Shown: positions 1 through 64,000 of the stretch, in pieces
Layout: each line of letters starts with the position of its first letter
Numbering within the stretch: position 1 is the stretch's first letter
NCBI RefSeq assembly: GCF_947496725.1
Contig: NZ_CANMDS010000003.1
Coordinates: 1 to 64,000, forward strand
Length of the DNA: 64,000 nt
Origin: an uncultured Dokdonia sp.
GTDB taxonomy: Bacteria > Bacteroidota > Bacteroidia > Flavobacteriales > Flavobacteriaceae
Direction: 5' to 3'
The notes under the pieces: generated by a model
What the model saw: the letters and a program-made list of their open reading frames with translations, nothing else
Databases searched by the model: none
What the model was told of the DNA's origin: nothing
Made by a program: the position numbers and the translations under genes

Positions 1-3000
1 GTAATTGATGTATTAGATAATGATGGTTTTGATCCTGCTGCTGATGTAGAAGTAACTGATGTTACAGATCCTGCAAACGGAACTGTAGTAATCAACGATG
101 ATGGAACAGTAACGTATACTCCAGATCCTGATTTCAACGGAGAAGATACTTTTGAATACACAGTAACTGTAACAAACCCTGATGGAACAACAACTACTGA
201 GACTGCTACTGTAGTAGTAACAGTAACTCCAGATAATCCATCACTAGATGTATTTAAAGAAGGTAATTATGAGGATACAAATGAAGATGGAGTAGTGAAC
301 CTTGGTGACTCAATTATATACAACTTTATTGTTTTCAATAATGGTGATGTACCATTGAGCGATATTACTTTAACTGATGAACTAGTTGATGTAATGGGTG
401 GACCTATCGATCTTGAAGTTGGAGAAAGTGATTCAATGACTTTTACAGCTATATATGCAATAACTCAAGAGGATATTAATACAGGAGCTGTATACAACCA
501 AGCAATTGCTACAGGTCAAGATCCAGCTGGAGAAATAGCAACAGATGCGTCTGAAGATCCAACTGGTATAGATCCTAATAATCCTCTTAATGATCCAGAT
601 TGTATGGAATGTACTATTACAGTTCTTAATCAGGATCCGGAGATTGCAATCGTTAAGACTGGAACGTTCAATGATGAGGATGGAGATGGCTTTGCACAAG
701 CTGGTGAGACAATTACTTATAACTTCACAGTGACAAATACAGGAAATGTAACAGTAACAAACATTATTGTAACAGATCCATTAGTAACAGTAACTGGCGG
801 TCCTATTGATTTAGTACCTGGAACTAGTGATGATACTACGTTTATTGCTGAGTATGTATTAACTCAAGAAGATGTAGATGCAGGTATGGTAGAAAACCAA
901 GCGCTTGTAACTGGTCAGGATCCAAATGGAGATGATGTAGTTGATACTTCTGATGATAATAGTACAGTAGAAGGAGAAGAGGATATAACAATCACAGATT
1001 TACCAGAAGATCCAGGAGCAATAGCAATTGTTAAGACTGGAACGTTCAATGATGAAGATGGAGATGGTTTTGCAGAAGCTGGTGAGACAATCACTTATAA
1101 CTTCACAGTGACAAACACAGGAAATGTAACAGTAACAAACATTATTGTAACAGATCCATTAGTAACAGTAACTGGCGGTCCTATTGATTTAGTACCAGGA
1201 GCTAGTGATGCGACAACGTTTGTAGCTGAGTATGTATTAACACAAGACGATGTAGATGCAGGAATGGTAGAAAACCAAGCACTTGCAACTGGTCAGAACC
1301 CAAGTGGAGATGACGTAGAAGATACATCAGATGATGATAGTACAGTAGAAGGTGATGATGATATAACAATCACAGATTTACCAGAAGATCCAGGAACAAT
1401 AGCAATTGTTAAGACTGGAATGTTCAATGATGAAGATGGAGATGGTTTTGCACAAGTAGGTGAGACAATCACTTATAACTTCACAGTGACAAACACAGGA
1501 AATGTAACGGTAACAAACATTATTGTAACAGATCCATTAGTAACAGTAACTGGCGGTCCTATTGATTTAATACCAGGAGCTAGTGATGCGACAACGTTTG
1601 TAGCTGAGTATGTATTAACACAAGACGATGTAGATGCAGGAATGGTAGAAAACCAAGCACTTGCAACTGGTCAGAACCCAAGTGGAGATGACGTAGAAGA
1701 TACATCAGATGATGATAGTACAGTAGAAGGTGACGATGATATAACAATCACAGATTTACCAGAAGATCCAGGAGCAATAGCAATTGTTAAGACTGGAACG
1801 TTCAATGATGAAGATGGAGATGGTTTTGCAGAAGCTGGCGAGACAATCACTTATAACTTCACAGTGACAAACACAGGAAATGTAACAGTAACAAACATTA
1901 TTGTAACAGATCCATTAGTAACAGTAACTGGCGGTCCTATTGATTTAGTACCAGGAGCTAGTGATGCAACAACGTTTGTAGCTGAGTATGTATTAACACA
2001 AGACGATGTAGATGCAGGAATGGTAGAAAACCAAGCACTTGCAACTGGTCAGAACCCTAATGGAGATGACGTAGAAGATACATCAGATGATGATAGTACA
2101 GTAGAAGGTGATGATGATATAACAATCACAGATTTACCAGAAGATCCAGGAACAATAGCAATTGTTAAGACTGGAACGTTCAATGATGAGGATGGAGATG
2201 GTTTTGCACAAGTAGGTGAGACAATCACTTATAACTTCACAGTGACAAACACAGGAAATGTAACAGTAACAAACATTATTGTAACAGATCCATTAGTAAC
2301 AGTAACTGGCGGTCCTATCGATTTAGTACCAGGAGCTAGTGATGCGACAACGTTTGTAGCTGAGTATGTATTAACACAAGAAGATGTAGATGCAGGAATG
2401 GTAGAAAACCAAGCACTTGCAACTGGTCAGAACCCAAGTGGAGATGACGTAGAAGATACATCAGATGATGATAGTACTGAAGAAGGTGATGATGATATAA
2501 CAATCACAGATCTACCAGAAGATCCAGGAACAATAGCAATTGTTAAGACTGGAACGTTCAATGATGAAGATGGAGATGGTTTTGCACAAGTAGGTGAGAC
2601 AATCACTTATAACTTCACAGTGACAAACACAGGAAATGTAACAGTAACAAACATTATTGTAACAGATCCATTAGTAGCTGTAACTGGCGGTCCTATCGAT
2701 TTAGTACCAGGAGCTAGTGATAGTACAACGTTTGTAGCTGAGTATGTATTGACACAAGCCGATGTAGATGCAGGAATGGTAGAAAACCAAGCACTTGCAA
2801 CTGGTCAGAATCCTAATGGAGATGACGTAGAAGATACATCAGATGATGATAGTACTGAAGAAGGTGAGGATGATGTGACAATTACAGATTTACCTGAAGA
2901 TATTGGATCTATTGCAGTTGTAAAAACTGGAACCTTCAATGATGAGGATGGAGATGGTTTTGCACAAGCTGGTGAGACAATCACTTATAACTTTACAGTA

Positions 3001-3993
3001 TCAAATACTGGAAATGTTACGATATCAAATATTGTTATAACAGATCCATTAGTAGCTGTAACTGGAGGTCCAATAGATCTTGAGCCTGGAGCTAGTGATA
3101 GTACAACATTTGTTGCTGTATACACACTAACACAAGAAGATGTAGATGCAGGAATGGTAGAAAACCAAGCACTTGCAACTGGTCAGAACCCTAATGGAGA
3201 TGACGTAGAAGATACATCAGATGATGATAGTACTGTTGAAGGTGAGGAAGATGTTACAATTACTATCTTACCTACAGGAGCAAATTCAATAGCTCTTGAG
3301 AAAACAGGTGAGCTTATCGATCTTAACGGTGATGGAGTATTTGAACCAGGAGAGATTATTCAATATACATTCACAGTGACAAACACTGGAGAATTAACTA
3401 TTGAAGATATTGTAATTACTGATCCACTAGTTGATGTAGATGGAGGTCCTATTACATTATTACCAGGAGAATCTGATAGTACAACATTTACGGCTACATA
3501 CCTTATCACTGAGGAGGATATCGAAAATGGAACAGTTATTAACCAAGCTACTGTAAGTGGTATATTACCTGATGGAGTAGAGTTAATTGACCTATCTGAT
3601 GATCCTACAGATGATACAAATGTTGATATTAATGGAGATGGTAACCCTGATGATCCAACAATAACAGTAATACCAAGTGTTCTTAATGTAACAGATCTTG
3701 AAGTATTTACTGGTATGTCACCAGACGGTGATGGACAAAATGATGTATTTATTATTGAAGGAATTATAGACTTCCCAGATAATAATGTTCAGATTTTCAA
3801 CAGATGGGGTGTTCAAGTGTTCGAAGGAAATGGTTATGATAACACATCAGTAGTGTTTAGAGGTATTTCAGATGGAAGAACTACTATCAATGCTGATAAG
3901 GAACTTCCAGAAGGAACATATTACTACCTAATCAACTATCAAACCGAGGACGGATTGAAACGATTAAGTGGATATTTATATATTAACCGATAA
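1..3993 (+). CDS. Giant repeat adhesin with T9SS type B (CHU_C) sorting domain, 5' end outside window
   Basis: The frame is open from base 1, so the gene begins upstream; at least 1330 residues lie here. Residues 1-80 resemble a cadherin-like/Big_9 tandem domain (pattern NGTVVINDDGTVTYTP, then DFNGEDTFEYTV). From nucleotide 241 follow nine DUF11-like beta-sandwich repeats (motifs GETITYNFTVTNTGN and ENQALATGQ). The central seven are almost identical, and each carries an acidic, probably calcium-binding NDEDGDGF loop. The last ~98 residues form a gliding-motility/CHU_C domain (MSPDGDGQNDVF, FNRWGVQVF, GTYYYLINY), which in this family directs type IX secretion to the cell surface. The PorP/SprF and OmpA-type genes that follow resemble SprB-SprF loci. 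A SprB-like role in adhesion or gliding is inferred; the missing N-terminus would decide full size. Confidence 0.9.
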   Translation, partial: VIDVLDNDGFDPAADVEVTDVTDPANGTVVINDDGTVTYTPDPDFNGEDTFEYTVTVTNPDGTTTTETATVVVTVTPDNPSLDVFKEGNYEDTNEDGVVNLGDSIIYNFIVFNNGDVPLSDITLTDELVDVMGGPIDLEVGESDSMTFTAIYAITQEDINTGAVYNQAIATGQDPAGEIATDASEDPTGIDPNNPLNDPDCMECTITVLNQDPEIAIVKTGTFNDEDGDGFAQAGETITYNFTVTNTGNVTVTNIIVTDPLVTVTGGPIDLVPGTSDDTTFIAEYVLTQEDVDAGMVENQALVTGQDPNGDDVVDTSDDNSTVEGEEDITITDLPEDPGAIAIVKTGTFNDEDGDGFAEAGETITYNFTVTNTGNVTVTNIIVTDPLVTVTGGPIDLVPGASDATTFVAEYVLTQDDVDAGMVENQALATGQNPSGDDVEDTSDDDSTVEGDDDITITDLPEDPGTIAIVKTGMFNDEDGDGFAQVGETITYNFTVTNTGNVTVTNIIVTDPLVTVTGGPIDLIPGASDATTFVAEYVLTQDDVDAGMVENQALATGQNPSGDDVEDTSDDDSTVEGDDDITITDLPEDPGAIAIVKTGTFNDEDGDGFAEAGETITYNFTVTNTGNVTVTNIIVTDPLVTVTGGPIDLVPGASDATTFVAEYVLTQDDVDAGMVENQALATGQNPNGDDVEDTSDDDSTVEGDDDITITDLPEDPGTIAIVKTGTFNDEDGDGFAQVGETITYNFTVTNTGNVTVTNIIVTDPLVTVTGGPIDLVPGASDATTFVAEYVLTQEDVDAGMVENQALATGQNPSGDDVEDTSDDDSTEEGDDDITITDLPEDPGTIAIVKTGTFNDEDGDGFAQVGETITYNFTVTNTGNVTVTNIIVTDPLVAVTGGPIDLVPGASDSTTFVAEYVLTQADVDAGMVENQALATGQNPNGDDVEDTSDDDSTEEGEDDVTITDLPEDIGSIAVVKTGTFNDEDGDGFAQAGETITYNFTVSNTGNVTISNIVITDPLVAVTGGPIDLEPGASDSTTFVAVYTLTQEDVDAGMVENQALATGQNPNGDDVEDTSDDDSTVEGEEDVTITILPTGANSIALEKTGELIDLNGDGVFEPGEIIQYTFTVTNTGELTIEDIVITDPLVDVDGGPITLLPGESDSTTFTATYLITEEDIENGTVINQATVSGILPDGVELIDLSDDPTDDTNVDINGDGNPDDPTITVIPSVLNVTDLEVFTGMSPDGDGQNDVFIIEGIIDFPDNNVQIFNRWGVQVFEGNGYDNTSVVFRGISDGRTTINADKELPEGTYYYLINYQTEDGLKRLSGYLYINR
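643..3288 (+). repeat. Seven tandem 378-bp coding repeats
   Basis: Units begin at 643, 1021, 1399, 1777, 2155, 2533 and 2911, an exact 378-bp (126-codon) period. Each opens with IAIVKTG (IAVVKTG in the last). The middle units differ by only a few bases, including at silent sites, while the flanking repeats at 241-642 (402 bp) and from 3289 are clearly diverged. That pattern points to recent duplication or gene conversion within the array. Copy number could be mis-assembled from short reads. Confidence 0.95.
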
Positions 3994-4002
3994 TTAGAAA
4001 AC

Positions 4003-4018
4003 CGCTTTCGCGAAAGCG
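4003..4018. repeat. Dispersed palindrome, copy 1 (perfect)
   Basis: Perfect CGCTTTCGCGAAAGCG, 9 bases after the adhesin stop codon and before the long hairpin at 4035. Confidence 0.97.
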
Positions 4019-4034
4019 TAATAACAATAACATC

Positions 4035-4079
4035 TAGTAAAATGACGATTCCGTTCAAACAACGGAAGTCATTTTACTA
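4035..4079 (+). terminator. Long hairpin after the adhesin gene
   Basis: The arms form a 12-bp outer stem (TAGTAAAATGAC with its complement) and a 7-bp inner stem (TTCCGTT/AACGGAA), separated by a 2-base bulge and closed by loop CAAAC. There is no long T run after it, so it may stop transcription only partly, or act as a processing or stability element between the adhesin and the PorP/SprF gene 22 bases further on. Confidence 0.6.
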
Positions 4080-4101
4080 AATGATTTAAACTAAGATTAG
4101 A

Positions 4102-5046
4102 ATGAAAAAGCTACATCTCATCGTATTGCTAGTGATTACGATGCTAAGTTTTACCGAAGTAAATGCTCAGCAAGATCCACAGTATACGCAGTATATGTAT
4201 AATACCGTGGCAATCAATCCAGCTTATGCTGGAAACAGAGGAGTTACAAGTATTGTAGGACTACACAGAAGTCAATGGGTTGGTCTAGACGGCGCACCAC
4301 GTACACAGAGTTTAAGTATACACTCACCTATAGGTGAAGGTAAAGTAGGGCTTGGACTTTCTATTGTAAATGATGCACTTGGACCGTCGCAAGAGACTTA
4401 TGTAGGGGCAGATTTTAGTTATACAGTTAATACTTCAGAGTCTGGAAAATTAAGTTTTGGACTTAAAGCTGGAGGACACATACTAGATGTAGACTTCACT
4501 AAGCTTACATTATTTGATGTGACAGATCCTAGATTTTCTCAAAACATTGATAATAAGATCTCACCTATTATAGGTGCTGGTTTATACTATCACACAGATA
4601 ATTTTTATGCTGGTGTAAGTGTGCCTAATCTTATTCAAACAGAACATTTTGATGTAGGTAATAATAGCAATGGAGCTAGTTTTATAGCAAAAGAGCGTAT
4701 TCATTACTATGGTATAATGGGATACACATTTGATATAAGTGATCAACTTAAATTTAAGCCTAGTACTCTTGTAAAATTGGTTCAAGGTGCGCCATTACAA
4801 GTTGATCTTACTGCAAACTTTTTGGTAATGGAAAAGCTTCACCTTGGAGCGGCTTACAGATGGAGCGCTGCATTAAGCGGTCTTGTAGGTTTTCAAGTAT
4901 CAGACAGTATGTTAATAGGGCTTGCTTATGATAGAGAGAGCACAGACTTAGGGGATACTGTCTATAATGACGGTAGTTTTGAAGTGTTTTTAAGATTTGA
5001 GCTCTTTAACGAGTATGATAGAATGTTAACACCACGATTCTTTTAA
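4102..5046 (+). CDS. PorP/SprF family type IX secretion membrane protein
   Basis: 314 residues with a signal peptide at 1-22 ending in NAQ. The mature N-terminus carries the family signature DPQYTQYMYNTVAINPAYAG, followed by alternating beta strands as in an outer-membrane barrel. PorP/SprF proteins partner with specific T9SS type B substrates; SprF is needed for SprB to reach the surface in Flavobacterium johnsoniae. Its place directly after the CHU_C adhesin and 9 bp before the OmpA-type gene makes the adhesin the likely client, by inference. The length is usual for the family. Confidence 0.93.
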   Translation: MKKLHLIVLLVITMLSFTEVNAQQDPQYTQYMYNTVAINPAYAGNRGVTSIVGLHRSQWVGLDGAPRTQSLSIHSPIGEGKVGLGLSIVNDALGPSQETYVGADFSYTVNTSESGKLSFGLKAGGHILDVDFTKLTLFDVTDPRFSQNIDNKISPIIGAGLYYHTDNFYAGVSVPNLIQTEHFDVGNNSNGASFIAKERIHYYGIMGYTFDISDQLKFKPSTLVKLVQGAPLQVDLTANFLVMEKLHLGAAYRWSAALSGLVGFQVSDSMLIGLAYDRESTDLGDTVYNDGSFEVFLRFELFNEYDRMLTPRFF

Positions 5047-5055
5047 TACAGTACT

Positions 5056-7005
5056 ATGAAAAAAATTACATTATTTATATTTCTTCTTACTGCATTTTTT
5101 GGATACGCGCAGGAAAAGAAGATAGAAAGAGCAACAAAGAGATTTAATCAATATGATTATGTAAACTCTCAAGAAATTTATCAAAAAGTAGTTGATAAAG
5201 GATATGAATCTGGTGACCTCTTTAAAAGACTTGCAGACTCATATTATTTAAATGCAAAATATGATGAAGCAGCAACATATTATGGAAAGCTTATAGAGCA
5301 ATTTCCAGAGGATGTAGAGCCAGAAGTATATTTTAGATATGCAACGTCATTAAGAGCAACAAAAGATTATTCATTATCTGATAAGATGATGGCTCGCTTT
5401 TATGACCTTGGTGAGGATGATACTAGAGCTGTATTATTTAGAAAAGCACCTGATTATCTTAGAGAGATTGAAAAGCAAAAAGGAGCTTACGATGTTTCTA
5501 TCACTCAAATTAACTCTGGATACTCAGATTTTGGATCTGCATTGTATAAGGACAAATTGATTTTTGCCTCAAACAGAGATACAGGCGGTTATACAAAACG
5601 TGTGCATAAATGGAACGGTCAACCATTCTTAAACTTATACCAAGTAGATACTAGTAAAGTAGGTCAAGATGGTGGAACTAAGTTTGCTAAGCCATTTAGC
5701 GCAAACCTTAATACGCAATATCACGAGAGTTCTCCTGTATTTGCAAAGGGAGATAGTGTTATGTATTTCACACGTAATAACTATAGCAATGGCATCTTTA
5801 GTAAAGATAGTACAGGTACTAACCAGTTAAAGTTGTACCGCGCAAGTTATAAAAATGGCGCTTGGGGCGGAGTTAAGGAATTACCATTTAATAGTGATAA
5901 TTATACCGTAGCTCACCCGGCTTTAAGCCCAGATGGTAAAAAATTATACTTCTCTTCAGATATGCCAGGTACTTTAGGTCAAGCAGACTTATGGTATGTA
6001 GTAATTAATGATGATGGTACGTATGGAGAGCCAGTAAATCTTGGTAATAGAATTAATACTGAAGGAAGAGAAAGTTTTCCATATGTAAGCGCAGCAAATG
6101 ATCTATTCTTTGCTTCAAACGGTCACCCAGGTCTTGGAGGTTTAGATATTTTCTTAACTAATCTTGATGCAACTGGTGAGGATGTAACTATACTTAATAT
6201 TGGAGAGCCTGCAAATACATCTAAAGATGATTTTGCATTCATAATTAATTCTGACACTAAAACTGGATTTCTTTCTTCTAACCGTGGTAAATCTGGTATA
6301 GATGATGACATCTATATGATAAGAGAGCTTAGAAGGCCAGAACCTCTTTGTGAAATATTACTAACTGGTAATGTAACAGATAAAAACACAGAAGAGCTTT
6401 TAAAAGGTGCTACTGTAGCTTTATATGATGATAAGAGTAATCTTATTGAATCTATAGTTACTGGTAGAAAAGCAACTTTTGAGTTTGAGCCAGAATGTGA
6501 TGCAAAATATCTTTTAAGAGGATCTAAAGATGGATACACTACAGTAGAGAAAAGAGTGTCTACGCCTAATCTATCTGGTGAAATTCAAGAGTTTTTACAA
6601 TTAGAACGTGCTGTTCAAATTGCAAAACCAGGAGACGATATTGCAAAAATATTAAATCTTAATCCTATATACTTTGATTTTGATAAGTACTATATAAGAC
6701 CAGATGCAGAGATTGAGCTTGCAAAAGTACTAGTGTATATGGAAACGTATCCTTCTGTACGTATAGACGTAAGATCACACACAGATAGTAGAGGTAATGA
6801 TGAGTACAACCGTACACTATCTCAAAACCGTAATGTATCTACTAGAGACTGGCTTATTGCAAAGGGAATTAATCCATCTAGACTTTCTGGTCGCGGTTAT
6901 GGAGAGTCTCAGCTAGTTAATGAATGTTCAAACGGTGTTCAGTGTAGTGAAGAACAACATCAACTTAACAGAAGAAGTGAGTTTATAGTTTTAAGTAATA
7001 ACTAA
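5056..7005 (+). CDS. OmpA family protein with TPR, PD40 propeller and carboxypeptidase-regulatory domains
   Basis: 649 residues. A signal peptide (1-18, ending GYAQ) leads into TPR-like helices (~20-140, e.g. DYVNSQEIYQKVVDKGYE). A PD40/WD40-like beta propeller follows (~150-430, repeats such as HPALSPDGKKLYFSSDM), then a carboxypeptidase-regulatory-like fold (~435-510). The OmpA peptidoglycan-binding domain starts near 535 (IYFDFDKYYIRPDA, VRSHTDSRGNDEYN, LSGRGYGES). This architecture is typical of the gene after PorP/SprF in T9SS-linked loci and probably anchors the surface complex to peptidoglycan. It is likely co-transcribed with the preceding gene (9-bp gap), with an intrinsic terminator after it. 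Confidence 0.92.
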   Translation: MKKITLFIFLLTAFFGYAQEKKIERATKRFNQYDYVNSQEIYQKVVDKGYESGDLFKRLADSYYLNAKYDEAATYYGKLIEQFPEDVEPEVYFRYATSLRATKDYSLSDKMMARFYDLGEDDTRAVLFRKAPDYLREIEKQKGAYDVSITQINSGYSDFGSALYKDKLIFASNRDTGGYTKRVHKWNGQPFLNLYQVDTSKVGQDGGTKFAKPFSANLNTQYHESSPVFAKGDSVMYFTRNNYSNGIFSKDSTGTNQLKLYRASYKNGAWGGVKELPFNSDNYTVAHPALSPDGKKLYFSSDMPGTLGQADLWYVVINDDGTYGEPVNLGNRINTEGRESFPYVSAANDLFFASNGHPGLGGLDIFLTNLDATGEDVTILNIGEPANTSKDDFAFIINSDTKTGFLSSNRGKSGIDDDIYMIRELRRPEPLCEILLTGNVTDKNTEELLKGATVALYDDKSNLIESIVTGRKATFEFEPECDAKYLLRGSKDGYTTVEKRVSTPNLSGEIQEFLQLERAVQIAKPGDDIAKILNLNPIYFDFDKYYIRPDAEIELAKVLVYMETYPSVRIDVRSHTDSRGNDEYNRTLSQNRNVSTRDWLIAKGINPSRLSGRGYGESQLVNECSNGVQCSEEQHQLNRRSEFIVLSNN

Positions 7006-7027
7006 CCTTACTTTCAATAATTTCAAG

Positions 7028-7053
7028 AGCGTCTCATATGAGGCGCTTTTTTT
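7028..7053 (+). terminator. Intrinsic terminator of the adhesin/PorP/OmpA locus
   Basis: AGCGTCTCA and TGAGGCGCT pair around a 2-base centre (10-bp near-palindrome with one G-T pair), followed at once by a run of seven Ts. Confidence 0.85.
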
Positions 7054-7081
7054 ATGAGTTATTTGTATTTTTACAAAGCTT

Positions 7082-7600
7082 ATGAAAGAAGAATTAGTCA
7101 TCTTAGTAGATGAAAATGATAATAAAATAGGGTTAATGCCCAAAATGGAAGCTCACGAAAAGGCCTTACTACACCGCGCTTTTTCTGTATTTGTCTTCAA
7201 TGATAAAAACGAGCTTATGCTCCAGCAGCGAGCGCTTCATAAATATCACAGCCCCGGCCTATGGACCAACACCTGTTGTAGTCACCAGCGCGATGGTGAG
7301 AGTAATATAGAAGCTGGTACCCGTAGGTTACAAGAGGAGATGGGTTTTACCGTTCCTCTAGAAGAAAGCATTTCTTTCATATACAAAGCGCCTTTTGACA
7401 ATGGCCTTACAGAGCACGAGTTAGACCATATCCTCATAGGTCACTCAGAGCAAGAACCTGTTATAAATAAAGATGAAGTAGCGGCCTGGAAATGGATGGA
7501 TTTAGAAAAGGTTAAACAAGATATAGCAAGTCACCCAGAACTATATACAGCTTGGTTTAAAATTATATTTGATAAATTCTATAACCACATTAAGCAATGA
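7082..7600 (+). CDS. idi: Isopentenyl-diphosphate delta-isomerase, type 1
   Basis: 172 residues of the Nudix-type IPP isomerase, which interconverts isopentenyl and dimethylallyl diphosphate in isoprenoid synthesis. The catalytic Cys region is WTNTCCSHQ (Cys65/66), the Nudix-like helix is RRLQEEMGF, and the metal/catalytic pair is the EHE at 111-113 (compare ENE in E. coli). Length is close to the 182-residue E. coli enzyme. It overlaps queD by 4 bases (ATGA) and so begins an idi-queD-bcp transcription unit. The prenyltransferase at 47544 would use products of this pathway. Confidence 0.95.
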   Translation: MKEELVILVDENDNKIGLMPKMEAHEKALLHRAFSVFVFNDKNELMLQQRALHKYHSPGLWTNTCCSHQRDGESNIEAGTRRLQEEMGFTVPLEESISFIYKAPFDNGLTEHELDHILIGHSEQEPVINKDEVAAWKWMDLEKVKQDIASHPELYTAWFKIIFDKFYNHIKQ

Positions 7601-8007
7601 GAATAACTGCACACAGAAAAGCACATTTTAACGCTGCACATAGGTTATACAGACCAGACTGGAATGATGAAAAAAATAGCCAGATTTTCGGTAAGTGTAG
7701 TAATCCTAATTTTCACGGTCATAATTACGACCTTACAGTAAGTGTCACTGGTGATATAGACCCAGAAACCGGATTTTTGATAGATCTTAAAATTTTAAAG
7801 GATATTATAAAAGCTCAGGTAGAAGACTATCTAGATCATAAAAATCTTAATCTTGAGGTACAGGAGTTTAAAGAGCTTAACCCAACGGCAGAAAATATTG
7901 CGGTTGTCATTTATAATAGAATCAAAACAGTGTTAGAACCTAAGTTTGATCTGGAGGTGACTCTATATGAGACACCGCGCAACTTTGTAACCTATAAAGG
8001 AGAGTAA
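7597..8007 (+). CDS. queD: 6-carboxytetrahydropterin synthase / PTPS family
   Basis: 136 residues of the 6-pyruvoyl-tetrahydropterin synthase fold. Zinc ligands His15 (HFNAAHRL), His40 and His42 (FHGH) are present, as is the catalytic Cys34 in CSNPNFHGH. The CxxxxxHGH spacing and short length fit QueD, which makes 6-carboxy-5,6,7,8-tetrahydropterin for queuosine; a pterin-making PTPS role cannot be excluded because no other queuosine gene lies in the window. It overlaps the idi stop by 4 bases and abuts bcp. Confidence 0.9.
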   Translation: MRITAHRKAHFNAAHRLYRPDWNDEKNSQIFGKCSNPNFHGHNYDLTVSVTGDIDPETGFLIDLKILKDIIKAQVEDYLDHKNLNLEVQEFKELNPTAENIAVVIYNRIKTVLEPKFDLEVTLYETPRNFVTYKGE

Positions 8008-8460
8008 ATGGCATTAAAAGTAGGAGATAAGGCACCAGGCTTTAGTTTAAAAAATCAAGACGGTACAGATGTTTCTATAGACTCACTACTAGGTCAAGTA
8101 CCTCTAGTAATTTATTTTTACCCTAAAAACTTCACACCCGGTTGTACTGCGCAAGCCTGTAGTTTTAGAGATCAGTATCAGGATTTTACAGATGCAGGGG
8201 CAAAAGTATTTGGTATAAGTGCAGATAGTGTAGCGAGTCATAAACGATTTAGAGCAAAGCACAACCTACCTTTTGACACCCTTTCAGATCAAAAAAATAA
8301 AATACGTCGTTTATACGGTGTAAAGAACGAACTTCTAGGTTTGTTACCAGGACGAGAGACCTTTGTTATAGATGCCACAGGCACCGTTAAAATGCGTTTT
8401 AATAGTATGATGGCTGGCAAGCACATTCCTAAAGCACTTTCTGTAATAAAGGGGCTGTAA
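8008..8460 (+). CDS. bcp: Thioredoxin-dependent peroxiredoxin, Bcp/PrxQ type
   Basis: 150 residues. The peroxidatic Cys46 lies in FTPGCT and the resolving Cys51 five residues later (CTAQAC), the atypical 2-Cys arrangement of Bcp/PrxQ. The thioredoxin fold runs the full length (VIYFYPKNFTPGC, then SDQKNKIRRLYGV). It reduces hydroperoxides in the cytoplasm with thioredoxin. The start codon immediately follows the queD stop, so translation is probably coupled. Confidence 0.94.
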   Translation: MALKVGDKAPGFSLKNQDGTDVSIDSLLGQVPLVIYFYPKNFTPGCTAQACSFRDQYQDFTDAGAKVFGISADSVASHKRFRAKHNLPFDTLSDQKNKIRRLYGVKNELLGLLPGRETFVIDATGTVKMRFNSMMAGKHIPKALSVIKGL

Positions 8461-8468
8461 TCTTTTTA

Positions 8469-8484
8469 CGCTTTCGCGAAAGCG
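8469..8484. repeat. Dispersed palindrome, copy 2 (perfect)
   Basis: Perfect 16-mer 8 bases after the bcp stop. The right flank is TGCTCA, a variant of the recurring N-ACTCA tag. Confidence 0.97.
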
Positions 8485-8525
8485 TGCTCACATTTACTTT
8501 TAATAATCGTAATGGTTTTAAAACA

Positions 8526-8556
8526 AAAAAGGCCTTCTATAAAAGAAGACCTTTTT
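8526..8556. terminator. Bidirectional terminator between bcp and tRNA-Thr
   Basis: The stem AAAAGG-CCTTCT pairs with AGAAG-CCTTTT, with A and T tracts on either side, so it can end transcripts from both the bcp side and the minus-strand tRNA. Confidence 0.8.
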
Positions 8557-8557
8557 G

Positions 8558-8631
8558 AGCCGATGGAGGGACTCGAACCCACGACCTGCTGATTACAAAT
8601 CAGCTGCTCTAGCCAGCTGAGCTACATCGGC
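8558..8631 (-). tRNA. tRNA-Thr (anticodon TGT)
   Basis: The minus strand folds into a full cloverleaf of 74 nt. The acceptor stem GCCGATG pairs with CATCGGC and the discriminator is T. The anticodon stem GCTGA/TCAGC encloses loop TTTGTAA with anticodon TGT (Thr). The T arm contains GGTTCGAGTCC. The 3' CCA is not encoded. Confidence 0.96.
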
Positions 8632-8691
8632 ATTGCGGGTGCAAATATAATAGCATTTATATCATATTTGCAACCTCAATTTGAAAAAAAA

Positions 8692-8958
8692 TTAAAGCTT
8701 ATTAATTCTTTCAATAAGACCGCTTGCATCTCTCTCAAGATCAGTGCGTACGGCTTCTAAATTTTTTCCTCTATTTTCAACCTTACGGTCATTTACCTTT
8801 GCAATAAGGGTATCAAATGTCTTAATTGCGTCATCTATAATCGCTTCACCTTTAGCGGCATCTTCTTTTGGGTTAAGCGCTTCCCATACGTACACGGCAT
8901 CAATGATGTCACCTAGTACAAAATTGATATCTTTCTTTAAATCTCTAATATTTGCCAT
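8692..8958 (-). CDS. Conserved small alpha-helical protein of unknown function
   Basis: 88 residues, acidic and helical throughout (DLKKDINFVLGDIIDAV, GEAIIDDAIKTFDTLIAKV), with no signal peptide, cysteine or membrane segment. I recognise it only as a type of short protein common in Flavobacteriaceae; no function can be given. It sits alone between tRNA-Thr and a lipoprotein gene on the same strand, with a good -7 box just upstream. Confidence 0.75.
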   Translation of the reverse strand: MANIRDLKKDINFVLGDIIDAVYVWEALNPKEDAAKGEAIIDDAIKTFDTLIAKVNDRKVENRGKNLEAVRTDLERDASGLIERINKL

Positions 8959-8975
8959 AGTTCTTATTTTGAATG

Positions 8976-8983
8976 CAAAAATA
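8976..8983 (-). promoter_or_regulatory. Candidate -7 box TATTTTTG
   Basis: Matches the Bacteroidetes TAnnTTTG box on the minus strand, 18 bp before the start of the 88-residue gene. No clear -33 TTG was seen at the expected distance. Confidence 0.45.
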
Positions 8984-9051
8984 CTGTAATTTCTGAAGAT
9001 GAGCTTCAGTTTGTGATGGTAAATTGAGCGTTGTTTATCAACAGAGTGGCA

Positions 9052-9750
9052 TTAATTTGCCTTGCGCTCTTCGAGTAATCTTTTTACCTGTTTACCATAT
9101 AGAGATTGCTTAGTCTTTCTCGGGAATGTCTTGTAAAGGGTATCTAGATAAGAAGTTGTAGCATCAGGAATCTGTGTCAAAAGTAGGTAAGGAGCTACCT
9201 CTTTGTCTTTATGTACAGATGCAAAGTTACCTGTGTAAAGATACTTCCTTTTAACAAGGCTTTGTAGTGAGTCATCATAGGCTACAATATCTTCTTGTAA
9301 ACCGCTCTGTCTAGCCTCAAAAGAGCCCTTTATAAGATCAAGGTTTTTATCATTAAACTGCTTGTTCATATTTTGAAACTCTTGCCAGTACATTTGGTTT
9401 TCTGACCCTATTACTGCTGCAAATCCTTCAAAGTTTTTGAGTGATGTAGTGATGTTGATAGCTCCCTCTTCTGCAAAGAAAGGTATGCGATCATCATAGC
9501 CAGACTCATTTTCTTTACTTAGGTGTAAATAGTAAACCTCTGGCTCTTTTATGTCTAGTATAAATTCAAACTCTGGCTCTCCATCTATTTCTAGAGAGTC
9601 TATATTTACTAGTGCAGTGTCTTGTATATGCTGCACATAAAGAGTCCCTTTTTTAAGGCCTTTTACGGTTCCTGTAAGTGTTAAGTTACCAGATTTTGAA
9701 CACGAGATAATTAAAAAGCTTACTAATAAAAGGTATGTAATTCTAGTCAT
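9052..9750 (-). CDS. DUF4369-type lipoprotein
   Basis: 232 residues. The N-terminus MTRITYLLLVSFLIISCSKSG is a lipoprotein signal with Cys17 as the lipidated residue. The DUF4369 domain follows (LTLTGTVKGLKKGTLYVQHI, VNIDSLEIDGEPEFEF), a beta domain often at the N-terminus of Bacteroidetes thioredoxin-like lipoproteins. Here no thioredoxin CxxC domain follows, so it is a stand-alone version with a helical C-terminal half. It is probably exposed to the periplasm; its role is unknown. Confidence 0.8.
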   Translation of the reverse strand: MTRITYLLLVSFLIISCSKSGNLTLTGTVKGLKKGTLYVQHIQDTALVNIDSLEIDGEPEFEFILDIKEPEVYYLHLSKENESGYDDRIPFFAEEGAINITTSLKNFEGFAAVIGSENQMYWQEFQNMNKQFNDKNLDLIKGSFEARQSGLQEDIVAYDDSLQSLVKRKYLYTGNFASVHKDKEVAPYLLLTQIPDATTSYLDTLYKTFPRKTKQSLYGKQVKRLLEERKAN

Positions 9751-9799
9751 AATATAGTCTTGTTAAGGCCGCAAATATCTCATTATTTTACAAACAAAA

Positions 9800-11050
9800 C
9801 TAGCCTGCAGAGGCCATTTCCATTAAAATTGTACACAATATCGCACCATAGGTTCCTACCACGTAGCCAAAGACCGCTAGCAACACTCCCACACTCGCTA
9901 GTGACGGGTGAAACTCTGCTGCAACAACAGGAGCAGAGGCTGCTCCTCCCACGTTTGCCTGACTTCCCACAGCAAGAAAGAAAAAGGGCGCTTTTACTAG
10001 TTTTGCCACAAGTATAAGTAGGCCAGCGTGTATACCCATCCAGACAAAACCTATAGCTATAAGCCCTGGGTTATCAAGTATACTTAGTAAATCCATCTTC
10101 ATACCTATGCTTGCAACCAGTATATAGATAAAAACACTACCTATCTTACTTGCTCCAGCGCCTTCATAGTTTTTTGCCTTTGTAAACGAAAGCAAAATAC
10201 CTATTGCCGTAGCAATTGTAATCATCCAGAAAAATGTAGAGCCAAAAGACGCAAGGGCAGAGTCCTTAGGTATATCAGAAAACAGTGCAGACATACCACT
10301 CGCTCCCCAGTGTGCAATACCTACAGCGCCAAAGGCAAGTCCCAGCATTACCATAAGGTCATTAAGAGTAGGGTTGCGTTTTACACCTTCGGCAAAGGTT
10401 GATACCTTTTCTTTTAATTTTTCTATAGCTGTGTTATCTGCTTTAAGCCAGTTATCTATGCGTTTTGATTTTCCTATTCCTAGAAGTAATACTGCCATCC
10501 ATACGTTTGCTACTACTATGTCTACGAGTACCATTTGCCCATACTTGGCAGGATTGTATTTATAAATTTCTAGCATAGCTGCTTGATTTGCACCACCACC
10601 TATCCAGCTACCTGCTAGTGTAGACAGCCCTCTCCATATCGCATCTGGACCAGCACCGCCCACCGTCTCTGGTGAAATGGCTGAGATTAATAAAATAGCA
10701 AGCGGCCCGCCTATTACGATACCTAAGGTCCCTGTGAAGAACATAATAAGTGCCTTTGGGCCTAGATTTACAATAGCTTTAAGGTCTATACTTAATGTCA
10801 TAAGTACAAGAGAGGCAGGTAGCAAGTAGCGACTCGCTACATAATATAGCTGGCTACTCTCTGCATCTATTAATCCTACACTATTAAATATTGCGGGGAT
10901 CAAATAGCATAATAGTAAGGCTGGTACAACGCCATAAAACTTACCCCAGAAGCCTGTTTTCTTTCCAGAGGTGTAAAATATGCCCGCTAGTGCAAGAGCT
11001 ATGAGGCCAAAGACGATAGCATCATTTGTAAAATAAGGTGTGTTCTCCAT
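9800..11050 (-). CDS. DUF819 family inner-membrane permease-like protein
   Basis: 416 residues with about ten hydrophobic helices. Conserved DUF819 features include the glycine-rich GSWIGGGANQAAM stretch, the ASIGMKMDL helix and the C-terminal SQANVGGAASAPVVAA motif. The family resembles sodium-dependent transporters in fold, but no substrate is established for it. It is a single gene, with the dispersed palindrome at 11068 just upstream of its start. Confidence 0.88.
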   Translation of the reverse strand: MENTPYFTNDAIVFGLIALALAGIFYTSGKKTGFWGKFYGVVPALLLCYLIPAIFNSVGLIDAESSQLYYVASRYLLPASLVLMTLSIDLKAIVNLGPKALIMFFTGTLGIVIGGPLAILLISAISPETVGGAGPDAIWRGLSTLAGSWIGGGANQAAMLEIYKYNPAKYGQMVLVDIVVANVWMAVLLLGIGKSKRIDNWLKADNTAIEKLKEKVSTFAEGVKRNPTLNDLMVMLGLAFGAVGIAHWGASGMSALFSDIPKDSALASFGSTFFWMITIATAIGILLSFTKAKNYEGAGASKIGSVFIYILVASIGMKMDLLSILDNPGLIAIGFVWMGIHAGLLILVAKLVKAPFFFLAVGSQANVGGAASAPVVAAEFHPSLASVGVLLAVFGYVVGTYGAILCTILMEMASAG

Positions 11051-11067
11051 AGTTGTGAGGGTGTTTA

Positions 11068-11083
11068 CGCTTTCGCGAAAGCG
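11068..11083. repeat. Dispersed palindrome, copy 3 (perfect)
   Basis: Perfect 16-mer, 17 bp upstream of the DUF819 start codon. Symmetry extends to TTTACGC/GCGTAAA. Confidence 0.97.
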
Positions 11084-11137
11084 TAAAAAATAATCGCTCC
11101 TAATTTATCTAGAAGCGTCCCGAAAATATGAAAATCC

Positions 11138-13330
11138 CTATAAATAGAGCCAGTAAGTGAGCTTTAAATTTATACTTCTGAAGCGTGGAGCAAAGGTGGT
11201 ATCTGTAAAATAGTTGTCATTATAAACCAAAAATAAATCTGATAAAGGAGCAAAACGCCACTGCAATCTAGAGTTGATACCAAAGTTGTCTTGCAAGGTA
11301 CTGTATTGAAGCAAGGTGTTCCAAAATAGATTTTTTGTAAATGTCACTTCCACACGAGGGCTTACGAGCCAGATGTCATTATCTGAGTAGGGGGCAGGAA
11401 GGTTTATTTTATCATAACGCGCATTAAAACCTATAATTAACTTAGGTTGTAAACGTAGTGTTGCTCCTGCTCTTAGTGTTAAAATCTCACCATTAAAGTA
11501 GTCTCCATAGGTAGCATTTGAGGTATATGAAAGTGCCTTTCTTCTATCTGAATTATACTCAAGCTCTATGCTATTATAACTATACTCACTGCCTTCTGGA
11601 AGTTCTAAACCTTCAGAGCGCGACGGGTCAAAGGTGTCAAAAAGCTTAGTAAAACGTGCTCGTGGCTTTACAGCGAGGCTGGCTGTATTTTTAAACTCTG
11701 CCTCCCACTGTGGAGAGAGCGTGCGATCACCTAGTGTGAAGTCTAGCTCTGGTCGCCACACATAAAATGAGTTGAGAGAGAATATATGTCTATTTATTGC
11801 TCCAGACTTGGGGAATATGAGGCGTTCAAGTTTTGAAAAATTTCTAAAGATATCTTTACGGGGTATAAAACCTAGGTCTGAGTTAAAGTCTTCGTTTACA
11901 AAGAGGGTAGCGCTGGTTGCTCTCCAGTTATTTCTATTATACTCAATTCGAGCTCCTCCAGAAAAGTCTTTGCGCTCTACACCAGGGGTAAAAGATTTGT
12001 GTAGGTAAAATTTACCGTTCCAACTGTTATCCTCATTTGCAAGATTATAATCTAGACCTACTAGTCTGTTATATTGCTCGCCAGGTTCTACAAAAGTTTC
12101 ATTACCTGTGGCTTGTCTGTTTACAAAAATAGCAGAGATGTTTGACCGGCTAAAGACTCTATGCTGTAAGGCAATAACAGTATTATTATTTGCAGAGATC
12201 TCATTGCGCTCATCCTTTTCGGTTTGCATATTAAGTAGACCTACGCGCAAGTTATTATTCACTTTGCCACTTAGTCTTGCTCCAGCTACAATGTTATTTA
12301 TAATGGTATTTCCCTCAAAGTCTTCTGCGATACCTATGCGTCTCGAAAAAAATGGATTTGCCGCTCTAGGATCTCCAAAATCTGCAAAGAGGTCACTATT
12401 TTCTATAAAAAACTGGCGCCTCTCTGGTAGCCCCACCTCAAAACGTGAGAGATTTGTGATGGCATTATCTACCTCTACCTGTGAGAAGTCTGGGTTAATG
12501 GTGACGTCTAGATTAAGACTATTACCTATAGTAAAACGAGCATCACCGCCCACTTTTACTTCTGTAAAATCATCTGGTAGTTCTCTATCTTGACCTGCTA
12601 TCGCATTTATATATGGAATAATTGATATGGGACTTTTTGAGTTACCTAGCGGTTTTTCAAAAACCATATCTCCCATATAAGCCAGATTAAATATAAACTG
12701 ATTTTGAGGTATGTTTATCCACGTGTTTCTAGTATTATCTTGAGTGTCAAACTGGTAACTGTTAAAGCGCCACCTGGTCTCGCCTTCTCTAAATTTAAAG
12801 GCACTCATAGGGATGGCCCACTCACAAATGTAATAGCCATCATACTGCTTAGTCTCACCTACCCATTTTGTGTCCCAGCTAGTTGTAAAACCTCTTAAGT
12901 CTGTACCACCTCCAGATACGAGAGCCTCGCGACGTATACCTAAGGGATTTGAGCCAAATAAGAAAGCATTGTTTCCATCATTAAAAGTGTCAAACATTAA
13001 AGTGGTATTATCACTTCCGCCAGCTCTAAAGTCACGCTTTAGCGAGGGTATCACATAGTCATCTCCTTGAGAAAATACTTTAATACCTACATAAAGTGTC
13101 TTGTCTGTATATAAAAACCTTATTTCAGATTGATATGGAGCCTGTATGGTATCTGTAGGGAAGTATTGCCAGAAGTTTGTTGCTGGTTTCGTCTCGTTCC
13201 ATACTGGCTCATCTAGCGATCCGTCTACGGTAATGGGTGAATTTATAAATTTTACACCTACCTCCTTAGTCTGTGCATAGGTAGTAAGGCTCGCAACTAG
13301 TATTGCGATAGATAAAACGTATTTAAGCAT
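11138..13330 (-). CDS. CBM9-like / DUF5916 outer-membrane protein
   Basis: 730 residues with signal peptide 1-19 (ending TYAQ). Residues ~25-215 form a carbohydrate-binding family 9-like domain (ITVDGSLDEPVWNETKPATNF, YICEWAIPMSAFKF). The remainder is DUF5916, a beta-strand-rich region (VEVDNAITNLSRFEVGLPERRQFF, FFSRRIG) whose strands suggest an outer-membrane barrel ending in an aromatic-rich tail (LKLTYWLYL). The substrate is unknown; a role in glycan or peptide handling at the outer membrane is a guess. It is transcribed alone. Confidence 0.87.
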   Translation of the reverse strand: MLKYVLSIAILVASLTTYAQTKEVGVKFINSPITVDGSLDEPVWNETKPATNFWQYFPTDTIQAPYQSEIRFLYTDKTLYVGIKVFSQGDDYVIPSLKRDFRAGGSDNTTLMFDTFNDGNNAFLFGSNPLGIRREALVSGGGTDLRGFTTSWDTKWVGETKQYDGYYICEWAIPMSAFKFREGETRWRFNSYQFDTQDNTRNTWINIPQNQFIFNLAYMGDMVFEKPLGNSKSPISIIPYINAIAGQDRELPDDFTEVKVGGDARFTIGNSLNLDVTINPDFSQVEVDNAITNLSRFEVGLPERRQFFIENSDLFADFGDPRAANPFFSRRIGIAEDFEGNTIINNIVAGARLSGKVNNNLRVGLLNMQTEKDERNEISANNNTVIALQHRVFSRSNISAIFVNRQATGNETFVEPGEQYNRLVGLDYNLANEDNSWNGKFYLHKSFTPGVERKDFSGGARIEYNRNNWRATSATLFVNEDFNSDLGFIPRKDIFRNFSKLERLIFPKSGAINRHIFSLNSFYVWRPELDFTLGDRTLSPQWEAEFKNTASLAVKPRARFTKLFDTFDPSRSEGLELPEGSEYSYNSIELEYNSDRRKALSYTSNATYGDYFNGEILTLRAGATLRLQPKLIIGFNARYDKINLPAPYSDNDIWLVSPRVEVTFTKNLFWNTLLQYSTLQDNFGINSRLQWRFAPLSDLFLVYNDNYFTDTTFAPRFRSINLKLTYWLYL

Positions 13331-13445
13331 TAATATTGATTGGTTATGCCTAAAAGTAAATAAAATGGCTATGCTATAACTTAAATTTAAGAAGCTTTTA
13401 ACCCCATATAATAATCTTTATGCTTTCTGTTTAACGCTATAGGCA

Positions 13446-14393
13446 TTACTCACGATTTATAAACGCACTTATTGTATCTATAAGCGCAGAGGCAATAGGT
13501 AAGGCGGTATTATTATATGTTTTTGAGTTTTCAAGATTGTCTTTACCGGTAATACGTAAGACGTGATTCATCCCCTCTATGTGGGATAAACTAGCTGTAG
13601 GAAGGGCAGCTTGTAGTTTTATAGCTTCTTCTGGAGAAGTTTGTAAATCATTTGTACCATCTATAATGAGAACAGGTATCTTAAGTTTTGCAATCTCTTC
13701 ACTGGGGTTATAACGCATCCAGCTTGCCATAAACGGTTGCACGGCTGGCCTAAAAATAGATCCTAGGGCTGGAGAGTAGTCTTTTACCTTTCCTTTTTCT
13801 TTAAGTGTTTTAAAAGCTGTTGCCGCTTTGTCTTTAAGGTCTGGCATTTGCAATGCTATTTGATTAATAATAGATTGATCTATGGATTGTCCCGCTCCAG
13901 TGAGTGATATAAAACCACTTGTAGTTGTTTGTTGAGCAGCCACCATCCCTATGAGTGAACCTTGCCCGTGACCTATGATAAACACTTCTTTAAAACGCCC
14001 TTGTTTATTAAAGTAATCTATAACAGCCACTGCATCATCTATAAACATTGTGAAGTCCAGTTTATCTTCTTGAAGCGCATTTTTCTTTAGTAATGTAAGT
14101 ACCCTCTTGTCATATCTAAAACTAGCGACACCCTCTTGAGCAAGACTTTCGGCGAGAAGTTTTAAGCTGTTATTACGCATCATTTGCTGGTTTCCATCGC
14201 GATCTGTTGGGCCTGAGTCTGGAATAATTATCGCAAGTTTTGAAGTGGGAGTTTCTGGGGTAAGCAAGGTTCCATAAACCATATCTGTGATACGCAGGTC
14301 ACTTCTACCACTATAACTTTGAGAAAAGACACCAGTTTGTACGAGTAAACAAAGTATCGGTATAAGTAATTTTAGCTTTAGTGAAGTTTGCAT
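13446..14393 (-). CDS. Secreted alpha/beta hydrolase
   Basis: 315 residues with a signal peptide (1-24, ending VFSQ). Alpha/beta-hydrolase features are the oxyanion-region DSGPTDRDGNQ, the nucleophile elbow GHGQGS, the acid-region IIDGTNDLQ and the catalytic His in GMNHVLR. The family includes esterases and S33-like peptidases; the substrate cannot be told. It is distantly similar in layout to the hydrolase at 60428. It is divergent from the S1/P1 nuclease gene, with palindrome copy 4 between them. Confidence 0.85.
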   Translation of the reverse strand: MQTSLKLKLLIPILCLLVQTGVFSQSYSGRSDLRITDMVYGTLLTPETPTSKLAIIIPDSGPTDRDGNQQMMRNNSLKLLAESLAQEGVASFRYDKRVLTLLKKNALQEDKLDFTMFIDDAVAVIDYFNKQGRFKEVFIIGHGQGSLIGMVAAQQTTTSGFISLTGAGQSIDQSIINQIALQMPDLKDKAATAFKTLKEKGKVKDYSPALGSIFRPAVQPFMASWMRYNPSEEIAKLKIPVLIIDGTNDLQTSPEEAIKLQAALPTASLSHIEGMNHVLRITGKDNLENSKTYNNTALPIASALIDTISAFINRE

Positions 14394-14432
14394 TATTATA
14401 TGAATTTATAGAGTTAAAGATAGTGTTGTTTA

Positions 14433-14448
14433 CGCTTTCGCGAAAGCG
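14433..14448. repeat. Dispersed palindrome, copy 4 (perfect)
   Basis: Perfect 16-mer between two divergent start codons; right flank GACTTA is one base from the N-ACTCA tag. Confidence 0.97.
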
Positions 14449-14495
14449 GACTTATTCTTAATATTTTTATAACACAGAAGAAGGTTGATTCATTG

Positions 14496-14503
14496 TACTT
14501 TTG
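14496..14503 (+). promoter_or_regulatory. Candidate -7 box TACTTTTG
   Basis: Matches TAnnTTTG and ends 16 bp before the ATG at 14520. It argues against the upstream in-frame ATG at 14493, which would lie before the predicted transcription start. Confidence 0.45.
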
Positions 14504-14519
14504 CTCAAAATTTTATACA

Positions 14520-15293
14520 ATGCGTTATTCTTTACTTTTAGTTTTTGTTTTACTTTTTTCACTACAAGCCACTGCTTTTGACTGGGGAAAAACGGGTCAT
14601 AGAACCACTGGTGCTATTGCTGAAAAGTACTTAACTAAAAAGACAAAAAGAGCTATTGCAGAATTACTAGATGGGGAGTCTCTTGCACTAGTATCTACCT
14701 ATGCAGATGAGATTAAGAGTGATAAAAAATATAGATCTTTTGGACCTTGGCACTATGTAAATGTACCTTTTGATAGTTCTTTTGAACAGCACCCTAGAAG
14801 TGAGAAGGGAGATATTATAAGCGGTATAGAGAAGAGTATAGCTGTTATAAAGTCTGACACTGCTACAAAAGAAGATAAAGCATTTTACTTACGTATGCTT
14901 GTGCACTTTATAGGAGATTTACACCAGCCACTGCATAACGGAATTAGTGAAGATAAAGGTGGTAACGATTTTCAAGTACGATGGTATAATGATGGTACAA
15001 ATCTTCACAGAGTATGGGACACACAGATGATAGAAAGTTACGGGATGAGCTACTCAGAACTTGCAGATAATATGCCTAGTCTTACTAAAAATCAAGAGAA
15101 AGCAATCGCCCAGGGTACTTATGTAGACTGGATGAAGGATAGCCGCGTTCTTGTAAAAGAAATCTATGCAAATACTGAAAAAGGTGAAAAGCTAGGGTAC
15201 AGATATATGTATGACTACTTTAATGTTCTTAAAGGACAATTACAAAAAGGAGGTATACGTCTGGCTACTTTACTTAATGAGATTTTAGGCTAG
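14520..15293 (+). CDS. S1/P1-type nuclease, secreted
   Basis: 257 residues from the ATG at 14520, chosen because a clean signal peptide (1-20) follows it. The metal ligands of the trinuclear zinc site line up with P1 nuclease: Trp22 and His27 (DWGKTGH), Asp63 (YADEI), His78 (WHYVNVP), His129, Asp133 and His139 (VHFIGDLHQPLH), His163 and Asp167 (LHRVWD). It probably degrades single-stranded DNA/RNA outside the inner membrane, for phosphorus or nucleotide scavenging. The 3' end overlaps the convergent AraC gene by 9 bases. Confidence 0.93.
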   Translation: MRYSLLLVFVLLFSLQATAFDWGKTGHRTTGAIAEKYLTKKTKRAIAELLDGESLALVSTYADEIKSDKKYRSFGPWHYVNVPFDSSFEQHPRSEKGDIISGIEKSIAVIKSDTATKEDKAFYLRMLVHFIGDLHQPLHNGISEDKGGNDFQVRWYNDGTNLHRVWDTQMIESYGMSYSELADNMPSLTKNQEKAIAQGTYVDWMKDSRVLVKEIYANTEKGEKLGYRYMYDYFNVLKGQLQKGGIRLATLLNEILG

Positions 15294-16154
15294 TGGCCTA
15301 GCTTCTTCTTGCTTCTTAAACTGTTTTGGGGTTAGACCGTTATATTTTTTAAAGATACGCGTGAGGTGACTCTCATCTGTAAAGCCTAGTTGATAAGCTA
15401 TTTCAGACACTGTAAAGTCAGTATTTTTGAGTCTATACTTAACTAGCTGTATTTTATACATTAAAATATAGTGATGTAACGAGTCTCCAGTTTTCTTTTT
15501 AAAATAGGCGCTTATCCCACTGCTAGTCATATTAAACTTATCTGCAATAGCACTTATTTTCATAAGGTCTGTGTCATATACGTGCTGTCGTATATAATTA
15601 AGTAAAGACTCTATAGTGGTATGTTGATCTTTATTACCTGTTTTCTTAACAGGTTTAATATCTCTCAGAATGTTTCTAGCTATAATACTCAAGGTGGTAC
15701 TCACCATATTTGAGATATTATGCTTGTAAAATTCTTTACCCATCTCATACTCTTGTATAATTACATTGTGCATATGCCAGATGAGTGCCTTGTCGTAAGG
15801 ATTTGTAATAATATCTCCCGGCATCTGGTTAGGACTATGTATAATACCTTCTATGCGATGTAGCCAGTACGACCTATCTGGTAGGTTCATTTTACTAGAA
15901 AATAATGACTCTGTAAATTGAAAATAACAAAACGAGGTAGTACCATCTATTTCAAACCAGTACTTATCTTCTGGTGCGATTAAAAATACATCACCAGTTG
16001 TATAGGTTACTATAAACTCGTTTACAAAATGACGACCCTTACCTTCTTCAATAAAAATTATTTGAAAATAAGATCTGAGGTCTGTATCCTGATGCTTTCC
16101 AGTTCTCTCAAACTGTTTAATAAGGAAAGTGTCTTGTAGGCTAAATTGTTGCAT
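15285..16154 (-). CDS. AraC family transcriptional regulator
   Basis: 289 residues from the ATG at 16154; an upstream Met at 16199 is possible but overlaps the likely promoter. The N-terminal ~150 residues are a cupin-like sensor domain (IIFIEEGKGRHFVNEF, FLIAPEDKYWFEI). The C-terminal 100 carry the two AraC helix-turn-helix units (MKISAIADKFNMTSSGISAYFKK, FTVSEIAYQLGFTDESHLTRIFKK). The ligand and targets are unknown. It lies next to a long regulatory-looking gap. Confidence 0.9.
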   Translation of the reverse strand: MQQFSLQDTFLIKQFERTGKHQDTDLRSYFQIIFIEEGKGRHFVNEFIVTYTTGDVFLIAPEDKYWFEIDGTTSFCYFQFTESLFSSKMNLPDRSYWLHRIEGIIHSPNQMPGDIITNPYDKALIWHMHNVIIQEYEMGKEFYKHNISNMVSTTLSIIARNILRDIKPVKKTGNKDQHTTIESLLNYIRQHVYDTDLMKISAIADKFNMTSSGISAYFKKKTGDSLHHYILMYKIQLVKYRLKNTDFTVSEIAYQLGFTDESHLTRIFKKYNGLTPKQFKKQEEARPLA

Positions 16155-16196
16155 ATTATGACTAAGTAGGGGCTTTAAATAGTGTACCTTAAGATA

Positions 16197-16204
16197 CAAA
16201 TTTA
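16197..16204 (-). promoter_or_regulatory. Candidate -7 box TAAATTTG
   Basis: Matches TAnnTTTG on the minus strand, 43 bp before the AraC start at 16154. A -33 TTG is not obvious. Confidence 0.4.
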
Positions 16205-16571
16205 ATTTTAGATTGCATAATTACTGCTTATTATCAGATTGTTACAAGTTTTTTACAATTTTTTATCAATATTTTACTAGTTTAGATTTACTATGCGTGC
16301 ATAGCTTTGCGCCCGTTAGAATAGACGAGTGTAAGAGTACAAAGTTTGAGGTATTGTCACGTTTGGTTTTAAGGTTAGTTGTTAGTTCCTTTTTGCTCTT
16401 ACATTCTATATATGTTCATAATATATACACTGTTTATCGCTTAGGTTGACTTTTTTCTGAGTTCCCTAGTTTTTTAGTTAATGATTTTTTTTGGTGACAA
16501 TACCTCTTTTTTAAATCATAACAGTATCACATCCCTAGTAGAGATGCGCGATTATAATTATTTGATATAGT
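16205..16571. other. Gene-poor, T-rich gap
   Basis: No supportable protein gene is seen. A 78-codon frame at 16213-16449 has low-complexity, cysteine- and tyrosine-rich content and no homology I recognise. The stretch probably holds the promoter of the downstream structured RNA candidate, but no convincing -33/-7 pair was identified. Confidence 0.5.
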
Positions 16572-16739
16572 GACTTAGAAGTAAAAAATTGATGCTTAGT
16601 AACCCCTAAATTACTTATTGTTTTAAGCTTCTAAGTCTTATGTAAATTGGCTTTCATCCCAAGAAAGAATTCATCTACTCGTGACTTTAATCGGGTAGAT
16701 AACTAAGGCAAACGTACCCCCTAAGCGTTTGCTTTTTTT
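16572..16739 (+). ncRNA. Candidate structured small RNA with its own terminator
   Basis: Four paired elements follow each other. GACTTAGAAG at 16572 pairs perfectly with CTTCTAAGTC at 16628. CTTTC/GAAAG pairs at 16651-16667. A 9-bp stem, ATCTACTCG with CGGGTAGAT, closes a 10-base loop at 16673-16700. Finally GCAAACG/CGTTTGC at 16708-16732 is followed by seven Ts. The T run lies on the plus strand, yet no plus-strand protein gene precedes it, while both neighbouring genes are on the minus strand. I do not recognise the RNA family; it does not look like tmRNA, RNase P RNA or SRP RNA. The 5' end is a guess and may lie further upstream. Confidence 0.5.
16708..16739 (+). terminator. Intrinsic terminator of the RNA candidate
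   Basis: 7-bp GCAAACG/CGTTTGC stem with 11-base loop, then TTTTTTT. It abuts the stop codon of the convergent alkB-like gene, which has no T run in its own direction. Confidence 0.75.
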
Positions 16740-17337
16740 ATTTTACAACCCTAAAGGTTAGATTTATACGCGGCGTTACTTGTTTTGCAGTTTTTGGTAC
16801 TGTATGCTGCCAGCACTCTTGCGTAGATCCTTTCATTAAAAGTAAACTTCCAGAGTCTAGCATAAGCTTTTTATTAATACTGTGATCTTTCTTATACCTA
16901 AGTTTAAAAGCTCTAGTTGCACCTAAGCTCACAGATGCTATTGCAGGGTTCTTGCCTAATTCTTTCTCATTATCTGAGTGCCACCCATTGCTGTCATTTC
17001 CATCTCTATATAGGTTAAGCAAGCAAGTAGAAAATGTAATACCCGTGACTGCTTCGACTCTTTTTTTTATTTCGCTTAAAGCGAAAGTAAATTCGAGCGG
17101 GTGCATCGTGATATTAGAGTAGGAGTAGGGCTTGCCATTATTACCATAGAGCGCAGTGAGCCTAGGTTGTGCATAGGTTTTTCCAAAAACGGTAATATCA
17201 TCTTGTTGCCAGGGCGTTTCCTTATAAAGTATATTATAAAAGTGTAGCGCCTCTTCTTTTGAGAGAAAATCTTCATAATAAGTGATATCTCCATCCGGAA
17301 TATCAAGATTGTATGGCTCGCTAGAAAATAAAGACAT
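16738..17337 (-). CDS. AlkB-like 2-oxoglutarate/Fe(II)-dependent dioxygenase
   Basis: 199 residues. The iron ligands are the His and Asp of WHSDNE and the His of WQHTVPK; the RINLTFR segment supplies the 2-oxoglutarate-binding arginines. The preceding GATRAFKLR stretch is also typical. Layout and length match the short AlkB homologues (ALKBH2/3-like) that reverse alkylation damage in DNA or RNA. It starts directly at the stop of the DoxX-like gene, so both are probably one transcript. Confidence 0.9.
   Translation of the reverse strand: MSLFSSEPYNLDIPDGDITYYEDFLSKEEALHFYNILYKETPWQQDDITVFGKTYAQPRLTALYGNNGKPYSYSNITMHPLEFTFALSEIKKRVEAVTGITFSTCLLNLYRDGNDSNGWHSDNEKELGKNPAIASVSLGATRAFKLRYKKDHSINKKLMLDSGSLLLMKGSTQECWQHTVPKTAKQVTPRINLTFRVVK
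17071..17085. repeat. Short inverted repeat inside the AlkB-like gene
   Basis: TTCGCTT and AAGCGAA flank one base. It superficially resembles the dispersed palindrome but lacks the CGCG centre, so it is not counted as a copy. Confidence 0.4.
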
Positions 17338-17685
17338 TTATAAGTATTGATAAGCCCAGTACATAAGTAAAAATTGTAACGGTAGTCTTAACCATAGTAA
17401 CCACATTGGGAATTTACCTTTGTGTTTTTCATTAGTAATCATATCTATATGAACCGTAAAAAATACAAGGAGCATTAAAATAATACCCCACGCGGCATAT
17501 ACTCTGGTAGTATCAAAAAGAAGACCCACACCAAGTACAACCTCTGCCACACCACTCCAGAATACCATTGCTTTCTTATATGGTATGTAAGGAGGCATTA
17601 TTGCTCCGTAAACACGTGGTTTTATAAAGTGCATCACACCTGCAATGATGTACATTGCAGCCATAATATATAAATGCCAGATCAT
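17338..17685 (-). CDS. DoxX-like small membrane protein
   Basis: 115 residues with four membrane helices. The first helix carries YIIAGVMHFIKPRVYGAIMP and the second FWSGVAEVVLGVGLLF, as in the DoxX/MauE superfamily of four-helix proteins. These are often linked to redox or thiol chemistry, but no specific role can be given. The stop codon touches the alkB-like start codon with no gap, implying translational coupling. Confidence 0.82.
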   Translation of the reverse strand: MIWHLYIMAAMYIIAGVMHFIKPRVYGAIMPPYIPYKKAMVFWSGVAEVVLGVGLLFDTTRVYAAWGIILMLLVFFTVHIDMITNEKHKGKFPMWLLWLRLPLQFLLMYWAYQYL

Positions 17686-17741
17686 AAATTTCTTTTGTTT
17701 TAAAGATACGTACTAAGGTCGTTTTATGAGATCTTTACTGG

Positions 17742-18611
17742 TTAAATATACTTCTTACTGCTCTCAACAACCGTTTCATTTGTAATCTGTAAATGTTTTG
17801 GTAGTCGGTTATCGCGAGGGAGTACGGCTAGGTAGCGATCTGTATTGCTAGTAAATACATTTTTATAAATAGGTTTTCTATTAAGATCGAGCATTATCAC
17901 CAGCTCGTGTATAAACTCCTTGTGGTGTATGAGATCTGTACTACCTAAATGAAAGATACCAGAGAGTTTTCTATTTATAATATAATGTATCTGCTGGCGT
18001 AGTTTTGCATCTGTGGTAGTATTCATCACAAGATGCGGAAAGACCTCTATGGGATCACCTAGTAAGAGCTCATTTTTAAGAGCTTGTATACGTGGTGAGC
18101 CTACCCCAAAAACCATAGGCAATCGCACAATGGCATATTGTTCTTCTGGTAGATGTCTCATAAGGAGTGTCTCCACACGTATTTTTAACTTTCCGTATAT
18201 GCTTTGTGAGAGGGTTTTATCATTTTCATAACTTGGGTAGTTTGAAAATGCGTCAAAAACATTTGCGCTTGATAAAAATATAATACGGCAACCCGTTTCT
18301 TGGGCATAACCCACCATAAGCTCGTGTGCCTCTAGCTGGTCTGTAAATGGACCTCGCAGCGCAGAGATAATTACAGAAGGCTGTATTTGTCGCAATAACT
18401 CATACACATCATCATTTACAAGGTCAAACTTTAAATAGTGCTTGTTATCACTATAAATTTTACCAGAATGATAGGTGCCATAGGTGTTATAATACCTGTA
18501 CAATTCCTTGTATAGACCATTGCCTAAAAAGCCACTGGCTCCTAGTATGAGTATCTTATCTTTTGACTTTTTAAATGCGATAGCGTACTTATTTTGTATA
18601 AAAAATCCCAA
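17742..18611 (-). CDS. RmlD/SDR-type sugar-nucleotide reductase-like protein
   Basis: About 289 residues. The nucleotide-binding GASGFLG motif sits near residue 24, and the extended-SDR body follows (FLSSANVFDAF, SIYGKLKIRVE, IVRLPMVFG). It resembles dTDP-4-dehydrorhamnose reductase-like proteins; the exact substrate is unknown. The start is uncertain: no ATG precedes the Rossmann motif, and TTG at 18611 is the only usual alternative after an in-frame TGA. That TTG lies inside the terminator-like hairpin at 18604-18646, so initiation may occur later at a rarer codon or be controlled by folding. Confidence 0.8.
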   Translation of the reverse strand: MGFFIQNKYAIAFKKSKDKILILGASGFLGNGLYKELYRYYNTYGTYHSGKIYSDNKHYLKFDLVNDDVYELLRQIQPSVIISALRGPFTDQLEAHELMVGYAQETGCRIIFLSSANVFDAFSNYPSYENDKTLSQSIYGKLKIRVETLLMRHLPEEQYAIVRLPMVFGVGSPRIQALKNELLLGDPIEVFPHLVMNTTTDAKLRQQIHYIINRKLSGIFHLGSTDLIHHKEFIHELVIMLDLNRKPIYKNVFTSNTDRYLAVLPRDNRLPKHLQITNETVVESSKKYI

Positions 18612-18646
18612 ATTTCAAAAAGTAATCCTTTTTGAAATTTGGGATT
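18604..18646 (-). terminator. 18-bp hairpin between gcvT and the SDR gene
   Basis: Perfect 18-bp arms (18604-18621 and 18629-18646) enclose a 7-base loop. On the minus strand the stem is followed by TTTTTT, so it should terminate gcvT. It also covers the first possible codons of the SDR gene. Confidence 0.8.
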
Positions 18647-18661
18647 AATCTTTCGGTTTTT

Positions 18662-19753
18662 CTATCCTTTATAAAATGGAGTCTTTACAACGGTTGCAGG
18701 TACTCTTTTCTTGCGTATCTGTATAAAGATTGCTGAGTCCGCTTTCGCGAAAGCGGTATCTACATACCCCATACCAATACCTTTATCTACAGATGGGCCC
18801 ATTGTACCAGAGGTAACGTGGCCTATTTTTGTACCTTCTTCTGTAACGATATCATACCCTTGTCTCGGTATACCACGCTCTGTAAGTTCAAAACCTACAA
18901 GGCGTTGCTTTAATCCTTCTTCTTTTTGAGCCTTAAGTGCATCGCTGTTTACAAAGTCTTTTGTAAATTTTGTTACCCAGCCTAAACCAGCCTCAAGAGG
19001 CGAGGTAGTCTCGTCTATATCGTTACCATATAAACAGTATCCCATCTCTAGGCGCAAGGTATCACGAGCCGCAAGACCTATGGGTTTTATACCCCAGTCT
19101 GCACCAGCTTCTAGAACCTTGGTCCATAGTTGCTCTGCCTCTTCATTTTTACAATAGATTTCAAACCCTCCACTACCAGTATAGCCTGTAGCACTTATAA
19201 TAACGTTTTCAAGTCCAGCAAAAGGTGCTACCTCAAAGGTGTAAAATTTAATACTAGTAAGATCTACTTCTGTAAGGCTTTGCATTGCCTCGATAGCTTT
19301 AGGTCCTTGTATAGCCAGTAGCGAGTGCCCTTCTGATATGTTTCTAAGATCTGCATTAAAACCCTTTTCTGCGTTTTGTTTTTCTATCCAAGCCCAGTCT
19401 TTATCTATGTTGCTCGCATTTACAACGAGCATATATTGATCTTCTTTTATGCGGTAAACAATGAGGTCATCTACAATACCGCCCGTAGCATTTGGGAAGC
19501 AATTGTACTGCGCACCACCTACTTTTATTTTAGAAACATCGTTTGAGCATACCCATTGTAATAGGTCTAGCGCCTTTTCTCCAGAAACAAGAAATTCACC
19601 CATATGTGACACGTCAAAAACACCTACACCGTTTCTTACGGTATCGTGCTCTGCATTTACACCCTCATATGATACGGGCATATTATAGCCCGCAAACGGG
19701 ACCATTTTTGCCCCAAGGGCTTCGTGTACTTTTGTTAAGGCTGTATTTTTCAT
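18662..19753 (-). CDS. gcvT: Glycine cleavage system aminomethyltransferase (T protein)
   Basis: 363 residues, the usual length. It transfers the methylene group of the aminomethyl-lipoyl H protein to tetrahydrofolate and releases ammonia. Recognisable parts are [12 protein letters not shown] near residue 44, the substrate-binding [10 protein letters not shown], and the C-terminal [16 protein letters not shown] and [16 protein letters not shown]. Palindrome copy 5 is inside the C-terminal domain, where it encodes AFAKADSA. No other glycine-cleavage gene is next to it. A TAnnTTTG box lies upstream and the 18604 hairpin ends it. Confidence 0.96.
18740..18755. repeat. Dispersed palindrome, copy 5 (perfect, inside gcvT)
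   Basis: Perfect 16-mer read as AFAKA by the minus-strand gcvT. On the minus strand its right flank is GACTCA, and a 24-bp stretch here equals that around copy 16. Confidence 0.97.
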
Positions 19754-19778
19754 ATAAAATCTACTTCTTTTTGATACA

Positions 19779-19786
19779 CAAATGTA
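19779..19786 (-). promoter_or_regulatory. Candidate -7 box TACATTTG for gcvT
   Basis: Matches TAnnTTTG, 26 bp before the gcvT ATG. A short inverted repeat (AAGGA/TCCTT) adjoins it upstream and could be an operator. Confidence 0.45.
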
Positions 19787-19900
19787 AGGAAAGGTCCTTA
19801 TTTGATAGATAAATTAAATCTAAATTATCTACGTATATCGAGAGTGATTTTTTAGCCTTATTAACGGGCAATTTTTATGCTTGAGTGTATGTGTCATTTT

Positions 19901-21355
19901 TTAAAATGCAGAGCTTAGCACTTTTTCCATCACTTCATAACCTGCTTTATTACAATGCACACCATCATAGGTGAGTAATGACTGCATCCCGTTTTGTGCA
20001 TCTATCATCACACTGTGATAATCTATGTAGGTATGACCATTTTTAAGGGCGTAGTCTTTGAGTAATGTATTGAGTTCTGTGATTTTGTTAGCAGGTTGTA
20101 AACCAGTTTTCCAAGGGTAGTCATATACTGGAAGAATAGAACTTAAGACAACATCTATATTATGAACTGTGGCAAGCTCTGCCATCGTAATGATGTTATC
20201 ATAAATAGTTTGATTTGAGGTAATCCCGGTGTTACCCGCAATATCATTTGTACCTGCGAGGATAACTACTTTTTGTGGTGCTAGGTTGATTACGTCTTTT
20301 CTAAAGCGTAGTAGCATCTGTGAGGTGGTCTGGCCACCTACACCACGATTTATGTAATGAGGATTCTCTTCCCAAAACTCTGGACTTGTACTAGACCATC
20401 CCTCAGTGATAGAATCTCCCATAAAAACAATACGTTGTGAGTTATTTGTAGTTTTTAACCGTTCATTGTCTTTTTTAAATTTTGTGAGTAGGCTGCTTTC
20501 AGAAAACTTGAGCCACTCTGGTGTGCAGTCTTCAGTGATTACCTCTGGTGTGTCAGCTGGATCACCTGTTTCTTTAGTATGTCCATATACCCACGAGAAG
20601 AAATCTGGCTCATTAAAAGCATTTGTCCAGCTGTCGTGGTTTACGTTAGGATATAAAGAAAATCTAGGTGTTTGACCGTTTTGCAGCAATGATTCTACCA
20701 TAAGTTGAGAGTAGATTACTGGCACAACAGCATCTACCTCTCCGTGAAAAATCCATACCGGTGTTTGTTGTGCCCATCTCGCAGTATTTGCAGGATAGCC
20801 ACCTCCACATATTGCCGTTGCAGCCGCAAAGGTATCTGGCTTGCTGGCGAGTAACTCATATGTACCCATACCTCCCATAGAGAGTCCACCTAGATAGATA
20901 CGATTATGATCTATATAGGACTCGTCAAGCGTTTCTTCTAGTAAGGCAGTAACCGCTTGCATTGCCCAGGTAGGAGTAGGATTTGCAGGGTACTTAAAGA
21001 CATTTTGGTTTTCTCCTCGCGTGACCTCAACATCTGCCCAGTAGTCACCTTTAGGACATTGCGGAAATATAACCACAGCAGGGTATTGCTCATTCATCTT
21101 CACAAAGAGATCACTGCCGTGTACAAGCTGAGCTTGGTTATCACTACCACGCTCGCCTGCGCCGTGTAAAAATAAATGTAAGGGGTATTTTTTACTCGTA
21201 TCAAAATTCTCAGGATACAGTATTCTATACGGAAGTTCTTTGCCTTTATAAGCGTAGGTCTTAGCCTCAAAGGCTTTTAGTGCTTCACTAGACACTTGTT
21301 GAGCAGACATTTGTAAAGTTATGATACATAGCAAAAGCGATATATAATATTTCAT
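19901..21355 (-). CDS. Secreted two-domain esterase: PHB-depolymerase-like hydrolase fused to SGNH/GDSL hydrolase
   Basis: 484 residues from the ATG at 21355, chosen because it opens a clear signal peptide (MKYYISLLLCIITLQMSAQQ). Residues ~20-265 are an alpha/beta hydrolase of the dienelactone/PHB-depolymerase type (LHLFLHGAGERGSDN, nucleophile GLSMGGMG, VNHDSW). Residues ~285-484 are an SGNH lipase with all four blocks: GDSITEG, GVGGQT, GTND and DGVHCNKAG. Both catalytic sets look intact. The pairing suggests sequential removal of different ester groups, for instance from plant or algal polysaccharide, but the substrate is not shown. Confidence 0.9.
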   Translation of the reverse strand: MKYYISLLLCIITLQMSAQQVSSEALKAFEAKTYAYKGKELPYRILYPENFDTSKKYPLHLFLHGAGERGSDNQAQLVHGSDLFVKMNEQYPAVVIFPQCPKGDYWADVEVTRGENQNVFKYPANPTPTWAMQAVTALLEETLDESYIDHNRIYLGGLSMGGMGTYELLASKPDTFAAATAICGGGYPANTARWAQQTPVWIFHGEVDAVVPVIYSQLMVESLLQNGQTPRFSLYPNVNHDSWTNAFNEPDFFSWVYGHTKETGDPADTPEVITEDCTPEWLKFSESSLLTKFKKDNERLKTTNNSQRIVFMGDSITEGWSSTSPEFWEENPHYINRGVGGQTTSQMLLRFRKDVINLAPQKVVILAGTNDIAGNTGITSNQTIYDNIITMAELATVHNIDVVLSSILPVYDYPWKTGLQPANKITELNTLLKDYALKNGHTYIDYHSVMIDAQNGMQSLLTYDGVHCNKAGYEVMEKVLSSAF

Positions 21356-21464
21356 TGCACTGGATTTTTGGTCTATTATCGGGTATAACAACTGTAGAAA
21401 GTTACTATTTTTTTGCACGATAATGATGCCGCTACCAGTATGATGAATGAAATAGGGTTATACA

Positions 21465-21480
21465 CGCTTTCGCGAAAGCG
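21465..21480. repeat. Dispersed palindrome, copy 6 (perfect)
   Basis: Perfect 16-mer directly after the thrC stop codon. No T run follows in the thrC direction. Confidence 0.97.
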
Positions 21481-22782
21481 TTATTCTAACAGGTAATTTT
21501 TAAGTTCTTGATAATCACTTATGGCGAGGGCATCTTTTTGAGCATTCATAAGTTCTTTTATTTGCTCTGGAAGGGCTAGCGGTCCTACTACTGGCTCTAC
21601 AGCTGGTAAAAATTTTATAGGATGCGCTGTTTCTAAAAAGATACCGTGCGCATCTGGATGGTCTTTAAGGTATTCTTTTAGCCCCAAGTATCCCACAGCA
21701 CCGTGTGGATCTGCAGTGTAGTTGTGTTCCTTATATATATCAAGCATCGCACCTCTAGTGGCATTATCACAGTATGAATATGATGAAAACTTAGTAGATA
21801 AAAGCTGTCTACTATTTTCAAAAAGCTGAAGCACTCTCACAAAGTTGCTAGGGTCACTTACATCCATCGCGTTACTTATGGTAGGTACGGTAGGAGTAGG
21901 GCTGTAATGACCCGTTTTCATAAACCTAGGGATAGTGGTATTGCTATTTACAGCAGCTACAAAGTGATGCACGGGCATCCCCATAAGGTGTGCCACCATA
22001 CCAGCACAAATGTTTCCAAAGTTACCACTAGGTACAGAAAACACAATCTTATCTGCCTTGCCCTGTTTTTTTAATTCTTTATATGCAAATAGATAATACA
22101 GTGATTGTGGTAACCACCTAGCAACATTAATACTATTTGCAGAGGTAAGCTGTTTTATACTAGTGATGTCTGTGTCTAAAAATGCTCTTTTTACCATAGC
22201 CTGACAGTCGTCAAAGGTGCCGTCTACCTCTAGAGCAGTAATATTTTCTCCTAGCGTGGTGAGCTGTCGCTCCTGCACGTCAGACACTTTACCAGAGGGG
22301 TAGAGTATGACTACTTTTATACCGGGTACTTTATAAAAACCTCTTGCCACAGCGCCGCCAGTGTCACCACTGGTAGCCACTAGTACGGTTACTTCTTCTT
22401 GCTGGTTTTGCTCTTTAAGAAAATGACCTAAACATCTAGCCATAAAGCGAGCACCCACGTCTTTAAATGCCATTGTAGGCCCGTGAAAGAGTTCAAGCGT
22501 ACCTATATGGTTTGTTATGGGAACGATAGGAAAGTCAAACGATAATACATCTGCTACAATTTCTCTAAGCGTAGTCTCATCCATCGTGTCACCTACGTAC
22601 GGTTGCATCACTTGGTAAGCAATCTCTTCTTTAGACAGCTCTTCTATAGTTTCCCAAAACTGCGTAGGTAGTGTAGGTATGCGCTCAGGGAAATACAGTC
22701 CTTTATCTGGCGCAATTCCTTTTATAACTGCGGTGTCAAAGGTTACCTGTGGTGCTTTATTATTGAGACTGTAATAGTGCAT
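21481..22782 (-). CDS. thrC: Threonine synthase
   Basis: 433 residues, the usual length. It converts O-phosphohomoserine to threonine with pyridoxal phosphate. The N-terminus YYSLNNKAPQVTF is the typical opening, the Schiff-base lysine is Lys107 in GPTMAFKDVG, and the phosphate-binding SVPSGNFGN loop is present. Homoserine kinase and aspartokinase genes, which often sit next to it, are not adjacent. A 14-bp palindrome at 22861 lies in the upstream region. Confidence 0.96.
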   Translation of the reverse strand: MHYYSLNNKAPQVTFDTAVIKGIAPDKGLYFPERIPTLPTQFWETIEELSKEEIAYQVMQPYVGDTMDETTLREIVADVLSFDFPIVPITNHIGTLELFHGPTMAFKDVGARFMARCLGHFLKEQNQQEEVTVLVATSGDTGGAVARGFYKVPGIKVVILYPSGKVSDVQERQLTTLGENITALEVDGTFDDCQAMVKRAFLDTDITSIKQLTSANSINVARWLPQSLYYLFAYKELKKQGKADKIVFSVPSGNFGNICAGMVAHLMGMPVHHFVAAVNSNTTIPRFMKTGHYSPTPTVPTISNAMDVSDPSNFVRVLQLFENSRQLLSTKFSSYSYCDNATRGAMLDIYKEHNYTADPHGAVGYLGLKEYLKDHPDAHGIFLETAHPIKFLPAVEPVVGPLALPEQIKELMNAQKDALAISDYQELKNYLLE

Positions 22783-22860
22783 TATTAAGAGAGTTACTTT
22801 ATTGTTATAAGGTGTATCATTAAAAAGTAAATCTAATAGGTTTTACGGGATTTTTCACCA

Positions 22861-22874
22861 TTTTACCGGTAAAA
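22861..22874. promoter_or_regulatory. 14-bp perfect palindrome upstream of thrC
   Basis: TTTTACCGGTAAAA, 79 bp before the thrC start. Its position suits an operator, but no TAnnTTTG box was paired with it and no regulator can be named. Confidence 0.35.
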
Positions 22875-22933
22875 GGATAGATGTTAATATAGAATTATAA
22901 ACTCATTACTAATTGAATAACAGTAGTTTGTGT

Positions 22934-22968
22934 AAAAAAATAAACGCTATTCATAAAGAATAGCGTTT
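22934..22968 (-). terminator. Intrinsic terminator of the lipoprotein gene at 22994
   Basis: The 11-bp stem AAACGCTATTC/GAATAGCGTTT has a 5-base loop and is followed on the minus strand by a T-rich run. Confidence 0.85.
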
Positions 22969-22993
22969 GAGATTATACTTTGTTATTGCAAGC

Positions 22994-23785
22994 TTACTCT
23001 GCAAATGTTCCGTCTGCAGGTTTTTCAAATAGATTTTTATCTAGTTGAGTAGGTGTAGCTGTGGGTTTTGTAAAGTTCATTGCGTTGCGCATCTCGGTAG
23101 GTTGTCCTTCCTCTACATTATACCATTGTAGCTCACTAGGGAGTTGTAATCCATTTACTTCTTGCCACTTGTCATATTTAATGTAGCTGTAACGCTCGCT
23201 TGGACCTTCCTTACCATAGGTAACTGTATATGCTAGCCACGCCATTTGGTTTGTACTAGGATCTCTATAGATGATATAATTATCATCAGACGCGTCACCT
23301 ACACCGTCCTCAAAGCTAATTTTTGTACCAGGGTAATCTACACCATCTTTAGATAGGGCAGGAGCCTCACTATACGTGATACCTTCATCACCTAGTACAA
23401 ACGGCATTGCATAAAAGTAAAACATAAGATTGTGGTAAAAACGTGCTCTTTCTGGTTTAAAAGCAAGACTATCTTGCTTGAGCCATACTTTTTCTCCGTC
23501 AAAACCTAAAGTATATGCTGGTGTCTCGATACGTGTTTTTCTAGATTTTAAATCTACAGTATGTACTTCTTCTATATCACCTTTAGGAAGTGTAAAGCAT
23601 AAGTTGTTCATTGCATTCCAAGTGTCAATACCTCCGTGCGCTTTAAAAATAGCGGCTATATCTTCTGGATATTCTCTTAGCGGTGTCTCAGCTACAGTTT
23701 CTTCTGTAATGGTAGTTTGCTTTGTTTCTGTCTTGCAACTTGCGAGCAGTACGATAGCTGCTAGTACGAGTAGATTGTTTTTCAT
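22994..23785 (-). CDS. Conserved lipoprotein, probably DUF6503 family
   Basis: 263 residues. The lipobox is LLASC (Cys17). The body begins with IAAIFKAHGGIDTWNAMNNL and continues as a beta-rich fold resembling the LolA/outer-membrane-lipoprotein-carrier-like shape (GFDGEKVWLKQDS, YIIYRDPSTNQM, YNVEEGQPTEM). I recognise it as a common Flavobacteriia lipoprotein of DUF6503 type; its function is unknown. It is transcribed alone and ends at a strong hairpin. Confidence 0.78.
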   Translation of the reverse strand: MKNNLLVLAAIVLLASCKTETKQTTITEETVAETPLREYPEDIAAIFKAHGGIDTWNAMNNLCFTLPKGDIEEVHTVDLKSRKTRIETPAYTLGFDGEKVWLKQDSLAFKPERARFYHNLMFYFYAMPFVLGDEGITYSEAPALSKDGVDYPGTKISFEDGVGDASDDNYIIYRDPSTNQMAWLAYTVTYGKEGPSERYSYIKYDKWQEVNGLQLPSELQWYNVEEGQPTEMRNAMNFTKPTATPTQLDKNLFEKPADGTFAE

Positions 23786-23846
23786 TTTGAATTAGTTATA
23801 ATTAGCTTGTTTTGTAGTAAAAATAGGCGATTACTTACAAAGGAGT

Positions 23847-24047
23847 TTAATCTTCTTCGGTGAGTTTAAAAAAATCGTTTACGGGTTTATTAAAAAGCGC
23901 AGATAGTTTTAAAGCAAGTACGGTAGATGGTACGTACCTATTCTTTTCTATTGAGTTTATAGTTTGTCTTGAGACGCCTATTTTTTTTGCGAGATCATCT
24001 TGAGTGAGATCTAGTATAGCGCGTTCTACCTTAAGAGAGTTAGTCAT
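23847..24047 (-). CDS. Small XRE-family HTH regulator
   Basis: 66 residues, nearly all a Cro/CI-type helix-turn-helix (LTQDDLAKKIGVSRQTINSIEKNRYVPS). This short YgzD-like form usually sits beside a membrane protein gene, as here: it overlaps the end of the 152-residue membrane protein gene by 8 bases, so the two are translated together. It probably represses its own operon through the inverted repeat at 24529, which is an inference. Confidence 0.9.
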   Translation of the reverse strand: MTNSLKVERAILDLTQDDLAKKIGVSRQTINSIEKNRYVPSTVLALKLSALFNKPVNDFFKLTEED

Positions 24048-24498
24048 TTGCAGTGCTTTTAAAAACGTGAAAAACTAATATCTGGCAAAATAGTAATACC
24101 CATAGTACAAAGAAGTCGTTTACCGGTTTTAGTGTTGAGCCACCATCTACTATAGTCTCAGCACCTAGCGTAATAAATGGCATAATAAGCGTTTGTATCA
24201 CTCCTAGTATAAAAGCAATCATATATGACTTCATACGCATACTCTTGATAAACTCATCTTCAATAGGCTCTTTGGCTAGAGAGACTATAAGTAAACCTAT
24301 GAGCATCGTGTATTTTACAATCACCACTATTGTTGATTTTAGACTCTCATCTGTGATGATTATGCTAGATGCAAATAGCGATATAAAAGAAACTATAAAT
24401 AGTACCCAACCCACTTTTTTAAAATGATGTGGTAGTTGAAACTTGCTAACCTTCCCTAGACTCCTGCGCTCGCACGCAATAATTTTCTTTATACTCAT
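24040..24498 (-). CDS. Four-helix membrane protein paired with the XRE regulator
   Basis: 152 residues with a short cytoplasmic N-terminus and four hydrophobic helices, at about 30-50, 58-78, 90-112 and 128-148. A charged EPIEDEFIKSMRMKSY loop lies between helices 2 and 3; this acidic-then-basic loop is common in the membrane partners of small XRE regulators. Function is unknown; it may be a signal-sensing or sequestering partner. Confidence 0.8.
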   Translation of the reverse strand: MSIKKIIACERRSLGKVSKFQLPHHFKKVGWVLFIVSFISLFASSIIITDESLKSTIVVIVKYTMLIGLLIVSLAKEPIEDEFIKSMRMKSYMIAFILGVIQTLIMPFITLGAETIVDGGSTLKPVNDFFVLWVLLFCQILVFHVFKSTAND

Positions 24499-24528
24499 AC
24501 TGATTTTCTTTAAGTAATTATAACTTAA

Positions 24529-24545
24529 CTTTCCAAAATGGAAAG
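24529..24545. promoter_or_regulatory. Candidate operator of the XRE operon
   Basis: CTTTCCA and TGGAAAG flank AAA: 7-bp perfect arms, centred about 39 bp before the membrane protein start and just downstream of the predicted promoter. Confidence 0.45.
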
Positions 24546-24562
24546 ATATTTTATTATAATGT

Positions 24563-24592
24563 CAAATATACTTTACATTTTGTAATTATCAA
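24563..24592 (-). promoter_or_regulatory. Promoter of the XRE/membrane protein operon
   Basis: On the minus strand TTG (24592-24590) and TATATTTG (24570-24563) are 19 bases apart, matching the Bacteroidetes -33/-7 pattern. Confidence 0.55.
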
Positions 24593-24643
24593 CTATTTTG
24601 AGCAACTATTTATCTAATCTTCAGAATATTCTACATTTGCGCT

Positions 24644-25429
24644 ATGTCAAAATATATTTCTAGTCTTCAAAACCCAACGGTAAAACGTTTACTTCAACTT
24701 CAAGAAAAGTCACGCACTCGTAAGAAGGAAGGTGGTTTTATAATAGAAGGTAAACGTGAGATTAAGCTCGCTATCGCTGGCGGCTATACCATTACTGAGG
24801 TGTATTATGACGAGCAACTTATAACGCCATCTTCGGTAGAAGAACTTGTGGGGGCCAAGATATCCCTTACGAGCCTAGCAACCGAAGTTTATAAAAAAGT
24901 AGCTTACAGAGCAGGTACTGAGGGGGTGATCGCTTTCGCGAAAGCAAAAAAAACCACATTATCAGAATTACAATTACCAGTAAACCCACTCATACTAGTT
25001 GCCGAAGCACCAGAAAAACCTGGTAACATAGGCGCACTACTTCGCACAGCAGATGCTGCCGCGGTCGATGCCGTTATTATAGCAAACCCCAAAACAGATT
25101 TATATAATCCTAACATCATACGCTCTAGCGTGGGGTGTGTGTTTACAACACAAATTGCTACTGGGAGTACGGAGGAGGTTATCTCTTTCTTGCAAGAAAT
25201 GGATGTTGCTATATACAGTGCCATATTACAAGAGGCGGTAGACTATGCAACGCAGGCATATACTGGTGGTAGTGCTATTGTAGTAGGTACAGAGGCTACT
25301 GGTTTATCTCCAGAGTGGAGAACGGTGGGTACAAATATTAAAATCCCTATGCGTGGTAAAATAGACTCTATGAATGTATCTGTAGCAGCGGGAATATTAA
25401 TCTTTGAGGCTAGAAGACAGCGCTCATAG
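24644..25429 (+). CDS. TrmH/SpoU-type RNA 2'-O-methyltransferase
   Basis: 261 residues. The N-terminal ~90 are an L30e-like substrate-binding domain (LQNPTVKRLLQLQEKSRTR, GGFIIEGKREIKLA). The C-terminal SPOUT knot shows the three family motifs: NIGALLRTADAAA, VVGTEATGLSPEW and IPMRGKIDSMNVSVAAGIL. It probably methylates a ribose in rRNA or tRNA using S-adenosylmethionine; the target base is not known. Palindrome copy 7 lies between the two domains and encodes AFAKA. A TACATTTG box at 24632 is only 4 bases from the ATG, so the mRNA could be nearly leaderless. Confidence 0.93.
   Translation: MSKYISSLQNPTVKRLLQLQEKSRTRKKEGGFIIEGKREIKLAIAGGYTITEVYYDEQLITPSSVEELVGAKISLTSLATEVYKKVAYRAGTEGVIAFAKAKKTTLSELQLPVNPLILVAEAPEKPGNIGALLRTADAAAVDAVIIANPKTDLYNPNIIRSSVGCVFTTQIATGSTEEVISFLQEMDVAIYSAILQEAVDYATQAYTGGSAIVVGTEATGLSPEWRTVGTNIKIPMRGKIDSMNVSVAAGILIFEARRQRS
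24931..24946. repeat. Dispersed palindrome, copy 7 (15/16, inside SpoU gene)
   Basis: Only the last base differs (A for G). Read as AFAKA in the linker of the methyltransferase. Confidence 0.95.
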
Positions 25430-25437
25430 AGTAACGA

Positions 25438-26160
25438 TTATTCTATAATCTCAATAGTCATATACACATTTTCTAGTGGCCACTCACTGCCGTCTACTTC
25501 TAGTTTATTAATTTCATCTATCACGCTCATACCTTTAGTCACGTGGCCAAAAACGGTGTGATCTCCATCTAGGTGATGTGCACCGCGAGAAGGTTGTACT
25601 ATAAAAAACTCAAAAGGAGCGGTTGCATTACTTACATTTTGCTCGGTGTACTTAGCAGAAGAAAAAGCCCCTCTAGTATGCGTGTGTGAGGAATTTGCCT
25701 CATTAGGAATCAAGTAACTCCCAAAGCTTGACCGGTTGCGCGCAGTACCTTGTGTGTCATTATTACCACCCTGCACAACAAAGTTAGGCGAGACTCTATG
25801 AAACTGTGTTGTGTTAAAATAGCCATTCTTTACAAGCATAATAAAATTTGCTCTGTGTAGTGGCGTGTCCTCATAAAGTTGTACCTCAATATTTCCAAAA
25901 CGAGTCGTAATTCTCACCTTAGTCTCAGGGTTGTTTTCTCCATAGGTAGTAAAGAAATCAATAACATCTTCTTGCCCTTTTATAGTAGGCTCTTTTATAG
26001 TGCCCATATCTGGTGAAGGATCTTGTTCATCAAGAGTTTCTATAGGTGTGATGGTATCTTGTATCACAACCTTTTTGGCTACAGATTTACTTTCAGATTT
26101 CTTATCTTGACAACTTGTGCTTAGAGCAAAAATTATAATAATCCAGAGAAAGGTGCGCAT
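25438..26160 (-). CDS. Cyclophilin-type peptidyl-prolyl isomerase, lipoprotein
   Basis: 240 residues from the ATG at 26160, chosen because the lipoprotein signal (hydrophobic run, then STSC, Cys17) follows directly. After a ~75-residue linker comes the cyclophilin domain (FGNIEVQLYEDTPLHRANFIMLV, FHRVSPNFVVQGG, FGHVTKGMSVIDEI). It probably assists folding of outer-membrane or secreted proteins in the periplasm. Its start codon is only 2 bp from the divergent NUDIX start codon. The next gene on the left ends 8 bp away, convergently. Confidence 0.92.
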   Translation of the reverse strand: MRTFLWIIIIFALSTSCQDKKSESKSVAKKVVIQDTITPIETLDEQDPSPDMGTIKEPTIKGQEDVIDFFTTYGENNPETKVRITTRFGNIEVQLYEDTPLHRANFIMLVKNGYFNTTQFHRVSPNFVVQGGNNDTQGTARNRSSFGSYLIPNEANSSHTHTRGAFSSAKYTEQNVSNATAPFEFFIVQPSRGAHHLDGDHTVFGHVTKGMSVIDEINKLEVDGSEWPLENVYMTIEIIE

Positions 26161-26162
26161 AT

Positions 26163-26810
26163 ATGAAGTTTGAGTCATTTTTAGAATTAGTTTCAAAAAT
26201 AAGAAAACTACCGCTTCCCGGGCGTGATGTACAGCTTGAGATGGCACCACAAGAGCGGCTTAAAGAGCTTAAGGAAGAAGATATTGCAAAGCACAACCCT
26301 AGACAAGCTGGTGTGATGTCCCTTTTTTACCCTAATAATGAGGGGGAGACAGAGCTTATACTCATACTGCGTAAGACCTATAAAGGAGTACATTCTAATC
26401 AGGTAGGGTTTCCGGGAGGGAAAGTTGAGCAAGAAGATAGAGACCTCGCACATACCGCCTTGCGTGAGACAGAGGAGGAGGTAGGTGTTGCTCAAGATGC
26501 GGTCACACTCGTGCGTGAACTTACTAATATTTATATACCACCCAGTAATTTTTATGTACAATCATTTATAGGCTACGTGCAACATACTCCCGCTTTTAAA
26601 GCTCAAGAAACAGAGGTAGAAGATCTCATACCCGTACCACTCTCAGAATTCTTGTCTGATGAGGTTGTAATTACCCAGCGCCTCACTACCTCGTATATGG
26701 ATGAGGTAGAAGTACCAGCCTATATGTTGCAAGGTCACGTAGTGTGGGGAGCTACTGCAATGATGCTCAGTGAGGTAAGAGCTCTTGTTAAGAAATCTTT
26801 AATATTGTAA
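26163..26810 (+). CDS. NUDIX hydrolase, probable CoA pyrophosphatase
   Basis: 215 residues. The Nudix box is GGKVEQEDRDLAHTALRETEEEVG, and the upstream LILILRKTYKGVHSNQVGFPGG segment is the CoA/NuBB-type signature. Family members cleave coenzyme A to 4'-phosphopantetheine and 3',5'-ADP. The N-terminus KIRKLPLPGRDVQLEMAP looks native, supporting the ATG at 26163. Its promoter must lie within the divergent cyclophilin gene. Confidence 0.9.
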   Translation: MKFESFLELVSKIRKLPLPGRDVQLEMAPQERLKELKEEDIAKHNPRQAGVMSLFYPNNEGETELILILRKTYKGVHSNQVGFPGGKVEQEDRDLAHTALRETEEEVGVAQDAVTLVRELTNIYIPPSNFYVQSFIGYVQHTPAFKAQETEVEDLIPVPLSEFLSDEVVITQRLTTSYMDEVEVPAYMLQGHVVWGATAMMLSEVRALVKKSLIL

Positions 26811-26848
26811 GGTCTTTTGTATATTTACAGGCTGTTTGTAACCAAGTA

Positions 26849-26864
26849 CGCTTTCGCGAAAGCG
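26849..26864. repeat. Dispersed palindrome, copy 8 (perfect)
   Basis: Perfect 16-mer between the NUDIX and acyltransferase genes, with the right flank CACTCA. Confidence 0.97.
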
Positions 26865-26895
26865 CACTCAAACGCACACAACTTTAAACTATTAA

Positions 26896-27699
26896 ATGGG
26901 GCTATTCAAAAAAAATCCATTTGGACATATACTATTCTTAAAACGCTGGCTCATTCGTATTGCAGGAGCAATGACACACAGGCGTTACCGCGGCTTTAAT
27001 GAGCTACAGATAGAAGGTTCAGAGATACTCACAAATTTACCAGATACTAACGTGCTTTTTGTGTCTAACCATCAGACCTACTTTGCAGATGTGGTGTCTA
27101 TGTTTCACGTATTTAATGCGAGTCTAAGCGGTCGTACAGATTCTATAAAAAATATAGGTTACCTCTGGAGGCCAAAACTTAACTTATACTACGTTGCGGC
27201 AGGCGAGACAATGAAGTCTGGTTTACTACCGCGCATACTGGCTTATGCAGGAGCCATTACCGTGAGTCGTACCTGGAGAGAAAAAGGTAAAGAGATAGAA
27301 CGTCAAGTAAACCTTAAGGATACAGAAAACATAGGTATCGCTCTGGATGATGGCTGGGTAATCACCTTCCCACAAGGAACCACAAAACCGTGGAAACCTA
27401 TTAGAAAAGGAACGGCGCACATTATTAAAAATTACAAGCCTATTGTAGTGCCTATCGTGATAGATGGTTTTAGAAGAAGTTTTGATAAGAAAGGTTTGCG
27501 TATTAAAAAACGTGGCATCTTACAATCTTTTGAGGTAAAAGAACCACTAGAGATAGATTATGAGAACGACTCTGTAGAGAAGATTGTAGAGCAGCTAGAA
27601 TATGCAATAGAGCAACATCCTTCTTTCTTAAAAGTGATCCCTACAGAAGAGATAGAGGCAGAAGAAGCACTCAATAAGAAAAGACAGTGGGAATACTAG
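26896..27699 (+). CDS. PlsC-type acyltransferase (1-acylglycerol-3-phosphate acyltransferase-like)
   Basis: 267 residues. Acyltransferase motifs are NHQTYFAD (block I), FPQGTTKPWKPIRKGTAHI (block III) and VPIVIDGFRR (block IV). In block I five residues separate His and Asp instead of the usual four, and block III has Gln where most have Glu (FPEG). It probably acylates lysophosphatidate or another lysolipid on the inner membrane. It follows the NUDIX gene by 85 bp with a palindrome between, and an intrinsic terminator comes after. Confidence 0.85.
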   Translation: MGLFKKNPFGHILFLKRWLIRIAGAMTHRRYRGFNELQIEGSEILTNLPDTNVLFVSNHQTYFADVVSMFHVFNASLSGRTDSIKNIGYLWRPKLNLYYVAAGETMKSGLLPRILAYAGAITVSRTWREKGKEIERQVNLKDTENIGIALDDGWVITFPQGTTKPWKPIRKGTAHIIKNYKPIVVPIVIDGFRRSFDKKGLRIKKRGILQSFEVKEPLEIDYENDSVEKIVEQLEYAIEQHPSFLKVIPTEEIEAEEALNKKRQWEY

Positions 27700-27727
27700 C
27701 CTAGTCTAGAAATCCAACTAAAAAAGT

Positions 27728-27763
27728 AAAGCGATAATACCAGCAGGTATTATCGCTTTTTTT
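27728..27763 (+). terminator. Intrinsic terminator of the acyltransferase gene
   Basis: The stem AAAGCGATAATACC/GGTATTATCGCTTT has loop AGCA and is followed by T residues. A tracts on the left may make it bidirectional. Confidence 0.85.
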
Positions 27764-27819
27764 ATGGTAAGGCAACAGCTTGACCTATTGCCTTGTATAG
27801 AAATTTAAACCCCCTACAG

Positions 27820-28428
27820 TTAAATTTCTAATTTCTTAAGTTCTCTATAATTTCTATTGAGCTTTCTTAATAATAACCCATAAATAATTCTATAAAGTCC
27901 CCATAGTAATCCAAGGGCTATAGTTATTACAATAATAAACTTGAGTGAGAGATACAGTAAATTCTCATCTGCAAGGGCTGGGTTATTTTGTATCATAATT
28001 GCATAAGCAATAGTAGAGGCAATCGCTACAAATGCCATACTAAACCAAATGTAGTACTTTACCGTATTACGCGTTTTGATAATATTTTTCATTAATACTT
28101 TTGCAGAGTCTGTGGCTTGTATTTTTTTGAAGTTTTTATAAAACCACACGGCAAAAACCACAAGAGCCGTAAGATGCACAACAAGTACGATAGTATCAAA
28201 GGTTTGTAACCCAAACTGTTTTTCAAAAGCTTTTGTCTCATTGTCGTTAAAAGCAAATGAGAGTACAATCCAAAAAGCAAATTCTATAAGACTTACAATA
28301 AATATAAGCTTCACTATAGAAGAAGACTTCTTAAGGAGCATAGGGTACAAATCTTCCTTTGTGTATTTAGGAAGGGTGTCTTCTTGTTTTTGCCAATCTT
28401 TTTTTAGCAATTCTAATTCGTCTACCAT
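27820..28428 (-). CDS. Membrane protein downstream of ECF sigma factor
   Basis: 202 residues. The N-terminal ~45 residues are charged and cytoplasmic (ELLKKDWQKQEDTLPKYTKEDLYPML). Four hydrophobic helices follow, at about 38-60, 80-95, 118-140 and 152-180. The start is 4 bp after the sigma gene's stop. By position it could be an anti-sigma factor, but no zinc-binding HxxxCxxC motif is present. Function is therefore inferred from context only. Confidence 0.75.
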   Translation of the reverse strand: MVDELELLKKDWQKQEDTLPKYTKEDLYPMLLKKSSSIVKLIFIVSLIEFAFWIVLSFAFNDNETKAFEKQFGLQTFDTIVLVVHLTALVVFAVWFYKNFKKIQATDSAKVLMKNIIKTRNTVKYYIWFSMAFVAIASTIAYAIMIQNNPALADENLLYLSLKFIIVITIALGLLWGLYRIIYGLLLRKLNRNYRELKKLEI

Positions 28429-28432
28429 ATGA

Positions 28433-28927
28433 TTATGGGTTTAATATTTTCTTGAGCTTTTTCTTCACTCTATTCATCTTTACTCTAGCATTTACCTCTG
28501 TGATACCTAAGGTTTCTGAGATCTCGCTATAATTTTTATCTTCTAGATATAAAAACACAAGTGCTTTATCTATATCGTTAAGCTCCTTTACAGCACTGTA
28601 CATTAACTTTAATTGTTGTTCTACCGTATCATCATACTCCTCAGAAGAGATGCGGAACATCACAGAGTCAAAATCTTGTGTTTGTACCGTTCTCTTAGAC
28701 TTACGATATAAAGTGATGGCAGTATTGAGACCCACTCGGTACATCCAGGTACTGAATTTTGAATCTCCTCTAAACTTAGGGAAGGCACGCCATAACTGTA
28801 TCGTTATCTCTTGAAAGAGGTCATTGTGCTGGTCGCGATTGTTTGTATACAACCTGCATATTTTGTGCACAATATTCTGGTTCTCCTCCAGTAGGGTAAC
28901 AAATTTTTCTTCGGTGGTTTTGTCCAA
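28433..28927 (-). CDS. ECF-type RNA polymerase sigma factor
   Basis: 164 residues with sigma region 2 (NDLFQEITIQLWRAFPKFRG, FSTWMYRVGLNTAITLYRK) and region 4 (ELNDIDKALVFLYLEDKNYSEISETLGI, NARVKMNRVKKKLK). It directs RNA polymerase to an alternative promoter set. The start is TTG at 28927: an in-frame TAA lies 15 bases upstream and no ATG intervenes. It is co-transcribed with the membrane protein after it. Confidence 0.92.
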   Translation of the reverse strand: MDKTTEEKFVTLLEENQNIVHKICRLYTNNRDQHNDLFQEITIQLWRAFPKFRGDSKFSTWMYRVGLNTAITLYRKSKRTVQTQDFDSVMFRISSEEYDDTVEQQLKLMYSAVKELNDIDKALVFLYLEDKNYSEISETLGITEVNARVKMNRVKKKLKKILNP

Positions 28928-29043
28928 TGGTTGGTGGCTTTGTTATCTATAAGTAGGTTATTCTTACAAAGTGTTACACGCTGTTGTAAAAAGTTTTTTT
29001 ATTTATTGAAGGACAGTGTGTTGGTGTGTGGTTTTCTTTATTA

Positions 29044-29059
29044 CGCTTTCGCGAAAGCG
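29044..29059. repeat. Dispersed palindrome, copy 9 (perfect)
   Basis: Perfect 16-mer with outer symmetry TTA/TAA, upstream of the sigma gene and beyond the end of the next minus-strand gene. Confidence 0.97.
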
Positions 29060-29079
29060 TAATAACACCTGTTTTCTTA

Positions 29080-29121
29080 AAAAGAAAAAGCTCCTTTACC
29101 CAAGATAGGCAAAGGAGCTTT
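29080..29121 (-). terminator. Intrinsic terminator of the choice-of-anchor I gene
   Basis: The 11-bp stem AAAGCTCCTTT/AAAGGAGCTTT is followed on the minus strand by TTTTTCTTTTT. Confidence 0.85.
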
Positions 29122-29139
29122 AATAGTAATTGTTTTTAC

Positions 29140-31800
29140 TTAGTTCTTGATAATCTTCTGGCTTGTGCCATCTTCAAAGTTTACAATATAAACACCTGTG
29201 GTAAGTGTACTAATGTCTGCCTGTGTTACTTCCTTAGACGATATTAATACTCTACCTAAAATATCTATAAGTGTAAAGCTTGTGTTTTTTGTAAAGTAAA
29301 GTGTGTTACCTACGGTAGGGTTAGGGTAAGCCAAAGTTTGGCTAGCTTCTGCATTAAAGTCATCTGTTGTGAGTACATCATTTGCGAGTGTGTACACAGA
29401 TACTGTAGAGCTTACCTCATTTGCCACAACTATAAGTCCCGTGTTTGTAGCGTTATCTTCTGGCTGTATGTAAACAATTCCTTCTGGAGCAAGATCACCT
29501 GCAGGATCTTCGGCATCTGGTGTTACATCGCGATTATTTACATAGGTTTCAAATACCGGTGCCTCTGGATCTGATATATTAAATACAGCTACACCACCTA
29601 TGCGCTCAAGACCTACAAAGGCATACCAAACGTCATCTATCATTGCAAGGGTTACGGCTTCTGGTTCTGGTCCCTTATCATCAGATCTGTTTTTAAACGC
29701 ATTTTCATCATCTGTAGCGTTAAAGATGGCTCCGTATACTTCATCTTCAGAAGTTATGCGCTCTAGTAAATCTCCACTGTCATAAACAATAGCACCTGTC
29801 TCTGCATTAAGAATAGCAAAAGAACGTCCACCATAAGAGTAAATCTGGTCTATATCTCCATCACCATCTATATCACCAGTAGCGCTTGTTGTTTTAAGTC
29901 TTCCCAGTGTTTCATTTTGTTGTAAGATACTTGCATTAGGATATGCAGTAGGATCAAGGTCAAGATCTTTTACACGCTCTTCTTCACTGTAGCCGTCATA
30001 ATCTCTTGAGTCACCTTCATTTGCAATTACAAGGTATTGTGTGCCATCTACAGTATAGTTTGCAATAGCATCTGGTTGATACATTCCTAAAGTTTGCCAA
30101 GTAGACATAAAGACAAAGTCTAAGCTGTTTGAAGCATCTATAGCATTTTCTGGTAATTGGTGATCTTTATATCCATAAGGTATTATAGATGTGATTGTTG
30201 CAGCAGTGATATCTACTACCGCATATGCGTTGTTTTCTTGAAGTGATACATAAGCAGTAGCACCGTCGTCACTTACAGTAATATATTCTGGCTCTAAGTC
30301 TTGTGATACAGTTGCTCCTGGACCATAGATACGAACCCCAGCATCTGTAAGTTCTGTAAGTTGTGAATCAAAACTTGTAAAAGAAAGCGAAGTCACGTCA
30401 TCTTGTACCACAGCCGCAGCGCCAGCTGCAAGGTCTATAATTGATACTGATCCTTCTGGGTCTACTGTATAATCTGCATTAGGCTCTCCTTCATTTGCTA
30501 CGAGTACTTTTGATCCATCTGGAGTAAAGGTTAACATATCTGGTAAAGACCCTACCATTACATTTGATAAAACTGTACCGTCTGTATCCATAAATACAAC
30601 TTGGCCATTACTTTGGTCTTCTGCACGTACAGCTACCGCTACAACACCATCATATGAAGATACGCTTGTTACCTCACTACCGTACGTGTCTAAAACAATA
30701 GAGTTTAGTACAGTAAGAGCAGTAGGGTCTGTAAAGTCTAAAATCTCTACAGCAGCATCACCAGCATTTGATACAAACAGTCTGCTTGATCCAGCGTCAA
30801 ATGTTATAATCTCAGCTCCGTTTACTTCTATGTTATTTGAGAATACCATACCTAGGGTATTTGTTGCTGTAGGGGCGTGAGCCTCATCATCTACTACATA
30901 TATTGCGTGTGATACTGTCTCACCCCCTGTAGCTCCTGTAATATCTGTAAGACTTAATGATACATAATAGTCTATAGAAAGGTCCTCATTATCTACAGGT
31001 GTAAAAGTTACTTGCTGTGTGGTAGCCTCACCTGTTACAAAGTTTACAGCATTATCTACTGTAAATGATTCATTCTCATCATTTGTATAACTTACTTCTA
31101 CTACAGCACTTACGGTTGCAGACTCAGATATTGTAACTTCTAGTGTTACCGCACCTTCGTTTTCTGTAAGTTGTGTTTTTTCTTCTGTAAAAGTAATAGT
31201 AGGTAAAGTGGTTGTAGCAGCTTCATAAGTAGCTATTGGCCACGCGTTTGTTGCTGTTGCTTGTGTAGCCATATTATCATCATCATTTTCATTAGGCCCG
31301 CTAAAGCTCCAGTTTGCAATTACAAAAGTACTTCCATCTGGTCCTGTTTCATTTACTCTAGAAGCCCATCCATCTAGATATTCCCAAGCTTCTCCGTTTC
31401 CATCTACGTTTATATCACCAAAGGTGTCAATAACCGCATCATTCATAAAAAGCTCTACGGCATCATCTCCATTTATACCAGCAGCACCATTTACATAATC
31501 TGGATCAAAACCAAAGAACGTATTAAAGTTAGGTTGCTCAGACGCGATGTAAATAAAATCTCCGGCAGCTGCGCTTCCTTCTAGGCTAAGCTCAACACCA
31601 TCTGTACCGCCTCCATTATTTGCAGAGCCAACACCATATATAGATAGGTCAGAAATGTCATTAAGTACATAAAGCTCTATAGCTTTAGGAGTTCCTCCAG
31701 ATAGAGGCCCGTCATATACGCCCGTAATGATGAGGTCTTGAGCTTGTATACTACAGCTCAATAAGAATGTAAAAAGTAATAAAAAGTAATGTTGTTTCAT
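29140..31800 (-). CDS. Secreted choice-of-anchor I protein with lamin-tail and Calx-beta domains, T9SS type A sorting domain
   Basis: 886 residues. A signal peptide (1-20, ending IQAQ) is followed by a lamin-tail-like domain (~22-190, GGTPKAIELYVLNDISDLSIYG). A Calx-beta-like domain comes next (~195-305, LTENEGAVTLEVTISESA), then a long choice-of-anchor I beta propeller (~310-810, FVSNAGDAAVEILDF, TFTPDGSKVLVANEGEPN). The end is a type A sorting domain (YPNPTVGNTLYF, ILGRVLIS, GVYIVNF). Related proteins are often annotated near alkaline phosphatases, but no catalytic motif is clear here. It is probably cell-surface or secreted. Confidence 0.9.
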   Translation of the reverse strand: MKQHYFLLLFTFLLSCSIQAQDLIITGVYDGPLSGGTPKAIELYVLNDISDLSIYGVGSANNGGGTDGVELSLEGSAAAGDFIYIASEQPNFNTFFGFDPDYVNGAAGINGDDAVELFMNDAVIDTFGDINVDGNGEAWEYLDGWASRVNETGPDGSTFVIANWSFSGPNENDDDNMATQATATNAWPIATYEAATTTLPTITFTEEKTQLTENEGAVTLEVTISESATVSAVVEVSYTNDENESFTVDNAVNFVTGEATTQQVTFTPVDNEDLSIDYYVSLSLTDITGATGGETVSHAIYVVDDEAHAPTATNTLGMVFSNNIEVNGAEIITFDAGSSRLFVSNAGDAAVEILDFTDPTALTVLNSIVLDTYGSEVTSVSSYDGVVAVAVRAEDQSNGQVVFMDTDGTVLSNVMVGSLPDMLTFTPDGSKVLVANEGEPNADYTVDPEGSVSIIDLAAGAAAVVQDDVTSLSFTSFDSQLTELTDAGVRIYGPGATVSQDLEPEYITVSDDGATAYVSLQENNAYAVVDITAATITSIIPYGYKDHQLPENAIDASNSLDFVFMSTWQTLGMYQPDAIANYTVDGTQYLVIANEGDSRDYDGYSEEERVKDLDLDPTAYPNASILQQNETLGRLKTTSATGDIDGDGDIDQIYSYGGRSFAILNAETGAIVYDSGDLLERITSEDEVYGAIFNATDDENAFKNRSDDKGPEPEAVTLAMIDDVWYAFVGLERIGGVAVFNISDPEAPVFETYVNNRDVTPDAEDPAGDLAPEGIVYIQPEDNATNTGLIVVANEVSSTVSVYTLANDVLTTDDFNAEASQTLAYPNPTVGNTLYFTKNTSFTLIDILGRVLISSKEVTQADISTLTTGVYIVNFEDGTSQKIIKN

Positions 31801-32000
31801 CTGTGTGATTTTTGTGGTTGATTAATCCCTTAAAAGTAGAAATCTACCCACTAGATGATGAGATGTAAACGTTAGTAAACCTTTACATTTTGAGAAGTTT
31901 ATCGCATATTTTACGTCTATAAAACCCTATGATAACTTAAAATTAAAACAAGGTTATTCGAGACTATGAAGGCTATTATATTCTGAATTATAAATAATTA

Positions 32001-32016
32001 CGCTTTCGCGAAAGCG
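32001..32016. repeat. Dispersed palindrome, copy 10 (perfect)
   Basis: Perfect 16-mer with outer symmetry TTA/TAA, in the 344-bp gap upstream of the choice-of-anchor I gene. Confidence 0.97.
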
Positions 32017-32030
32017 TAACCACATCAAAC

Positions 32031-32063
32031 AAAAAAAATCCGTTGCCCTTTCAAACAACGAAT
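32031..32063 (-). terminator. Intrinsic terminator of the DUF1801 gene
   Basis: On the minus strand ATTCGTTG pairs with CAACGGAT (one G-T pair), followed by eight Ts. Confidence 0.75.
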
Positions 32064-32144
32064 CTTTTATGCAATCCTGAATTATAACGGGATAAAAGTA
32101 TATCTAGAGCGTTACTCAATTGCAATGTTAAGGTTAAGAATGTA

Positions 32145-32558
32145 TTAATACTTGGCCCTCATATAGGTAATCGCTCGTTCTATAATCTGTTTAAGTATGT
32201 CCAGATCTACATCTGCTAGTTTATTTATATACAGGCAGGCTTTACTCGTTTTATGTTTACCTAATGCCGGCAGAAGGTCATCTATAACACTAAAACCTGG
32301 CATAATATATATGCTCAAATTTTGCTTGCGAGGAGAAAACCCCACCATAGGCCAGTGTGCTTTTCTTCCAGAGGCATACACCATCTCATACTCATCATAC
32401 CCTACAATACTATCTCCCCACATTACCGGCTTCTTTCCGGTTACGGTTTCCATAAGCTTAAGTAAGTAAAGACTGTCTCCTTTGCGAGTGGTATGTGCAA
32501 GAGCATTTATAAAGTCTACTGGAGACTGGTCATTTTTTTTGGTTTTTACGTCAGACAC
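32145..32558 (-). CDS. DUF1801 domain protein
   Basis: 137 residues of the YdhG-like alpha/beta fold: FINALAHTTRKGDSLYLLKLM, then VMWGDSIVGYDEYEMVY, the aromatic FSPRKQNLSIYIMPGF strand pair, and a C-terminal KACLYINKLADVD segment. There is no catalytic motif of known function. It is followed upstream in the same direction by a YdeI-like DUF1801 protein 18 bp away, so the two are probably one transcript with related roles. Confidence 0.87.
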   Translation of the reverse strand: MSDVKTKKNDQSPVDFINALAHTTRKGDSLYLLKLMETVTGKKPVMWGDSIVGYDEYEMVYASGRKAHWPMVGFSPRKQNLSIYIMPGFSVIDDLLPALGKHKTSKACLYINKLADVDLDILKQIIERAITYMRAKY

Positions 32559-32576
32559 GGTGTAGGTAATTTTAAA

Positions 32577-33176
32577 TTAGTTTTTCTTCCAGAGTGCATC
32601 TATTCCTTTACCTTCAAGTATAAATGGGATACAGCGATCTAGTCTCTTGCGCTTTGTGGCCTCTTGCTTTGCCTCATTTATATAATCTGCATAGGCGCGT
32701 TGTTTCGCTTTTGTGAGTGCAGTAAAATGTAGTTTAAGCTGTGCATCGTTATAGAGTTCATTTTTAAGCATTGTAGGCAATAGCACTTTCTTTACAGAGC
32801 GCACCACAGGCATTTTTTTACCATCTCGAGCATTTTGTATAGCCTCATCTACATAAGATGTAATGAGTTTTTCATCTATAATATCATCTTCTGTAAAGTG
32901 TAAGTGGCGCATTGCCTTGGTTTTTCCTTCTTGTGCATTACGCAGTATCTTACCAGCATCTGTAAGATAGACACCTTGATAAAACCATAAGCCATAGTGC
33001 TGCTTAAAAGAAGCAACACCTACTACATTATCATTATTAATGGTGTACACTGGCATTCCCCATTTTACATCTTCTACCAGATCTGTACTCTTGAGAAGCC
33101 CTCTTATTTTCTTTAAACTCGCTAGCCAAGGCACTTCTTGATTATAAAAATTATTCAGCTTTTCATCTTTAGTCAT
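32577..33176 (-). CDS. DUF1801 / YdeI-like protein
   Basis: 199 residues from the ATG at 33176. A longer reading to 33263 would translate through palindrome copy 11 and is less likely. The N-terminal half is DUF1801-like (VEDVKWGMPVYTINNDNVVGVASF, YGLWFYQGVYL). The C-terminal 65 residues resemble the YdeI/OmpD-associated helical region (LKLHFTALTKAKQRAYADYINEAKQEATKRKRLDR). Proteins of this build are common in Bacteroidetes; the function is unknown. Confidence 0.85.
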   Translation of the reverse strand: MTKDEKLNNFYNQEVPWLASLKKIRGLLKSTDLVEDVKWGMPVYTINNDNVVGVASFKQHYGLWFYQGVYLTDAGKILRNAQEGKTKAMRHLHFTEDDIIDEKLITSYVDEAIQNARDGKKMPVVRSVKKVLLPTMLKNELYNDAQLKLHFTALTKAKQRAYADYINEAKQEATKRKRLDRCIPFILEGKGIDALWKKN

Positions 33177-33234
33177 AACCTCAATGTACAAAATATTACA
33201 ATTGAGTTGCAGATTATGACGGTTGGGAGTATTA

Positions 33235-33250
33235 CGCTTTCGCGAAAGCG
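33235..33250. repeat. Dispersed palindrome, copy 11 (perfect)
   Basis: Perfect 16-mer between the divergent starts of the YdeI-like gene and the TonB receptor gene. Confidence 0.97.
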
Positions 33251-33295
33251 GGATTCCCTTCATATTTGTCCCACAATCAATCTAACGAACCACTT

Positions 33296-35461
33296 ATGAA
33301 ACCTCTTTTATCACTCTTACTCATTTTATCAAGTTATTTTCTCACTGCCCAAACCACCGTTTCTGGCGTAGTGACAGATCCCAAAGGCGTGCCAATAGAA
33401 GGTGCAAATGTATTTCTGGACGGTACTTATGACGGTGCAAGCACAGACGCAAGAGGCATATTTTCTTTTACGACTACAGAGACTGGAGAGCAGCTACTTA
33501 AAGTCACCTTCTTATCATACGAGCCTTATGAGATTTTTATGAATGTAAGCACTTTTAAAAACCTTAATATTAAACTACGAGAAGATATAAACTCACTAGA
33601 AACGGTTGTACTCTCTGCAGGTACTTTTGAGGCAAGTGATAACAGTAAAGTATCTGTTTTAAAACCACTAGATGTGGTTACCACAGCAAGTGCGCTAGGT
33701 GATTTTGTAGGTGCTTTACAAACCTTACCAGGTACCACCACAGTGGCCGAAGATGGTAGACTCTTTGTGCGTGGTGGAGATGCTGGAGAGACTCAAATTT
33801 TTATAGATGGCATACGCGTTTTTACACCCTATACACCTACGGCAAACAATACACCTACAAGAGGCAGGTATAGCCCATTTCTTTTTGACGGGATCACATT
33901 TTCTACCGGAGGATATTCTGCCGAATATGGGGAAGCCCTGTCTAGTGTTTTATTACTTAACACGGTAGATGAGCCAGATCAAAACAAAACAGACATCTCT
34001 ATAATGTCTGTAGGGGCAGGGCTAGGTCTTACTAGAAAATTTGAAAAAAGTTCGCTCAGTTTGAGCACCTCATACATCAATCTGGCGCCTTATGTCGCGT
34101 TATTTTCTAATCGTAATAACTTTAACAAACCCTTTCAAGCACTGGCGGGAGAGGCTGTATATAGATATAGAACTACAGATGGACTTTTTAAACTCTATGC
34201 CGCTGGAGATCGCACTAGCTTTGATATCACACAAGAGGATATAAACAACCCAGAAGGATTTAATCTAGGGCTTACTAACAGTAATGTATATGTAAACTCA
34301 TCATACACGGGTATGCTTAATGATACGTGGAGTATACAAACAGGAGGTAGTTATACGCTTGCGCGAAATGAAGCCAACATACAATCTACAACCCAGGTTC
34401 TAGACACAGAAAACAGTGCACACCTCAAGCTCAAACTAAAGAAAAGGTTTTCAAATAGATTTAAACTCTCCTTTGGCGCCGAACAGTTTATCACAGATTT
34501 TGATGAAGATGTCACCGTTGCGGTTAATGACAATATGTTTACTGCAAACTATGATTTTAAAAGTAACATCACAGCCGCCTTTGCCGAAAGTGATATTATC
34601 TTCTCCAGAGACTTTGCTATAAAACTAGGAGCGAGAGCGAGTTATACAGACTATATGAAAGATGTTACATTTTCGCCTCGAGCGAGTATAGCCTATAAGA
34701 CAGGAGCAAAGAGTCAACTATCGCTAGCATATGGTGACTTTTATCAAAATCCGCTTAATGACTTTTTGAAGTTTAGTCAAGATTTTGAAGCTCAAAAAAC
34801 TACACACTACATTGCAAACTATCAATACAGTGATAACGGTCGTATTTTTAGAGCAGAGGCTTATAGAAAGTCGTATAGTGATTTAATCACTTCTACAACA
34901 GAGTTTGCTAGCCCAGAGAGTGTTTTTACAAACGAGGGGAGCGGCTATGCACAAGGTGTAGACGTATTTTGGAGAGATAATACCAGTATTAAAAATATGG
35001 ATTACTGGGTGAGCTATTCTTATCTAGATTCTGAGAGAAAATATCTCAACTATCCCGAGCAGGCGAGGCCTACTTTTGCTAGTCCTCATAGTGTCTCTAT
35101 TGTGGCAAAGTATTTTGTAGAAGACTGGAAATCACAAATAGGGATGAGTTTTCAGCACAGTTCTGGTAGAACCTATACAGACCGAAACACCCCAGGTTTT
35201 TTACAGGCAAATACAAAGTCTTTTAATGACTTGAGTGTAAACTGGGCCTATCTTTTATCACAACAAAAGATATTATACTTCTCTATCAATAACGTGCTAG
35301 GTTTAAGAAACATAAATGGCTACCAGTATGCAGATACCCCAGACACAGCAGGAATGTTTAATAGGCGAGCGCTTAGGCCAGCAACAGATCAGTTTTTCTT
35401 TGTAGGTTTCTTCTGGACCATAAGTGATGATAAAAGTAGTAACCAGCTTGATAATTTATAA
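33296..35461 (+). CDS. TonB-dependent outer-membrane receptor
   Basis: 721 residues from the ATG at 33296, which directly opens the signal peptide (LLSLLLILSSYFLTAQ). A carboxypeptidase-regulatory-like domain follows (~21-100, VSGVVTDPKGVPIEGANVFLDG). The plug comes next (VRGGDAGETQIFIDGIRV, GGYSAEYGEALSSVLLL), then a barrel of beta strands. It is shorter than SusC proteins and has no SusD partner next to it. A small lipoprotein gene 52 bp downstream may be its partner. The substrate is unknown. Confidence 0.92.
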   Translation: MKPLLSLLLILSSYFLTAQTTVSGVVTDPKGVPIEGANVFLDGTYDGASTDARGIFSFTTTETGEQLLKVTFLSYEPYEIFMNVSTFKNLNIKLREDINSLETVVLSAGTFEASDNSKVSVLKPLDVVTTASALGDFVGALQTLPGTTTVAEDGRLFVRGGDAGETQIFIDGIRVFTPYTPTANNTPTRGRYSPFLFDGITFSTGGYSAEYGEALSSVLLLNTVDEPDQNKTDISIMSVGAGLGLTRKFEKSSLSLSTSYINLAPYVALFSNRNNFNKPFQALAGEAVYRYRTTDGLFKLYAAGDRTSFDITQEDINNPEGFNLGLTNSNVYVNSSYTGMLNDTWSIQTGGSYTLARNEANIQSTTQVLDTENSAHLKLKLKKRFSNRFKLSFGAEQFITDFDEDVTVAVNDNMFTANYDFKSNITAAFAESDIIFSRDFAIKLGARASYTDYMKDVTFSPRASIAYKTGAKSQLSLAYGDFYQNPLNDFLKFSQDFEAQKTTHYIANYQYSDNGRIFRAEAYRKSYSDLITSTTEFASPESVFTNEGSGYAQGVDVFWRDNTSIKNMDYWVSYSYLDSERKYLNYPEQARPTFASPHSVSIVAKYFVEDWKSQIGMSFQHSSGRTYTDRNTPGFLQANTKSFNDLSVNWAYLLSQQKILYFSINNVLGLRNINGYQYADTPDTAGMFNRRALRPATDQFFFVGFFWTISDDKSSNQLDNL

Positions 35462-35513
35462 AACGCAAACTTTTTATAAATTAAGTATCTTAGTAAAAAA
35501 AAATGTAACTATT

Positions 35514-35888
35514 ATGAAATACCTACTTTTTGTCTTTTGCTTTGTAACTTTAATTGCTTGCGGAGGTGATGATGATCAAGACACGCAGGATCCAGTGGCA
35601 GACTGTACTACAGAGATTCTACCTACTTTTAGTATAACCATACGTGATGCTAGTACTAATGCCTTGCTAGAAGATGTATCCATAACCGTTATGGACCAGA
35701 CTTTTACAGCAGTATTAACAGAAGTTTCTCCAGGTGTTTATGAAGGCCCAGATGAGCGAGATGGTAGCTATACAATTAGAATAGAAAAAGAAGATTACCA
35801 GACGATAATTACAGCACAAATTACTCCACAAGAAGATGAGTGTGGTCTAGTAACTGAGGTGTTAAGTTATGAGCTAGAAGAATTATAA
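35514..35888 (+). CDS. Small lipoprotein with Ig-like/carboxypeptidase-regulatory fold
   Basis: 124 residues from the ATG at 35514. The lipobox is LIACGGDDD with Cys16, and the acidic tract after it suits surface lipoproteins of Bacteroidetes. A ~90-residue beta domain follows (FSITIRDASTNALLEDVSITVMD, GVYEGPDERDGSYTIRIEKEDYQTI). It is probably co-transcribed with the TonB receptor upstream; a substrate-capture role is only an inference from position. Confidence 0.82.
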   Translation: MKYLLFVFCFVTLIACGGDDDQDTQDPVADCTTEILPTFSITIRDASTNALLEDVSITVMDQTFTAVLTEVSPGVYEGPDERDGSYTIRIEKEDYQTIITAQITPQEDECGLVTEVLSYELEEL

Positions 35889-35916
35889 AACGTAAGATAT
35901 ATTTATATATAACAAG

Positions 35917-35945
35917 GCCTACAACAGTGTTGTAGGCTTTTTTTT
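35917..35945 (+). terminator. Intrinsic terminator of the TonB receptor/lipoprotein unit
   Basis: GCCTACAA and TTGTAGGC pair around CAGTG, followed by eight Ts. Confidence 0.88.
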
Positions 35946-36008
35946 ATGCGAGTTTTGTAACATAGCTTTCTATATTACTACCTATAGTCACAATCAAAAA
36001 CTTTAAAA

Positions 36009-36809
36009 ATGAACGCACACGAAATAGATTATGAAATCTTCGGCGAGGAGATGCAGTATGTTGAGGTAGAGCTAGATCCTCAAGAAGGAGTCATAGCAGA
36101 AGCAGGAAGCTTTATGATGATGGAGGAAGGGATTCGTATGGAAACTATTTTTGGCGATGGCTCTGCAAAGGATACGGGGGTAATGGGTAAGATCTTTGGG
36201 GCAGGAAAGCGACTCCTTACTGGAGAAAGCCTGTTTATGACTGCATTTTATAATGATGTTGTGGGTAAAAAGAAAGTAAGCTTTGCTTCTCCATATCCCG
36301 GTAAAATCATTCCGATAGATTTAGGAGCGATAGGAGGGAAGTTTGTGTGTCAAAAAGATGCATTTCTTTGTGCTGCAAAAGGCGTATCTGTCGGGATAGA
36401 ATTTTCGCGTAAGCTAGGTAGAGGGCTTTTTGGAGGAGAAGGTTTTATTATGCAGCGCCTAGAGGGCGATGGCATCGCGTTTGTGCACGCAGGCGGTACA
36501 ATGCTTAAAAAAGAACTTGCTCCCGGTGAGCGCCTCAAAGTAGATACAGGTTGTATTATAGGCTTTGATAGCTCCGTAAACTATGATATAGAGTTTGTAG
36601 GAGGTATTAAAAACACCATTTTTGGTGGTGAAGGATTGTTTTTTGCAACCCTAACAGGTCCAGGAACGGTTTACATACAGTCCTTACCTTTTAGTCGTCT
36701 GGCAAATCGCGTACTAGCAATGGCTCCAAAAACTGGAGGAAATAAAAGAGGCGAAGGTTCTATACTAGGAGGACTTGGAGATTTACTAGATGGAGATAAT
36801 AGATTTTAG
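36009..36809 (+). CDS. AIM24 / TIGR00266 family protein
   Basis: 266 residues. The family's triple beta-helix-like repeats show as MQYVEVELDPQEGVIAEAGSFMMM, then AFLCAAKGVSVGIEF, LAPGERLKVDTGCIIGFDSSVNYDIEFVGG and LTGPGTVYIQSLPFSRLA. Bacterial members are soluble and of unknown function; the yeast namesake acts in mitochondrial inner-membrane organisation. The C-terminal tail is glycine-rich. It is a single gene. Confidence 0.92.
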   Translation: MNAHEIDYEIFGEEMQYVEVELDPQEGVIAEAGSFMMMEEGIRMETIFGDGSAKDTGVMGKIFGAGKRLLTGESLFMTAFYNDVVGKKKVSFASPYPGKIIPIDLGAIGGKFVCQKDAFLCAAKGVSVGIEFSRKLGRGLFGGEGFIMQRLEGDGIAFVHAGGTMLKKELAPGERLKVDTGCIIGFDSSVNYDIEFVGGIKNTIFGGEGLFFATLTGPGTVYIQSLPFSRLANRVLAMAPKTGGNKRGEGSILGGLGDLLDGDNRF

Positions 36810-36957
36810 ATAATTAACTATTTTTTAAGAAGTTATAACGCCGTTTGTTAACACTTTTGTGATCATTATGTAGTATATTTATAGAATGGAATTCAAAAAA
36901 ACCAGCCTATTGTTATAAAACTACCTTTAAAAGTCTAACCTATAAAAACCTTCGAAT

Positions 36958-37155
36958 ATGGCGAGAGCAATGTTTGAATACACGAAGACTATTCTTGATA
37001 AGGTAAGTTTTGATAGTTCATTATTTTGTAAAGAACTAGAAAAGGCTATTAAGAGATTATTACCTTACGAGATAGATGAATTAAGAATCTGGATCAATAC
37101 ACTTGTAGAAACAAGGCCAGATTTAGGACAATGTTTAATATATCTAAAACCGTAA
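36958..37155 (+). CDS. Small conserved protein of unknown function
   Basis: 65 residues, mostly helical (FCKELEKAIKRLLPYEIDELRIWINTLVETRP), with one pair of hydrophobic faces and no signal. I do not recognise a named family. It has its own good terminator right after the stop and a 148-bp upstream gap, which support it as a real gene. Confidence 0.75.
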   Translation: MARAMFEYTKTILDKVSFDSSLFCKELEKAIKRLLPYEIDELRIWINTLVETRPDLGQCLIYLKP

Positions 37156-37183
37156 AAAAAGCCCCGTACTACGGGGCTTTTTT
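37154..37183. terminator. Bidirectional terminator between the 65-residue gene and oxyR
   Basis: GCCCCGT/ACGGGGC with A run on the left and T run on the right; the two genes converge on it. Confidence 0.9.
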
Positions 37184-37207
37184 AGTTATATATCTATTGT
37201 AATCAAC

Positions 37208-38146
37208 CTATTTGTTAAGCGGACTTATAATCTGTACGTTTTGAAAAGTAATTGCACCTTTTACAACACCAGCTATGGTAGAACGCAACGCCTCAATAAT
37301 CTGCATTTTTAGTTCACTTTTATGAAAAATGATACTCACTTCTCTAGCGGGAGATGGCTCCTTAAATTCCTTAAATAATTCTTTTTCCTTAATAGGCATA
37401 TCTAAAGTATGTAGATAAGGTAAAAGCGTCATCCCTAGTCCCTCGTTTGATAACTTTACAAGTGTTTCAAAACTTCCACTTTCTAGTGTAAATTTTTCTT
37501 CGTCTTTGTTGCGAGGAGTAGTACATAAGTTAATAACTCCGTCTCTAAAACAGTGACCGTCCTCTAGTAGCAATAAGTCTTGAGTATCTAGATCACTAGG
37601 TTCTAACACCTCTTTACTTGATAATCTATGGTTGTTTGGCACATATGCCATAAAAGGCTCATAGTATAATGGTCGTTCTTTTATGTTTGGGTTTTCTAGA
37701 GGTGTTGCAGCTATGGCTGCATCTAGATGCCCCTCTTCAAGACGTTCCATTATTTGATCTGTATTAAGCTCTTCTATTTTGAGAGTAACCTTAGGGTATT
37801 TCTTTATAAAATTAGTAAGAAACATAGGTAATAACGTAGGCATTACTGTGGGTATTACACCTAGCTTAAACTCTCCACCTATATATCCCTTTTGTTGATC
37901 TACAATGTCTGTAATGCGATTTGCTTCATTTACAATATTACGCGCCTGGTGTACAATTTTTGCACCTATATCTGTAAGCTCTATGGGCTTCTTACTACGG
38001 TCAAATATTTGTACATCCAGCTGGTCCTCTAGCTTTTGTATTTGCATACTAAGCGTGGGTTGCGTAACAAAAGTTTTTTGAGCCGCTCTAGTAAAGTTTT
38101 GATGCTCTGCAACAGCAAGCACATATTTAAGCTGAGTTATAGTCAT
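37208..38146 (-). CDS. oxyR: Hydrogen-peroxide sensing LysR regulator OxyR
   Basis: 312 residues. The LysR winged helix is at 1-60 (AEHQNFTRAAQKTFVTQPTLSMQIQKLE). In the sensing domain Cys199 (LEDGHC) and Cys208 (INLC) have the same spacing and, by direct count, the same numbers as in E. coli OxyR, so disulfide-based peroxide sensing is well supported. It would activate peroxide-defence genes. No catalase or Dps gene is next to it; the bcp-type peroxiredoxin at 8008 could be a target elsewhere in the genome. Confidence 0.93.
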   Translation of the reverse strand: MTITQLKYVLAVAEHQNFTRAAQKTFVTQPTLSMQIQKLEDQLDVQIFDRSKKPIELTDIGAKIVHQARNIVNEANRITDIVDQQKGYIGGEFKLGVIPTVMPTLLPMFLTNFIKKYPKVTLKIEELNTDQIMERLEEGHLDAAIAATPLENPNIKERPLYYEPFMAYVPNNHRLSSKEVLEPSDLDTQDLLLLEDGHCFRDGVINLCTTPRNKDEEKFTLESGSFETLVKLSNEGLGMTLLPYLHTLDMPIKEKELFKEFKEPSPAREVSIIFHKSELKMQIIEALRSTIAGVVKGAITFQNVQIISPLNK

Positions 38147-38227
38147 TGGTAAGGTTATCTATCACAAAAATAAGAAATGATTAATTATAACCCTCTACAA
38201 AGGTGATGAGAAGTAAACACCACAAAC

Positions 38228-38259
38228 AAAAAAAGTCTGTGTACAAGACACAGACTTTT
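38228..38259 (-). terminator. Intrinsic terminator of the DUF2141 gene
   Basis: AGTCTGTGT/ACACAGACT with loop ACAAG; on the minus strand a T run follows. Confidence 0.87.
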
Positions 38260-38281
38260 GAGTTGTTATATGATCCCAACA

Positions 38282-38698
38282 TTACATTTTAATCTCAAGT
38301 TTTAAATCATCAGATGCTACTGTAAACTTAGCATCGTTCCAAGTAGGAGGACCAAAACCAGCACCACTTCCAGAAATTCCATAATCTTCTTTAGGCATAC
38401 CATTTGCTTCAAAGTCCATACGGTTATTGCCATTCATATCGTGTAATGTGATAATACCATACTCACCTGGTTTTACATTTTCAAAAACGAGTGTAACTGT
38501 TTTATTTTCTGGTGTTGCAGACTGTGTGTCGAGAGGAGCTGCCTTCATAAAAGTTCCTTCTGTGTATAATGAGGCAGAGGCAGCTCCGTCATTATTTGTT
38601 AGGTTTGGGATAGTAACGGTTACAGTTACTCCAGATGCTTCTTGCCCAAAAGAAAAAGATGATACGGCTGCTAGTAATAAAAAGATAATTGTTCTCAT
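38282..38698 (-). CDS. DUF2141 secreted protein
   Basis: 138 residues from the ATG at 38698, which opens the signal peptide MRTIIFLLLAAVSSFSFGQ. The mature part is the DUF2141 beta-sandwich (VTIPNLTNNDGAASASLYT, VKPGEYGIITLHDMNGNNRMD, PKEDYGISGSGAGFGPPTW). Its DMNGNNRMDFE stretch resembles a calcium loop. The protein is probably periplasmic or surface; the function is unknown. Confidence 0.9.
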   Translation of the reverse strand: MRTIIFLLLAAVSSFSFGQEASGVTVTVTIPNLTNNDGAASASLYTEGTFMKAAPLDTQSATPENKTVTLVFENVKPGEYGIITLHDMNGNNRMDFEANGMPKEDYGISGSGAGFGPPTWNDAKFTVASDDLKLEIKM

Positions 38699-38836
38699 AA
38701 TGATTAGATTTTTAGAGTTGTTGTTTTTAATTGATGATGTAAATGTATCACCACACTTTCGTGAAAACAATCTGCTGTTACCCAACCGTCATTTTATGAG
38801 ACTGAGTTGTAATAATCTAAATGTAAGAGCTCATTT

Positions 38837-39805
38837 TTAATAAGATAACCCTATTTGCGCTCTTATTTTATCTAGCATCATAATGAGTTCTTTACTCTTA
38901 GAAAATGTCATTACATCACTCTCAGTCTTTTTTAAGGCAAGCATCTCTTGACAATGTAGTATCTCATAATGATATCCATTTACATCATTAGGCGTAGAAA
39001 ATTCTAGTGTTTCTGTCACTCCATTTTCGGTAAGGGTTACTGAGCTCGGTTCGTGAAAACGGCTGTTTATGATAATTTCTCCTTTTTCTAAAACAATATG
39101 GCAGCGTGTAGGTGTCTCCTCATCTATCGCCGAAAATAGTTGTGCCTCCACCCCAGTAGGGTAACGCAGTTTAATAGTACAGTTATGATCAACGCCAGTA
39201 GGGCCTAGAGTAGCCTTAGCATTTATATCTTCTGGATAACCAAGTAAAGAGAGCGCTGCAAAAACAGGATAGATACCTACGTCTAGTAAACTACCGCCAC
39301 CAAGGGATTTATTGTACAGCCTAGAAGTCGTGTCAAACGGACTATTAAAACCAAAATCTGCTTTAAGTGATTGTATCTCTCCTAGGGTGCCACTAGCTAC
39401 TTTGTCAAGTACAAATTTATAATGTGGTAAAAAGTGTGTCCATAATGCTTCCATTAGGAATGTTTTTTTCGCTTTCGCGAAAGCGATCATCTCCTCAACC
39501 TCATTAAGATTCATAGCAAAAGCTTTCTCGCAGAGCACAGCCTTGTTATTTGATAAACAGAGGAGCGTATTTTCCTTATGAAACATATGTGGCGTAGCGA
39601 TATAAACAATGTCTATGTCTGGATCTTGCGCCATCTCTTCATAACTACCATAAGACTTTACAGCTTTGTAGGTGTTACCAAAGTTTACAGCCTTTTCTTT
39701 ATCACGACTCGCTACGGCATATAAGTTTGCACCTTCGGTGAGGAGGAGGTCATTTGCAAATTTGCCAGCTATCTTTCCGCAGCCTAGTATTGCCCAGTTT
39801 GTCAT
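38837..39805 (-). CDS. Gfo/Idh/MocA family oxidoreductase
   Basis: 322 residues. The NAD(P)-binding GCGKIAGKF motif is at residues 8-16. The catalytic-region motif is CEKAFAMN where most members have EKP. The C-terminal alpha/beta domain has GGGSLLDVGIYPV with the usual DxGxYP pattern. It probably oxidises or reduces a sugar or cyclitol. Palindrome copy 12 lies near residues 107-112 and encodes AFAKA in the helix after the EKAF motif. It lies 56 bp downstream of the symporter gene with copy 13 between them. Confidence 0.9.
   Translation of the reverse strand: MTNWAILGCGKIAGKFANDLLLTEGANLYAVASRDKEKAVNFGNTYKAVKSYGSYEEMAQDPDIDIVYIATPHMFHKENTLLCLSNNKAVLCEKAFAMNLNEVEEMIAFAKAKKTFLMEALWTHFLPHYKFVLDKVASGTLGEIQSLKADFGFNSPFDTTSRLYNKSLGGGSLLDVGIYPVFAALSLLGYPEDINAKATLGPTGVDHNCTIKLRYPTGVEAQLFSAIDEETPTRCHIVLEKGEIIINSRFHEPSSVTLTENGVTETLEFSTPNDVNGYHYEILHCQEMLALKKTESDVMTFSKSKELIMMLDKIRAQIGLSY
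39470..39485. repeat. Dispersed palindrome, copy 12 (perfect, inside oxidoreductase gene)
   Basis: Perfect 16-mer, read on the minus strand as AFAKA. Confidence 0.97.
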
Positions 39806-39831
39806 AGTGGTTGTTATTTATAGGAGTATTT

Positions 39832-39847
39832 TGCTTTCGCGAAAGCG
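39832..39847. repeat. Dispersed palindrome, copy 13 (15/16)
   Basis: First base is T instead of C. It sits in the 56-bp gap between the symporter stop and the oxidoreductase start. Confidence 0.95.
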
Positions 39848-39861
39848 TTCAAAAAAGAAAA

Positions 39862-41577
39862 TTACACATAGTCCTTATTAGAACTCCCAAAGCTTGCCTG
39901 TAGCAACATTGCTAGCCCCATCACAAGACCACAGCCTACTACATTAAGCCACAAGTACGGAAACTCTATAATATCATAATGTATCAAGCCGTAAACGATA
40001 ATAATAATTACCTGCGTGATAAGCGCTGCGATAAATACGGCATTGCTTTTTACAAATTTGATAAAGAAGGCTAGTAAAAATATCCCTAAGATATTTCCAT
40101 AAAAAATAGAACCTATAATGTTTACTAGCTGTATTAAGTTTTCAAAAAGGCTGGCCGTACAGGCTACAATAATGGCGAGTATACCCCACATAAGTGTAAA
40201 ACCTTTGGTGCTTTTTACATATAACGCATCTGTCATCTCTCCTTTGTAGTTGCGCTTGTAAAGATCTACGGCTGTGGTTGCACCCAGTGCATTGAGCTCA
40301 GATGCGGTAGATGACATTGCAGCACTTAATATTACAGCAAGAAGCAAGCCTATAAGGCCATTAGGTAAGTTGTTAAGTATAAAGTGAATGAAGACATAGT
40401 CTTTGTCATTATTCTCTACTTCTGGAGCAGCTTTTGAGATAATAGTTTTTCCTTTTTTACGTAACTGTTTATCTCTAGTTTCATAGGTAGTGATGTAAGA
40501 TAGCGTCTCACCATCTCGCTCATAAGTGTCAAGAGTAGGGTCTTGAGCATAGTTAAATGCTGCTTGTTTTTGTAGTTCTTGGTTTGTAAGAAGTTGTTCT
40601 TCTAGCGAGGCAAATTCACTTGCATAAATAGATGATTTAACTGCATCTGTCGCCGCGGGATTAAAGTGCAGCGGTGCACTATTAAATTGATAAAAGACAA
40701 AAACCATCACACCTACCAGTAGTATGAAAAACTGCATAGGTATTTTAAGAGCACCGTTAAAGAGAAGACCCATTTGCATTTCCTTTACATTTTTACCAGA
40801 GAGGTAACGCTGCACTTGACTCTGGTCTGTACCAAAGTAAGAGAGCATTAAAAAAGTACCTCCTAACAGACCTGTCCAGACTGTATATCTGTTACTAAGG
40901 TCAAAAGAAAAATCTAGAAGGTTCATTTTTTCGCCAGCACCGGCTATGCTTAGCGCATCTGTAAAGTTTATGTTTTCTGGAAGTTTGTCAAGTATGAGGT
41001 AAAAAGCAATTGCCATCCCTGCAAAGATGACTGCCATTTGTTGCTTTTGTGTAATACTCACCGCCTTTGTGCCACCAGAAACGGTATAGATAATCACAAC
41101 GATACCTATAAGAATATTGAGCATTGTAAGATCCCAACCTAATACGGCAGAGAGAATGATGGCAGGAGCATAGATAGTAATACCTGCTGCGAGACTACGC
41201 TGTATTAAAAAGAGGATAGCAGCTAGTGAGCGTGTTTTAAGATCAAACCTACTCTCTAGATACTCGTAAGCAGTAAAGACCTTAAGCCTGTGGTATATAG
41301 GGATGAAAACAAGACATATAATGACCATTGCAATAGGCAGTCCAAAATAGAATTGTACAAATCCCATTCCATCATAAAAACCTTGCCCTGTGGTAGATAA
41401 AAAAGTGATGGCACTTGCCTGTGTTGCCATAACAGATAGACCTACGGTCCACCATTTTGATGAGTTACCGCCTTTTATATATTCTTCGGCATTTTTACTT
41501 CCTTGTGTTTTATAGGTTCCATAAACCACAATAAAAATTAAGGTAAATGCAAGTACAGCCCAGTCTATAGTTTCCAT
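39862..41577 (-). CDS. Sodium:solute symporter (SSS family)
   Basis: 571 residues with about 13 membrane helices. Sodium-site and fold signatures include the unwound first helix after GGNSSKWWTVGLSVMATQASA, the FYFGLPIAM helix and the ILSAAMSSTASELNALGATT segment of helix 8. A ~70-residue insertion before that helix (YAQDPTLDTYERDGE) is typical of Bacteroidetes members. It probably takes up a sugar, cyclitol or acid with Na+. It follows the PIG-L gene and the tiny membrane ORF without gaps, so the deacetylase product may be the substrate, by inference. Confidence 0.92.
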   Translation of the reverse strand: METIDWAVLAFTLIFIVVYGTYKTQGSKNAEEYIKGGNSSKWWTVGLSVMATQASAITFLSTTGQGFYDGMGFVQFYFGLPIAMVIICLVFIPIYHRLKVFTAYEYLESRFDLKTRSLAAILFLIQRSLAAGITIYAPAIILSAVLGWDLTMLNILIGIVVIIYTVSGGTKAVSITQKQQMAVIFAGMAIAFYLILDKLPENINFTDALSIAGAGEKMNLLDFSFDLSNRYTVWTGLLGGTFLMLSYFGTDQSQVQRYLSGKNVKEMQMGLLFNGALKIPMQFFILLVGVMVFVFYQFNSAPLHFNPAATDAVKSSIYASEFASLEEQLLTNQELQKQAAFNYAQDPTLDTYERDGETLSYITTYETRDKQLRKKGKTIISKAAPEVENNDKDYVFIHFILNNLPNGLIGLLLAVILSAAMSSTASELNALGATTAVDLYKRNYKGEMTDALYVKSTKGFTLMWGILAIIVACTASLFENLIQLVNIIGSIFYGNILGIFLLAFFIKFVKSNAVFIAALITQVIIIIVYGLIHYDIIEFPYLWLNVVGCGLVMGLAMLLQASFGSSNKDYV

Positions 41578-41578
41578 A

Positions 41579-41686
41579 TTATGAGAATGAGGTCATTAAG
41601 AGATAGAAAGCAATAAAGTATGCTAGATTAAGCAATAAGATGATTGTGTATTTCTTCTTCCAGGTGTATGAGGATGGCTTGTTCAT
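41579..41686 (-). CDS. 35-residue single-span membrane peptide
   Basis: The frame runs ATG 41686 to TAA 41579. It has a basic start (MNKPSSYTWKKKY) and then a hydrophobic helix (TIILLLNLAYFIAFYLLM). Only 2 bases separate it from the PIG-L stop and 1 base from the symporter start, so it exactly fills the space between them. Packing and the positive-inside membrane helix support a real gene, perhaps an accessory peptide of the symporter. I know no named family for it. Confidence 0.6.
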   Translation of the reverse strand: MNKPSSYTWKKKYTIILLLNLAYFIAFYLLMTSFS

Positions 41687-41688
41687 AA

Positions 41689-44226
41689 TTACTGTTTAAT
41701 ATCTTGCTGCTCTTGTTTACCTACACTAAGCATATTTGCAAATAGCTTGTATGCCCCAGATACTCCAGCTGGTAACTCTCTAAAAAAGCTTAAGCCAGTG
41801 TAGATATAATGTCCTTTACCATATGCTGCGATGAGAAGACTTCCATCTTTTGTAGTTTCTCCCTTATCGTTCATTGATAAAATAGGCGTGTACTCACTAG
41901 ACCATTTATTCGGAAAATAAAGACCTCGCTCTTGTGTCCATCCTTGAAAATCTTGTTGAGACAACTTGTTAGGAAAATTCATAAGTGGGTGATCTTTTGC
42001 TAGGATTCTCACCTCGCTATTTTCATCTGTCACACGGTCTCTAGAGAGTGTAAGCTCATACGGAGCGCCTATTTTTGTGTTGCCCCAGCGTCCAGAGGTG
42101 TTGTATTGTGCGATAAGTGTTCCGCCATCTTTTACATAATCTAGTAGTAGTGGTTGTTTTGCTTGCATCTCATCTACCACATTATAAGCACGTATACCTA
42201 CAACCACAGCGTCAAACTGTGATAGCAACTCTGGTGTTATGGTCGCAGGATCTATCACTGCAACTTGATAACCTATCTGCGCGAGGTTATCTGGTACCGC
42301 ATCTCCAGCTCCTTGTATGTAACCTATGTAGTTACCCTTGCGTGCAATGTCTAGTCGTACAACACGTGCTTTATTAGGCAAGAATAATGACTGCAGCGGG
42401 ATGTGCGCGTAGTCTATTTTTATAAGCTCTTTAGTATACGTCTTTCCGCCAGAAACCACACGCGGACTCAAATCACCCTCGCTATCACCAGCCGGTGGTG
42501 TTACTGTAAATACAAACTCTTTTTCTTCTCCCTTATTTGCTATAGAAACATCATAACTAGCAGGTGATACCGTCCATCCAGATGGTTTATTTAGTAGTAC
42601 AGTTCCTGTAAAATTAGCTTGATGTGCTGTGACTGTCACGGGTATTTTTTTTGATTCCGCTTTCGCGAAAATGATCACCTTAGACTCTAGTCTAGATGAC
42701 ACAGCTGGTACAATTTCAAAAGGCTCATACACTTCACCTTTTACTCTGTCATTGTATTTATAGACGATAGGTTTTGTAATACTTATAGGCACTCCCGAAA
42801 TGACAAGGTCAAATGTGACTGTGTTTTCTTGTGGTGTTTCTGGTTTACCTATCATTTGCTGGTCTGCAACCTTGTACATACCTAAAGTACCTTCTTCTCG
42901 TAACCAGTATGCAGAGGTATCTTTAAAGTCATCACTTACTGAAAGGGTTGTTGATGTAGTATAACGCTCATTATTCGCTAGTGGTTGATTAGACGCCACT
43001 ACGTTATCTGTAACTGTTACGGTAGCTTTTTTGAGAACTACAGACTGAGTACTTCTATTTATAGCTTCTATATCCAGTTTTATTGAGCTGCCTATGGTTG
43101 CATAATTTGTATCTGCTTTTGCTTCTAGGTATAGGCCTGTCACTGCAGTGATAATTGTCTCAAGTTCTTTAGACTTTATGTTTTTCCAGTGTGTGTCTTC
43201 TAGTTGTTGTACGAGGGCATATGCCTTCATAAGTTGTGGTATACTCTTATCTGGCGCAGTGAAGTCATAGGTGGCAACTACGTTGTCTAGTATTGTCTTT
43301 ATTGCTTTTCCTCCTTTAACACGTGTCCAAGTGGTGTTAATACCTTGAAAAACATCATCGTTAGTAGGCATTTCTCCACGTAGTAACTCAAAATAAGTAT
43401 CACTAGTACCACGCGAGCCTGTATTACCAAATCCTTGAGACTTATGCTGACTTCTACTAAGGGAAGATATTTCTGTATTTGATAACCCTAAGCCAGGGTA
43501 GAAGGTACCTACATCTACTTTTACAAGGTTAGACTTATCTGCTGCTTCAAATTTTTCTCTACTTCCATAAAACCACCAAGAGGTATTAAAGAATTGTCTT
43601 TGTGGTGACCAGGTATCTGTGTATTGTAATTGATTTGGATATTTTGCGGCATCTCCAGCAAGATCATATGCTTCTACAGAGAGCATTGCACTAGAGGTGT
43701 GATGGCCGTGTGTGCTTCCCGGTGTTCTGTGATTAAATCTATTAATGATTACATCCGGCTTAAAAGTACGTATCGCCCATACTACATCACCCAGTACTTC
43801 TTCTTTGTTCCAGATGGCAAGTGTCTCATCTGGGTGTTTTGAGTAACCAAAATCGTTTGCACGTGTAAAACGTTGCTCTCCACCATCTGTTGCGCGAGCG
43901 GCAAGTAACTCATTAGTGCGTATTACTCCTAAAAGTTCCCTTAGTTCTGGGCCTATAATATTCTGGCCACCATCACCTCTTGTAAGTGATAAGTATGCCG
44001 TTCTTGCTTTTACGGTATTTGCAAAGTAGGAGATAGCTGTTGTGTTCTCGTCATCTGGGTGTGCAGCAACATATAGTACAGAGCCTAAGAAATTTAGCTT
44101 TTTTAGGTCTTCATAAATTTCGCTAGCTGTAGGTTTACTGGGCTGTACAGTGATTCCTTGTGAGTACGCTTTCGCGAAAGCAAAAAAAGAAATCAGAACA
44201 AAAATCACATAGGATTTGCGTGTCAT
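41689..44226 (-). CDS. PIG-L family N-deacetylase, large secreted form
   Basis: 845 residues from the ATG at 44226. The signal peptide contains palindrome copy 15, so AFAKA forms residues 16-20 just before the cleavage region. The zinc motif AHPDDE is at 55-60 and the third ligand is in THGHH near 170. About 300 residues form the PIG-L domain (SLTRGDGGQNIIG). The rest is a beta-rich C-terminal region (~380-840) that ends with a glutamine-amidotransferase-like fold (FDAVVVGIRAYNV, GGTLIAQYNTSGRW). It probably removes acetyl groups from an N-acetyl sugar. Palindrome copy 14 is also inside. Confidence 0.9.
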   Translation of the reverse strand: MTRKSYVIFVLISFFAFAKAYSQGITVQPSKPTASEIYEDLKKLNFLGSVLYVAAHPDDENTTAISYFANTVKARTAYLSLTRGDGGQNIIGPELRELLGVIRTNELLAARATDGGEQRFTRANDFGYSKHPDETLAIWNKEEVLGDVVWAIRTFKPDVIINRFNHRTPGSTHGHHTSSAMLSVEAYDLAGDAAKYPNQLQYTDTWSPQRQFFNTSWWFYGSREKFEAADKSNLVKVDVGTFYPGLGLSNTEISSLSRSQHKSQGFGNTGSRGTSDTYFELLRGEMPTNDDVFQGINTTWTRVKGGKAIKTILDNVVATYDFTAPDKSIPQLMKAYALVQQLEDTHWKNIKSKELETIITAVTGLYLEAKADTNYATIGSSIKLDIEAINRSTQSVVLKKATVTVTDNVVASNQPLANNERYTTSTTLSVSDDFKDTSAYWLREEGTLGMYKVADQQMIGKPETPQENTVTFDLVISGVPISITKPIVYKYNDRVKGEVYEPFEIVPAVSSRLESKVIIFAKAESKKIPVTVTAHQANFTGTVLLNKPSGWTVSPASYDVSIANKGEEKEFVFTVTPPAGDSEGDLSPRVVSGGKTYTKELIKIDYAHIPLQSLFLPNKARVVRLDIARKGNYIGYIQGAGDAVPDNLAQIGYQVAVIDPATITPELLSQFDAVVVGIRAYNVVDEMQAKQPLLLDYVKDGGTLIAQYNTSGRWGNTKIGAPYELTLSRDRVTDENSEVRILAKDHPLMNFPNKLSQQDFQGWTQERGLYFPNKWSSEYTPILSMNDKGETTKDGSLLIAAYGKGHYIYTGLSFFRELPAGVSGAYKLFANMLSVGKQEQQDIKQ
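42658..42673. repeat. Dispersed palindrome, copy 14 (degraded, inside PIG-L gene)
   Basis: The first 13 bases match; the last three (ATG) do not. On the minus strand it reads IFAKA, the same frame as the other genic copies. Confidence 0.8.
44167..44182. repeat. Dispersed palindrome, copy 15 (15/16, PIG-L signal peptide)
   Basis: The last base is A. On the minus strand it reads AFAKA and is followed by TACTCA, an exact N-ACTCA flank. Confidence 0.95.
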
Positions 44227-44301
44227 ATTGAGAGTGTTGTTATCTCTCAAATATACCTAATATCAATGCCTAGGACGTTTTCTTTAAGTTTTCTTTAACG
44301 A

Positions 44302-44880
44302 TTATACAGGCTTGTTAAAGTGGTCATTATCTGATGTAGGATCAATAGGCTCTACAATGCGTGTTGCGACTCCATCTTGTACTAAGGTGACTCCTTTTTG
44401 CATAATAAGACTGTTAGGGTAGGTGTGTAGACCGCCATCATCTGTGCGCAAATTCATATGGAAGCCTTTAATGTCTTCTATAATGGCAATAATGGGAAAA
44501 TCCTTATCGTGTATCTTAATGCGATCACCTATCTTGTAGGGAAGGGTGAAAAATATAATTACACCAGAGGTCATATTACTTAATACAGACCATTGTGCAA
44601 AAAAGCCTACACCTATAAGAGCAAAAACCGAAGAGGCATACACGCCTATATCTCTAGCATTAAGGCTCCAGATAAGAAAAGCAAACACAGAGGCAATGAG
44701 GATAAGAATAAAGTCTACATACTTCATTACTAGATTTGCACGTTGCTTTACCTTATTTTTTCTATCTGAAAAACGATTTACAAAGTAAGAAATCACCATA
44801 CGTAGGCCTATCATAACAACCGCTACGATGGCACTTTCTATAAGTTGCTCTCTGTATAAGTTTATAAAATCTATAGCCAT
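44302..44880 (-). CDS. Small mechanosensitive channel (MscS) domain protein
   Basis: 192 residues, shorter than E. coli MscS (286). Three helices are followed by the MscS beta domain (FALIGVGFFAQWSVLSNMTSGVIIF, then YKIGDRIKIHDKDFPI). The large cytoplasmic alpha/beta cage is mostly missing. It may gate ion flow under membrane tension, or act in transport next to CorA. The start overlaps the end of the CorA gene by 10 bases. Confidence 0.88.
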   Translation of the reverse strand: MAIDFINLYREQLIESAIVAVVMIGLRMVISYFVNRFSDRKNKVKQRANLVMKYVDFILILIASVFAFLIWSLNARDIGVYASSVFALIGVGFFAQWSVLSNMTSGVIIFFTLPYKIGDRIKIHDKDFPIIAIIEDIKGFHMNLRTDDGGLHTYPNSLIMQKGVTLVQDGVATRIVEPIDPTSDNDHFNKPV

Positions 44881-45983
44881 TTTTTACGCTTAAAGTATAT
44901 GATAGAACCTATAAAAATAAATACCATCGCTCCCCAGAAGTAGTAGTAACCATTTTGCATTTGTAACTCTGGAATGTGTTGAAAATTCATCCCATAAATT
45001 CCTGCTAGAAAAGTCATAGGTATAAAAATAGTAGCGATAATAGTAAGAACCTTCATCACCTCGTTCATACGGTTTGCAATGTTTGTTGAGTTCATATCCA
45101 TTAGTCCTGCTATGGTGTCTCTATAAACCTCTACAGTCTCAATTACCTGTATGGTATGATCATAAAGATCACGCACAAAAACTTGTGTTTTTTTAAGTAT
45201 GAGGTGATTATCTACTTTTTCTAGCTTATTTACAACCTCCCGTAGCGGAAAAATTGACCTACGTACTTGTATCACCTCTTTTTTGAGCTGTTGTATTTCT
45301 TGCGAATAGTTTTCTGAAGGGTTTGTATATATTCTTTCTTCTAGCTCTTCTATTTTATCACTTAGGGTCTCTATGATTATAAAGTAGTGATCTATCACCG
45401 CATCCATAAGTGCATACATTAGATAATCTGCTCCAGTAGTGCGCACCCGACCTTTAGACAGGCGTATACGATCTCTAATTCCATCAAAAACGTCACCATC
45501 ATACTCTTGCATAAGCAAGACATAGGTCTTGCCCAGAATAAGGCTTATGTGCTCCGTGTTTAATTTACCATCTGTATCGTGATAGAGCATTTTAAAAACA
45601 ATAAATAAATGATCTGGATACTCATCTAGTTTGGGTCGCTGGCTGGTATTTGCCACATCTTCCATCACCAGTGGGTGTAGGTCATACTTGTGTGATATAT
45701 CTGTAAGTGCCTGTGTGTCAGAAAGACCATTTACATTTACCCAGGTAACCGTTTTTTCGTCTGTGTCTTTTGTGTAGCTGGATAACTCGTGTACCGTTTC
45801 TTCTTCTACAAAGGTTGCATTGTAGTCAAAAACATCTATGAGGACATCTTTTACTTCCTTTGTACCCGTATAAACTACGTGACCCGGGGCGTGCGACATT
45901 TGCTCTTTAATGACGCTTTTTGATATAAGGTTTACCGCTGTAAAGGGGTTAACTTTATTGAGTTGTTTACGTAACCTTCCCAT
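44871..45983 (-). CDS. corA: CorA-type magnesium/cobalt transporter
   Basis: 370 residues. The large N-terminal cytoplasmic domain (~1-300) includes VTWVNVNGLSD and MEDVANTSQRPKLDEYPDH. Two C-terminal helices end in the GMN selectivity motif (FLAGIYGMNF), after which YYFWGAMVF and a basic tail follow. It moves Mg2+ (possibly Co2+) across the inner membrane. TAATG overlap with the upstream lipoprotein gene and a 10-base overlap with the MscS gene show tight coupling. Confidence 0.95.
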   Translation of the reverse strand: MGRLRKQLNKVNPFTAVNLISKSVIKEQMSHAPGHVVYTGTKEVKDVLIDVFDYNATFVEEETVHELSSYTKDTDEKTVTWVNVNGLSDTQALTDISHKYDLHPLVMEDVANTSQRPKLDEYPDHLFIVFKMLYHDTDGKLNTEHISLILGKTYVLLMQEYDGDVFDGIRDRIRLSKGRVRTTGADYLMYALMDAVIDHYFIIIETLSDKIEELEERIYTNPSENYSQEIQQLKKEVIQVRRSIFPLREVVNKLEKVDNHLILKKTQVFVRDLYDHTIQVIETVEVYRDTIAGLMDMNSTNIANRMNEVMKVLTIIATIFIPMTFLAGIYGMNFQHIPELQMQNGYYYFWGAMVFIFIGSIIYFKRKKWL

Positions 45984-46933
45984 TAGTTTAATTCTAATTC
46001 TGTACGCAAAGCTTCATCTGCAATACTTTTTTTACCCCAGTAGGCACTTTTAATGGTTTTCATCTTAGTGGCTGTCGTTGTCATAGGAGTGCCGTCACGC
46101 CCTTGAGGAAATGTCTCTGTCCAGCCCTCTATAGTATGAGGGAACTCAGGCGTAAATTGTATAGTAACTGTGCGTTTTAATTCTGGATATTCTATTGTGT
46201 AAGAATCCCCATTTAGGCTTCCTGTTGCTTGATATGCTGCAAGATCAATATGTGAGTTACGTATAAATTCAAGATTAGGTATAGCCTTAAATGATCCTGT
46301 AGGGAGCGAGGTTGGGTCAAGGCGTATTTGTGTCCATAATTCATTTTCTAGTATATCTTTTGGGAGACCCATTTCTTGGTCTGCCTCAGATTGAAAGTAG
46401 GAGTGAGAGGTCACTTCAAAGTCTTCTCTGTTATTAAGTTGTGCATATACGTGACCGCACCATTCTTGTGTGCTCTGTGATACTTTTATAGCGTGTTTTT
46501 TTTCGGTAATGGGATAAAATGTGCTGGTCATTATGGAATAGGGGTAGATGCCTGTTACAAACTTTTTGGTAGCATTGAGCTTTAGGACAGGGATGTTGCT
46601 ATCGTTTTGGGCATCTGCTTTTACTTGTTCTTTTGGCAAGAAATCTTCGGTTACATAAATCAAGACTGCTGTGCCTGGTCTTATCTCGCCATATCGTGCT
46701 TGATCTAGTTTATAAGAAGAAATTTCGGCAGTGCCGGCATACCAGTAATCTTTCCACTCTTGAGATAAATTACGTTTTTCTGAGGTGGTGGTTTTAGCTG
46801 AGTCCGCTTTCGCGAAAGCGATATTATCCCCAGTCTCTTTTTTACAACTTATAAGTATCGCAGGTAGCGCAATAGCGGCTATAAAAAAGAATATAGTACG
46901 CTTTTGTGTAAACATTTTTTTTAAGAATCCCAT
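45983..46933 (-). CDS. Conserved lipoprotein of the maf-corA operon
   Basis: 316 residues. The lipoprotein signal ends ILISCKK (Cys30). The body shows SQEWKDYWYAGTAEISSYKL, a WCGHVYAQLNN motif and a FPHTIEGWTETF segment; no catalytic motif is evident. It is a Bacteroidetes protein that I associate only with this gene neighbourhood, and annotation pipelines may mislabel it after Maf. Palindrome copy 16 encodes AFAKADSA just after the lipid anchor, in the flexible linker. The stop overlaps the corA start. Confidence 0.78.
   Translation of the reverse strand: MGFLKKMFTQKRTIFFFIAAIALPAILISCKKETGDNIAFAKADSAKTTTSEKRNLSQEWKDYWYAGTAEISSYKLDQARYGEIRPGTAVLIYVTEDFLPKEQVKADAQNDSNIPVLKLNATKKFVTGIYPYSIMTSTFYPITEKKHAIKVSQSTQEWCGHVYAQLNNREDFEVTSHSYFQSEADQEMGLPKDILENELWTQIRLDPTSLPTGSFKAIPNLEFIRNSHIDLAAYQATGSLNGDSYTIEYPELKRTVTIQFTPEFPHTIEGWTETFPQGRDGTPMTTTATKMKTIKSAYWGKKSIADEALRTELELN
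46805..46820. repeat. Dispersed palindrome, copy 16 (perfect, lipoprotein linker)
   Basis: Perfect 16-mer, minus-strand frame AFAKA, followed by GACTCA. 24 consecutive bases match those around copy 5 in gcvT. Confidence 0.97.
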
Positions 46934-46966
46934 AATTTATTTTTAACTAAAAGTACAGAAAAGCTA

Positions 46967-47551
46967 CTAGTCTGCCAGCTGCATTAACGTTTCATAAACT
47001 TTATGCAGGGGCATACCCATCACATTAAAGTATGAACCCTCAAGACTTGTTACGGCTATGTAGCCAAACCATTCTTGTATACCATAACCACCAGCTTTAT
47101 CATAAGGCTGGTAATTATCAATGTAGTAATTAATCTCTTCTTCTGTAAGCTCTTTAAAGGTGACGGTGGTCGTATCGTTTATCACGGTCTGACCTTCTTT
47201 TGTAGTAAAAGCTACAGAAGTAATAACCTGGTGGCTATTACCAGAAAGGGCTGCTATCATCGCATAGGCTTCATCACGATCTTCTGGTTTGTTAAGTGCT
47301 ACACCATTAAACCATACTATGGTATCACTGGTTACGAGTATATCTGTTGCTTTTAAGTCTGTAAAAGCTGCGGCCTTAAGTTTTGCTAGATAATCTGTTA
47401 TCTCTGGACCTTGTAAATGGTCTGGAAAGGTCTCGTCTACAGGTTTAAGTTGTATGGTAAAATCTAGGTCTAGTTCTTTAAAAAACTGCTGGCGTCTAGG
47501 AGATCCAGAGGCTAGTATGAGATTGTGATTTTTTAATTTTTCTTTAAGCAT
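46967..47551 (-). CDS. maf: Maf-type nucleoside triphosphate pyrophosphatase
   Basis: 194 residues. The N-terminal signature LASGSPRR is at 14-21. Further conserved parts are ETFPDHLQG, VTSDTIVWFNG (with the catalytic Asp), NKPEDRDEAYAMI and YDKAGGYGIQ. The family hydrolyses non-canonical or pyrimidine nucleoside triphosphates (dTTP/UTP type). Its last gene neighbour upstream, the UbiA-type gene, overlaps it by 8 bases. Confidence 0.94.
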   Translation of the reverse strand: MLKEKLKNHNLILASGSPRRQQFFKELDLDFTIQLKPVDETFPDHLQGPEITDYLAKLKAAAFTDLKATDILVTSDTIVWFNGVALNKPEDRDEAYAMIAALSGNSHQVITSVAFTTKEGQTVINDTTTVTFKELTEEEINYYIDNYQPYDKAGGYGIQEWFGYIAVTSLEGSYFNVMGMPLHKVYETLMQLAD

Positions 47552-48461
47552 AGTAAATAGCGTGTATAAGTAATGGGATGATACATATACCTACAAACAT
47601 AATTACTTTAAGGATGAGTGATATGTGTGAGAGCTCACTTTTTTTAGTCGCCTCCCATAATTTTGAACAGCAATATCCTAATGGTGCGATAATGGCAAAA
47701 AATACAGTAGCCACAGCTATTTTATAATCGTATAGAAATGTAAATGTATACCAGCTTATAAATGTGATTATTATAAGTGTAAGTATGACAGAAACTCTTG
47801 CTGTGCGTTGTGCGCCTAGTAATATGGGTAGCGTTTTATAACCAGCAACGTGATCTCCTTGTATGTCTTCTATATCTTTTACAAGTTCTCTTACAAGTGT
47901 GATAGCAAAGGCAAATATAGCGACCGACGTAAATACTGTAAATGCACCTAGTTGCTCCTCATTATTACTTGTGTCTATAGCAGGTATAAGTTCAAATAGT
48001 GGTACTAAAATAACCGAGAGAGCTACTAAGATACTTACAAGCAAATTACCTAATAAAGCATACTTTTTTATAAACCTAGCATAGAGGTATAAAAACCCTG
48101 CACTAAGTAAGAAGTATATAAAGTATATGGGGTGTCCCATCAGGCTTGTGAGGATAAAACCAAGCCCTAAACCAGTAAAGGTGAGTCCAAAATAAATGAG
48201 TTTTGCTTGTTTCTCATCTATAGAGACACCTACGGTGCGTTTTTTGGGCTTATTAATTTTATCTGCCACAACATCATAGCTGTCGTTAATGATGTATCCT
48301 CCTGCTGCAATTAACACCGTAGCAAGGATAAGGAACAACAGGCCTAGATTGCTTAATGTGATGTCAATATCATCTATTTGAGCAATGGCATACCTTATGA
48401 CACATTGCATAACAATGATCATAAGAAGATTATTAAATCTTATGAGGTTTAGATACTTCAA
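47544..48461 (-). CDS. UbiA prenyltransferase, geranylgeranylglycerol-phosphate geranylgeranyltransferase-like
   Basis: 305 residues with eight or nine helices. The first aspartate motif is ND59-60 to D67 in INDSYDVVADKIN. The second is in VKDIEDIQGDHVAGYKTLP. These bind a prenyl diphosphate with Mg2+. This subgroup resembles the archaeal enzyme that adds the second geranylgeranyl chain to glycerol-phosphate lipids. The start is TTG at 48461, directly after an in-frame TAG; the resulting MKYLNLIRFNNLLMI fits the family N-terminus. Confidence 0.88.
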   Translation of the reverse strand: MKYLNLIRFNNLLMIIVMQCVIRYAIAQIDDIDITLSNLGLLFLILATVLIAAGGYIINDSYDVVADKINKPKKRTVGVSIDEKQAKLIYFGLTFTGLGLGFILTSLMGHPIYFIYFLLSAGFLYLYARFIKKYALLGNLLVSILVALSVILVPLFELIPAIDTSNNEEQLGAFTVFTSVAIFAFAITLVRELVKDIEDIQGDHVAGYKTLPILLGAQRTARVSVILTLIIITFISWYTFTFLYDYKIAVATVFFAIIAPLGYCCSKLWEATKKSELSHISLILKVIMFVGICIIPLLIHAIYYA

Positions 48462-48502
48462 CTAGGGGTTAGGTTGTTTTATTAAAAATACATAATATCT
48501 CG

Positions 48503-49030
48503 TTAATGAGCTGCTGCATCTATATTTTTCATCCAGTTGCCTTGCACTTTAAGAACTTGCTCTATCACATCTCTCACACAGCCCTGACCGCCATTTTTAT
48601 GTGAGATGTAATTTGAGATGTCTTTTATTTCTTTTACAGCATCTTGTGGGCAGCAGGCGAGACCTGCAAATTGCATTACGGGATAGTCTGGTATATCATC
48701 TCCCATATATAGTATGTTTTGTGCTGCGATATCCTTGTCTTTAAGATAAGTGTTAAGGTGTTCCATCTTATTGTGAGCACCTAGAGCAACGTCACTTATG
48801 CCTAGTTTTTGTAGCCTTGAGCGCACACCCTCATCAGTGCCTCCACTTATGATACATATATTGTATCCAGCATCTAGCGCTGCTTTTATGGCATACCCAT
48901 CTTTTACATTCATCGTGCGGTGCATCTGGCCTTCTGTGGTAATATGTAGTTTACCATCTGTAAGGACACCATCTACATCAAATATAAAGGTGGTAATATT
49001 ATGTAAGTATTCTTTATAACTTTTTTCCAT
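48503..49030 (-). CDS. KdsC-like HAD-IIIA phosphatase (YrbI family)
   Basis: 175 residues. The HAD nucleophile pair is Asp18/Asp20 (FDVDGVLTDG), motif II is in ISGG, and motif IV is GDDIPDYPVM. The cap-less, tetrameric C1-type form matches 3-deoxy-D-manno-octulosonate-8-phosphate phosphatase (KdsC) of lipopolysaccharide synthesis. No other Kdo gene is adjacent, so the substrate is inferred. It overlaps the DUF2520 gene by 17 bases. Confidence 0.9.
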   Translation of the reverse strand: MEKSYKEYLHNITTFIFDVDGVLTDGKLHITTEGQMHRTMNVKDGYAIKAALDAGYNICIISGGTDEGVRSRLQKLGISDVALGAHNKMEHLNTYLKDKDIAAQNILYMGDDIPDYPVMQFAGLACCPQDAVKEIKDISNYISHKNGGQGCVRDVIEQVLKVQGNWMKNIDAAAH

Positions 49031-49781
49031 AGGTAGTGTGTATCGCTTTTGTAAGAGCGTTATAAATATCTTTGTGATCTGGGTTTTCTAGTAAATCTAG
49101 TTGATTGTTTATGACAGCTATGTCACCTCTTTTTGCAGGGCCTGTTTGACTATTTGCAGGTCCATTTTCTAAAGCCTTTTGAGCTGTTTTTAAGATAAGT
49201 GGGTGTAGGGTTTTTACATCTACCTCATATTGCTCGCAGATGTCTTGAGCGATGGTATAGCAGTGGTTTGTAAAATTATTTGCAAACACGGCAGCTAGAT
49301 GGAGCTGTCTTCTCTGTGTGCTATTTATTACTTGTACTGTATTAGATATCATCGCACCTAGCTCGCGCAAGGTTTTTTCATCTTCATCGTTATCTGCCTC
49401 TACTAGAATTGGTATTTCGGCAAAGTTTATAGACGTATCATCTTTAGAAAAACTTTGTAAAGGGTAAAAAACGCCTTTATTATGCTTTCGCGAAAGCGTA
49501 CTCATAGCCGTATATCCAGAAGTGTGTACTACAAGTGTGTTATCAAAAGGAATTTGACTAGACACCTCTGCAATCACATCGTCACTCACAGCAATGATAG
49601 TCACGTCTGAAGGAGAAAGCTCCTCAATACTTACCGTATGACGAGCCATATTTTTAAAAGGCTTAAGGCTAGCCTCAGTACGGCCAGCTACTTGCATTAC
49701 GACTGCACGGTTTTGTGCACCTAGTGCCTTTGCCAGATGCCACGCTACATTACCAGTACCCACAATGTTTACTTCTATCAT
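49014..49781 (-). CDS. Rossmann-like / DUF2520 domain protein
   Basis: 255 residues. The N-terminal NAD(P)-binding domain begins VNIVGTGNVAWHLAKAL (GxGxxA). The C-terminal DUF2520 helical domain carries RRQLHLAAVFANNFTNH and PLILKTAQKALENGP, as in F420-NADP reductase/ketopantoate-reductase-like proteins. The substrate is unknown. It is first in the operon leading to the KdsC-like, UbiA, Maf, lipoprotein, CorA and MscS genes. It contains palindrome copy 17 in an unusual frame (LSRK). Confidence 0.88.
   Translation of the reverse strand: MIEVNIVGTGNVAWHLAKALGAQNRAVVMQVAGRTEASLKPFKNMARHTVSIEELSPSDVTIIAVSDDVIAEVSSQIPFDNTLVVHTSGYTAMSTLSRKHNKGVFYPLQSFSKDDTSINFAEIPILVEADNDEDEKTLRELGAMISNTVQVINSTQRRQLHLAAVFANNFTNHCYTIAQDICEQYEVDVKTLHPLILKTAQKALENGPANSQTGPAKRGDIAVINNQLDLLENPDHKDIYNALTKAIHTTYGKKL
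49483..49498. repeat. Dispersed palindrome, copy 17 (15/16, inside DUF2520 gene)
   Basis: First base is T. The right flank on the plus strand is TACTCA. This is the only genic copy not in the AFAKA frame; it reads LSRKH. Confidence 0.95.
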
Positions 49782-49786
49782 AGTAG

Positions 49787-49794
49787 CAAAAATA
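49787..49794 (-). promoter_or_regulatory. Candidate -7 box TATTTTTG for the DUF2520 operon
   Basis: TAnnTTTG match on the minus strand, 6 bp before the ATG at 49781, so the leader would be very short. No -33 TTG was seen. Confidence 0.35.
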
Positions 49795-49865
49795 GGCTTT
49801 TTTAAAACTGTTGAGGTTTCATATTTTATGAACCCTAGGTTTAAGGTTTTTAAGCCGTCGTAGGT

Positions 49866-49873
49866 TATCTTTG
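49866..49873 (+). promoter_or_regulatory. Candidate -7 box TATCTTTG for ccsBA
   Basis: TAnnTTTG match ending 25 bp before the ATG at 49898. Confidence 0.45.
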
Positions 49874-49897
49874 CACTCGTTAAAATTTGCCTGAATT

Positions 49898-52800
49898 ATG
49901 CAAAAGAAAATCGCTTCTATTTTATTCTCCACACGCTTGATGGGGATCCTTTTTATAGCCTACTTTGTTGCAATGGCAGTAGGAACATTTTTAGATATAG
50001 GTCAAGAAACTTCACCTACGCCATACTCAAGATACTGGATTTATGATGCTTGGTGGTTTACACTTATTCATATTCTGTTTGTAGTCAACTTTATAGGAAA
50101 TATATTCAGATATAAATTGTTGCGCAAGGAGAAGATAACGACATTAGTTTTTCACCTTTCATTTGTACTTATTTTAATAGGAGCGGGTATTACAAGATAT
50201 ATAAGTTATGAAGGTGTTATGCCTATTGAGGAGGGTTCGACCGAAAATTCTTTCTTAAGCGAGAAAACCTACCTTGATGTTTTTATAGATGGAGAGCAAA
50301 ACGGCCAGCCTATGCGCCGTGCAATAGAAAAGGAGTTATCACTATCGCCTAGATTAAATAATGATTTTACGTGGACAGAAGATTTTGTGCACGATACAAA
50401 TAACAGAAGTGACAAGACCACTTTTACTTTTGGTTTTAACAAATTTATAGATGGTGCTCAAGATGGATTTGTAGAAGATGAGAGCGGGTTATGGCACCTT
50501 AAAATTGTAGAGACAGGTACAGATAACCAGCGTCACGAGCACTTTCTAGTAGAAGGTGAGCTAGTGAATATTCACAATGTACTCTATGCCTTTAATAAGC
50601 CTACAGATGGCGCTATAAACATAGGGTTTGACGGTGAAAACTACACTTTTAAATCACCATTTGCAGGTTCTGTTACTGTAATGGCAACACAAGATGAGAG
50701 TGAGGTGCCAGAAGATGTAGAGCAGCCACTTAAACTACGAGCACTTTATAACTTAGGCGGCAAGTTACTCGTTATACCAGACCAAGCTATACGTGGTCGT
50801 ACTGGTATTGTTGCAAAAGAGGTAAAAGAAAAAAATCAAGAGGATGCACTCTTTGTAGATGTAACCGCAAATGGCGAGACCAAAACAGTAGGACTACTAG
50901 GTGGTAAAGGCTATAGTAATGATAAAAAACAAATAGAGGTAGGAGGGCACAAAGTTTATCTAGCATACGGAAGTAAGTCTATGCCACTACCGTTTTCGAT
51001 AAAGCTCAACAAATTTATCGCTAGAAGATACCCTGGTACACAAAATGTATACTCGTCTTTTGAAAGCCAGATAACGGTAGAAGATCCTGAAGAAAATTTT
51101 GATTACGAAATTTATATGAACCACGTTTTAGACCACAAAGGATTTAGATTTTTTCAAGCAAGTTTCTTTCCAGATGAGTCTGGTACGATACTTTCTGTAA
51201 GTCACGATTTTTGGGGAACTTGGGTTACATACATAGGTTACTTTTTACTGTACATAGGTATGATGATGATTCTTTTTGATAAGGGATCACGTTTTGGTGA
51301 GCTCAAGCGTCGTTTAGATAAGATTAAACTTAAGAAGTCTAAACTTATGATGATTGTGTTTTTGATTGCTTTCGCGAAAGCGGGATACGCACAAGAAGAT
51401 ATATCTAATCAAACTACCGAAGTAAGCAACGGAAACGTAGTCGTAAAAGACACCGTAGCTGTTACTGGAGAAAATATAAGTGACATTTTAGGACTTGACA
51501 GTCACCAAGGAGAGCCACACGAGCAGGCTATGCCCTCACAAGAAGAGATAAAAAGACTCATTGTAGAAAATGCAGTACCACTAGAGCACGCAGAAAAGTT
51601 TGGCCGTCTTATCATACAAGAAGATGGGCGTATGATGCCTATTAATACATACTCAAGTATGTTATTACGTAAGTTAAGTAGGAGTGATACTTATGAAGGC
51701 CTTACTGCAGACCAAGTAATGCTCTCAATGATGGAAAACCCGCAAATATGGAGTTTTGCAGAGATCATATACCTTCAAAAAGGAAATGATAGTTTACGTA
51801 ATGTAGTGGGTGTACCGTCAGACAGAAAGTACTTTAAACAAATGGATTTCTTTACCTCAGACTTTAGGTATAAACTAGCTCCATTTTTACCAGAGGCATA
51901 TGCAGAGGCAAACCCTACAAAAATTTCTAAAGAATTTATAGACGTCTCAGAGCGTATGAATCTCCTAGACAGAACACTGGTTAAAGAAGTTTTAAGAATA
52001 TTCCCAAAACCAGATGATTCAAATAACACGTGGATCTCTCCTATAAAAGTAAAGGATGTCCCTTATCGAGCTACAGACTCTGTCATTGCAAATCAAATTT
52101 TTCCTGCTTATTTATTGAGTTTAAAGAAGGGTAGAGCTACTGGAGATTACACGGATGCAGATAAAGTTTTGCAAGGTATAGAGAAGTTTCAGCGCAGTCA
52201 TAGTAATGATATAATGCCTTCTATAGAGAAGCGTGATGCAGAGATTTTTTACAATAAGTATGATGTCTTTACAAAGCTTTACTGGATGTACATGCTGGCA
52301 GCCGTATTTATGATGATTTTTGTTATTGCTGCTATTTTTAACAACAATAAGTTCATCAACTGGATGACTAAGCTCGGTGCAGCTGCGATTGTTGTATTAT
52401 TTATTGTACACACCATAGGCTTGATATGGCGATGGTATATTGCTGGGCACGCACCGTGGAGTAATGCTTATGAGTCTGTACTATATGTAGGGTGGGCAAC
52501 GGTATTTTTTGGCCTAGCCTTCGGGAGAAAGAGTCAACTTACTATTGCTAGTACTGCGTTTGTAGGTGCTTTTATATTATGGGCAGCCTCTATGAACTGG
52601 ATGAATCCAGAGATAGAGAATTTACAAGCTGTACTAGATAGTTACTGGTTAATGATTCATACTGCAGTAATTGTAGCGAGTTATGGTCCTTTTACGCTAG
52701 GAGCTATTCTAGGAGTTGTCTCATTATTCTTAATGATATTTACAACTGAAAAAAATAAGGAAAAGATGGATCTTAATATTAAAGAGATAACCATCATTAA

Positions 52801-53197
52801 TGAGCTTGCTCTTACAGTAGGTATGGTATTACTTGCCATAGGTACCTTCTTGGGAGGTCAGTGGGCAAACGAAAGCTGGGGGCGTTACTGGGGATGGGAC
52901 CCAAAAGAGACTTGGGCGCTTATCTCACTTATCGTTTATGCCTTTGTGATACATATGAGATTGATACCTGGATTGAGAGGTAGATGGCTATTTAACTTTG
53001 TCTCTATTGTAGCATTAAGTAGTATTATGTTTACTTACTTTGGGGTAAATTACTACTTATCTGGACTGCACGCATACCAGAGTGGAGGTGATATAGCAGA
53101 CCAGAAGATACTCATCACAGCGGTTATTCTTACGGTGTTTGGTACGGTATCATATATGAGATACAGAAAGTATTATATAAAGAAGAAAAAGGCTTAA
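49898..53197 (+). CDS. Fused cytochrome c assembly protein CcsBA (ResB + CcsA)
   Basis: 1099 residues, a single-chain system II synthetase. The ResB/CcsB part (~1-480) has four helices and a large periplasmic domain (DIGQETSPTPYSRYWIYDAWW, LSHDFWGTWVTYIGYF). A ~330-residue linker carries a further periplasmic segment. The CcsA part (~790-1095) has the heme-handling WWD motif (WGRYWGWDPKETWAL) and flanking conserved His residues. It exports heme and attaches it to CXXCH motifs of c-type cytochromes. Palindrome copy 18 encodes AFAKA at about residue 491, inside the hydrophobic segment that starts the linker. Confidence 0.94.
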   Translation: MQKKIASILFSTRLMGILFIAYFVAMAVGTFLDIGQETSPTPYSRYWIYDAWWFTLIHILFVVNFIGNIFRYKLLRKEKITTLVFHLSFVLILIGAGITRYISYEGVMPIEEGSTENSFLSEKTYLDVFIDGEQNGQPMRRAIEKELSLSPRLNNDFTWTEDFVHDTNNRSDKTTFTFGFNKFIDGAQDGFVEDESGLWHLKIVETGTDNQRHEHFLVEGELVNIHNVLYAFNKPTDGAINIGFDGENYTFKSPFAGSVTVMATQDESEVPEDVEQPLKLRALYNLGGKLLVIPDQAIRGRTGIVAKEVKEKNQEDALFVDVTANGETKTVGLLGGKGYSNDKKQIEVGGHKVYLAYGSKSMPLPFSIKLNKFIARRYPGTQNVYSSFESQITVEDPEENFDYEIYMNHVLDHKGFRFFQASFFPDESGTILSVSHDFWGTWVTYIGYFLLYIGMMMILFDKGSRFGELKRRLDKIKLKKSKLMMIVFLIAFAKAGYAQEDISNQTTEVSNGNVVVKDTVAVTGENISDILGLDSHQGEPHEQAMPSQEEIKRLIVENAVPLEHAEKFGRLIIQEDGRMMPINTYSSMLLRKLSRSDTYEGLTADQVMLSMMENPQIWSFAEIIYLQKGNDSLRNVVGVPSDRKYFKQMDFFTSDFRYKLAPFLPEAYAEANPTKISKEFIDVSERMNLLDRTLVKEVLRIFPKPDDSNNTWISPIKVKDVPYRATDSVIANQIFPAYLLSLKKGRATGDYTDADKVLQGIEKFQRSHSNDIMPSIEKRDAEIFYNKYDVFTKLYWMYMLAAVFMMIFVIAAIFNNNKFINWMTKLGAAAIVVLFIVHTIGLIWRWYIAGHAPWSNAYESVLYVGWATVFFGLAFGRKSQLTIASTAFVGAFILWAASMNWMNPEIENLQAVLDSYWLMIHTAVIVASYGPFTLGAILGVVSLFLMIFTTEKNKEKMDLNIKEITIINELALTVGMVLLAIGTFLGGQWANESWGRYWGWDPKETWALISLIVYAFVIHMRLIPGLRGRWLFNFVSIVALSSIMFTYFGVNYYLSGLHAYQSGGDIADQKILITAVILTVFGTVSYMRYRKYYIKKKKA
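51367..51382. repeat. Dispersed palindrome, copy 18 (15/16, inside ccsBA)
   Basis: First base is T. Read as AFAKA at the end of a membrane or signal-like helix (MMIVFLIAFAKAGYAQ). Confidence 0.95.
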
Positions 53198-54531
53198 AAA
53201 GCTAGATTTTGTAAATCACCAGAAGTCTCTAAACCAAGCTTGGTATAGAGACTTTTTGTTAATTGGTTTAAGCGATCTGTAGTTAAGTTATATTTTGAAG
53301 CAATAGCTTCATTACTTAAGCCCTTAGCAATGTCATCTAGTATTTTTACCTCTATATTTTCAAGTTTAAATTGGTAAATAAGAGATTCTAGATAATCATC
53401 ATCTGTATCTTGTATATTTCTATAGGTATTTAATTCTTTTAGCTCTTCTACATACCTTTTTATTTTGTGCTTCATTATTACGCCCGTAGTTTGGATACCA
53501 TAAAAGGAGAGTAATAGGAGTACGGCAATTAGGGTAAAGTTTAGTAAAGCAATCCCTGCTCCATCAAAAGTGCTACGCTCTAGCAGTGTGATTCCTAATA
53601 AATGAAAAACAAATACATTAACTAAGAAAAACAGGTTTACAGAATAAATTAGTAGGAGTATGTAACGTTTAGGTCCACTAGCAATTCTCAATATAAGAAT
53701 CCAGAGAAGTGCAGTTGCTAGTATAGAACAAGAGTTAACCAGTATAAGCCCCCAAAGCATCTTAGTAATCACAAAATATATTAATGAAACGGTAGAGACA
53801 GCAATTATAGAGATCATTGCATATTTAATCCATTGCTGGTTTTTTCTCAAGTTGAGATAAAAAATCATAAAAAACAACGCCATTATACCTACAGAATAAT
53901 GACCAAGTGCTTCCATATATAACGGATTACCTAGATTAATATCTAAAAAATTAAGGATATTATCTTGAGCTATTACACTGAGCAGTATGCCAAAAATGAT
54001 AAATGCAAAAAATAGAAATTTTGTGTTTTTGACTATAAAGAAAAATATAAGCGTTGCAATAAGTAAAGCTATACTGGTCCCATAAAAGAACCCTATACCT
54101 AGCATATTCACTCGATCATTTTTTGCATACTCGCCTTCGTTAGAAATTGTTATAGGGAAGTAGGACTCCAGTGGGAAGTTACCTTTTAGATAAAGAGGAA
54201 AGCTGTGTAAATCTTTACTTATAAAATACGAGGGAAATCTCGTGTTATTCATTACAGAAATAAGCGCTCCATTATTATCGAATAATTCAAGATCAGTAAC
54301 GTGTGCTGTCTGAAGTTCTAATATAGCTCTAGATTGAGATATATTATTTATTTTAAACCAGTAAACACCATTGTCTAATCCTAAGTTTTCTGATTCTAAG
54401 TCTGTAAAAACAGCACTTTTTGCACTTGTTATGTTATGTGTGCCAGAAGCATCCTTAAGATAAGTTATGGTCTCTGGTGGTAGGCTCACACTGCAAAGCA
54501 GGAAGCTTAAAAGAACCAATAGTAGTTTCAT
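53194..54531 (-). CDS. 7TM-DISM membrane sensor with C-terminal LuxR-type HTH
   Basis: 445 residues. A signal peptide precedes a periplasmic 7TMR-DISMED2-like beta domain (~20-135, VYWFKINNISQSRAILELQT, LPLYLKGNFPLESYF). Seven membrane helices follow (~140-350). A short coiled stretch (MKHKIKRYVEELKELN) connects to a LuxR/GerE-type helix-turn-helix (KILDDIAKGLSNEAIASKYNLTTDRLNQLTKSLYTKLG). It would sense a periplasmic ligand and act directly on DNA from the membrane; ligand and targets are unknown. Its 3' end overlaps the convergent ccsBA stop by 4 bases. Confidence 0.87.
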   Translation of the reverse strand: MKLLLVLLSFLLCSVSLPPETITYLKDASGTHNITSAKSAVFTDLESENLGLDNGVYWFKINNISQSRAILELQTAHVTDLELFDNNGALISVMNNTRFPSYFISKDLHSFPLYLKGNFPLESYFPITISNEGEYAKNDRVNMLGIGFFYGTSIALLIATLIFFFIVKNTKFLFFAFIIFGILLSVIAQDNILNFLDINLGNPLYMEALGHYSVGIMALFFMIFYLNLRKNQQWIKYAMISIIAVSTVSLIYFVITKMLWGLILVNSCSILATALLWILILRIASGPKRYILLLIYSVNLFFLVNVFVFHLLGITLLERSTFDGAGIALLNFTLIAVLLLLSFYGIQTTGVIMKHKIKRYVEELKELNTYRNIQDTDDDYLESLIYQFKLENIEVKILDDIAKGLSNEAIASKYNLTTDRLNQLTKSLYTKLGLETSGDLQNLAF

Positions 54532-54573
54532 TTCTTATGATTTGGGACCATAAAGATATGATAAGCTATTGAT

Positions 54574-54619
54574 AAAAACAAGTTAATCGATGAATTTGTG
54601 TATTTCATCGATTAACTTG
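54574..54619 (-). terminator. Intrinsic terminator of fumC
   Basis: Perfect 16-bp arms (54579-54594 and 54604-54619) with a 9-base loop; on the minus strand TTTTT follows. It lies before the 7TM-DISM gene. Confidence 0.85.
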
Positions 54620-54636
54620 TGTTTGCTACATAAGAA

Positions 54637-56022
54637 TTAAACCATATCTTCAGGTCGTACCCACTCGTCAAATTCTTCGGCGGTTACGTATCCTAGATTT
54701 ACAGCTTCTGTCTTTAATGTTGTACCATTTTTATGTGCCGTATTTGCTATTTCGGCAGCTTTGTAATACCCTATTTTTGTGTTTAAAGCAGTTACTAGCA
54801 TTAATGAGTTATCTAGTAATTCTTTAATTCTTGCATCGTTTGGCTCAATACCTGAAGCACAGTGCTCAGAAAAAGAAACACAAGCATCACCTATAAGTTG
54901 TGCAGATTGTAAAAGGTTTGAAGCCATCATAGGTTTAAATACATTAAGCTCGTAGTGTCCTTGCATACCACCTACACCTACAGCGACATCATTACCCATA
55001 ACTTGAGCACAAACCATTGTAAGTGCCTCACATTGTGTAGGGTTTACTTTACCTGGCATAATAGAAGATCCTGGTTCATTTGCCGGGATACTTATCTCAC
55101 CTATACCACTACGTGGTCCAGAAGCCATAAGACGTATATCATTTGCAATCTTATTGAGAGATACCGCAAGTTGTTTTAACGCACCGTGAGTTTCTACGAT
55201 TGCATCGTGAGCAGCAAGTGCTTCAAACTTATTATCTGCAGTACGGAACGGGTGACCAGAAAACTCTGCCATATACTCAGACACACGCTTTGCATATCCT
55301 TTAGGAGTATTAAGACCAGTACCTACAGCTGTTCCTCCCAGAGCAAGCTCTGCGAGGTGATCTAGTGTATTTTCTAAAGCTTTAAGTCCGTGATCTAGTT
55401 GTGATACGTATCCAGAAAACTCTTGACCTAGTGTGAGGGGAGTGGCATCCATAAGGTGCGTACGACCTATTTTTACCACGTTTTTAAAAGCATCAGCTTT
55501 CGCTTTAAGCGTGTCACGTAATGTGCGTACTCCTGGTATTGTGTTTTCTACAATCTTTTTATAACCTGCAATGTGCATTCCAGTAGGGAATGTATCGTTA
55601 GAAGATTGTGATTTATTTACATCATCATTAGGCGCTAGTGTTTTATCACCTTCACCTATTGTTTTTCCTGCAAGTTGGTGAGCTCTATTTGCAATCACCT
55701 CGTTTACATTCATATTGCTCTGTGTTCCAGATCCGGTTTGCCAGATTACTAGTGGGAACTGGTCATCGTGCATACCTGTAAGTATCTCATCACATACAGC
55801 AGCGATAAGATCTCTCTTTTCAACCGGTAGTACACCTAGCTCACAGTTTGTATAAGCAGCTGCTTTTTTAAGAATCGCAAAGCCGTGTACCACTTCAATA
55901 GGCATAGAGCCAGGAGCTCCTATTTTAAAGTTATTGCGAGAGCGCTCAGTTTGTGCTCCCCATAATTTATCTGCGGGTACTTGTACCTCGCCCATTGTAT
56001 CTTTTTCGATTCTATATTCCAT
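54637..56022 (-). CDS. fumC: Fumarate hydratase, class II
   Basis: 461 residues, the usual length. It interconverts fumarate and malate in the citric acid cycle without an iron-sulfur cluster. The signature [15 protein letters not shown] holds the catalytic serine loop; [15 protein letters not shown] and [17 protein letters not shown] are the other active-site segments. Single gene with a TAAATTTG box upstream and a strong terminator. Confidence 0.97.
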
Positions 56023-56049
56023 TGTGAATTATGTTAGAAATTTGGAACA

Positions 56050-56057
56050 CAAATTTA
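56050..56057 (-). promoter_or_regulatory. Candidate -7 box TAAATTTG for fumC
   Basis: TAnnTTTG match on the minus strand, 28 bp before the fumC ATG; no clear -33 TTG. Confidence 0.45.
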
Positions 56058-56113
56058 AACATTTGGCTTCATTTTGCATCGTTGATAAGCTGTCAATAAA
56101 TCTATTTTTTCTC

Positions 56114-56145
56114 TTGTGTGACATATATATTATCAAGTATCTTTG
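56114..56145 (+). promoter_or_regulatory. Promoter of the 60-residue membrane protein gene
   Basis: TTG (56114-56116) and TATCTTTG (56138-56145) are 21 bases apart, close to the Bacteroidetes -33/-7 spacing, and the ATG is 26 bp on. Confidence 0.55.
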
Positions 56146-56171
56146 CTACAAATTAGAAAAGACACCATCCT

Positions 56172-56354
56172 ATGTTCGATTTTGACCAATATTTAGGTTT
56201 TCTCGCATTTTTAACCATCCTTACTATAGGATTTTGGTTAATGATTTTCCTTCTTACTTTTGTAATCCCTTACTGGGTAGGAGGTTCATTTATTGAATTT
56301 ATGAAAGAAAAAAGAGAAGAACGTAAGCTTAAGAGAGAGCAAGAGAACAACTAG
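56172..56354 (+). CDS. Small single-span membrane protein
   Basis: 60 residues. One long hydrophobic stretch (FLAFLTILTIGFWLMIFLLTFVIPYWV) is followed by a highly charged helical tail (KEKREERKLKREQE). I recognise no named family. A good promoter before it and a terminator after it indicate an independently expressed gene. It might anchor or regulate a larger membrane complex; nothing in the sequence says which. Confidence 0.78.
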   Translation: MFDFDQYLGFLAFLTILTIGFWLMIFLLTFVIPYWVGGSFIEFMKEKREERKLKREQENN

Positions 56355-56377
56355 TATCTCTCGCTTTTACGATATGT

Positions 56378-56409
56378 AACCTCCTGCAATTACTGTAGGA
56401 GGTTTTTTT
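56378..56409 (+). terminator. Intrinsic terminator of the 60-residue gene
   Basis: AACCTCCTGCA/TGTAGGAGGTT (one G-T pair), then seven Ts; palindrome copy 19 starts 4 bases later. Confidence 0.88.
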
Positions 56410-56412
56410 ATG

Positions 56413-56428
56413 CGCTTTCGCGAAAGCG
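56413..56428. repeat. Dispersed palindrome, copy 19 (perfect)
   Basis: Perfect 16-mer between two convergent terminators, so it probably lies outside both transcripts. Confidence 0.97.
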
Positions 56429-56441
56429 TAGCTATACCCAC

Positions 56442-56471
56442 AAAAAAAAGAGCCTCCGAAGAGACTCTTTT
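56442..56471 (-). terminator. Intrinsic terminator of the M16 protease gene
   Basis: On the minus strand AAAAGAG-T-CTC and GAG-G-CTCTTTT close a C(TTCG)G tetraloop, followed by a run of Ts. Confidence 0.88.
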
Positions 56472-56492
56472 CATATTTATAATGGATTGTGG

Positions 56493-59363
56493 TTATTGTT
56501 TCACCTTTGTAAGGTCTACCTCATTACCATCTTTGTCTAGCATTTTTACCTCATCAAAGCCCATATCTTTAAACTGAGAAAACTGCGTGGCAGCATCACC
56601 TACTACTAGGTACGCCATCTTGTTTTCATCAAGATATTTATTTGCTAATGCTTTGTGCTGGTCTAGTGTCATATTTCTAATGACATCTTCTTCCTTCTCA
56701 ATATAATCTGTTGGAAGGTCGAAAGCACTGCGCTCTTGAAGCATACCTAGAAGGGCAAACTGCGTCTCAAAGCGACGAGCATTAGATTTGATAAGCGCAT
56801 TTTTTGTAAAGTCAAGGTCATCTTGCGAAATACCGTCTTTATATGCCTTAATCTGATCTCTAAAAATCTCAACAGATTCTCCTGTCGTATTAGTACGTAC
56901 GCTAGATGATGCAGTAAATGTCCCTGGTATTTTAGATCCATTAAAGTAAGTACGTGCTCCATAGGTATATCCTTTTTCTTCACGTAAAATAAGATTTACA
57001 GCTCCAGAGAAAGATCCTCCCAGTTTATAGTTCATCACCTCTGCAGGGTAGAAATCTTTGTCTGTACGAGCCATCCCGATGTACCCTATATTTATTACAG
57101 ATTGCTTTGCATTAGGAATGTCTACAAATAGGAGTGAAGACTTATCTCTATTATTTGCTACTGGATATTCTGGTATGGTAACTTCTTTTGCTTCCCACTT
57201 AGACTCTAGGTCACTTAGGGCTGCAAGTGCATCGCTCTTATCTATTTTACCTACAATATGAAAACGGCTCACAGATGGTGAGAAGTTATTTGCATAAAAA
57301 TCTTTAAGATCTTGCATTGTAATTGCTTCTACAGACTCTTCTGTACCGCTCGTAGGGTATGAGAAGATGTGGTCTTCACCATAAAGCACTTTGTTATATA
57401 CGTTGCTTGCCACCGCATTAGGGTTTGCAGAGCGACGTTTAATACTGTTTATAGTAGCTGTTTTGATACGACCTAGTTCTTCTTCATCCCAGCGTGGCTC
57501 AAACAGAATTTCTTCTACTAGATCCATAGTTGCGGCAAAATTTCGCGTAAGCGTGTTACCTTGTATTGTAATAGCCTCGCGAGAAGTGTACATATTAATA
57601 CTTGCTCCCAGTAACTCGATAGCTTCTTCAAGCTCTTCTGGAGTTTTATTTGCAGTACCCTCCATCATTATATCTGTCATAAGGTTTGCAACCCCATTCT
57701 TTTCCATACTATCAAGTAGGTGACCTCCTTCTATTACCAGGTTAAAGTTTACTGTAGGAATCTCATTTTGAGAAATACCATATACATCTATCCCGTTAGA
57801 CAACTCTGCTTCCCAAGATTCTGGAATACTTAGTTTTGGCGCATCTCCTACTACTGGTGGCGTAGAGCGATCTATTTTTGAAGGTGTTTTTACAATTTCC
57901 TTTGCCTCATCTTCTACAACCTTAGTAACATTCTCTGTGATTTCTTCTTCTACCACCTCTGCTTTTACAGAGTTCTCTACAATGAGATCCATCTGTCCTT
58001 TAGGTACAAAACTAGTTTGTACAAAAGGCTTACCTTTTATGTAAGTGTTATACACACGCATTACATCTTCTTTAGTAACCGCCTTGATGTTTTCTATGTC
58101 TTTTTCTATAAAGTCTGGCTCTCCAGCAAATACATTGTAACTCGCTAGTTGAAACGCTTTACCGTTTACACTACTTATACCATTGTAAAACTGAGTTTCA
58201 AGACCAGCTTTAATGCGCTCTACATCTTTATCTGTAACGCCTTCTGCTTCAAACTTTGCAATACCTTTATCTATACCTGCTTCTACTTGGTCAAGATCTA
58301 CACCGCTATTTGCAGTAATGATGATGTGAAATTCACCAGCAATCTCTTGACTACTATTATAAGCAACTGTTCTAGAGGTAAGGTCTTTGTCTTTTACTAG
58401 CACTTTATATAAAGGTGCCTTTTTACCACTTGAGATGATTTCTGCTAGAAAGTCTAGTGCATATGCATCATTTGTGTATTGCTGTACTGTAGGATACACA
58501 CGGTGTAGTTGTGGTGCTTGTGCAAAGTTATCTTCGTGGTATAGCTTCTTTGTTTCTGCTATAGTTACTGGCTGTGCTTCAAGTGGTGCAACCTCTTGAC
58601 GTTTTTTAATCTCACCAAAGTACTTTTCAATAAGCGCCTTTGCATCTGTAGTTTTAAAATCTCCTGCTAGTACAAGTGTCGCATTATTAGGACCGTAAAA
58701 CTTGTCATAAAACTCACGTACATCATCTACCGTAGCATTTTGTAAATCTTCTAGCTCGCCTATAACTTGCCAGTTATATGGGTGACCTTCTGGATAGATA
58801 TTTTTATCAAGTACCCAGCTCGTATGCCCGTAAGGATTGTTATCTACACGTTGTCTTTTTTCGTTTTGAACAACCTCTTGCTGGTTTTCAAAGGCACTCT
58901 CTGTTACCGTATTAATTAAGAATCCCATACGGTCAGACTCTAGCCATAAAATAGTCTCAAGTGCATTATTTGGTACCGTTTCATAATAGATTGTACCATC
59001 TTTCCAGGTACCACCATTAAGGGTTCCTCCTGCATCTTGTACCGTTTTAAAGAATGAGTCTTGTGGTACATTTTCAGACTCTTGAAATAACATATGCTCA
59101 AAAAGGTGAGCAAAACCGGTGCGTCCCGTCTTCTCGCGGTTAGAACCTACCGCATACTGTATCGCAAGTGATACAATAGGGTCACTACTATCTTGATGTA
59201 AGATCACGTCTAGACCATTCTCCAGCTCGTACTTCTCATAATCAATAGATAGTTTTGCATCTTCTGCTACGGCGGTATCTTTATTACCCTCGCAAGAAGT
59301 ACATAAGAGAGCAGTTACCATCACGGCAACAGCAATCATTTTAAAACTGTTTGATTTGATCAT
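56493..59363 (-). CDS. M16 family zinc metallopeptidase, two-unit form
   Basis: 956 residues. The N-terminus is a lipoprotein-like signal (VMVTALLCTSC). Two M16 halves are joined by an acidic/basic linker (~480-520). The first half has the inverted zinc motif HLFEH (His86, Glu89, His90) and the downstream ENQQEVVQNEKRQ helix; the second half has no HxxEH and is the inactive partner, with the RxxxY-type motif in EEKGYTYGAR. It probably degrades peptides in the periplasm. Confidence 0.93.
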   Translation of the reverse strand: MIKSNSFKMIAVAVMVTALLCTSCEGNKDTAVAEDAKLSIDYEKYELENGLDVILHQDSSDPIVSLAIQYAVGSNREKTGRTGFAHLFEHMLFQESENVPQDSFFKTVQDAGGTLNGGTWKDGTIYYETVPNNALETILWLESDRMGFLINTVTESAFENQQEVVQNEKRQRVDNNPYGHTSWVLDKNIYPEGHPYNWQVIGELEDLQNATVDDVREFYDKFYGPNNATLVLAGDFKTTDAKALIEKYFGEIKKRQEVAPLEAQPVTIAETKKLYHEDNFAQAPQLHRVYPTVQQYTNDAYALDFLAEIISSGKKAPLYKVLVKDKDLTSRTVAYNSSQEIAGEFHIIITANSGVDLDQVEAGIDKGIAKFEAEGVTDKDVERIKAGLETQFYNGISSVNGKAFQLASYNVFAGEPDFIEKDIENIKAVTKEDVMRVYNTYIKGKPFVQTSFVPKGQMDLIVENSVKAEVVEEEITENVTKVVEDEAKEIVKTPSKIDRSTPPVVGDAPKLSIPESWEAELSNGIDVYGISQNEIPTVNFNLVIEGGHLLDSMEKNGVANLMTDIMMEGTANKTPEELEEAIELLGASINMYTSREAITIQGNTLTRNFAATMDLVEEILFEPRWDEEELGRIKTATINSIKRRSANPNAVASNVYNKVLYGEDHIFSYPTSGTEESVEAITMQDLKDFYANNFSPSVSRFHIVGKIDKSDALAALSDLESKWEAKEVTIPEYPVANNRDKSSLLFVDIPNAKQSVINIGYIGMARTDKDFYPAEVMNYKLGGSFSGAVNLILREEKGYTYGARTYFNGSKIPGTFTASSSVRTNTTGESVEIFRDQIKAYKDGISQDDLDFTKNALIKSNARRFETQFALLGMLQERSAFDLPTDYIEKEEDVIRNMTLDQHKALANKYLDENKMAYLVVGDAATQFSQFKDMGFDEVKMLDKDGNEVDLTKVKQ

Positions 59364-59620
59364 TTTTAGTGTTTTTTGATAATCCTCTAAGATAGTGAGA
59401 CGGTAGTTTTTGAGTCTTAATTATTTGTTAAAGAGTGAGCTAGCTTTGAACACCATTGCTAGGTCTATCATTTTTTAATTTTAAATATCATACAGATTGG
59501 GTATATGTGTATCTATAAAAAAATATGAATAACTTTGACGCCTATCACAGCTTAGCACTACGGTAAACCTATGTTGCAAGCTTTTGTCTGTTACTACAAC
59601 ATTGTCATCAATACTTATAA
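59364..59620. other. Gap between divergent genes
   Basis: No gene, repeat or convincing promoter pair was seen in these 257 bases, which must hold promoters for the M16 protease and the hydrolase at 59621. Confidence 0.5.
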
Positions 59621-60427
59621 ATGAAAAAGATAAAAAAACCGCTCATCGCCATATTCATCATTGCAAACTTATATGCCATCCTTTGTGGCGGACTGTATTT
59701 TTTTCAAGACAACCTCATTTTCCACCCGCAGCAATTGCCGCAGGAGTATGCTTTTGATTTTGATGGCGATTATAAGGAGGTTTGGGTAGATGCGCCAGAT
59801 GGAGCCCGGCTTAATGGCTTGCACTTTACGGTTACAAACCCAAAGGGCGTGATACTTTATCACCACGGTAATGCAGGCAGTCTCGCGCAGTGGGGACAAA
59901 TCGCCCAGCCATTTGTACAAAAGGGCTACGCGGTTATTATTATGGATTACAGGCAGTATGGAAAGAGTGGGGGAGCACTCACAGAGGCGGCGCTTTATGA
60001 TGATAGTTTGCTGTGGTACGCTTTCGCGAAAGCGCAATATCCCACAACACCCATAACGAGTTACGGCAGGAGCCTGGGGACGACCTTTGCAACCTATGTG
60101 GCGTCAAAAAAAGAAGTCACTAAGCTGGTGCTTGAAACTCCTTTTTATAGTATACTAGACGAGGCACAATCCCGCTTTTCGATCCTTCCGGTTGAGAAAC
60201 TGCTCAACTATAGATTGCCTACGTATAGCTTTATAAATGAGGTGACGGCTCCTATAACCGTGATACACGGCACAGAAGACAGTGTGGTGGCTTATGAGCA
60301 CGGTAAAGCCCTTTATGATAGCATTAGGACAACTACAAAGACTTTTGTAACTGTACCTGACGGTGATCACAATAACCTAAGCGATTTTGAGGCGTATCAA
60401 AAAGCGACGGCTACACTTTTTGAGTAG
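59621..60427 (+). CDS. Membrane-anchored alpha/beta hydrolase
   Basis: 268 residues. An N-terminal helix (IAIFIIANLYAILCGGLYFF) is followed by the QDNLIFHP start typical of YqkD/BEM46-like hydrolases. The oxyanion motif is YHHGNAGS, the nucleophile elbow GRSLG, the acid in HGTEDSVV and the His in DGDHNN. The substrate is unknown. Palindrome copy 20 encodes AFAKA in the helix before the nucleophile. Its 3' end abuts the convergent hydrolase gene. Confidence 0.88.
   Translation: MKKIKKPLIAIFIIANLYAILCGGLYFFQDNLIFHPQQLPQEYAFDFDGDYKEVWVDAPDGARLNGLHFTVTNPKGVILYHHGNAGSLAQWGQIAQPFVQKGYAVIIMDYRQYGKSGGALTEAALYDDSLLWYAFAKAQYPTTPITSYGRSLGTTFATYVASKKEVTKLVLETPFYSILDEAQSRFSILPVEKLLNYRLPTYSFINEVTAPITVIHGTEDSVVAYEHGKALYDSIRTTTKTFVTVPDGDHNNLSDFEAYQKATATLFE
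60019..60034. repeat. Dispersed palindrome, copy 20 (perfect, inside hydrolase gene)
   Basis: Perfect 16-mer read as AFAKA on the plus strand. Confidence 0.97.
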
Positions 60428-61795
60428 TTAGTCATTGGTATGCTCTTTAATCCACTTTGTGATAAAGGCAAGAACCTTTGGCGCCATAGTTTGTTCTATC
60501 TCTGAGTATTCAGATAGGGCACCGGTGGTGCTTTCTTGAAAGAGATGATTAAGATCGTCAAAGGCAACAGTTCTAGCATTCTCATTATTTCCAGCAGCAA
60601 AGGCTTCTTTTATAGCCGCAATATTTTGCTCATAAGGAACCTGAAAATCTTTCTTGCCATTGAGCGCAATAACAGGTGACTTTATAGCACTCAGGTAGCT
60701 CGCTGGTGTAGCTTTAAGGAGGCTTACTATCTCTGGGGTGGTGATTTGATCTGTAATAGCTTCTACTTGCTGTAAGGGAACCATAGGTCCCAGTTTCTCT
60801 TTGAGAGCGAGATTTACAGCATCTTTGATAGCCGCATTTGTACCGTCATTTTGTATAATAACATCATAAGCATAACCTAAGAGGTCTTGACCTTGTTTAA
60901 TTTGTGCTTCTGGGACGTTCATAAGGCGCTCCATTGCTTCTTTTTGCGAGAGCATAAGTTCATTACCAGGTATGCCTGGTCCAGCAAGCATAACGGTAAA
61001 AGCCACATCTGCATTTGTAGCTGCTATTTGAGGAGCGATGATACCTCCTATACTGTGACCTATAAGACCTACTTGAGAATATTTGGTTTTCTTATACTTC
61101 TTTAAATAAGCTATAGCTGCTGTGGCATCACTTGTAAACTGTGCAATACCTGCCGTTTCAAAAGTACCTGTAGATGCACCCACGCCACGTTCGTCATAAC
61201 GCAATACACCTATACCGTTACTTGATAGGTAGTCTGCAAGTACGTAGTATAGCGAGTGTCCAAACATATCTCCATCTCTATTTTGTGGGCCGCTACCACT
61301 TATAATCACCGCAATAGGCGGGTTTTTTATATCCTTAGGTAAGGTAAGTGTGCCAGCAAGGGTGATATTTTCTTCTTTGTTCTTAAAAGTCACCTCTTGT
61401 ACATCATAATTAAAAGGAGCCTTAGGTTGCTGTGGTCTATTAAGTACGAGCGCACCTTTTGCGAGAGTAAGCGGTACGGGAAAGTTATTCTGTATCAAGT
61501 TACCTTGTATGCTATCATTTTTGGTCACGCCTATGTAGCGCATTTTAAACTGCGGAAAGTCTACCTTAAGAGTATCGTTTGTATAGGCCGTGTTTGCTGC
61601 TTTACCACCTGTAAGTCCTTGGCTCGGGATGTCCATTGTGGTGTGTAGGCTATCTTGTGGCTGCGTGATGTGAAAGGCAAAGTCTATGCTTTGACCTTGA
61701 AAGTTTACCGTTCCCTTCCAGTCGCCTGTGACGTTTTGGGCGTGTGATATAAAGCCAGTAAGGCAGGTAACGGCAAGAATGATAAGAGTCCTCAT
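60428..61795 (-). CDS. Secreted two-domain alpha/beta hydrolase
   Basis: 455 residues with signal peptide 1-19 (ending SHAQ). Residues ~20-125 form a beta domain (VTGDWKGTVNFQGQSIDFAFHI). The hydrolase domain has the SGSGPQNRDGD opening, RYDERGVGAS, nucleophile elbow GHSIGG, acid near LNGKKDFQVP, and His in DDLNHLF. The layout matches S33-like peptidases/esterases of Bacteroidetes. The shared PxNRDG opening links it to the hydrolase at 13446. The stop abuts that of the convergent gene. Confidence 0.88.
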   Translation of the reverse strand: MRTLIILAVTCLTGFISHAQNVTGDWKGTVNFQGQSIDFAFHITQPQDSLHTTMDIPSQGLTGGKAANTAYTNDTLKVDFPQFKMRYIGVTKNDSIQGNLIQNNFPVPLTLAKGALVLNRPQQPKAPFNYDVQEVTFKNKEENITLAGTLTLPKDIKNPPIAVIISGSGPQNRDGDMFGHSLYYVLADYLSSNGIGVLRYDERGVGASTGTFETAGIAQFTSDATAAIAYLKKYKKTKYSQVGLIGHSIGGIIAPQIAATNADVAFTVMLAGPGIPGNELMLSQKEAMERLMNVPEAQIKQGQDLLGYAYDVIIQNDGTNAAIKDAVNLALKEKLGPMVPLQQVEAITDQITTPEIVSLLKATPASYLSAIKSPVIALNGKKDFQVPYEQNIAAIKEAFAAGNNENARTVAFDDLNHLFQESTTGALSEYSEIEQTMAPKVLAFITKWIKEHTND

Positions 61796-61862
61796 AGGTT
61801 TACTGTATATAAGTCTGTGACTAAGGTAGTTGTTATTATTGTGTTTTGATAAAGGGAAGGCA

Positions 61863-61878
61863 CTTTTTCGCGAAAGCG
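61863..61878. repeat. Dispersed palindrome, copy 21 (degraded)
   Basis: The right half is intact, but the left half has two changes (CTTTTTCG). It lies between two minus-strand genes, next to a terminator. Confidence 0.75.
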
Positions 61879-61879
61879 T

Positions 61880-61912
61880 AAAAAAAGAAACCCGAGGCTC
61901 TCGCGCTCGGGA
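61880..61912 (-). terminator. Intrinsic terminator of the 61965 gene
   Basis: CCCGAG/CTCGGG stem; on the minus strand TTTCTTTTTTT follows. Confidence 0.85.
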
Positions 61913-61964
61913 ATCTAACCAACCAAAGTTGTTTTGCGTTTATAAACGCAGTGGGGGAAATGTA

Positions 61965-62474
61965 TTACTTATACATTTTATCGTTTGGTTTAACTTCATA
62001 GGTGATGGTTGTTACCGTATCATCCTTGTCATTATATTTTTCTGACACCATATTTCCATTTTTGTCAAAATAGTTTACAGAGATACCCTCCTTTGTTTTC
62101 ATAAGGTATACGTCACCTTTTGCCAGTTTACGCATTGTACCATACTCAGAGGTGTTGTTTTCTCTTGTTCTTTTTATGGCGTATCCATTTTGAGTTTCCT
62201 CTAGGCGAAAGTCTGAGTCGTTATAGGTGTATGTCACCTCTTTTTTTACCATTGTCTTACCACGTTGTAAGGACTGGTTGAGTTGCCCCTTGTCACTTTT
62301 TTTAACTGAGGTAGGGGTTACCTCAGTTTCTTTTACCGTTTTATATACGGTCTCATTACCTAGTGAAGACTTTACGGTCGTTCTAGTTTTTGTGATTTTT
62401 TCTACTTTTTCTTGTGCTTGTACGGCTGTTGCGGTACATACAGCTAGTGCTGCTATGATAAGTGATTTTTTCAT
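61965..62474 (-). CDS. Secreted protein of unknown function
   Basis: 169 residues from the ATG at 62474, which opens a signal peptide (MKKSLIIAALAVCTATAVQAQ). The mature protein is threonine- and lysine-rich and beta-like (TKTRTTVKSSLGNETVYKTVKETEVTP), and ends in FDKNGNMVSEKYNDKDDTVTTITYEV. No family is recognised. It is probably periplasmic. It ends at a strong terminator and begins in a 267-bp divergent region shared with ychF. Confidence 0.75.
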   Translation of the reverse strand: MKKSLIIAALAVCTATAVQAQEKVEKITKTRTTVKSSLGNETVYKTVKETEVTPTSVKKSDKGQLNQSLQRGKTMVKKEVTYTYNDSDFRLEETQNGYAIKRTRENNTSEYGTMRKLAKGDVYLMKTKEGISVNYFDKNGNMVSEKYNDKDDTVTTITYEVKPNDKMYK

Positions 62475-62662
62475 CGGTCTTGTTTTTTGTTTGTACAAAT
62501 TTAAGATCCTTTTCTGCTTATGATAGCCAACGGGATGGTAAGACTTTATTAAGCCTTTCCCAATATTACTGGGCTCGCAAGGCGATTAACTTAAATTAAC
62601 ACAAAAGTGATGCTTTCTGTGGCTCGTCGTATAAGCCACTCGGTAGATCAATAAAATAGGAT

Positions 62663-62670
62663 TATCTTTG
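62663..62670 (+). promoter_or_regulatory. Candidate -7 box TATCTTTG for ychF
   Basis: TAnnTTTG match. It predicts a start near 62677, so palindrome copy 22 at 62704 would be in the ychF leader. Confidence 0.45.
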
Positions 62671-62703
62671 CACCCTAAAAATAAAGTGGAAAGAATGGTT
62701 TTC

Positions 62704-62719
62704 CGCTTTCGCGAAAGCG
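62704..62719. repeat. Dispersed palindrome, copy 22 (perfect)
   Basis: Perfect 16-mer in the probable 5' leader of ychF, 22 bp before its ATG. Confidence 0.97.
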
Positions 62720-62741
62720 TACTACTAATACATACTATTAT

Positions 62742-63836
62742 ATGAAAGCTGGAATCGTAGGATTACCTAATGTAGGGAAGTCAACCCTTTTTAACTGTCT
62801 GTCTAATGCCAAAGCACAGAGTGCAAACTATCCGTTTTGTACTATTGAGCCTAACGTGGGTGTGGTAAATGTACCAGATAACAGGCTATCAAAACTAGAG
62901 GAGCTCGTAAGCCCAGAGCGTGTGATCCCTGCTACGGTAGAGATTGTAGATATTGCAGGTCTTGTAAAAGGGGCAAGTAAGGGAGAAGGACTAGGAAACC
63001 AATTTTTAGGAAACATACGTGAGACGGATGCAATACTGCACGTGCTACGTTGTTTTGATAATGATAATATTGTGCACGTAGACGGGAGTGTAGACCCTAT
63101 ACGTGATAAGGAAACGATAGATATAGAGCTACAACTCAAAGATCTTGAAACAGCCGATAAGAAACTTGAAAAGGTAAAACGTGCGGCTCGTACGGGTAAT
63201 AAAGAAGCCCAGGCAGAAGAAGCAGCTTTACTTAAAATAAAAGAAGGTCTAGAAGCAGGTATTTCTGTACGTGCGATAGATATAGATGAAGATACACGCG
63301 AGGAGTTTGTAAAGCCTTTACAGTTTATTACAGACAAGCCAGTACTTTACGTATGTAATGTAGACGAAGATGCTGCTGTAGCTGGTAATGAGTATGTAAA
63401 CAAGGTACGTGAGGCAGTAAAAGACGAAAATGCAGAGGTGATTGTACTTGCCGTAGGTACTGAGGCAGATATTACAGAACTAGATGATTATGAGGAACGC
63501 CAGATGTTTCTTGCAGATATAGGTCTTGAGGAGCCAGGAAGCGCCGTGTTAATACGCGGAGCTTACAAGCTGCTTAACCAGCAAACGTATTTTACAGCAG
63601 GTGTAAAAGAAGTACGTGCCTGGACGGTAAACATAGGAGCAACGGCACCACAAGCTGCCGGAGTGATACACACAGATTTTGAAAAAGGCTTTATACGTGC
63701 AGAGGTTATTAAGTATAATGACTTTGTGGAGTACGGTAGTGAGGCAAAGGTACGTGAGGCTGGAAAGCTAGGCGTGCAGGGTAAAGATTATATAGTAAAT
63801 GATGGTGATGTGATGCACTTCTTATTTAACGTATAA
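62742..63836 (+). CDS. ychF: Redox-regulated ATPase YchF (OBG-type P-loop NTPase)
   Basis: 364 residues, standard length. The P loop GLPNVGKST is at 7-15, switch II is DIAGLVKGASKGEGLGNQFL, and the G4 position is NVDE instead of NKxD, explaining preference for ATP over GTP. A helical insert (~130-200) and the C-terminal TGS domain (YFTAGVKEVRAWTV, YGSEAKVREAGK) complete the fold. It binds ribosomes in family members. Single gene with a candidate promoter and terminator. Confidence 0.97.
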   Translation: MKAGIVGLPNVGKSTLFNCLSNAKAQSANYPFCTIEPNVGVVNVPDNRLSKLEELVSPERVIPATVEIVDIAGLVKGASKGEGLGNQFLGNIRETDAILHVLRCFDNDNIVHVDGSVDPIRDKETIDIELQLKDLETADKKLEKVKRAARTGNKEAQAEEAALLKIKEGLEAGISVRAIDIDEDTREEFVKPLQFITDKPVLYVCNVDEDAAVAGNEYVNKVREAVKDENAEVIVLAVGTEADITELDDYEERQMFLADIGLEEPGSAVLIRGAYKLLNQQTYFTAGVKEVRAWTVNIGATAPQAAGVIHTDFEKGFIRAEVIKYNDFVEYGSEAKVREAGKLGVQGKDYIVNDGDVMHFLFNV

Positions 63837-63860
63837 ACGATACTACTATATAAGACAGTA

Positions 63861-63896
63861 AAAAGCCTTTCTCAGCAATGAGAAAGGCTTTTTTTT
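63861..63896 (+). terminator. Intrinsic terminator of ychF
   Basis: The 13-bp stem AAAAGCCTTTCTC/GAGAAAGGCTTTT has a 6-base loop and is followed by Ts; with A bases on the left it could also serve the convergent gene. Confidence 0.92.
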
Positions 63897-63905
63897 GTGG
63901 ATACT

Positions 63906-64000
63906 TTAGTATGCGACTATCTCAACAGTGTTGAGGAGTCTTGAGATTTTATCTGAAGTAGAGGAGACGATGGCGTGTTTTTTTACATACGCCTTGATAT
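63906..64000 (-). CDS. C-terminal fragment of a minus-strand gene
   Basis: An open frame enters from the right edge and stops with TAA at 63908-63906. The 31 visible residues include IKAYVKKHAIVSSTSDKI and SRLLNTVEIVAY. Its end sits 10 bp from the shared terminator, as expected for a gene convergent with ychF. The product cannot be identified from this piece. Confidence 0.55.
   Translation of the reverse strand, partial: IKAYVKKHAIVSSTSDKISRLLNTVEIVAY

Follow-up and report, generated by a model that had tools for sequence, protein, structure and literature searches.

The 64-kb stretch of Dokdonia DNA analysed here (hereafter the window) raises a simple question: why does one 16-bp palindrome recur along its whole length? 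The window contains 22 matches at ≤3 mismatches with a mean spacing of 2,795 bp: 15 are perfect, 5 have one mismatch, always at an end base, and 2 (42658 and 61863) have two mismatches (Table 1). The number, coordinates and quality classes given in the original prediction were all reproduced, as was its statement that the 16-mer is far above chance in 64 kb: dinucleotide shuffles yielded 0.07 matches on average, with a maximum of 1.

Table 1. Copies of the palindrome in the window, with their gene context and, where compared, their state in related genomes.
Position	Strand	State	Context
4003..4018	.	perfect	between two + genes, 9 bp past a stop
8469..8484	.	perfect	between convergent genes, 8 bp past a stop
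11068..11083	.	perfect	between two - genes
14433..14448	.	perfect	between divergent genes
18740..18755	.	perfect	in - gene, peptide AFAKA; kept in G005, G007, G008, G016, also L030
21465..21480	.	perfect	immediately past thrC stop
24931..24946	.	one end base changed	in + gene (AFAKA)
26849..26864	.	perfect	between two + genes
29044..29059	.	perfect	between two - genes
32001..32016	.	perfect	between two - genes
33235..33250	.	perfect	start of - gene (LSRK)
39470..39485	.	perfect	in - gene (AFAKA)
39832..39847	.	one end base changed	between two - genes
42658..42673	.	one arm broken, CGC kept on other side	in - gene
44167..44182	.	one end base changed	near start of - gene (AFAKA)
46805..46820	.	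perfect	in - gene (AFAKA)
49483..49498	.	one end base changed	in - gene (LSRK)
51367..51382	.	one end base changed	in + gene (AFAKA); G005 has a changed core, G007, G008 and G016 a perfect copy
56413..56428	.	perfect	between genes
60019..60034	.	perfect	in + gene (AFAKA)
61863..61878	.	one arm broken	between two - genes; core lost in G005, G007, G008
62704..62719	.	perfect	between divergent genes

The 3.29-Mb genome contains 1005 forward matches at ≤2 mismatches, compared to 1 for the reversed control, which contradicts a confinement to the window and bears out the genome-wide system that had been proposed. When the 16-mer and its mismatch variants were counted in related Flavobacteriaceae, the large excess was restricted to three genera: 438–1096 copies per genome were found in all 18 Dokdonia genomes seen and 541–747 copies in two other genera (g11 and g210), whereas the remaining genomes of the 397-genome family sample had 0–31 copies. 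The palindrome is a singular genome-wide excess of one palindrome within a bacterial group. As anticipated, it has no established name that literature searches could turn up, nor did these return a paper on the motif or one containing its 14-mer. Caldithrix abyssi has an overrepresented 18-nt near-perfect palindrome with 38 exact cores, no assigned role, a genome-wide spread and an intergenic preference; however, it is unrelated in sequence and limited to one genome, and its authors doubt the coding copies (available portion of PMC5317091).

The copies are evenly distributed. Their mean spacing is 2.9 kb with a coefficient of variation (CV) of 0.50, against 1.085 ± 0.097 in a coding-aware null; the longest site-free gap is 8.2 kb, where the same null gives a mean of 18 kb, and the variance/mean of site counts per 10 kb is 0.22. 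All 23 stretches of 20 kb sampled from the complete chromosome of G016 held 5–9 sites, and across these stretches density was flat, with no origin-terminus trend. The description in the original prediction of copies in both genes and gaps, without a link to one gene class, was supported, but the gaps are strongly enriched: using simple in-house gene calls over 464 kb of the genome, density was 0.226 per kb in coding and 1.24–2.9 per kb in intergenic DNA, the highest value (2.9 per kb) being that of convergent gaps, while divergent gaps also hold sites. Nevertheless, 93 of 156 sites lie inside genes, with every reading frame represented.

These sites are held in place by selection, coding ones included. 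The core is retained at 17 of 19 alignable sites across 23% DNA divergence, and coding positions are common to different genera in 5 of 10 and 2 of 14 cases, compared to 0 of 259 random positions. The protein sequence adapts to the motif, with a preferred reading frame and amino-acid change. In several other Dokdonia the site is found within thrC, ∼320 bp from the post-stop site of the window. Perfect copies outnumber one-mismatch copies in G000 (111 vs 32) and G016 (85 vs 35), whereas in g210 the one-mismatch copies (14) outnumber the perfect ones (10). Core-mutated copies represent 6/277 in Dokdonia, 10/113 in g11 and 5/36 in g210. On islands they reach 6/32, which differs from Dokdonia (p 0.0005), with no clear difference from g11 (p 0.12) or g210 (p 0.74); a decay of the motif in hosts devoid of the system is only suggested. 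Separately, a relic site is present in G368 near the Dokdonia thrA site; being 7–10 nt off and in a different frame, it was not counted as the same position.

The unit is the dyad and not a single-strand oriented motif. At least one xGC arm is present at all 453 core-bearing sites examined, half-sites being hardly ever alone; 216 of the 218 GCGAAAGCG in the G016 sample fall inside the palindrome, and the inner TTCGCGAA shows no excess outside it. Over flanking arms of ∼20 nt, C is avoided on the strand that enters the core from its 5′ side. Within 10 nt, C content is ∼4% at intergenic sites, against a background of 15–17%, and mostly 6–10% in genes, frame 0 showing the least avoidance (14% C on one side). 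In the arms of 280 sites, GGG, GTT, TGT and GTG are enriched 2.2–3-fold, TGG only 1.4-fold, and CAC and CCC are depleted ∼8-fold. T-G and A-G exchanges dominate the arm changes between species; those involving C account for 19/92, 18/91 and 14/81 relative to three related genomes, counts that derive from 12, 12 and 11 window sites and from comparisons that are not independent. As the G016 arms are somewhat better conserved than DNA located 50–60 nt away (0.98 vs 0.90 in coding and 0.90 vs 0.81 in intergenic DNA), some of the constraint may be on the exact sequence. In g210, with 17% C and 27% G, the arms have hardly any skew; they are therefore not essential everywhere. The copies share no flanking sequence and no T-run follows the site. 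The 16-mer alone could fold into a hairpin of 6 bp; a longer hairpin was rejected, as within-copy arm pairing is not above independence and the arms pair less (−10.4 kcal/mol with RNA parameters) than arms swapped between copies (−11.1 kcal/mol), indicating that they do not prolong the hairpin.

The palindrome looks like a signal in the DNA, present genome-wide and recognised by a host factor. Its most likely job, with a probability of about 35% and beyond the roles named in the original prediction, is to guide DNA processing as a Chi-like signal that works in either orientation and is bound as a dyad. A dimeric protein would read the dyad as double-stranded DNA, whereas the DNA adjoining the core would serve in single-stranded form. 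AddAB or a similar helicase-nuclease, arriving from either side of a break, would switch at the site from degradation to RecA loading. Being palindromic, the signal would act whichever way the enzyme travels; coating of the 3′-ended strand would begin with the GT-rich 5′ arm, and with one site per 3 kb little DNA would be lost. The 1005 copies, a number similar to the 1008 Chi sites of E. coli (excerpt of PMC1939737), the even spacing, the C-avoiding strand-specific arms, the sites on mobile DNA and PF12705 matches read as AddB in 25 of 25 genomes are consistent with this job, as is the finding that RecA filaments are most stable on TGG repeats (PMC3763553). AddAB Chi sites are known from Firmicutes; like these and E. 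coli Chi (GCTGGTGG), the motif is overrepresented, with ∼1000 copies covering the genome evenly at about one per few kb, occurs on mobile DNA and, on the 3′-ended strand, is GT-rich 5′ of the core, here for either approach direction. The mobile DNA comprises tailed-phage contigs and a TraG-bearing conjugative-type island, which are possible substrates of end-processing enzymes.

Several observations count against the Chi-like reading. Established Chi sites are short, without symmetry and recognised on a single strand, whereas the Dokdonia motif is a palindromic dyad of 13–16 bp and its enzyme is putative. The PF12705 matches that we read as AddB occur equally in motif-free genomes, the carriers do not form a single clade in the AddB tree, and, over ∼770 of 900 aa, no AddB residue is common to the three carrier genera yet absent elsewhere. 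Small AddB gaps lean to carriers but are not exclusive (column 260, 11/11 carriers vs 2/14 others), and AddB was rejected as specificity partner for want of carrier-exclusive residues. TGG itself is only weakly enriched in the arms, those of g210 are barely skewed, and according to the available part of PMC3763553 neither Chi nor TG-rich DNA serves as a nucleation site for RecA; work cited there ascribes the GT-rich islands around E. coli Chi to codon usage. In a broader form that we regard as possible but doubtful, this would be an ancient flavobacterial, bidirectional, palindromic Chi-like system whose individual positions have been passed down in three genera, while other genera have lost it. 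A dyad-binding protein would switch DNA-end processing either way, and the C-avoiding arms would have a form suited to strand loading. Sites on phages and conjugative elements would help these to survive in the hosts, and host proteins would have been rewritten to keep the 3-kb spacing.

An architectural protein site and an uptake signal are close rivals of the Chi-like reading. It is quite possible that the chromosome is bridged, looped or condensed by a dimeric nucleoid or segregation protein bound every ∼3 kb. Since a stretch lacking sites would then be harmful to the host, phages and conjugative elements of long residence would come to acquire them. The dyad as unit with one good arm being enough, the even spacing, the conservation of positions and the absence of a gene class all fit such a role, which leaves the strand-specific composition of the arms unexplained. 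Noc, SlmA, MatP and parS sites are 13–16 bp palindromes bound by chromosome proteins, those of Noc, SlmA and MatP being biased to the origin or terminus. The Dokdonia motif differs from them in its far higher copy number and its uniform density, with no origin or terminus bias seen. Moreover, no ParB-family paralogue tied to the motif was found among 13 carriers: 12 had a single ParB HTH match, and the second match of G010, at E 8e-8, is a weak one similar to that in the non-carrier G034.

A DNA-uptake signal for natural transformation, built up by molecular drive like Haemophilus USS and Neisseria DUS, is rather unlikely. The motif resembles the USS/DUS of Pasteurellaceae and Neisseriaceae in its hundreds to a thousand copies, with genic copies and an intergenic excess, as expected of uptake sequences (hundreds to thousands of copies); its restriction to genera, its preferred reading frame and the accompanying protein change also agree, and g210, with its one-mismatch majority, lies nearer to the mismatch ladder of molecular drive. 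Such a gradual ladder is not seen in Dokdonia, where few core-mutated intermediates exist and perfect copies prevail, whereas A. pleuropneumoniae has 947 one-mismatch and 438 perfect uptake sequences (available part of PMC1939737). According to that part, uptake sequences occur in genes with a non-coding excess, even spacing has been claimed for USS and disputed, and uptake sequences are not palindromes, unlike the motif. The motif is, in addition, carried by tailed-phage contigs. ComEC is present in 24 of 24 genomes, which fits uptake, but being universal it does not track the motif, and no account of biased uptake in Flavobacteriaceae was found among the entries listed by our literature searches.

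That an orphan DNA methyltransferase, recognising an inner sequence as in HIP1-type palindromes, maintains the motif is improbable. The loose parallel drawn originally with cyanobacterial HIP1 (GCGATCGC) does stand, both being short perfect palindromes highly iterated genome-wide in one group (PMC4390886, as far as available). Unlike HIP1, however, the Dokdonia motif has 16 bp instead of 8, occurs at ∼1 per 3.3 kb with strand-skewed arms, and reaches hundreds of copies in only three sampled genera. The idea of a methylation motif was weakened by the finding that none of three methylase families (C5, N6/N4, D12) is common to all 13 carriers: C5 is missing in 7, N6/N4 is above cut-off in only 2 and D12 is missing in 6, although D12 leans slightly to carriers (7/13, one weak, vs 2/11 non-carriers). 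The lack of excess of the inner TTCGCGAA outside the motif also argues against it. The reader protein was not found among AddB, ParB HTH and the three methylase families examined. Close site pairs were also tried, and rejected, as a means of locating a reader gene that regulates itself: genes near five regions were listed, and the one region whose sequence was read contains a histidyl-tRNA synthetase-like gene and a putative permease (by reading, without a scan).

An RNA-level element (terminator, hairpin or stability element) is very improbable: the 6-bp hairpin and the density peak between convergent genes would suit it, but most sites lie inside genes in all frames, divergent gaps also have sites, the arms pair less than swapped ones, and the intrinsic terminator was rejected as no hairpin plus T-run is found at gene ends. 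Finally, a miniature mobile palindrome (REP/RAYT or MITE), one of the roles first suggested, is refuted for Dokdonia despite the iterated palindromic form, high copy number, intergenic preference and RAYT-type matches in 3/3 g11 genomes, because positions are inherited, flanks are not common and RAYT-type matches are missing in 8/9 Dokdonia (and in G230); moreover, 93 of 156 sites are coding, whereas REP/RAYT elements are extragenic only. Taken together, RAYT elements, terminators and Noc/ParB sites are ruled out or improbable in Dokdonia.

Of such genome-wide signals only a few, Chi and USS/DUS among them, are understood; debate over HIP1 continues. The motif also marks DNA that was once in a carrier host, e.g., metal-efflux islands in other genera. 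As Dokdonia includes cultured strains such as the D. pacifica type strain, the reader protein can be sought directly and its job is open to direct test. The ∼1000 evenly spaced, individually conserved sites, which override protein sequence, suggest that these cells need a landmark every 3 kb.

The original prediction, a 16-bp palindrome with 22 copies in the window, proved accurate: all sites were recovered, 15 being perfect, 5 carrying one changed end base and 2 carrying two changes, with 0.07 matches expected in the shuffled window. The genome to which the window belongs (G000; 3.29 Mb, 121 contigs) has 1005 copies at ≤2 mismatches, and the reversed control gave 1. Each of the 18 genomes examined from the window's genus has 438–1096 copies, a number that is not proportional to genome size. 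Among 397 genomes of the family, hundreds of copies were found outside Dokdonia only in the genera g11 (690, 747 and 718) and g210 (541), the remaining genomes having 0–31. At the threonine synthase gene, thrC (best 80 of 465 relatives), where the nearest relative of the window is a Dokdonia locus (L029, 97% identity), 3–7 sites are present in each of 7 Dokdonia loci, while 61 of 73 non-Dokdonia loci have none and 12 have one site at 1–2 mismatches. The sole thrC match of G001, a genome assigned to the window's genus, lies on contig C244 and is 61% identical to the thrC of the window, far below its congeners; G001 is perhaps a mixed bin.

TTCGCGAA occurs 156 times in 464 kb of G000, always within TTTCGCGAAA, 142 times within GCTTTCGCGAAAGC and 111 times within the perfect 16-mer. 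At 453 distinct Dokdonia and g11 sites, chosen by the exact central 10 bp (the core), the xGC end triplet is present on both sides in 378, on one side in 75 and on neither in 0. In the sample of G016, a genome of the window's genus, GCGAAAGCG lies inside the palindrome in 216 of 218 cases. These arm counts and this confinement therefore define the unit as a dyad in which the 10-bp core is almost fixed and one or both arms are good. In the G005/G007/G008 lineage of the same genus (L173–L181) one arm is often xAT (e.g., CATTTTCGCGAAAGCG), mostly at intergenic sites, as if the tolerance of the reader had shifted.

On each side, the strand read 5′ to 3′ towards the core avoids C for ~20 nt. At intergenic sites, C represents ~4% of the bases within 10 nt of the core compared to 15–17% further out; at in-gene sites it is mostly 6–10% in the arms, the avoidance being weakest in frame 0 (14%, coding-strand side). 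Among arm trinucleotides at 280 sites, GGG, GTT, TGT and GTG are increased 2.2–3-fold and TGG only 1.4-fold, while CAC and CCC are ~8-fold depleted. The mean C count per 15 nt is 1.0 next to a good arm and 1.8 next to a broken one (p = 0.0002). Compared to G005, G007 and G008 (12, 12 and 11 window sites), the arms diverge about as much as their surroundings, mainly by T-G and A-G exchanges, C being involved in 19/92, 18/91 and 14/81 changes; compared to the closer G016, they are somewhat better kept than DNA 50–60 nt away. The arm skew is weak in g210 (C 17%, G 27%), which argues against the arms being essential.

The copies are evenly spaced. Copies in 384 kb of G000 lie 2,925 bp apart on average, and the coefficient of variation (CV) of their spacing is 0.50, versus 0.98 under random placement and 1.085 ± 0.097 under a coding-preference null (lowest of 1000 runs, 0.784). 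Gaps below 500 bp number 3 of 124 (null mean, 24.6) and the longest is 8.2 kb. In G016 the variance/mean of counts per 10 kb is 0.22, and each of 23 stretches round the chromosome has 5–9 sites per 20 kb, with no origin-terminus trend in density. Within-stretch CVs are 0.41 in g11 and 0.62 in g210.

The sites are also kept in place. The exact core is retained at 17/19 alignable window sites in G005 (77% identity), 14/15 in G007, 19/19 in G016 and 14/17 in G008, one of the misses in the latter being an alignment slip. Few window sites are alignable in distant genomes: 0/1 is kept in G011, none is alignable in G010, and the single one in G230 (g210) matched at two mismatches with a changed core. 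Of the 156 sites, 93 are genic and encode three peptides according to the frame: AFAKA and variants (54), LSRK (22) and FRES (17). Several coding sites lie near gene starts, in contexts read as signal-peptide-like. The site shared by two adjacent genes of L027 seems to have been copied by gene duplication.

Coordinates of individual features
Sequence	Position	Feature
Window	295-3993	Large protein; DUF7507 matches (9 stretches), CHU_C type IX secretion signal
L027	9994	Site in peptide context DIDTLSRKQILT
L027	11631	Site in the same peptide context, adjacent gene
G116, C3	32330-110030	78-kb stretch holding all 22 copies listed of 26, at host-like density

Clustered copies are present in some non-carrier genera. 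The core is changed in 5 of the 22 listed G116 copies. The island of G376 (L150–L153) codes for TraG and for heavy-metal P-type ATPases together with CusB-like and RND efflux proteins, and in the G029 stretch (L154–L158) an RND pump is accompanied by a cation-efflux-type protein; these three islands may have passed through carrier hosts. The core is mutated in 6/32 copies of the G376, G029, G141 and G142 islands versus 6/277 in Dokdonia (p = 0.0005), a level not clearly above that of g11 (10/113, p = 0.12) or g210 (5/36, p = 0.74). In IMG/VR the exact 16-mer was found in 41 stretches of 30 contigs, some of these matches (GC-rich, single) being perhaps due to chance. In a scan of ten proteins from six of these loci, terminase, portal, head or tape-measure families were matched by those of L129, L139 and L114, and a tail family, weakly, by L146; L122 matched solely families of unknown function and L133 had no family match. 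The structural matches therefore indicate that real tailed phages carry motif sites, spaced 1.2–6.6 kb apart in loci with three; these phages probably infect carriers.

Protein scans and the absence of a T-run 3′ of the motif make the RAYT, ParB and terminator readings unlikely for Dokdonia and weaken the methylase reading. RAYT-type matches were found in all three g11 genomes and in neither G230 nor 8 of 9 Dokdonia genomes. Of 13 carriers, 12 have a single ParB HTH match; the additional one in G010 is weak and paralleled in the non-carrier G034. No methylase family among C5, N6/N4 and D12 is common to the carriers, although D12 leans to them (7/13, one weak, versus 2/11 non-carriers). ComEC is present in 24/24 genomes and is therefore uninformative. 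PF12705 matches, read as AddB, were found in 25/25 genomes, 21 of which have another match that is AddA-like, and AddB bears no carrier-exclusive signature.

The motif is a dyad whose positions are under selection and whose copies are evenly spaced, with arms of skewed strand composition; we infer that it is read by a dimeric protein and that its arms are used as single strands. We favour, at a probability of roughly 0.35, the reading in which it would act as an orientation-free Chi-like signal, because this explains the spacing, the symmetry in both directions, the GT-richness of the strand 5′ of the core and the presence in phages and in one conjugative-type island. However, Chi itself is not palindromic, clear AddB co-change is absent and, in the excerpted text of PMC3763553, in vitro RecA nucleation is absent at Chi or TG-rich DNA. 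The dyad is better explained by an architectural chromosome site, an alternative almost as probable that leaves the arms unexplained. A DNA-uptake signal is improbable: it fits the copy number and the protein change, but uptake sequences are non-palindromic according to the excerpts of PMC1939737, which give their even spacing as Karlin's view and describe them as less even than compaction sites should be. A palindrome of Caldithrix, as described in part of PMC5317091, is comparable to the Dokdonia motif but far rarer; no paper describing the motif itself was found in open-licence PMC, from which the wider printed literature may differ.

Sites are partly shared between genera. Codon 329 of thrC bears a site (LSRK) in 5 of 7 named Dokdonia loci, one of which belongs to the G010 genome, and in G230, whereas 73 non-Dokdonia loci (best 80 of 465 relatives) have different residues; G000, G005, G011, L029 and L031 lack this site, the window having one ~320 bp away. 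A tree of thrC built from 36 of the 80 named loci plus four genomes (40 rows) places the long-branched G230 next to Dokdonia (support 99/96). In shared genes, coding sites coincide with Dokdonia sites to within 8 nt in 5/10 cases for g210 and 2/14 for g11, and in 1/6 between g210 and g11. As the comparison script took the nearest of several matches, random positions were run through as a control, and none of them (0/130 in g210, 0/129 in g11) came as close as 8 nt to a Dokdonia site. The two g164 species (G184 and G368) have 22–31 copies, mostly dispersed and imperfect, with several variants common to both, and these are possibly what is left of a genome-wide system that was lost. In the AddB tree the three carrier genera do not group together, and the motif system is therefore either old and often lost, or has moved.
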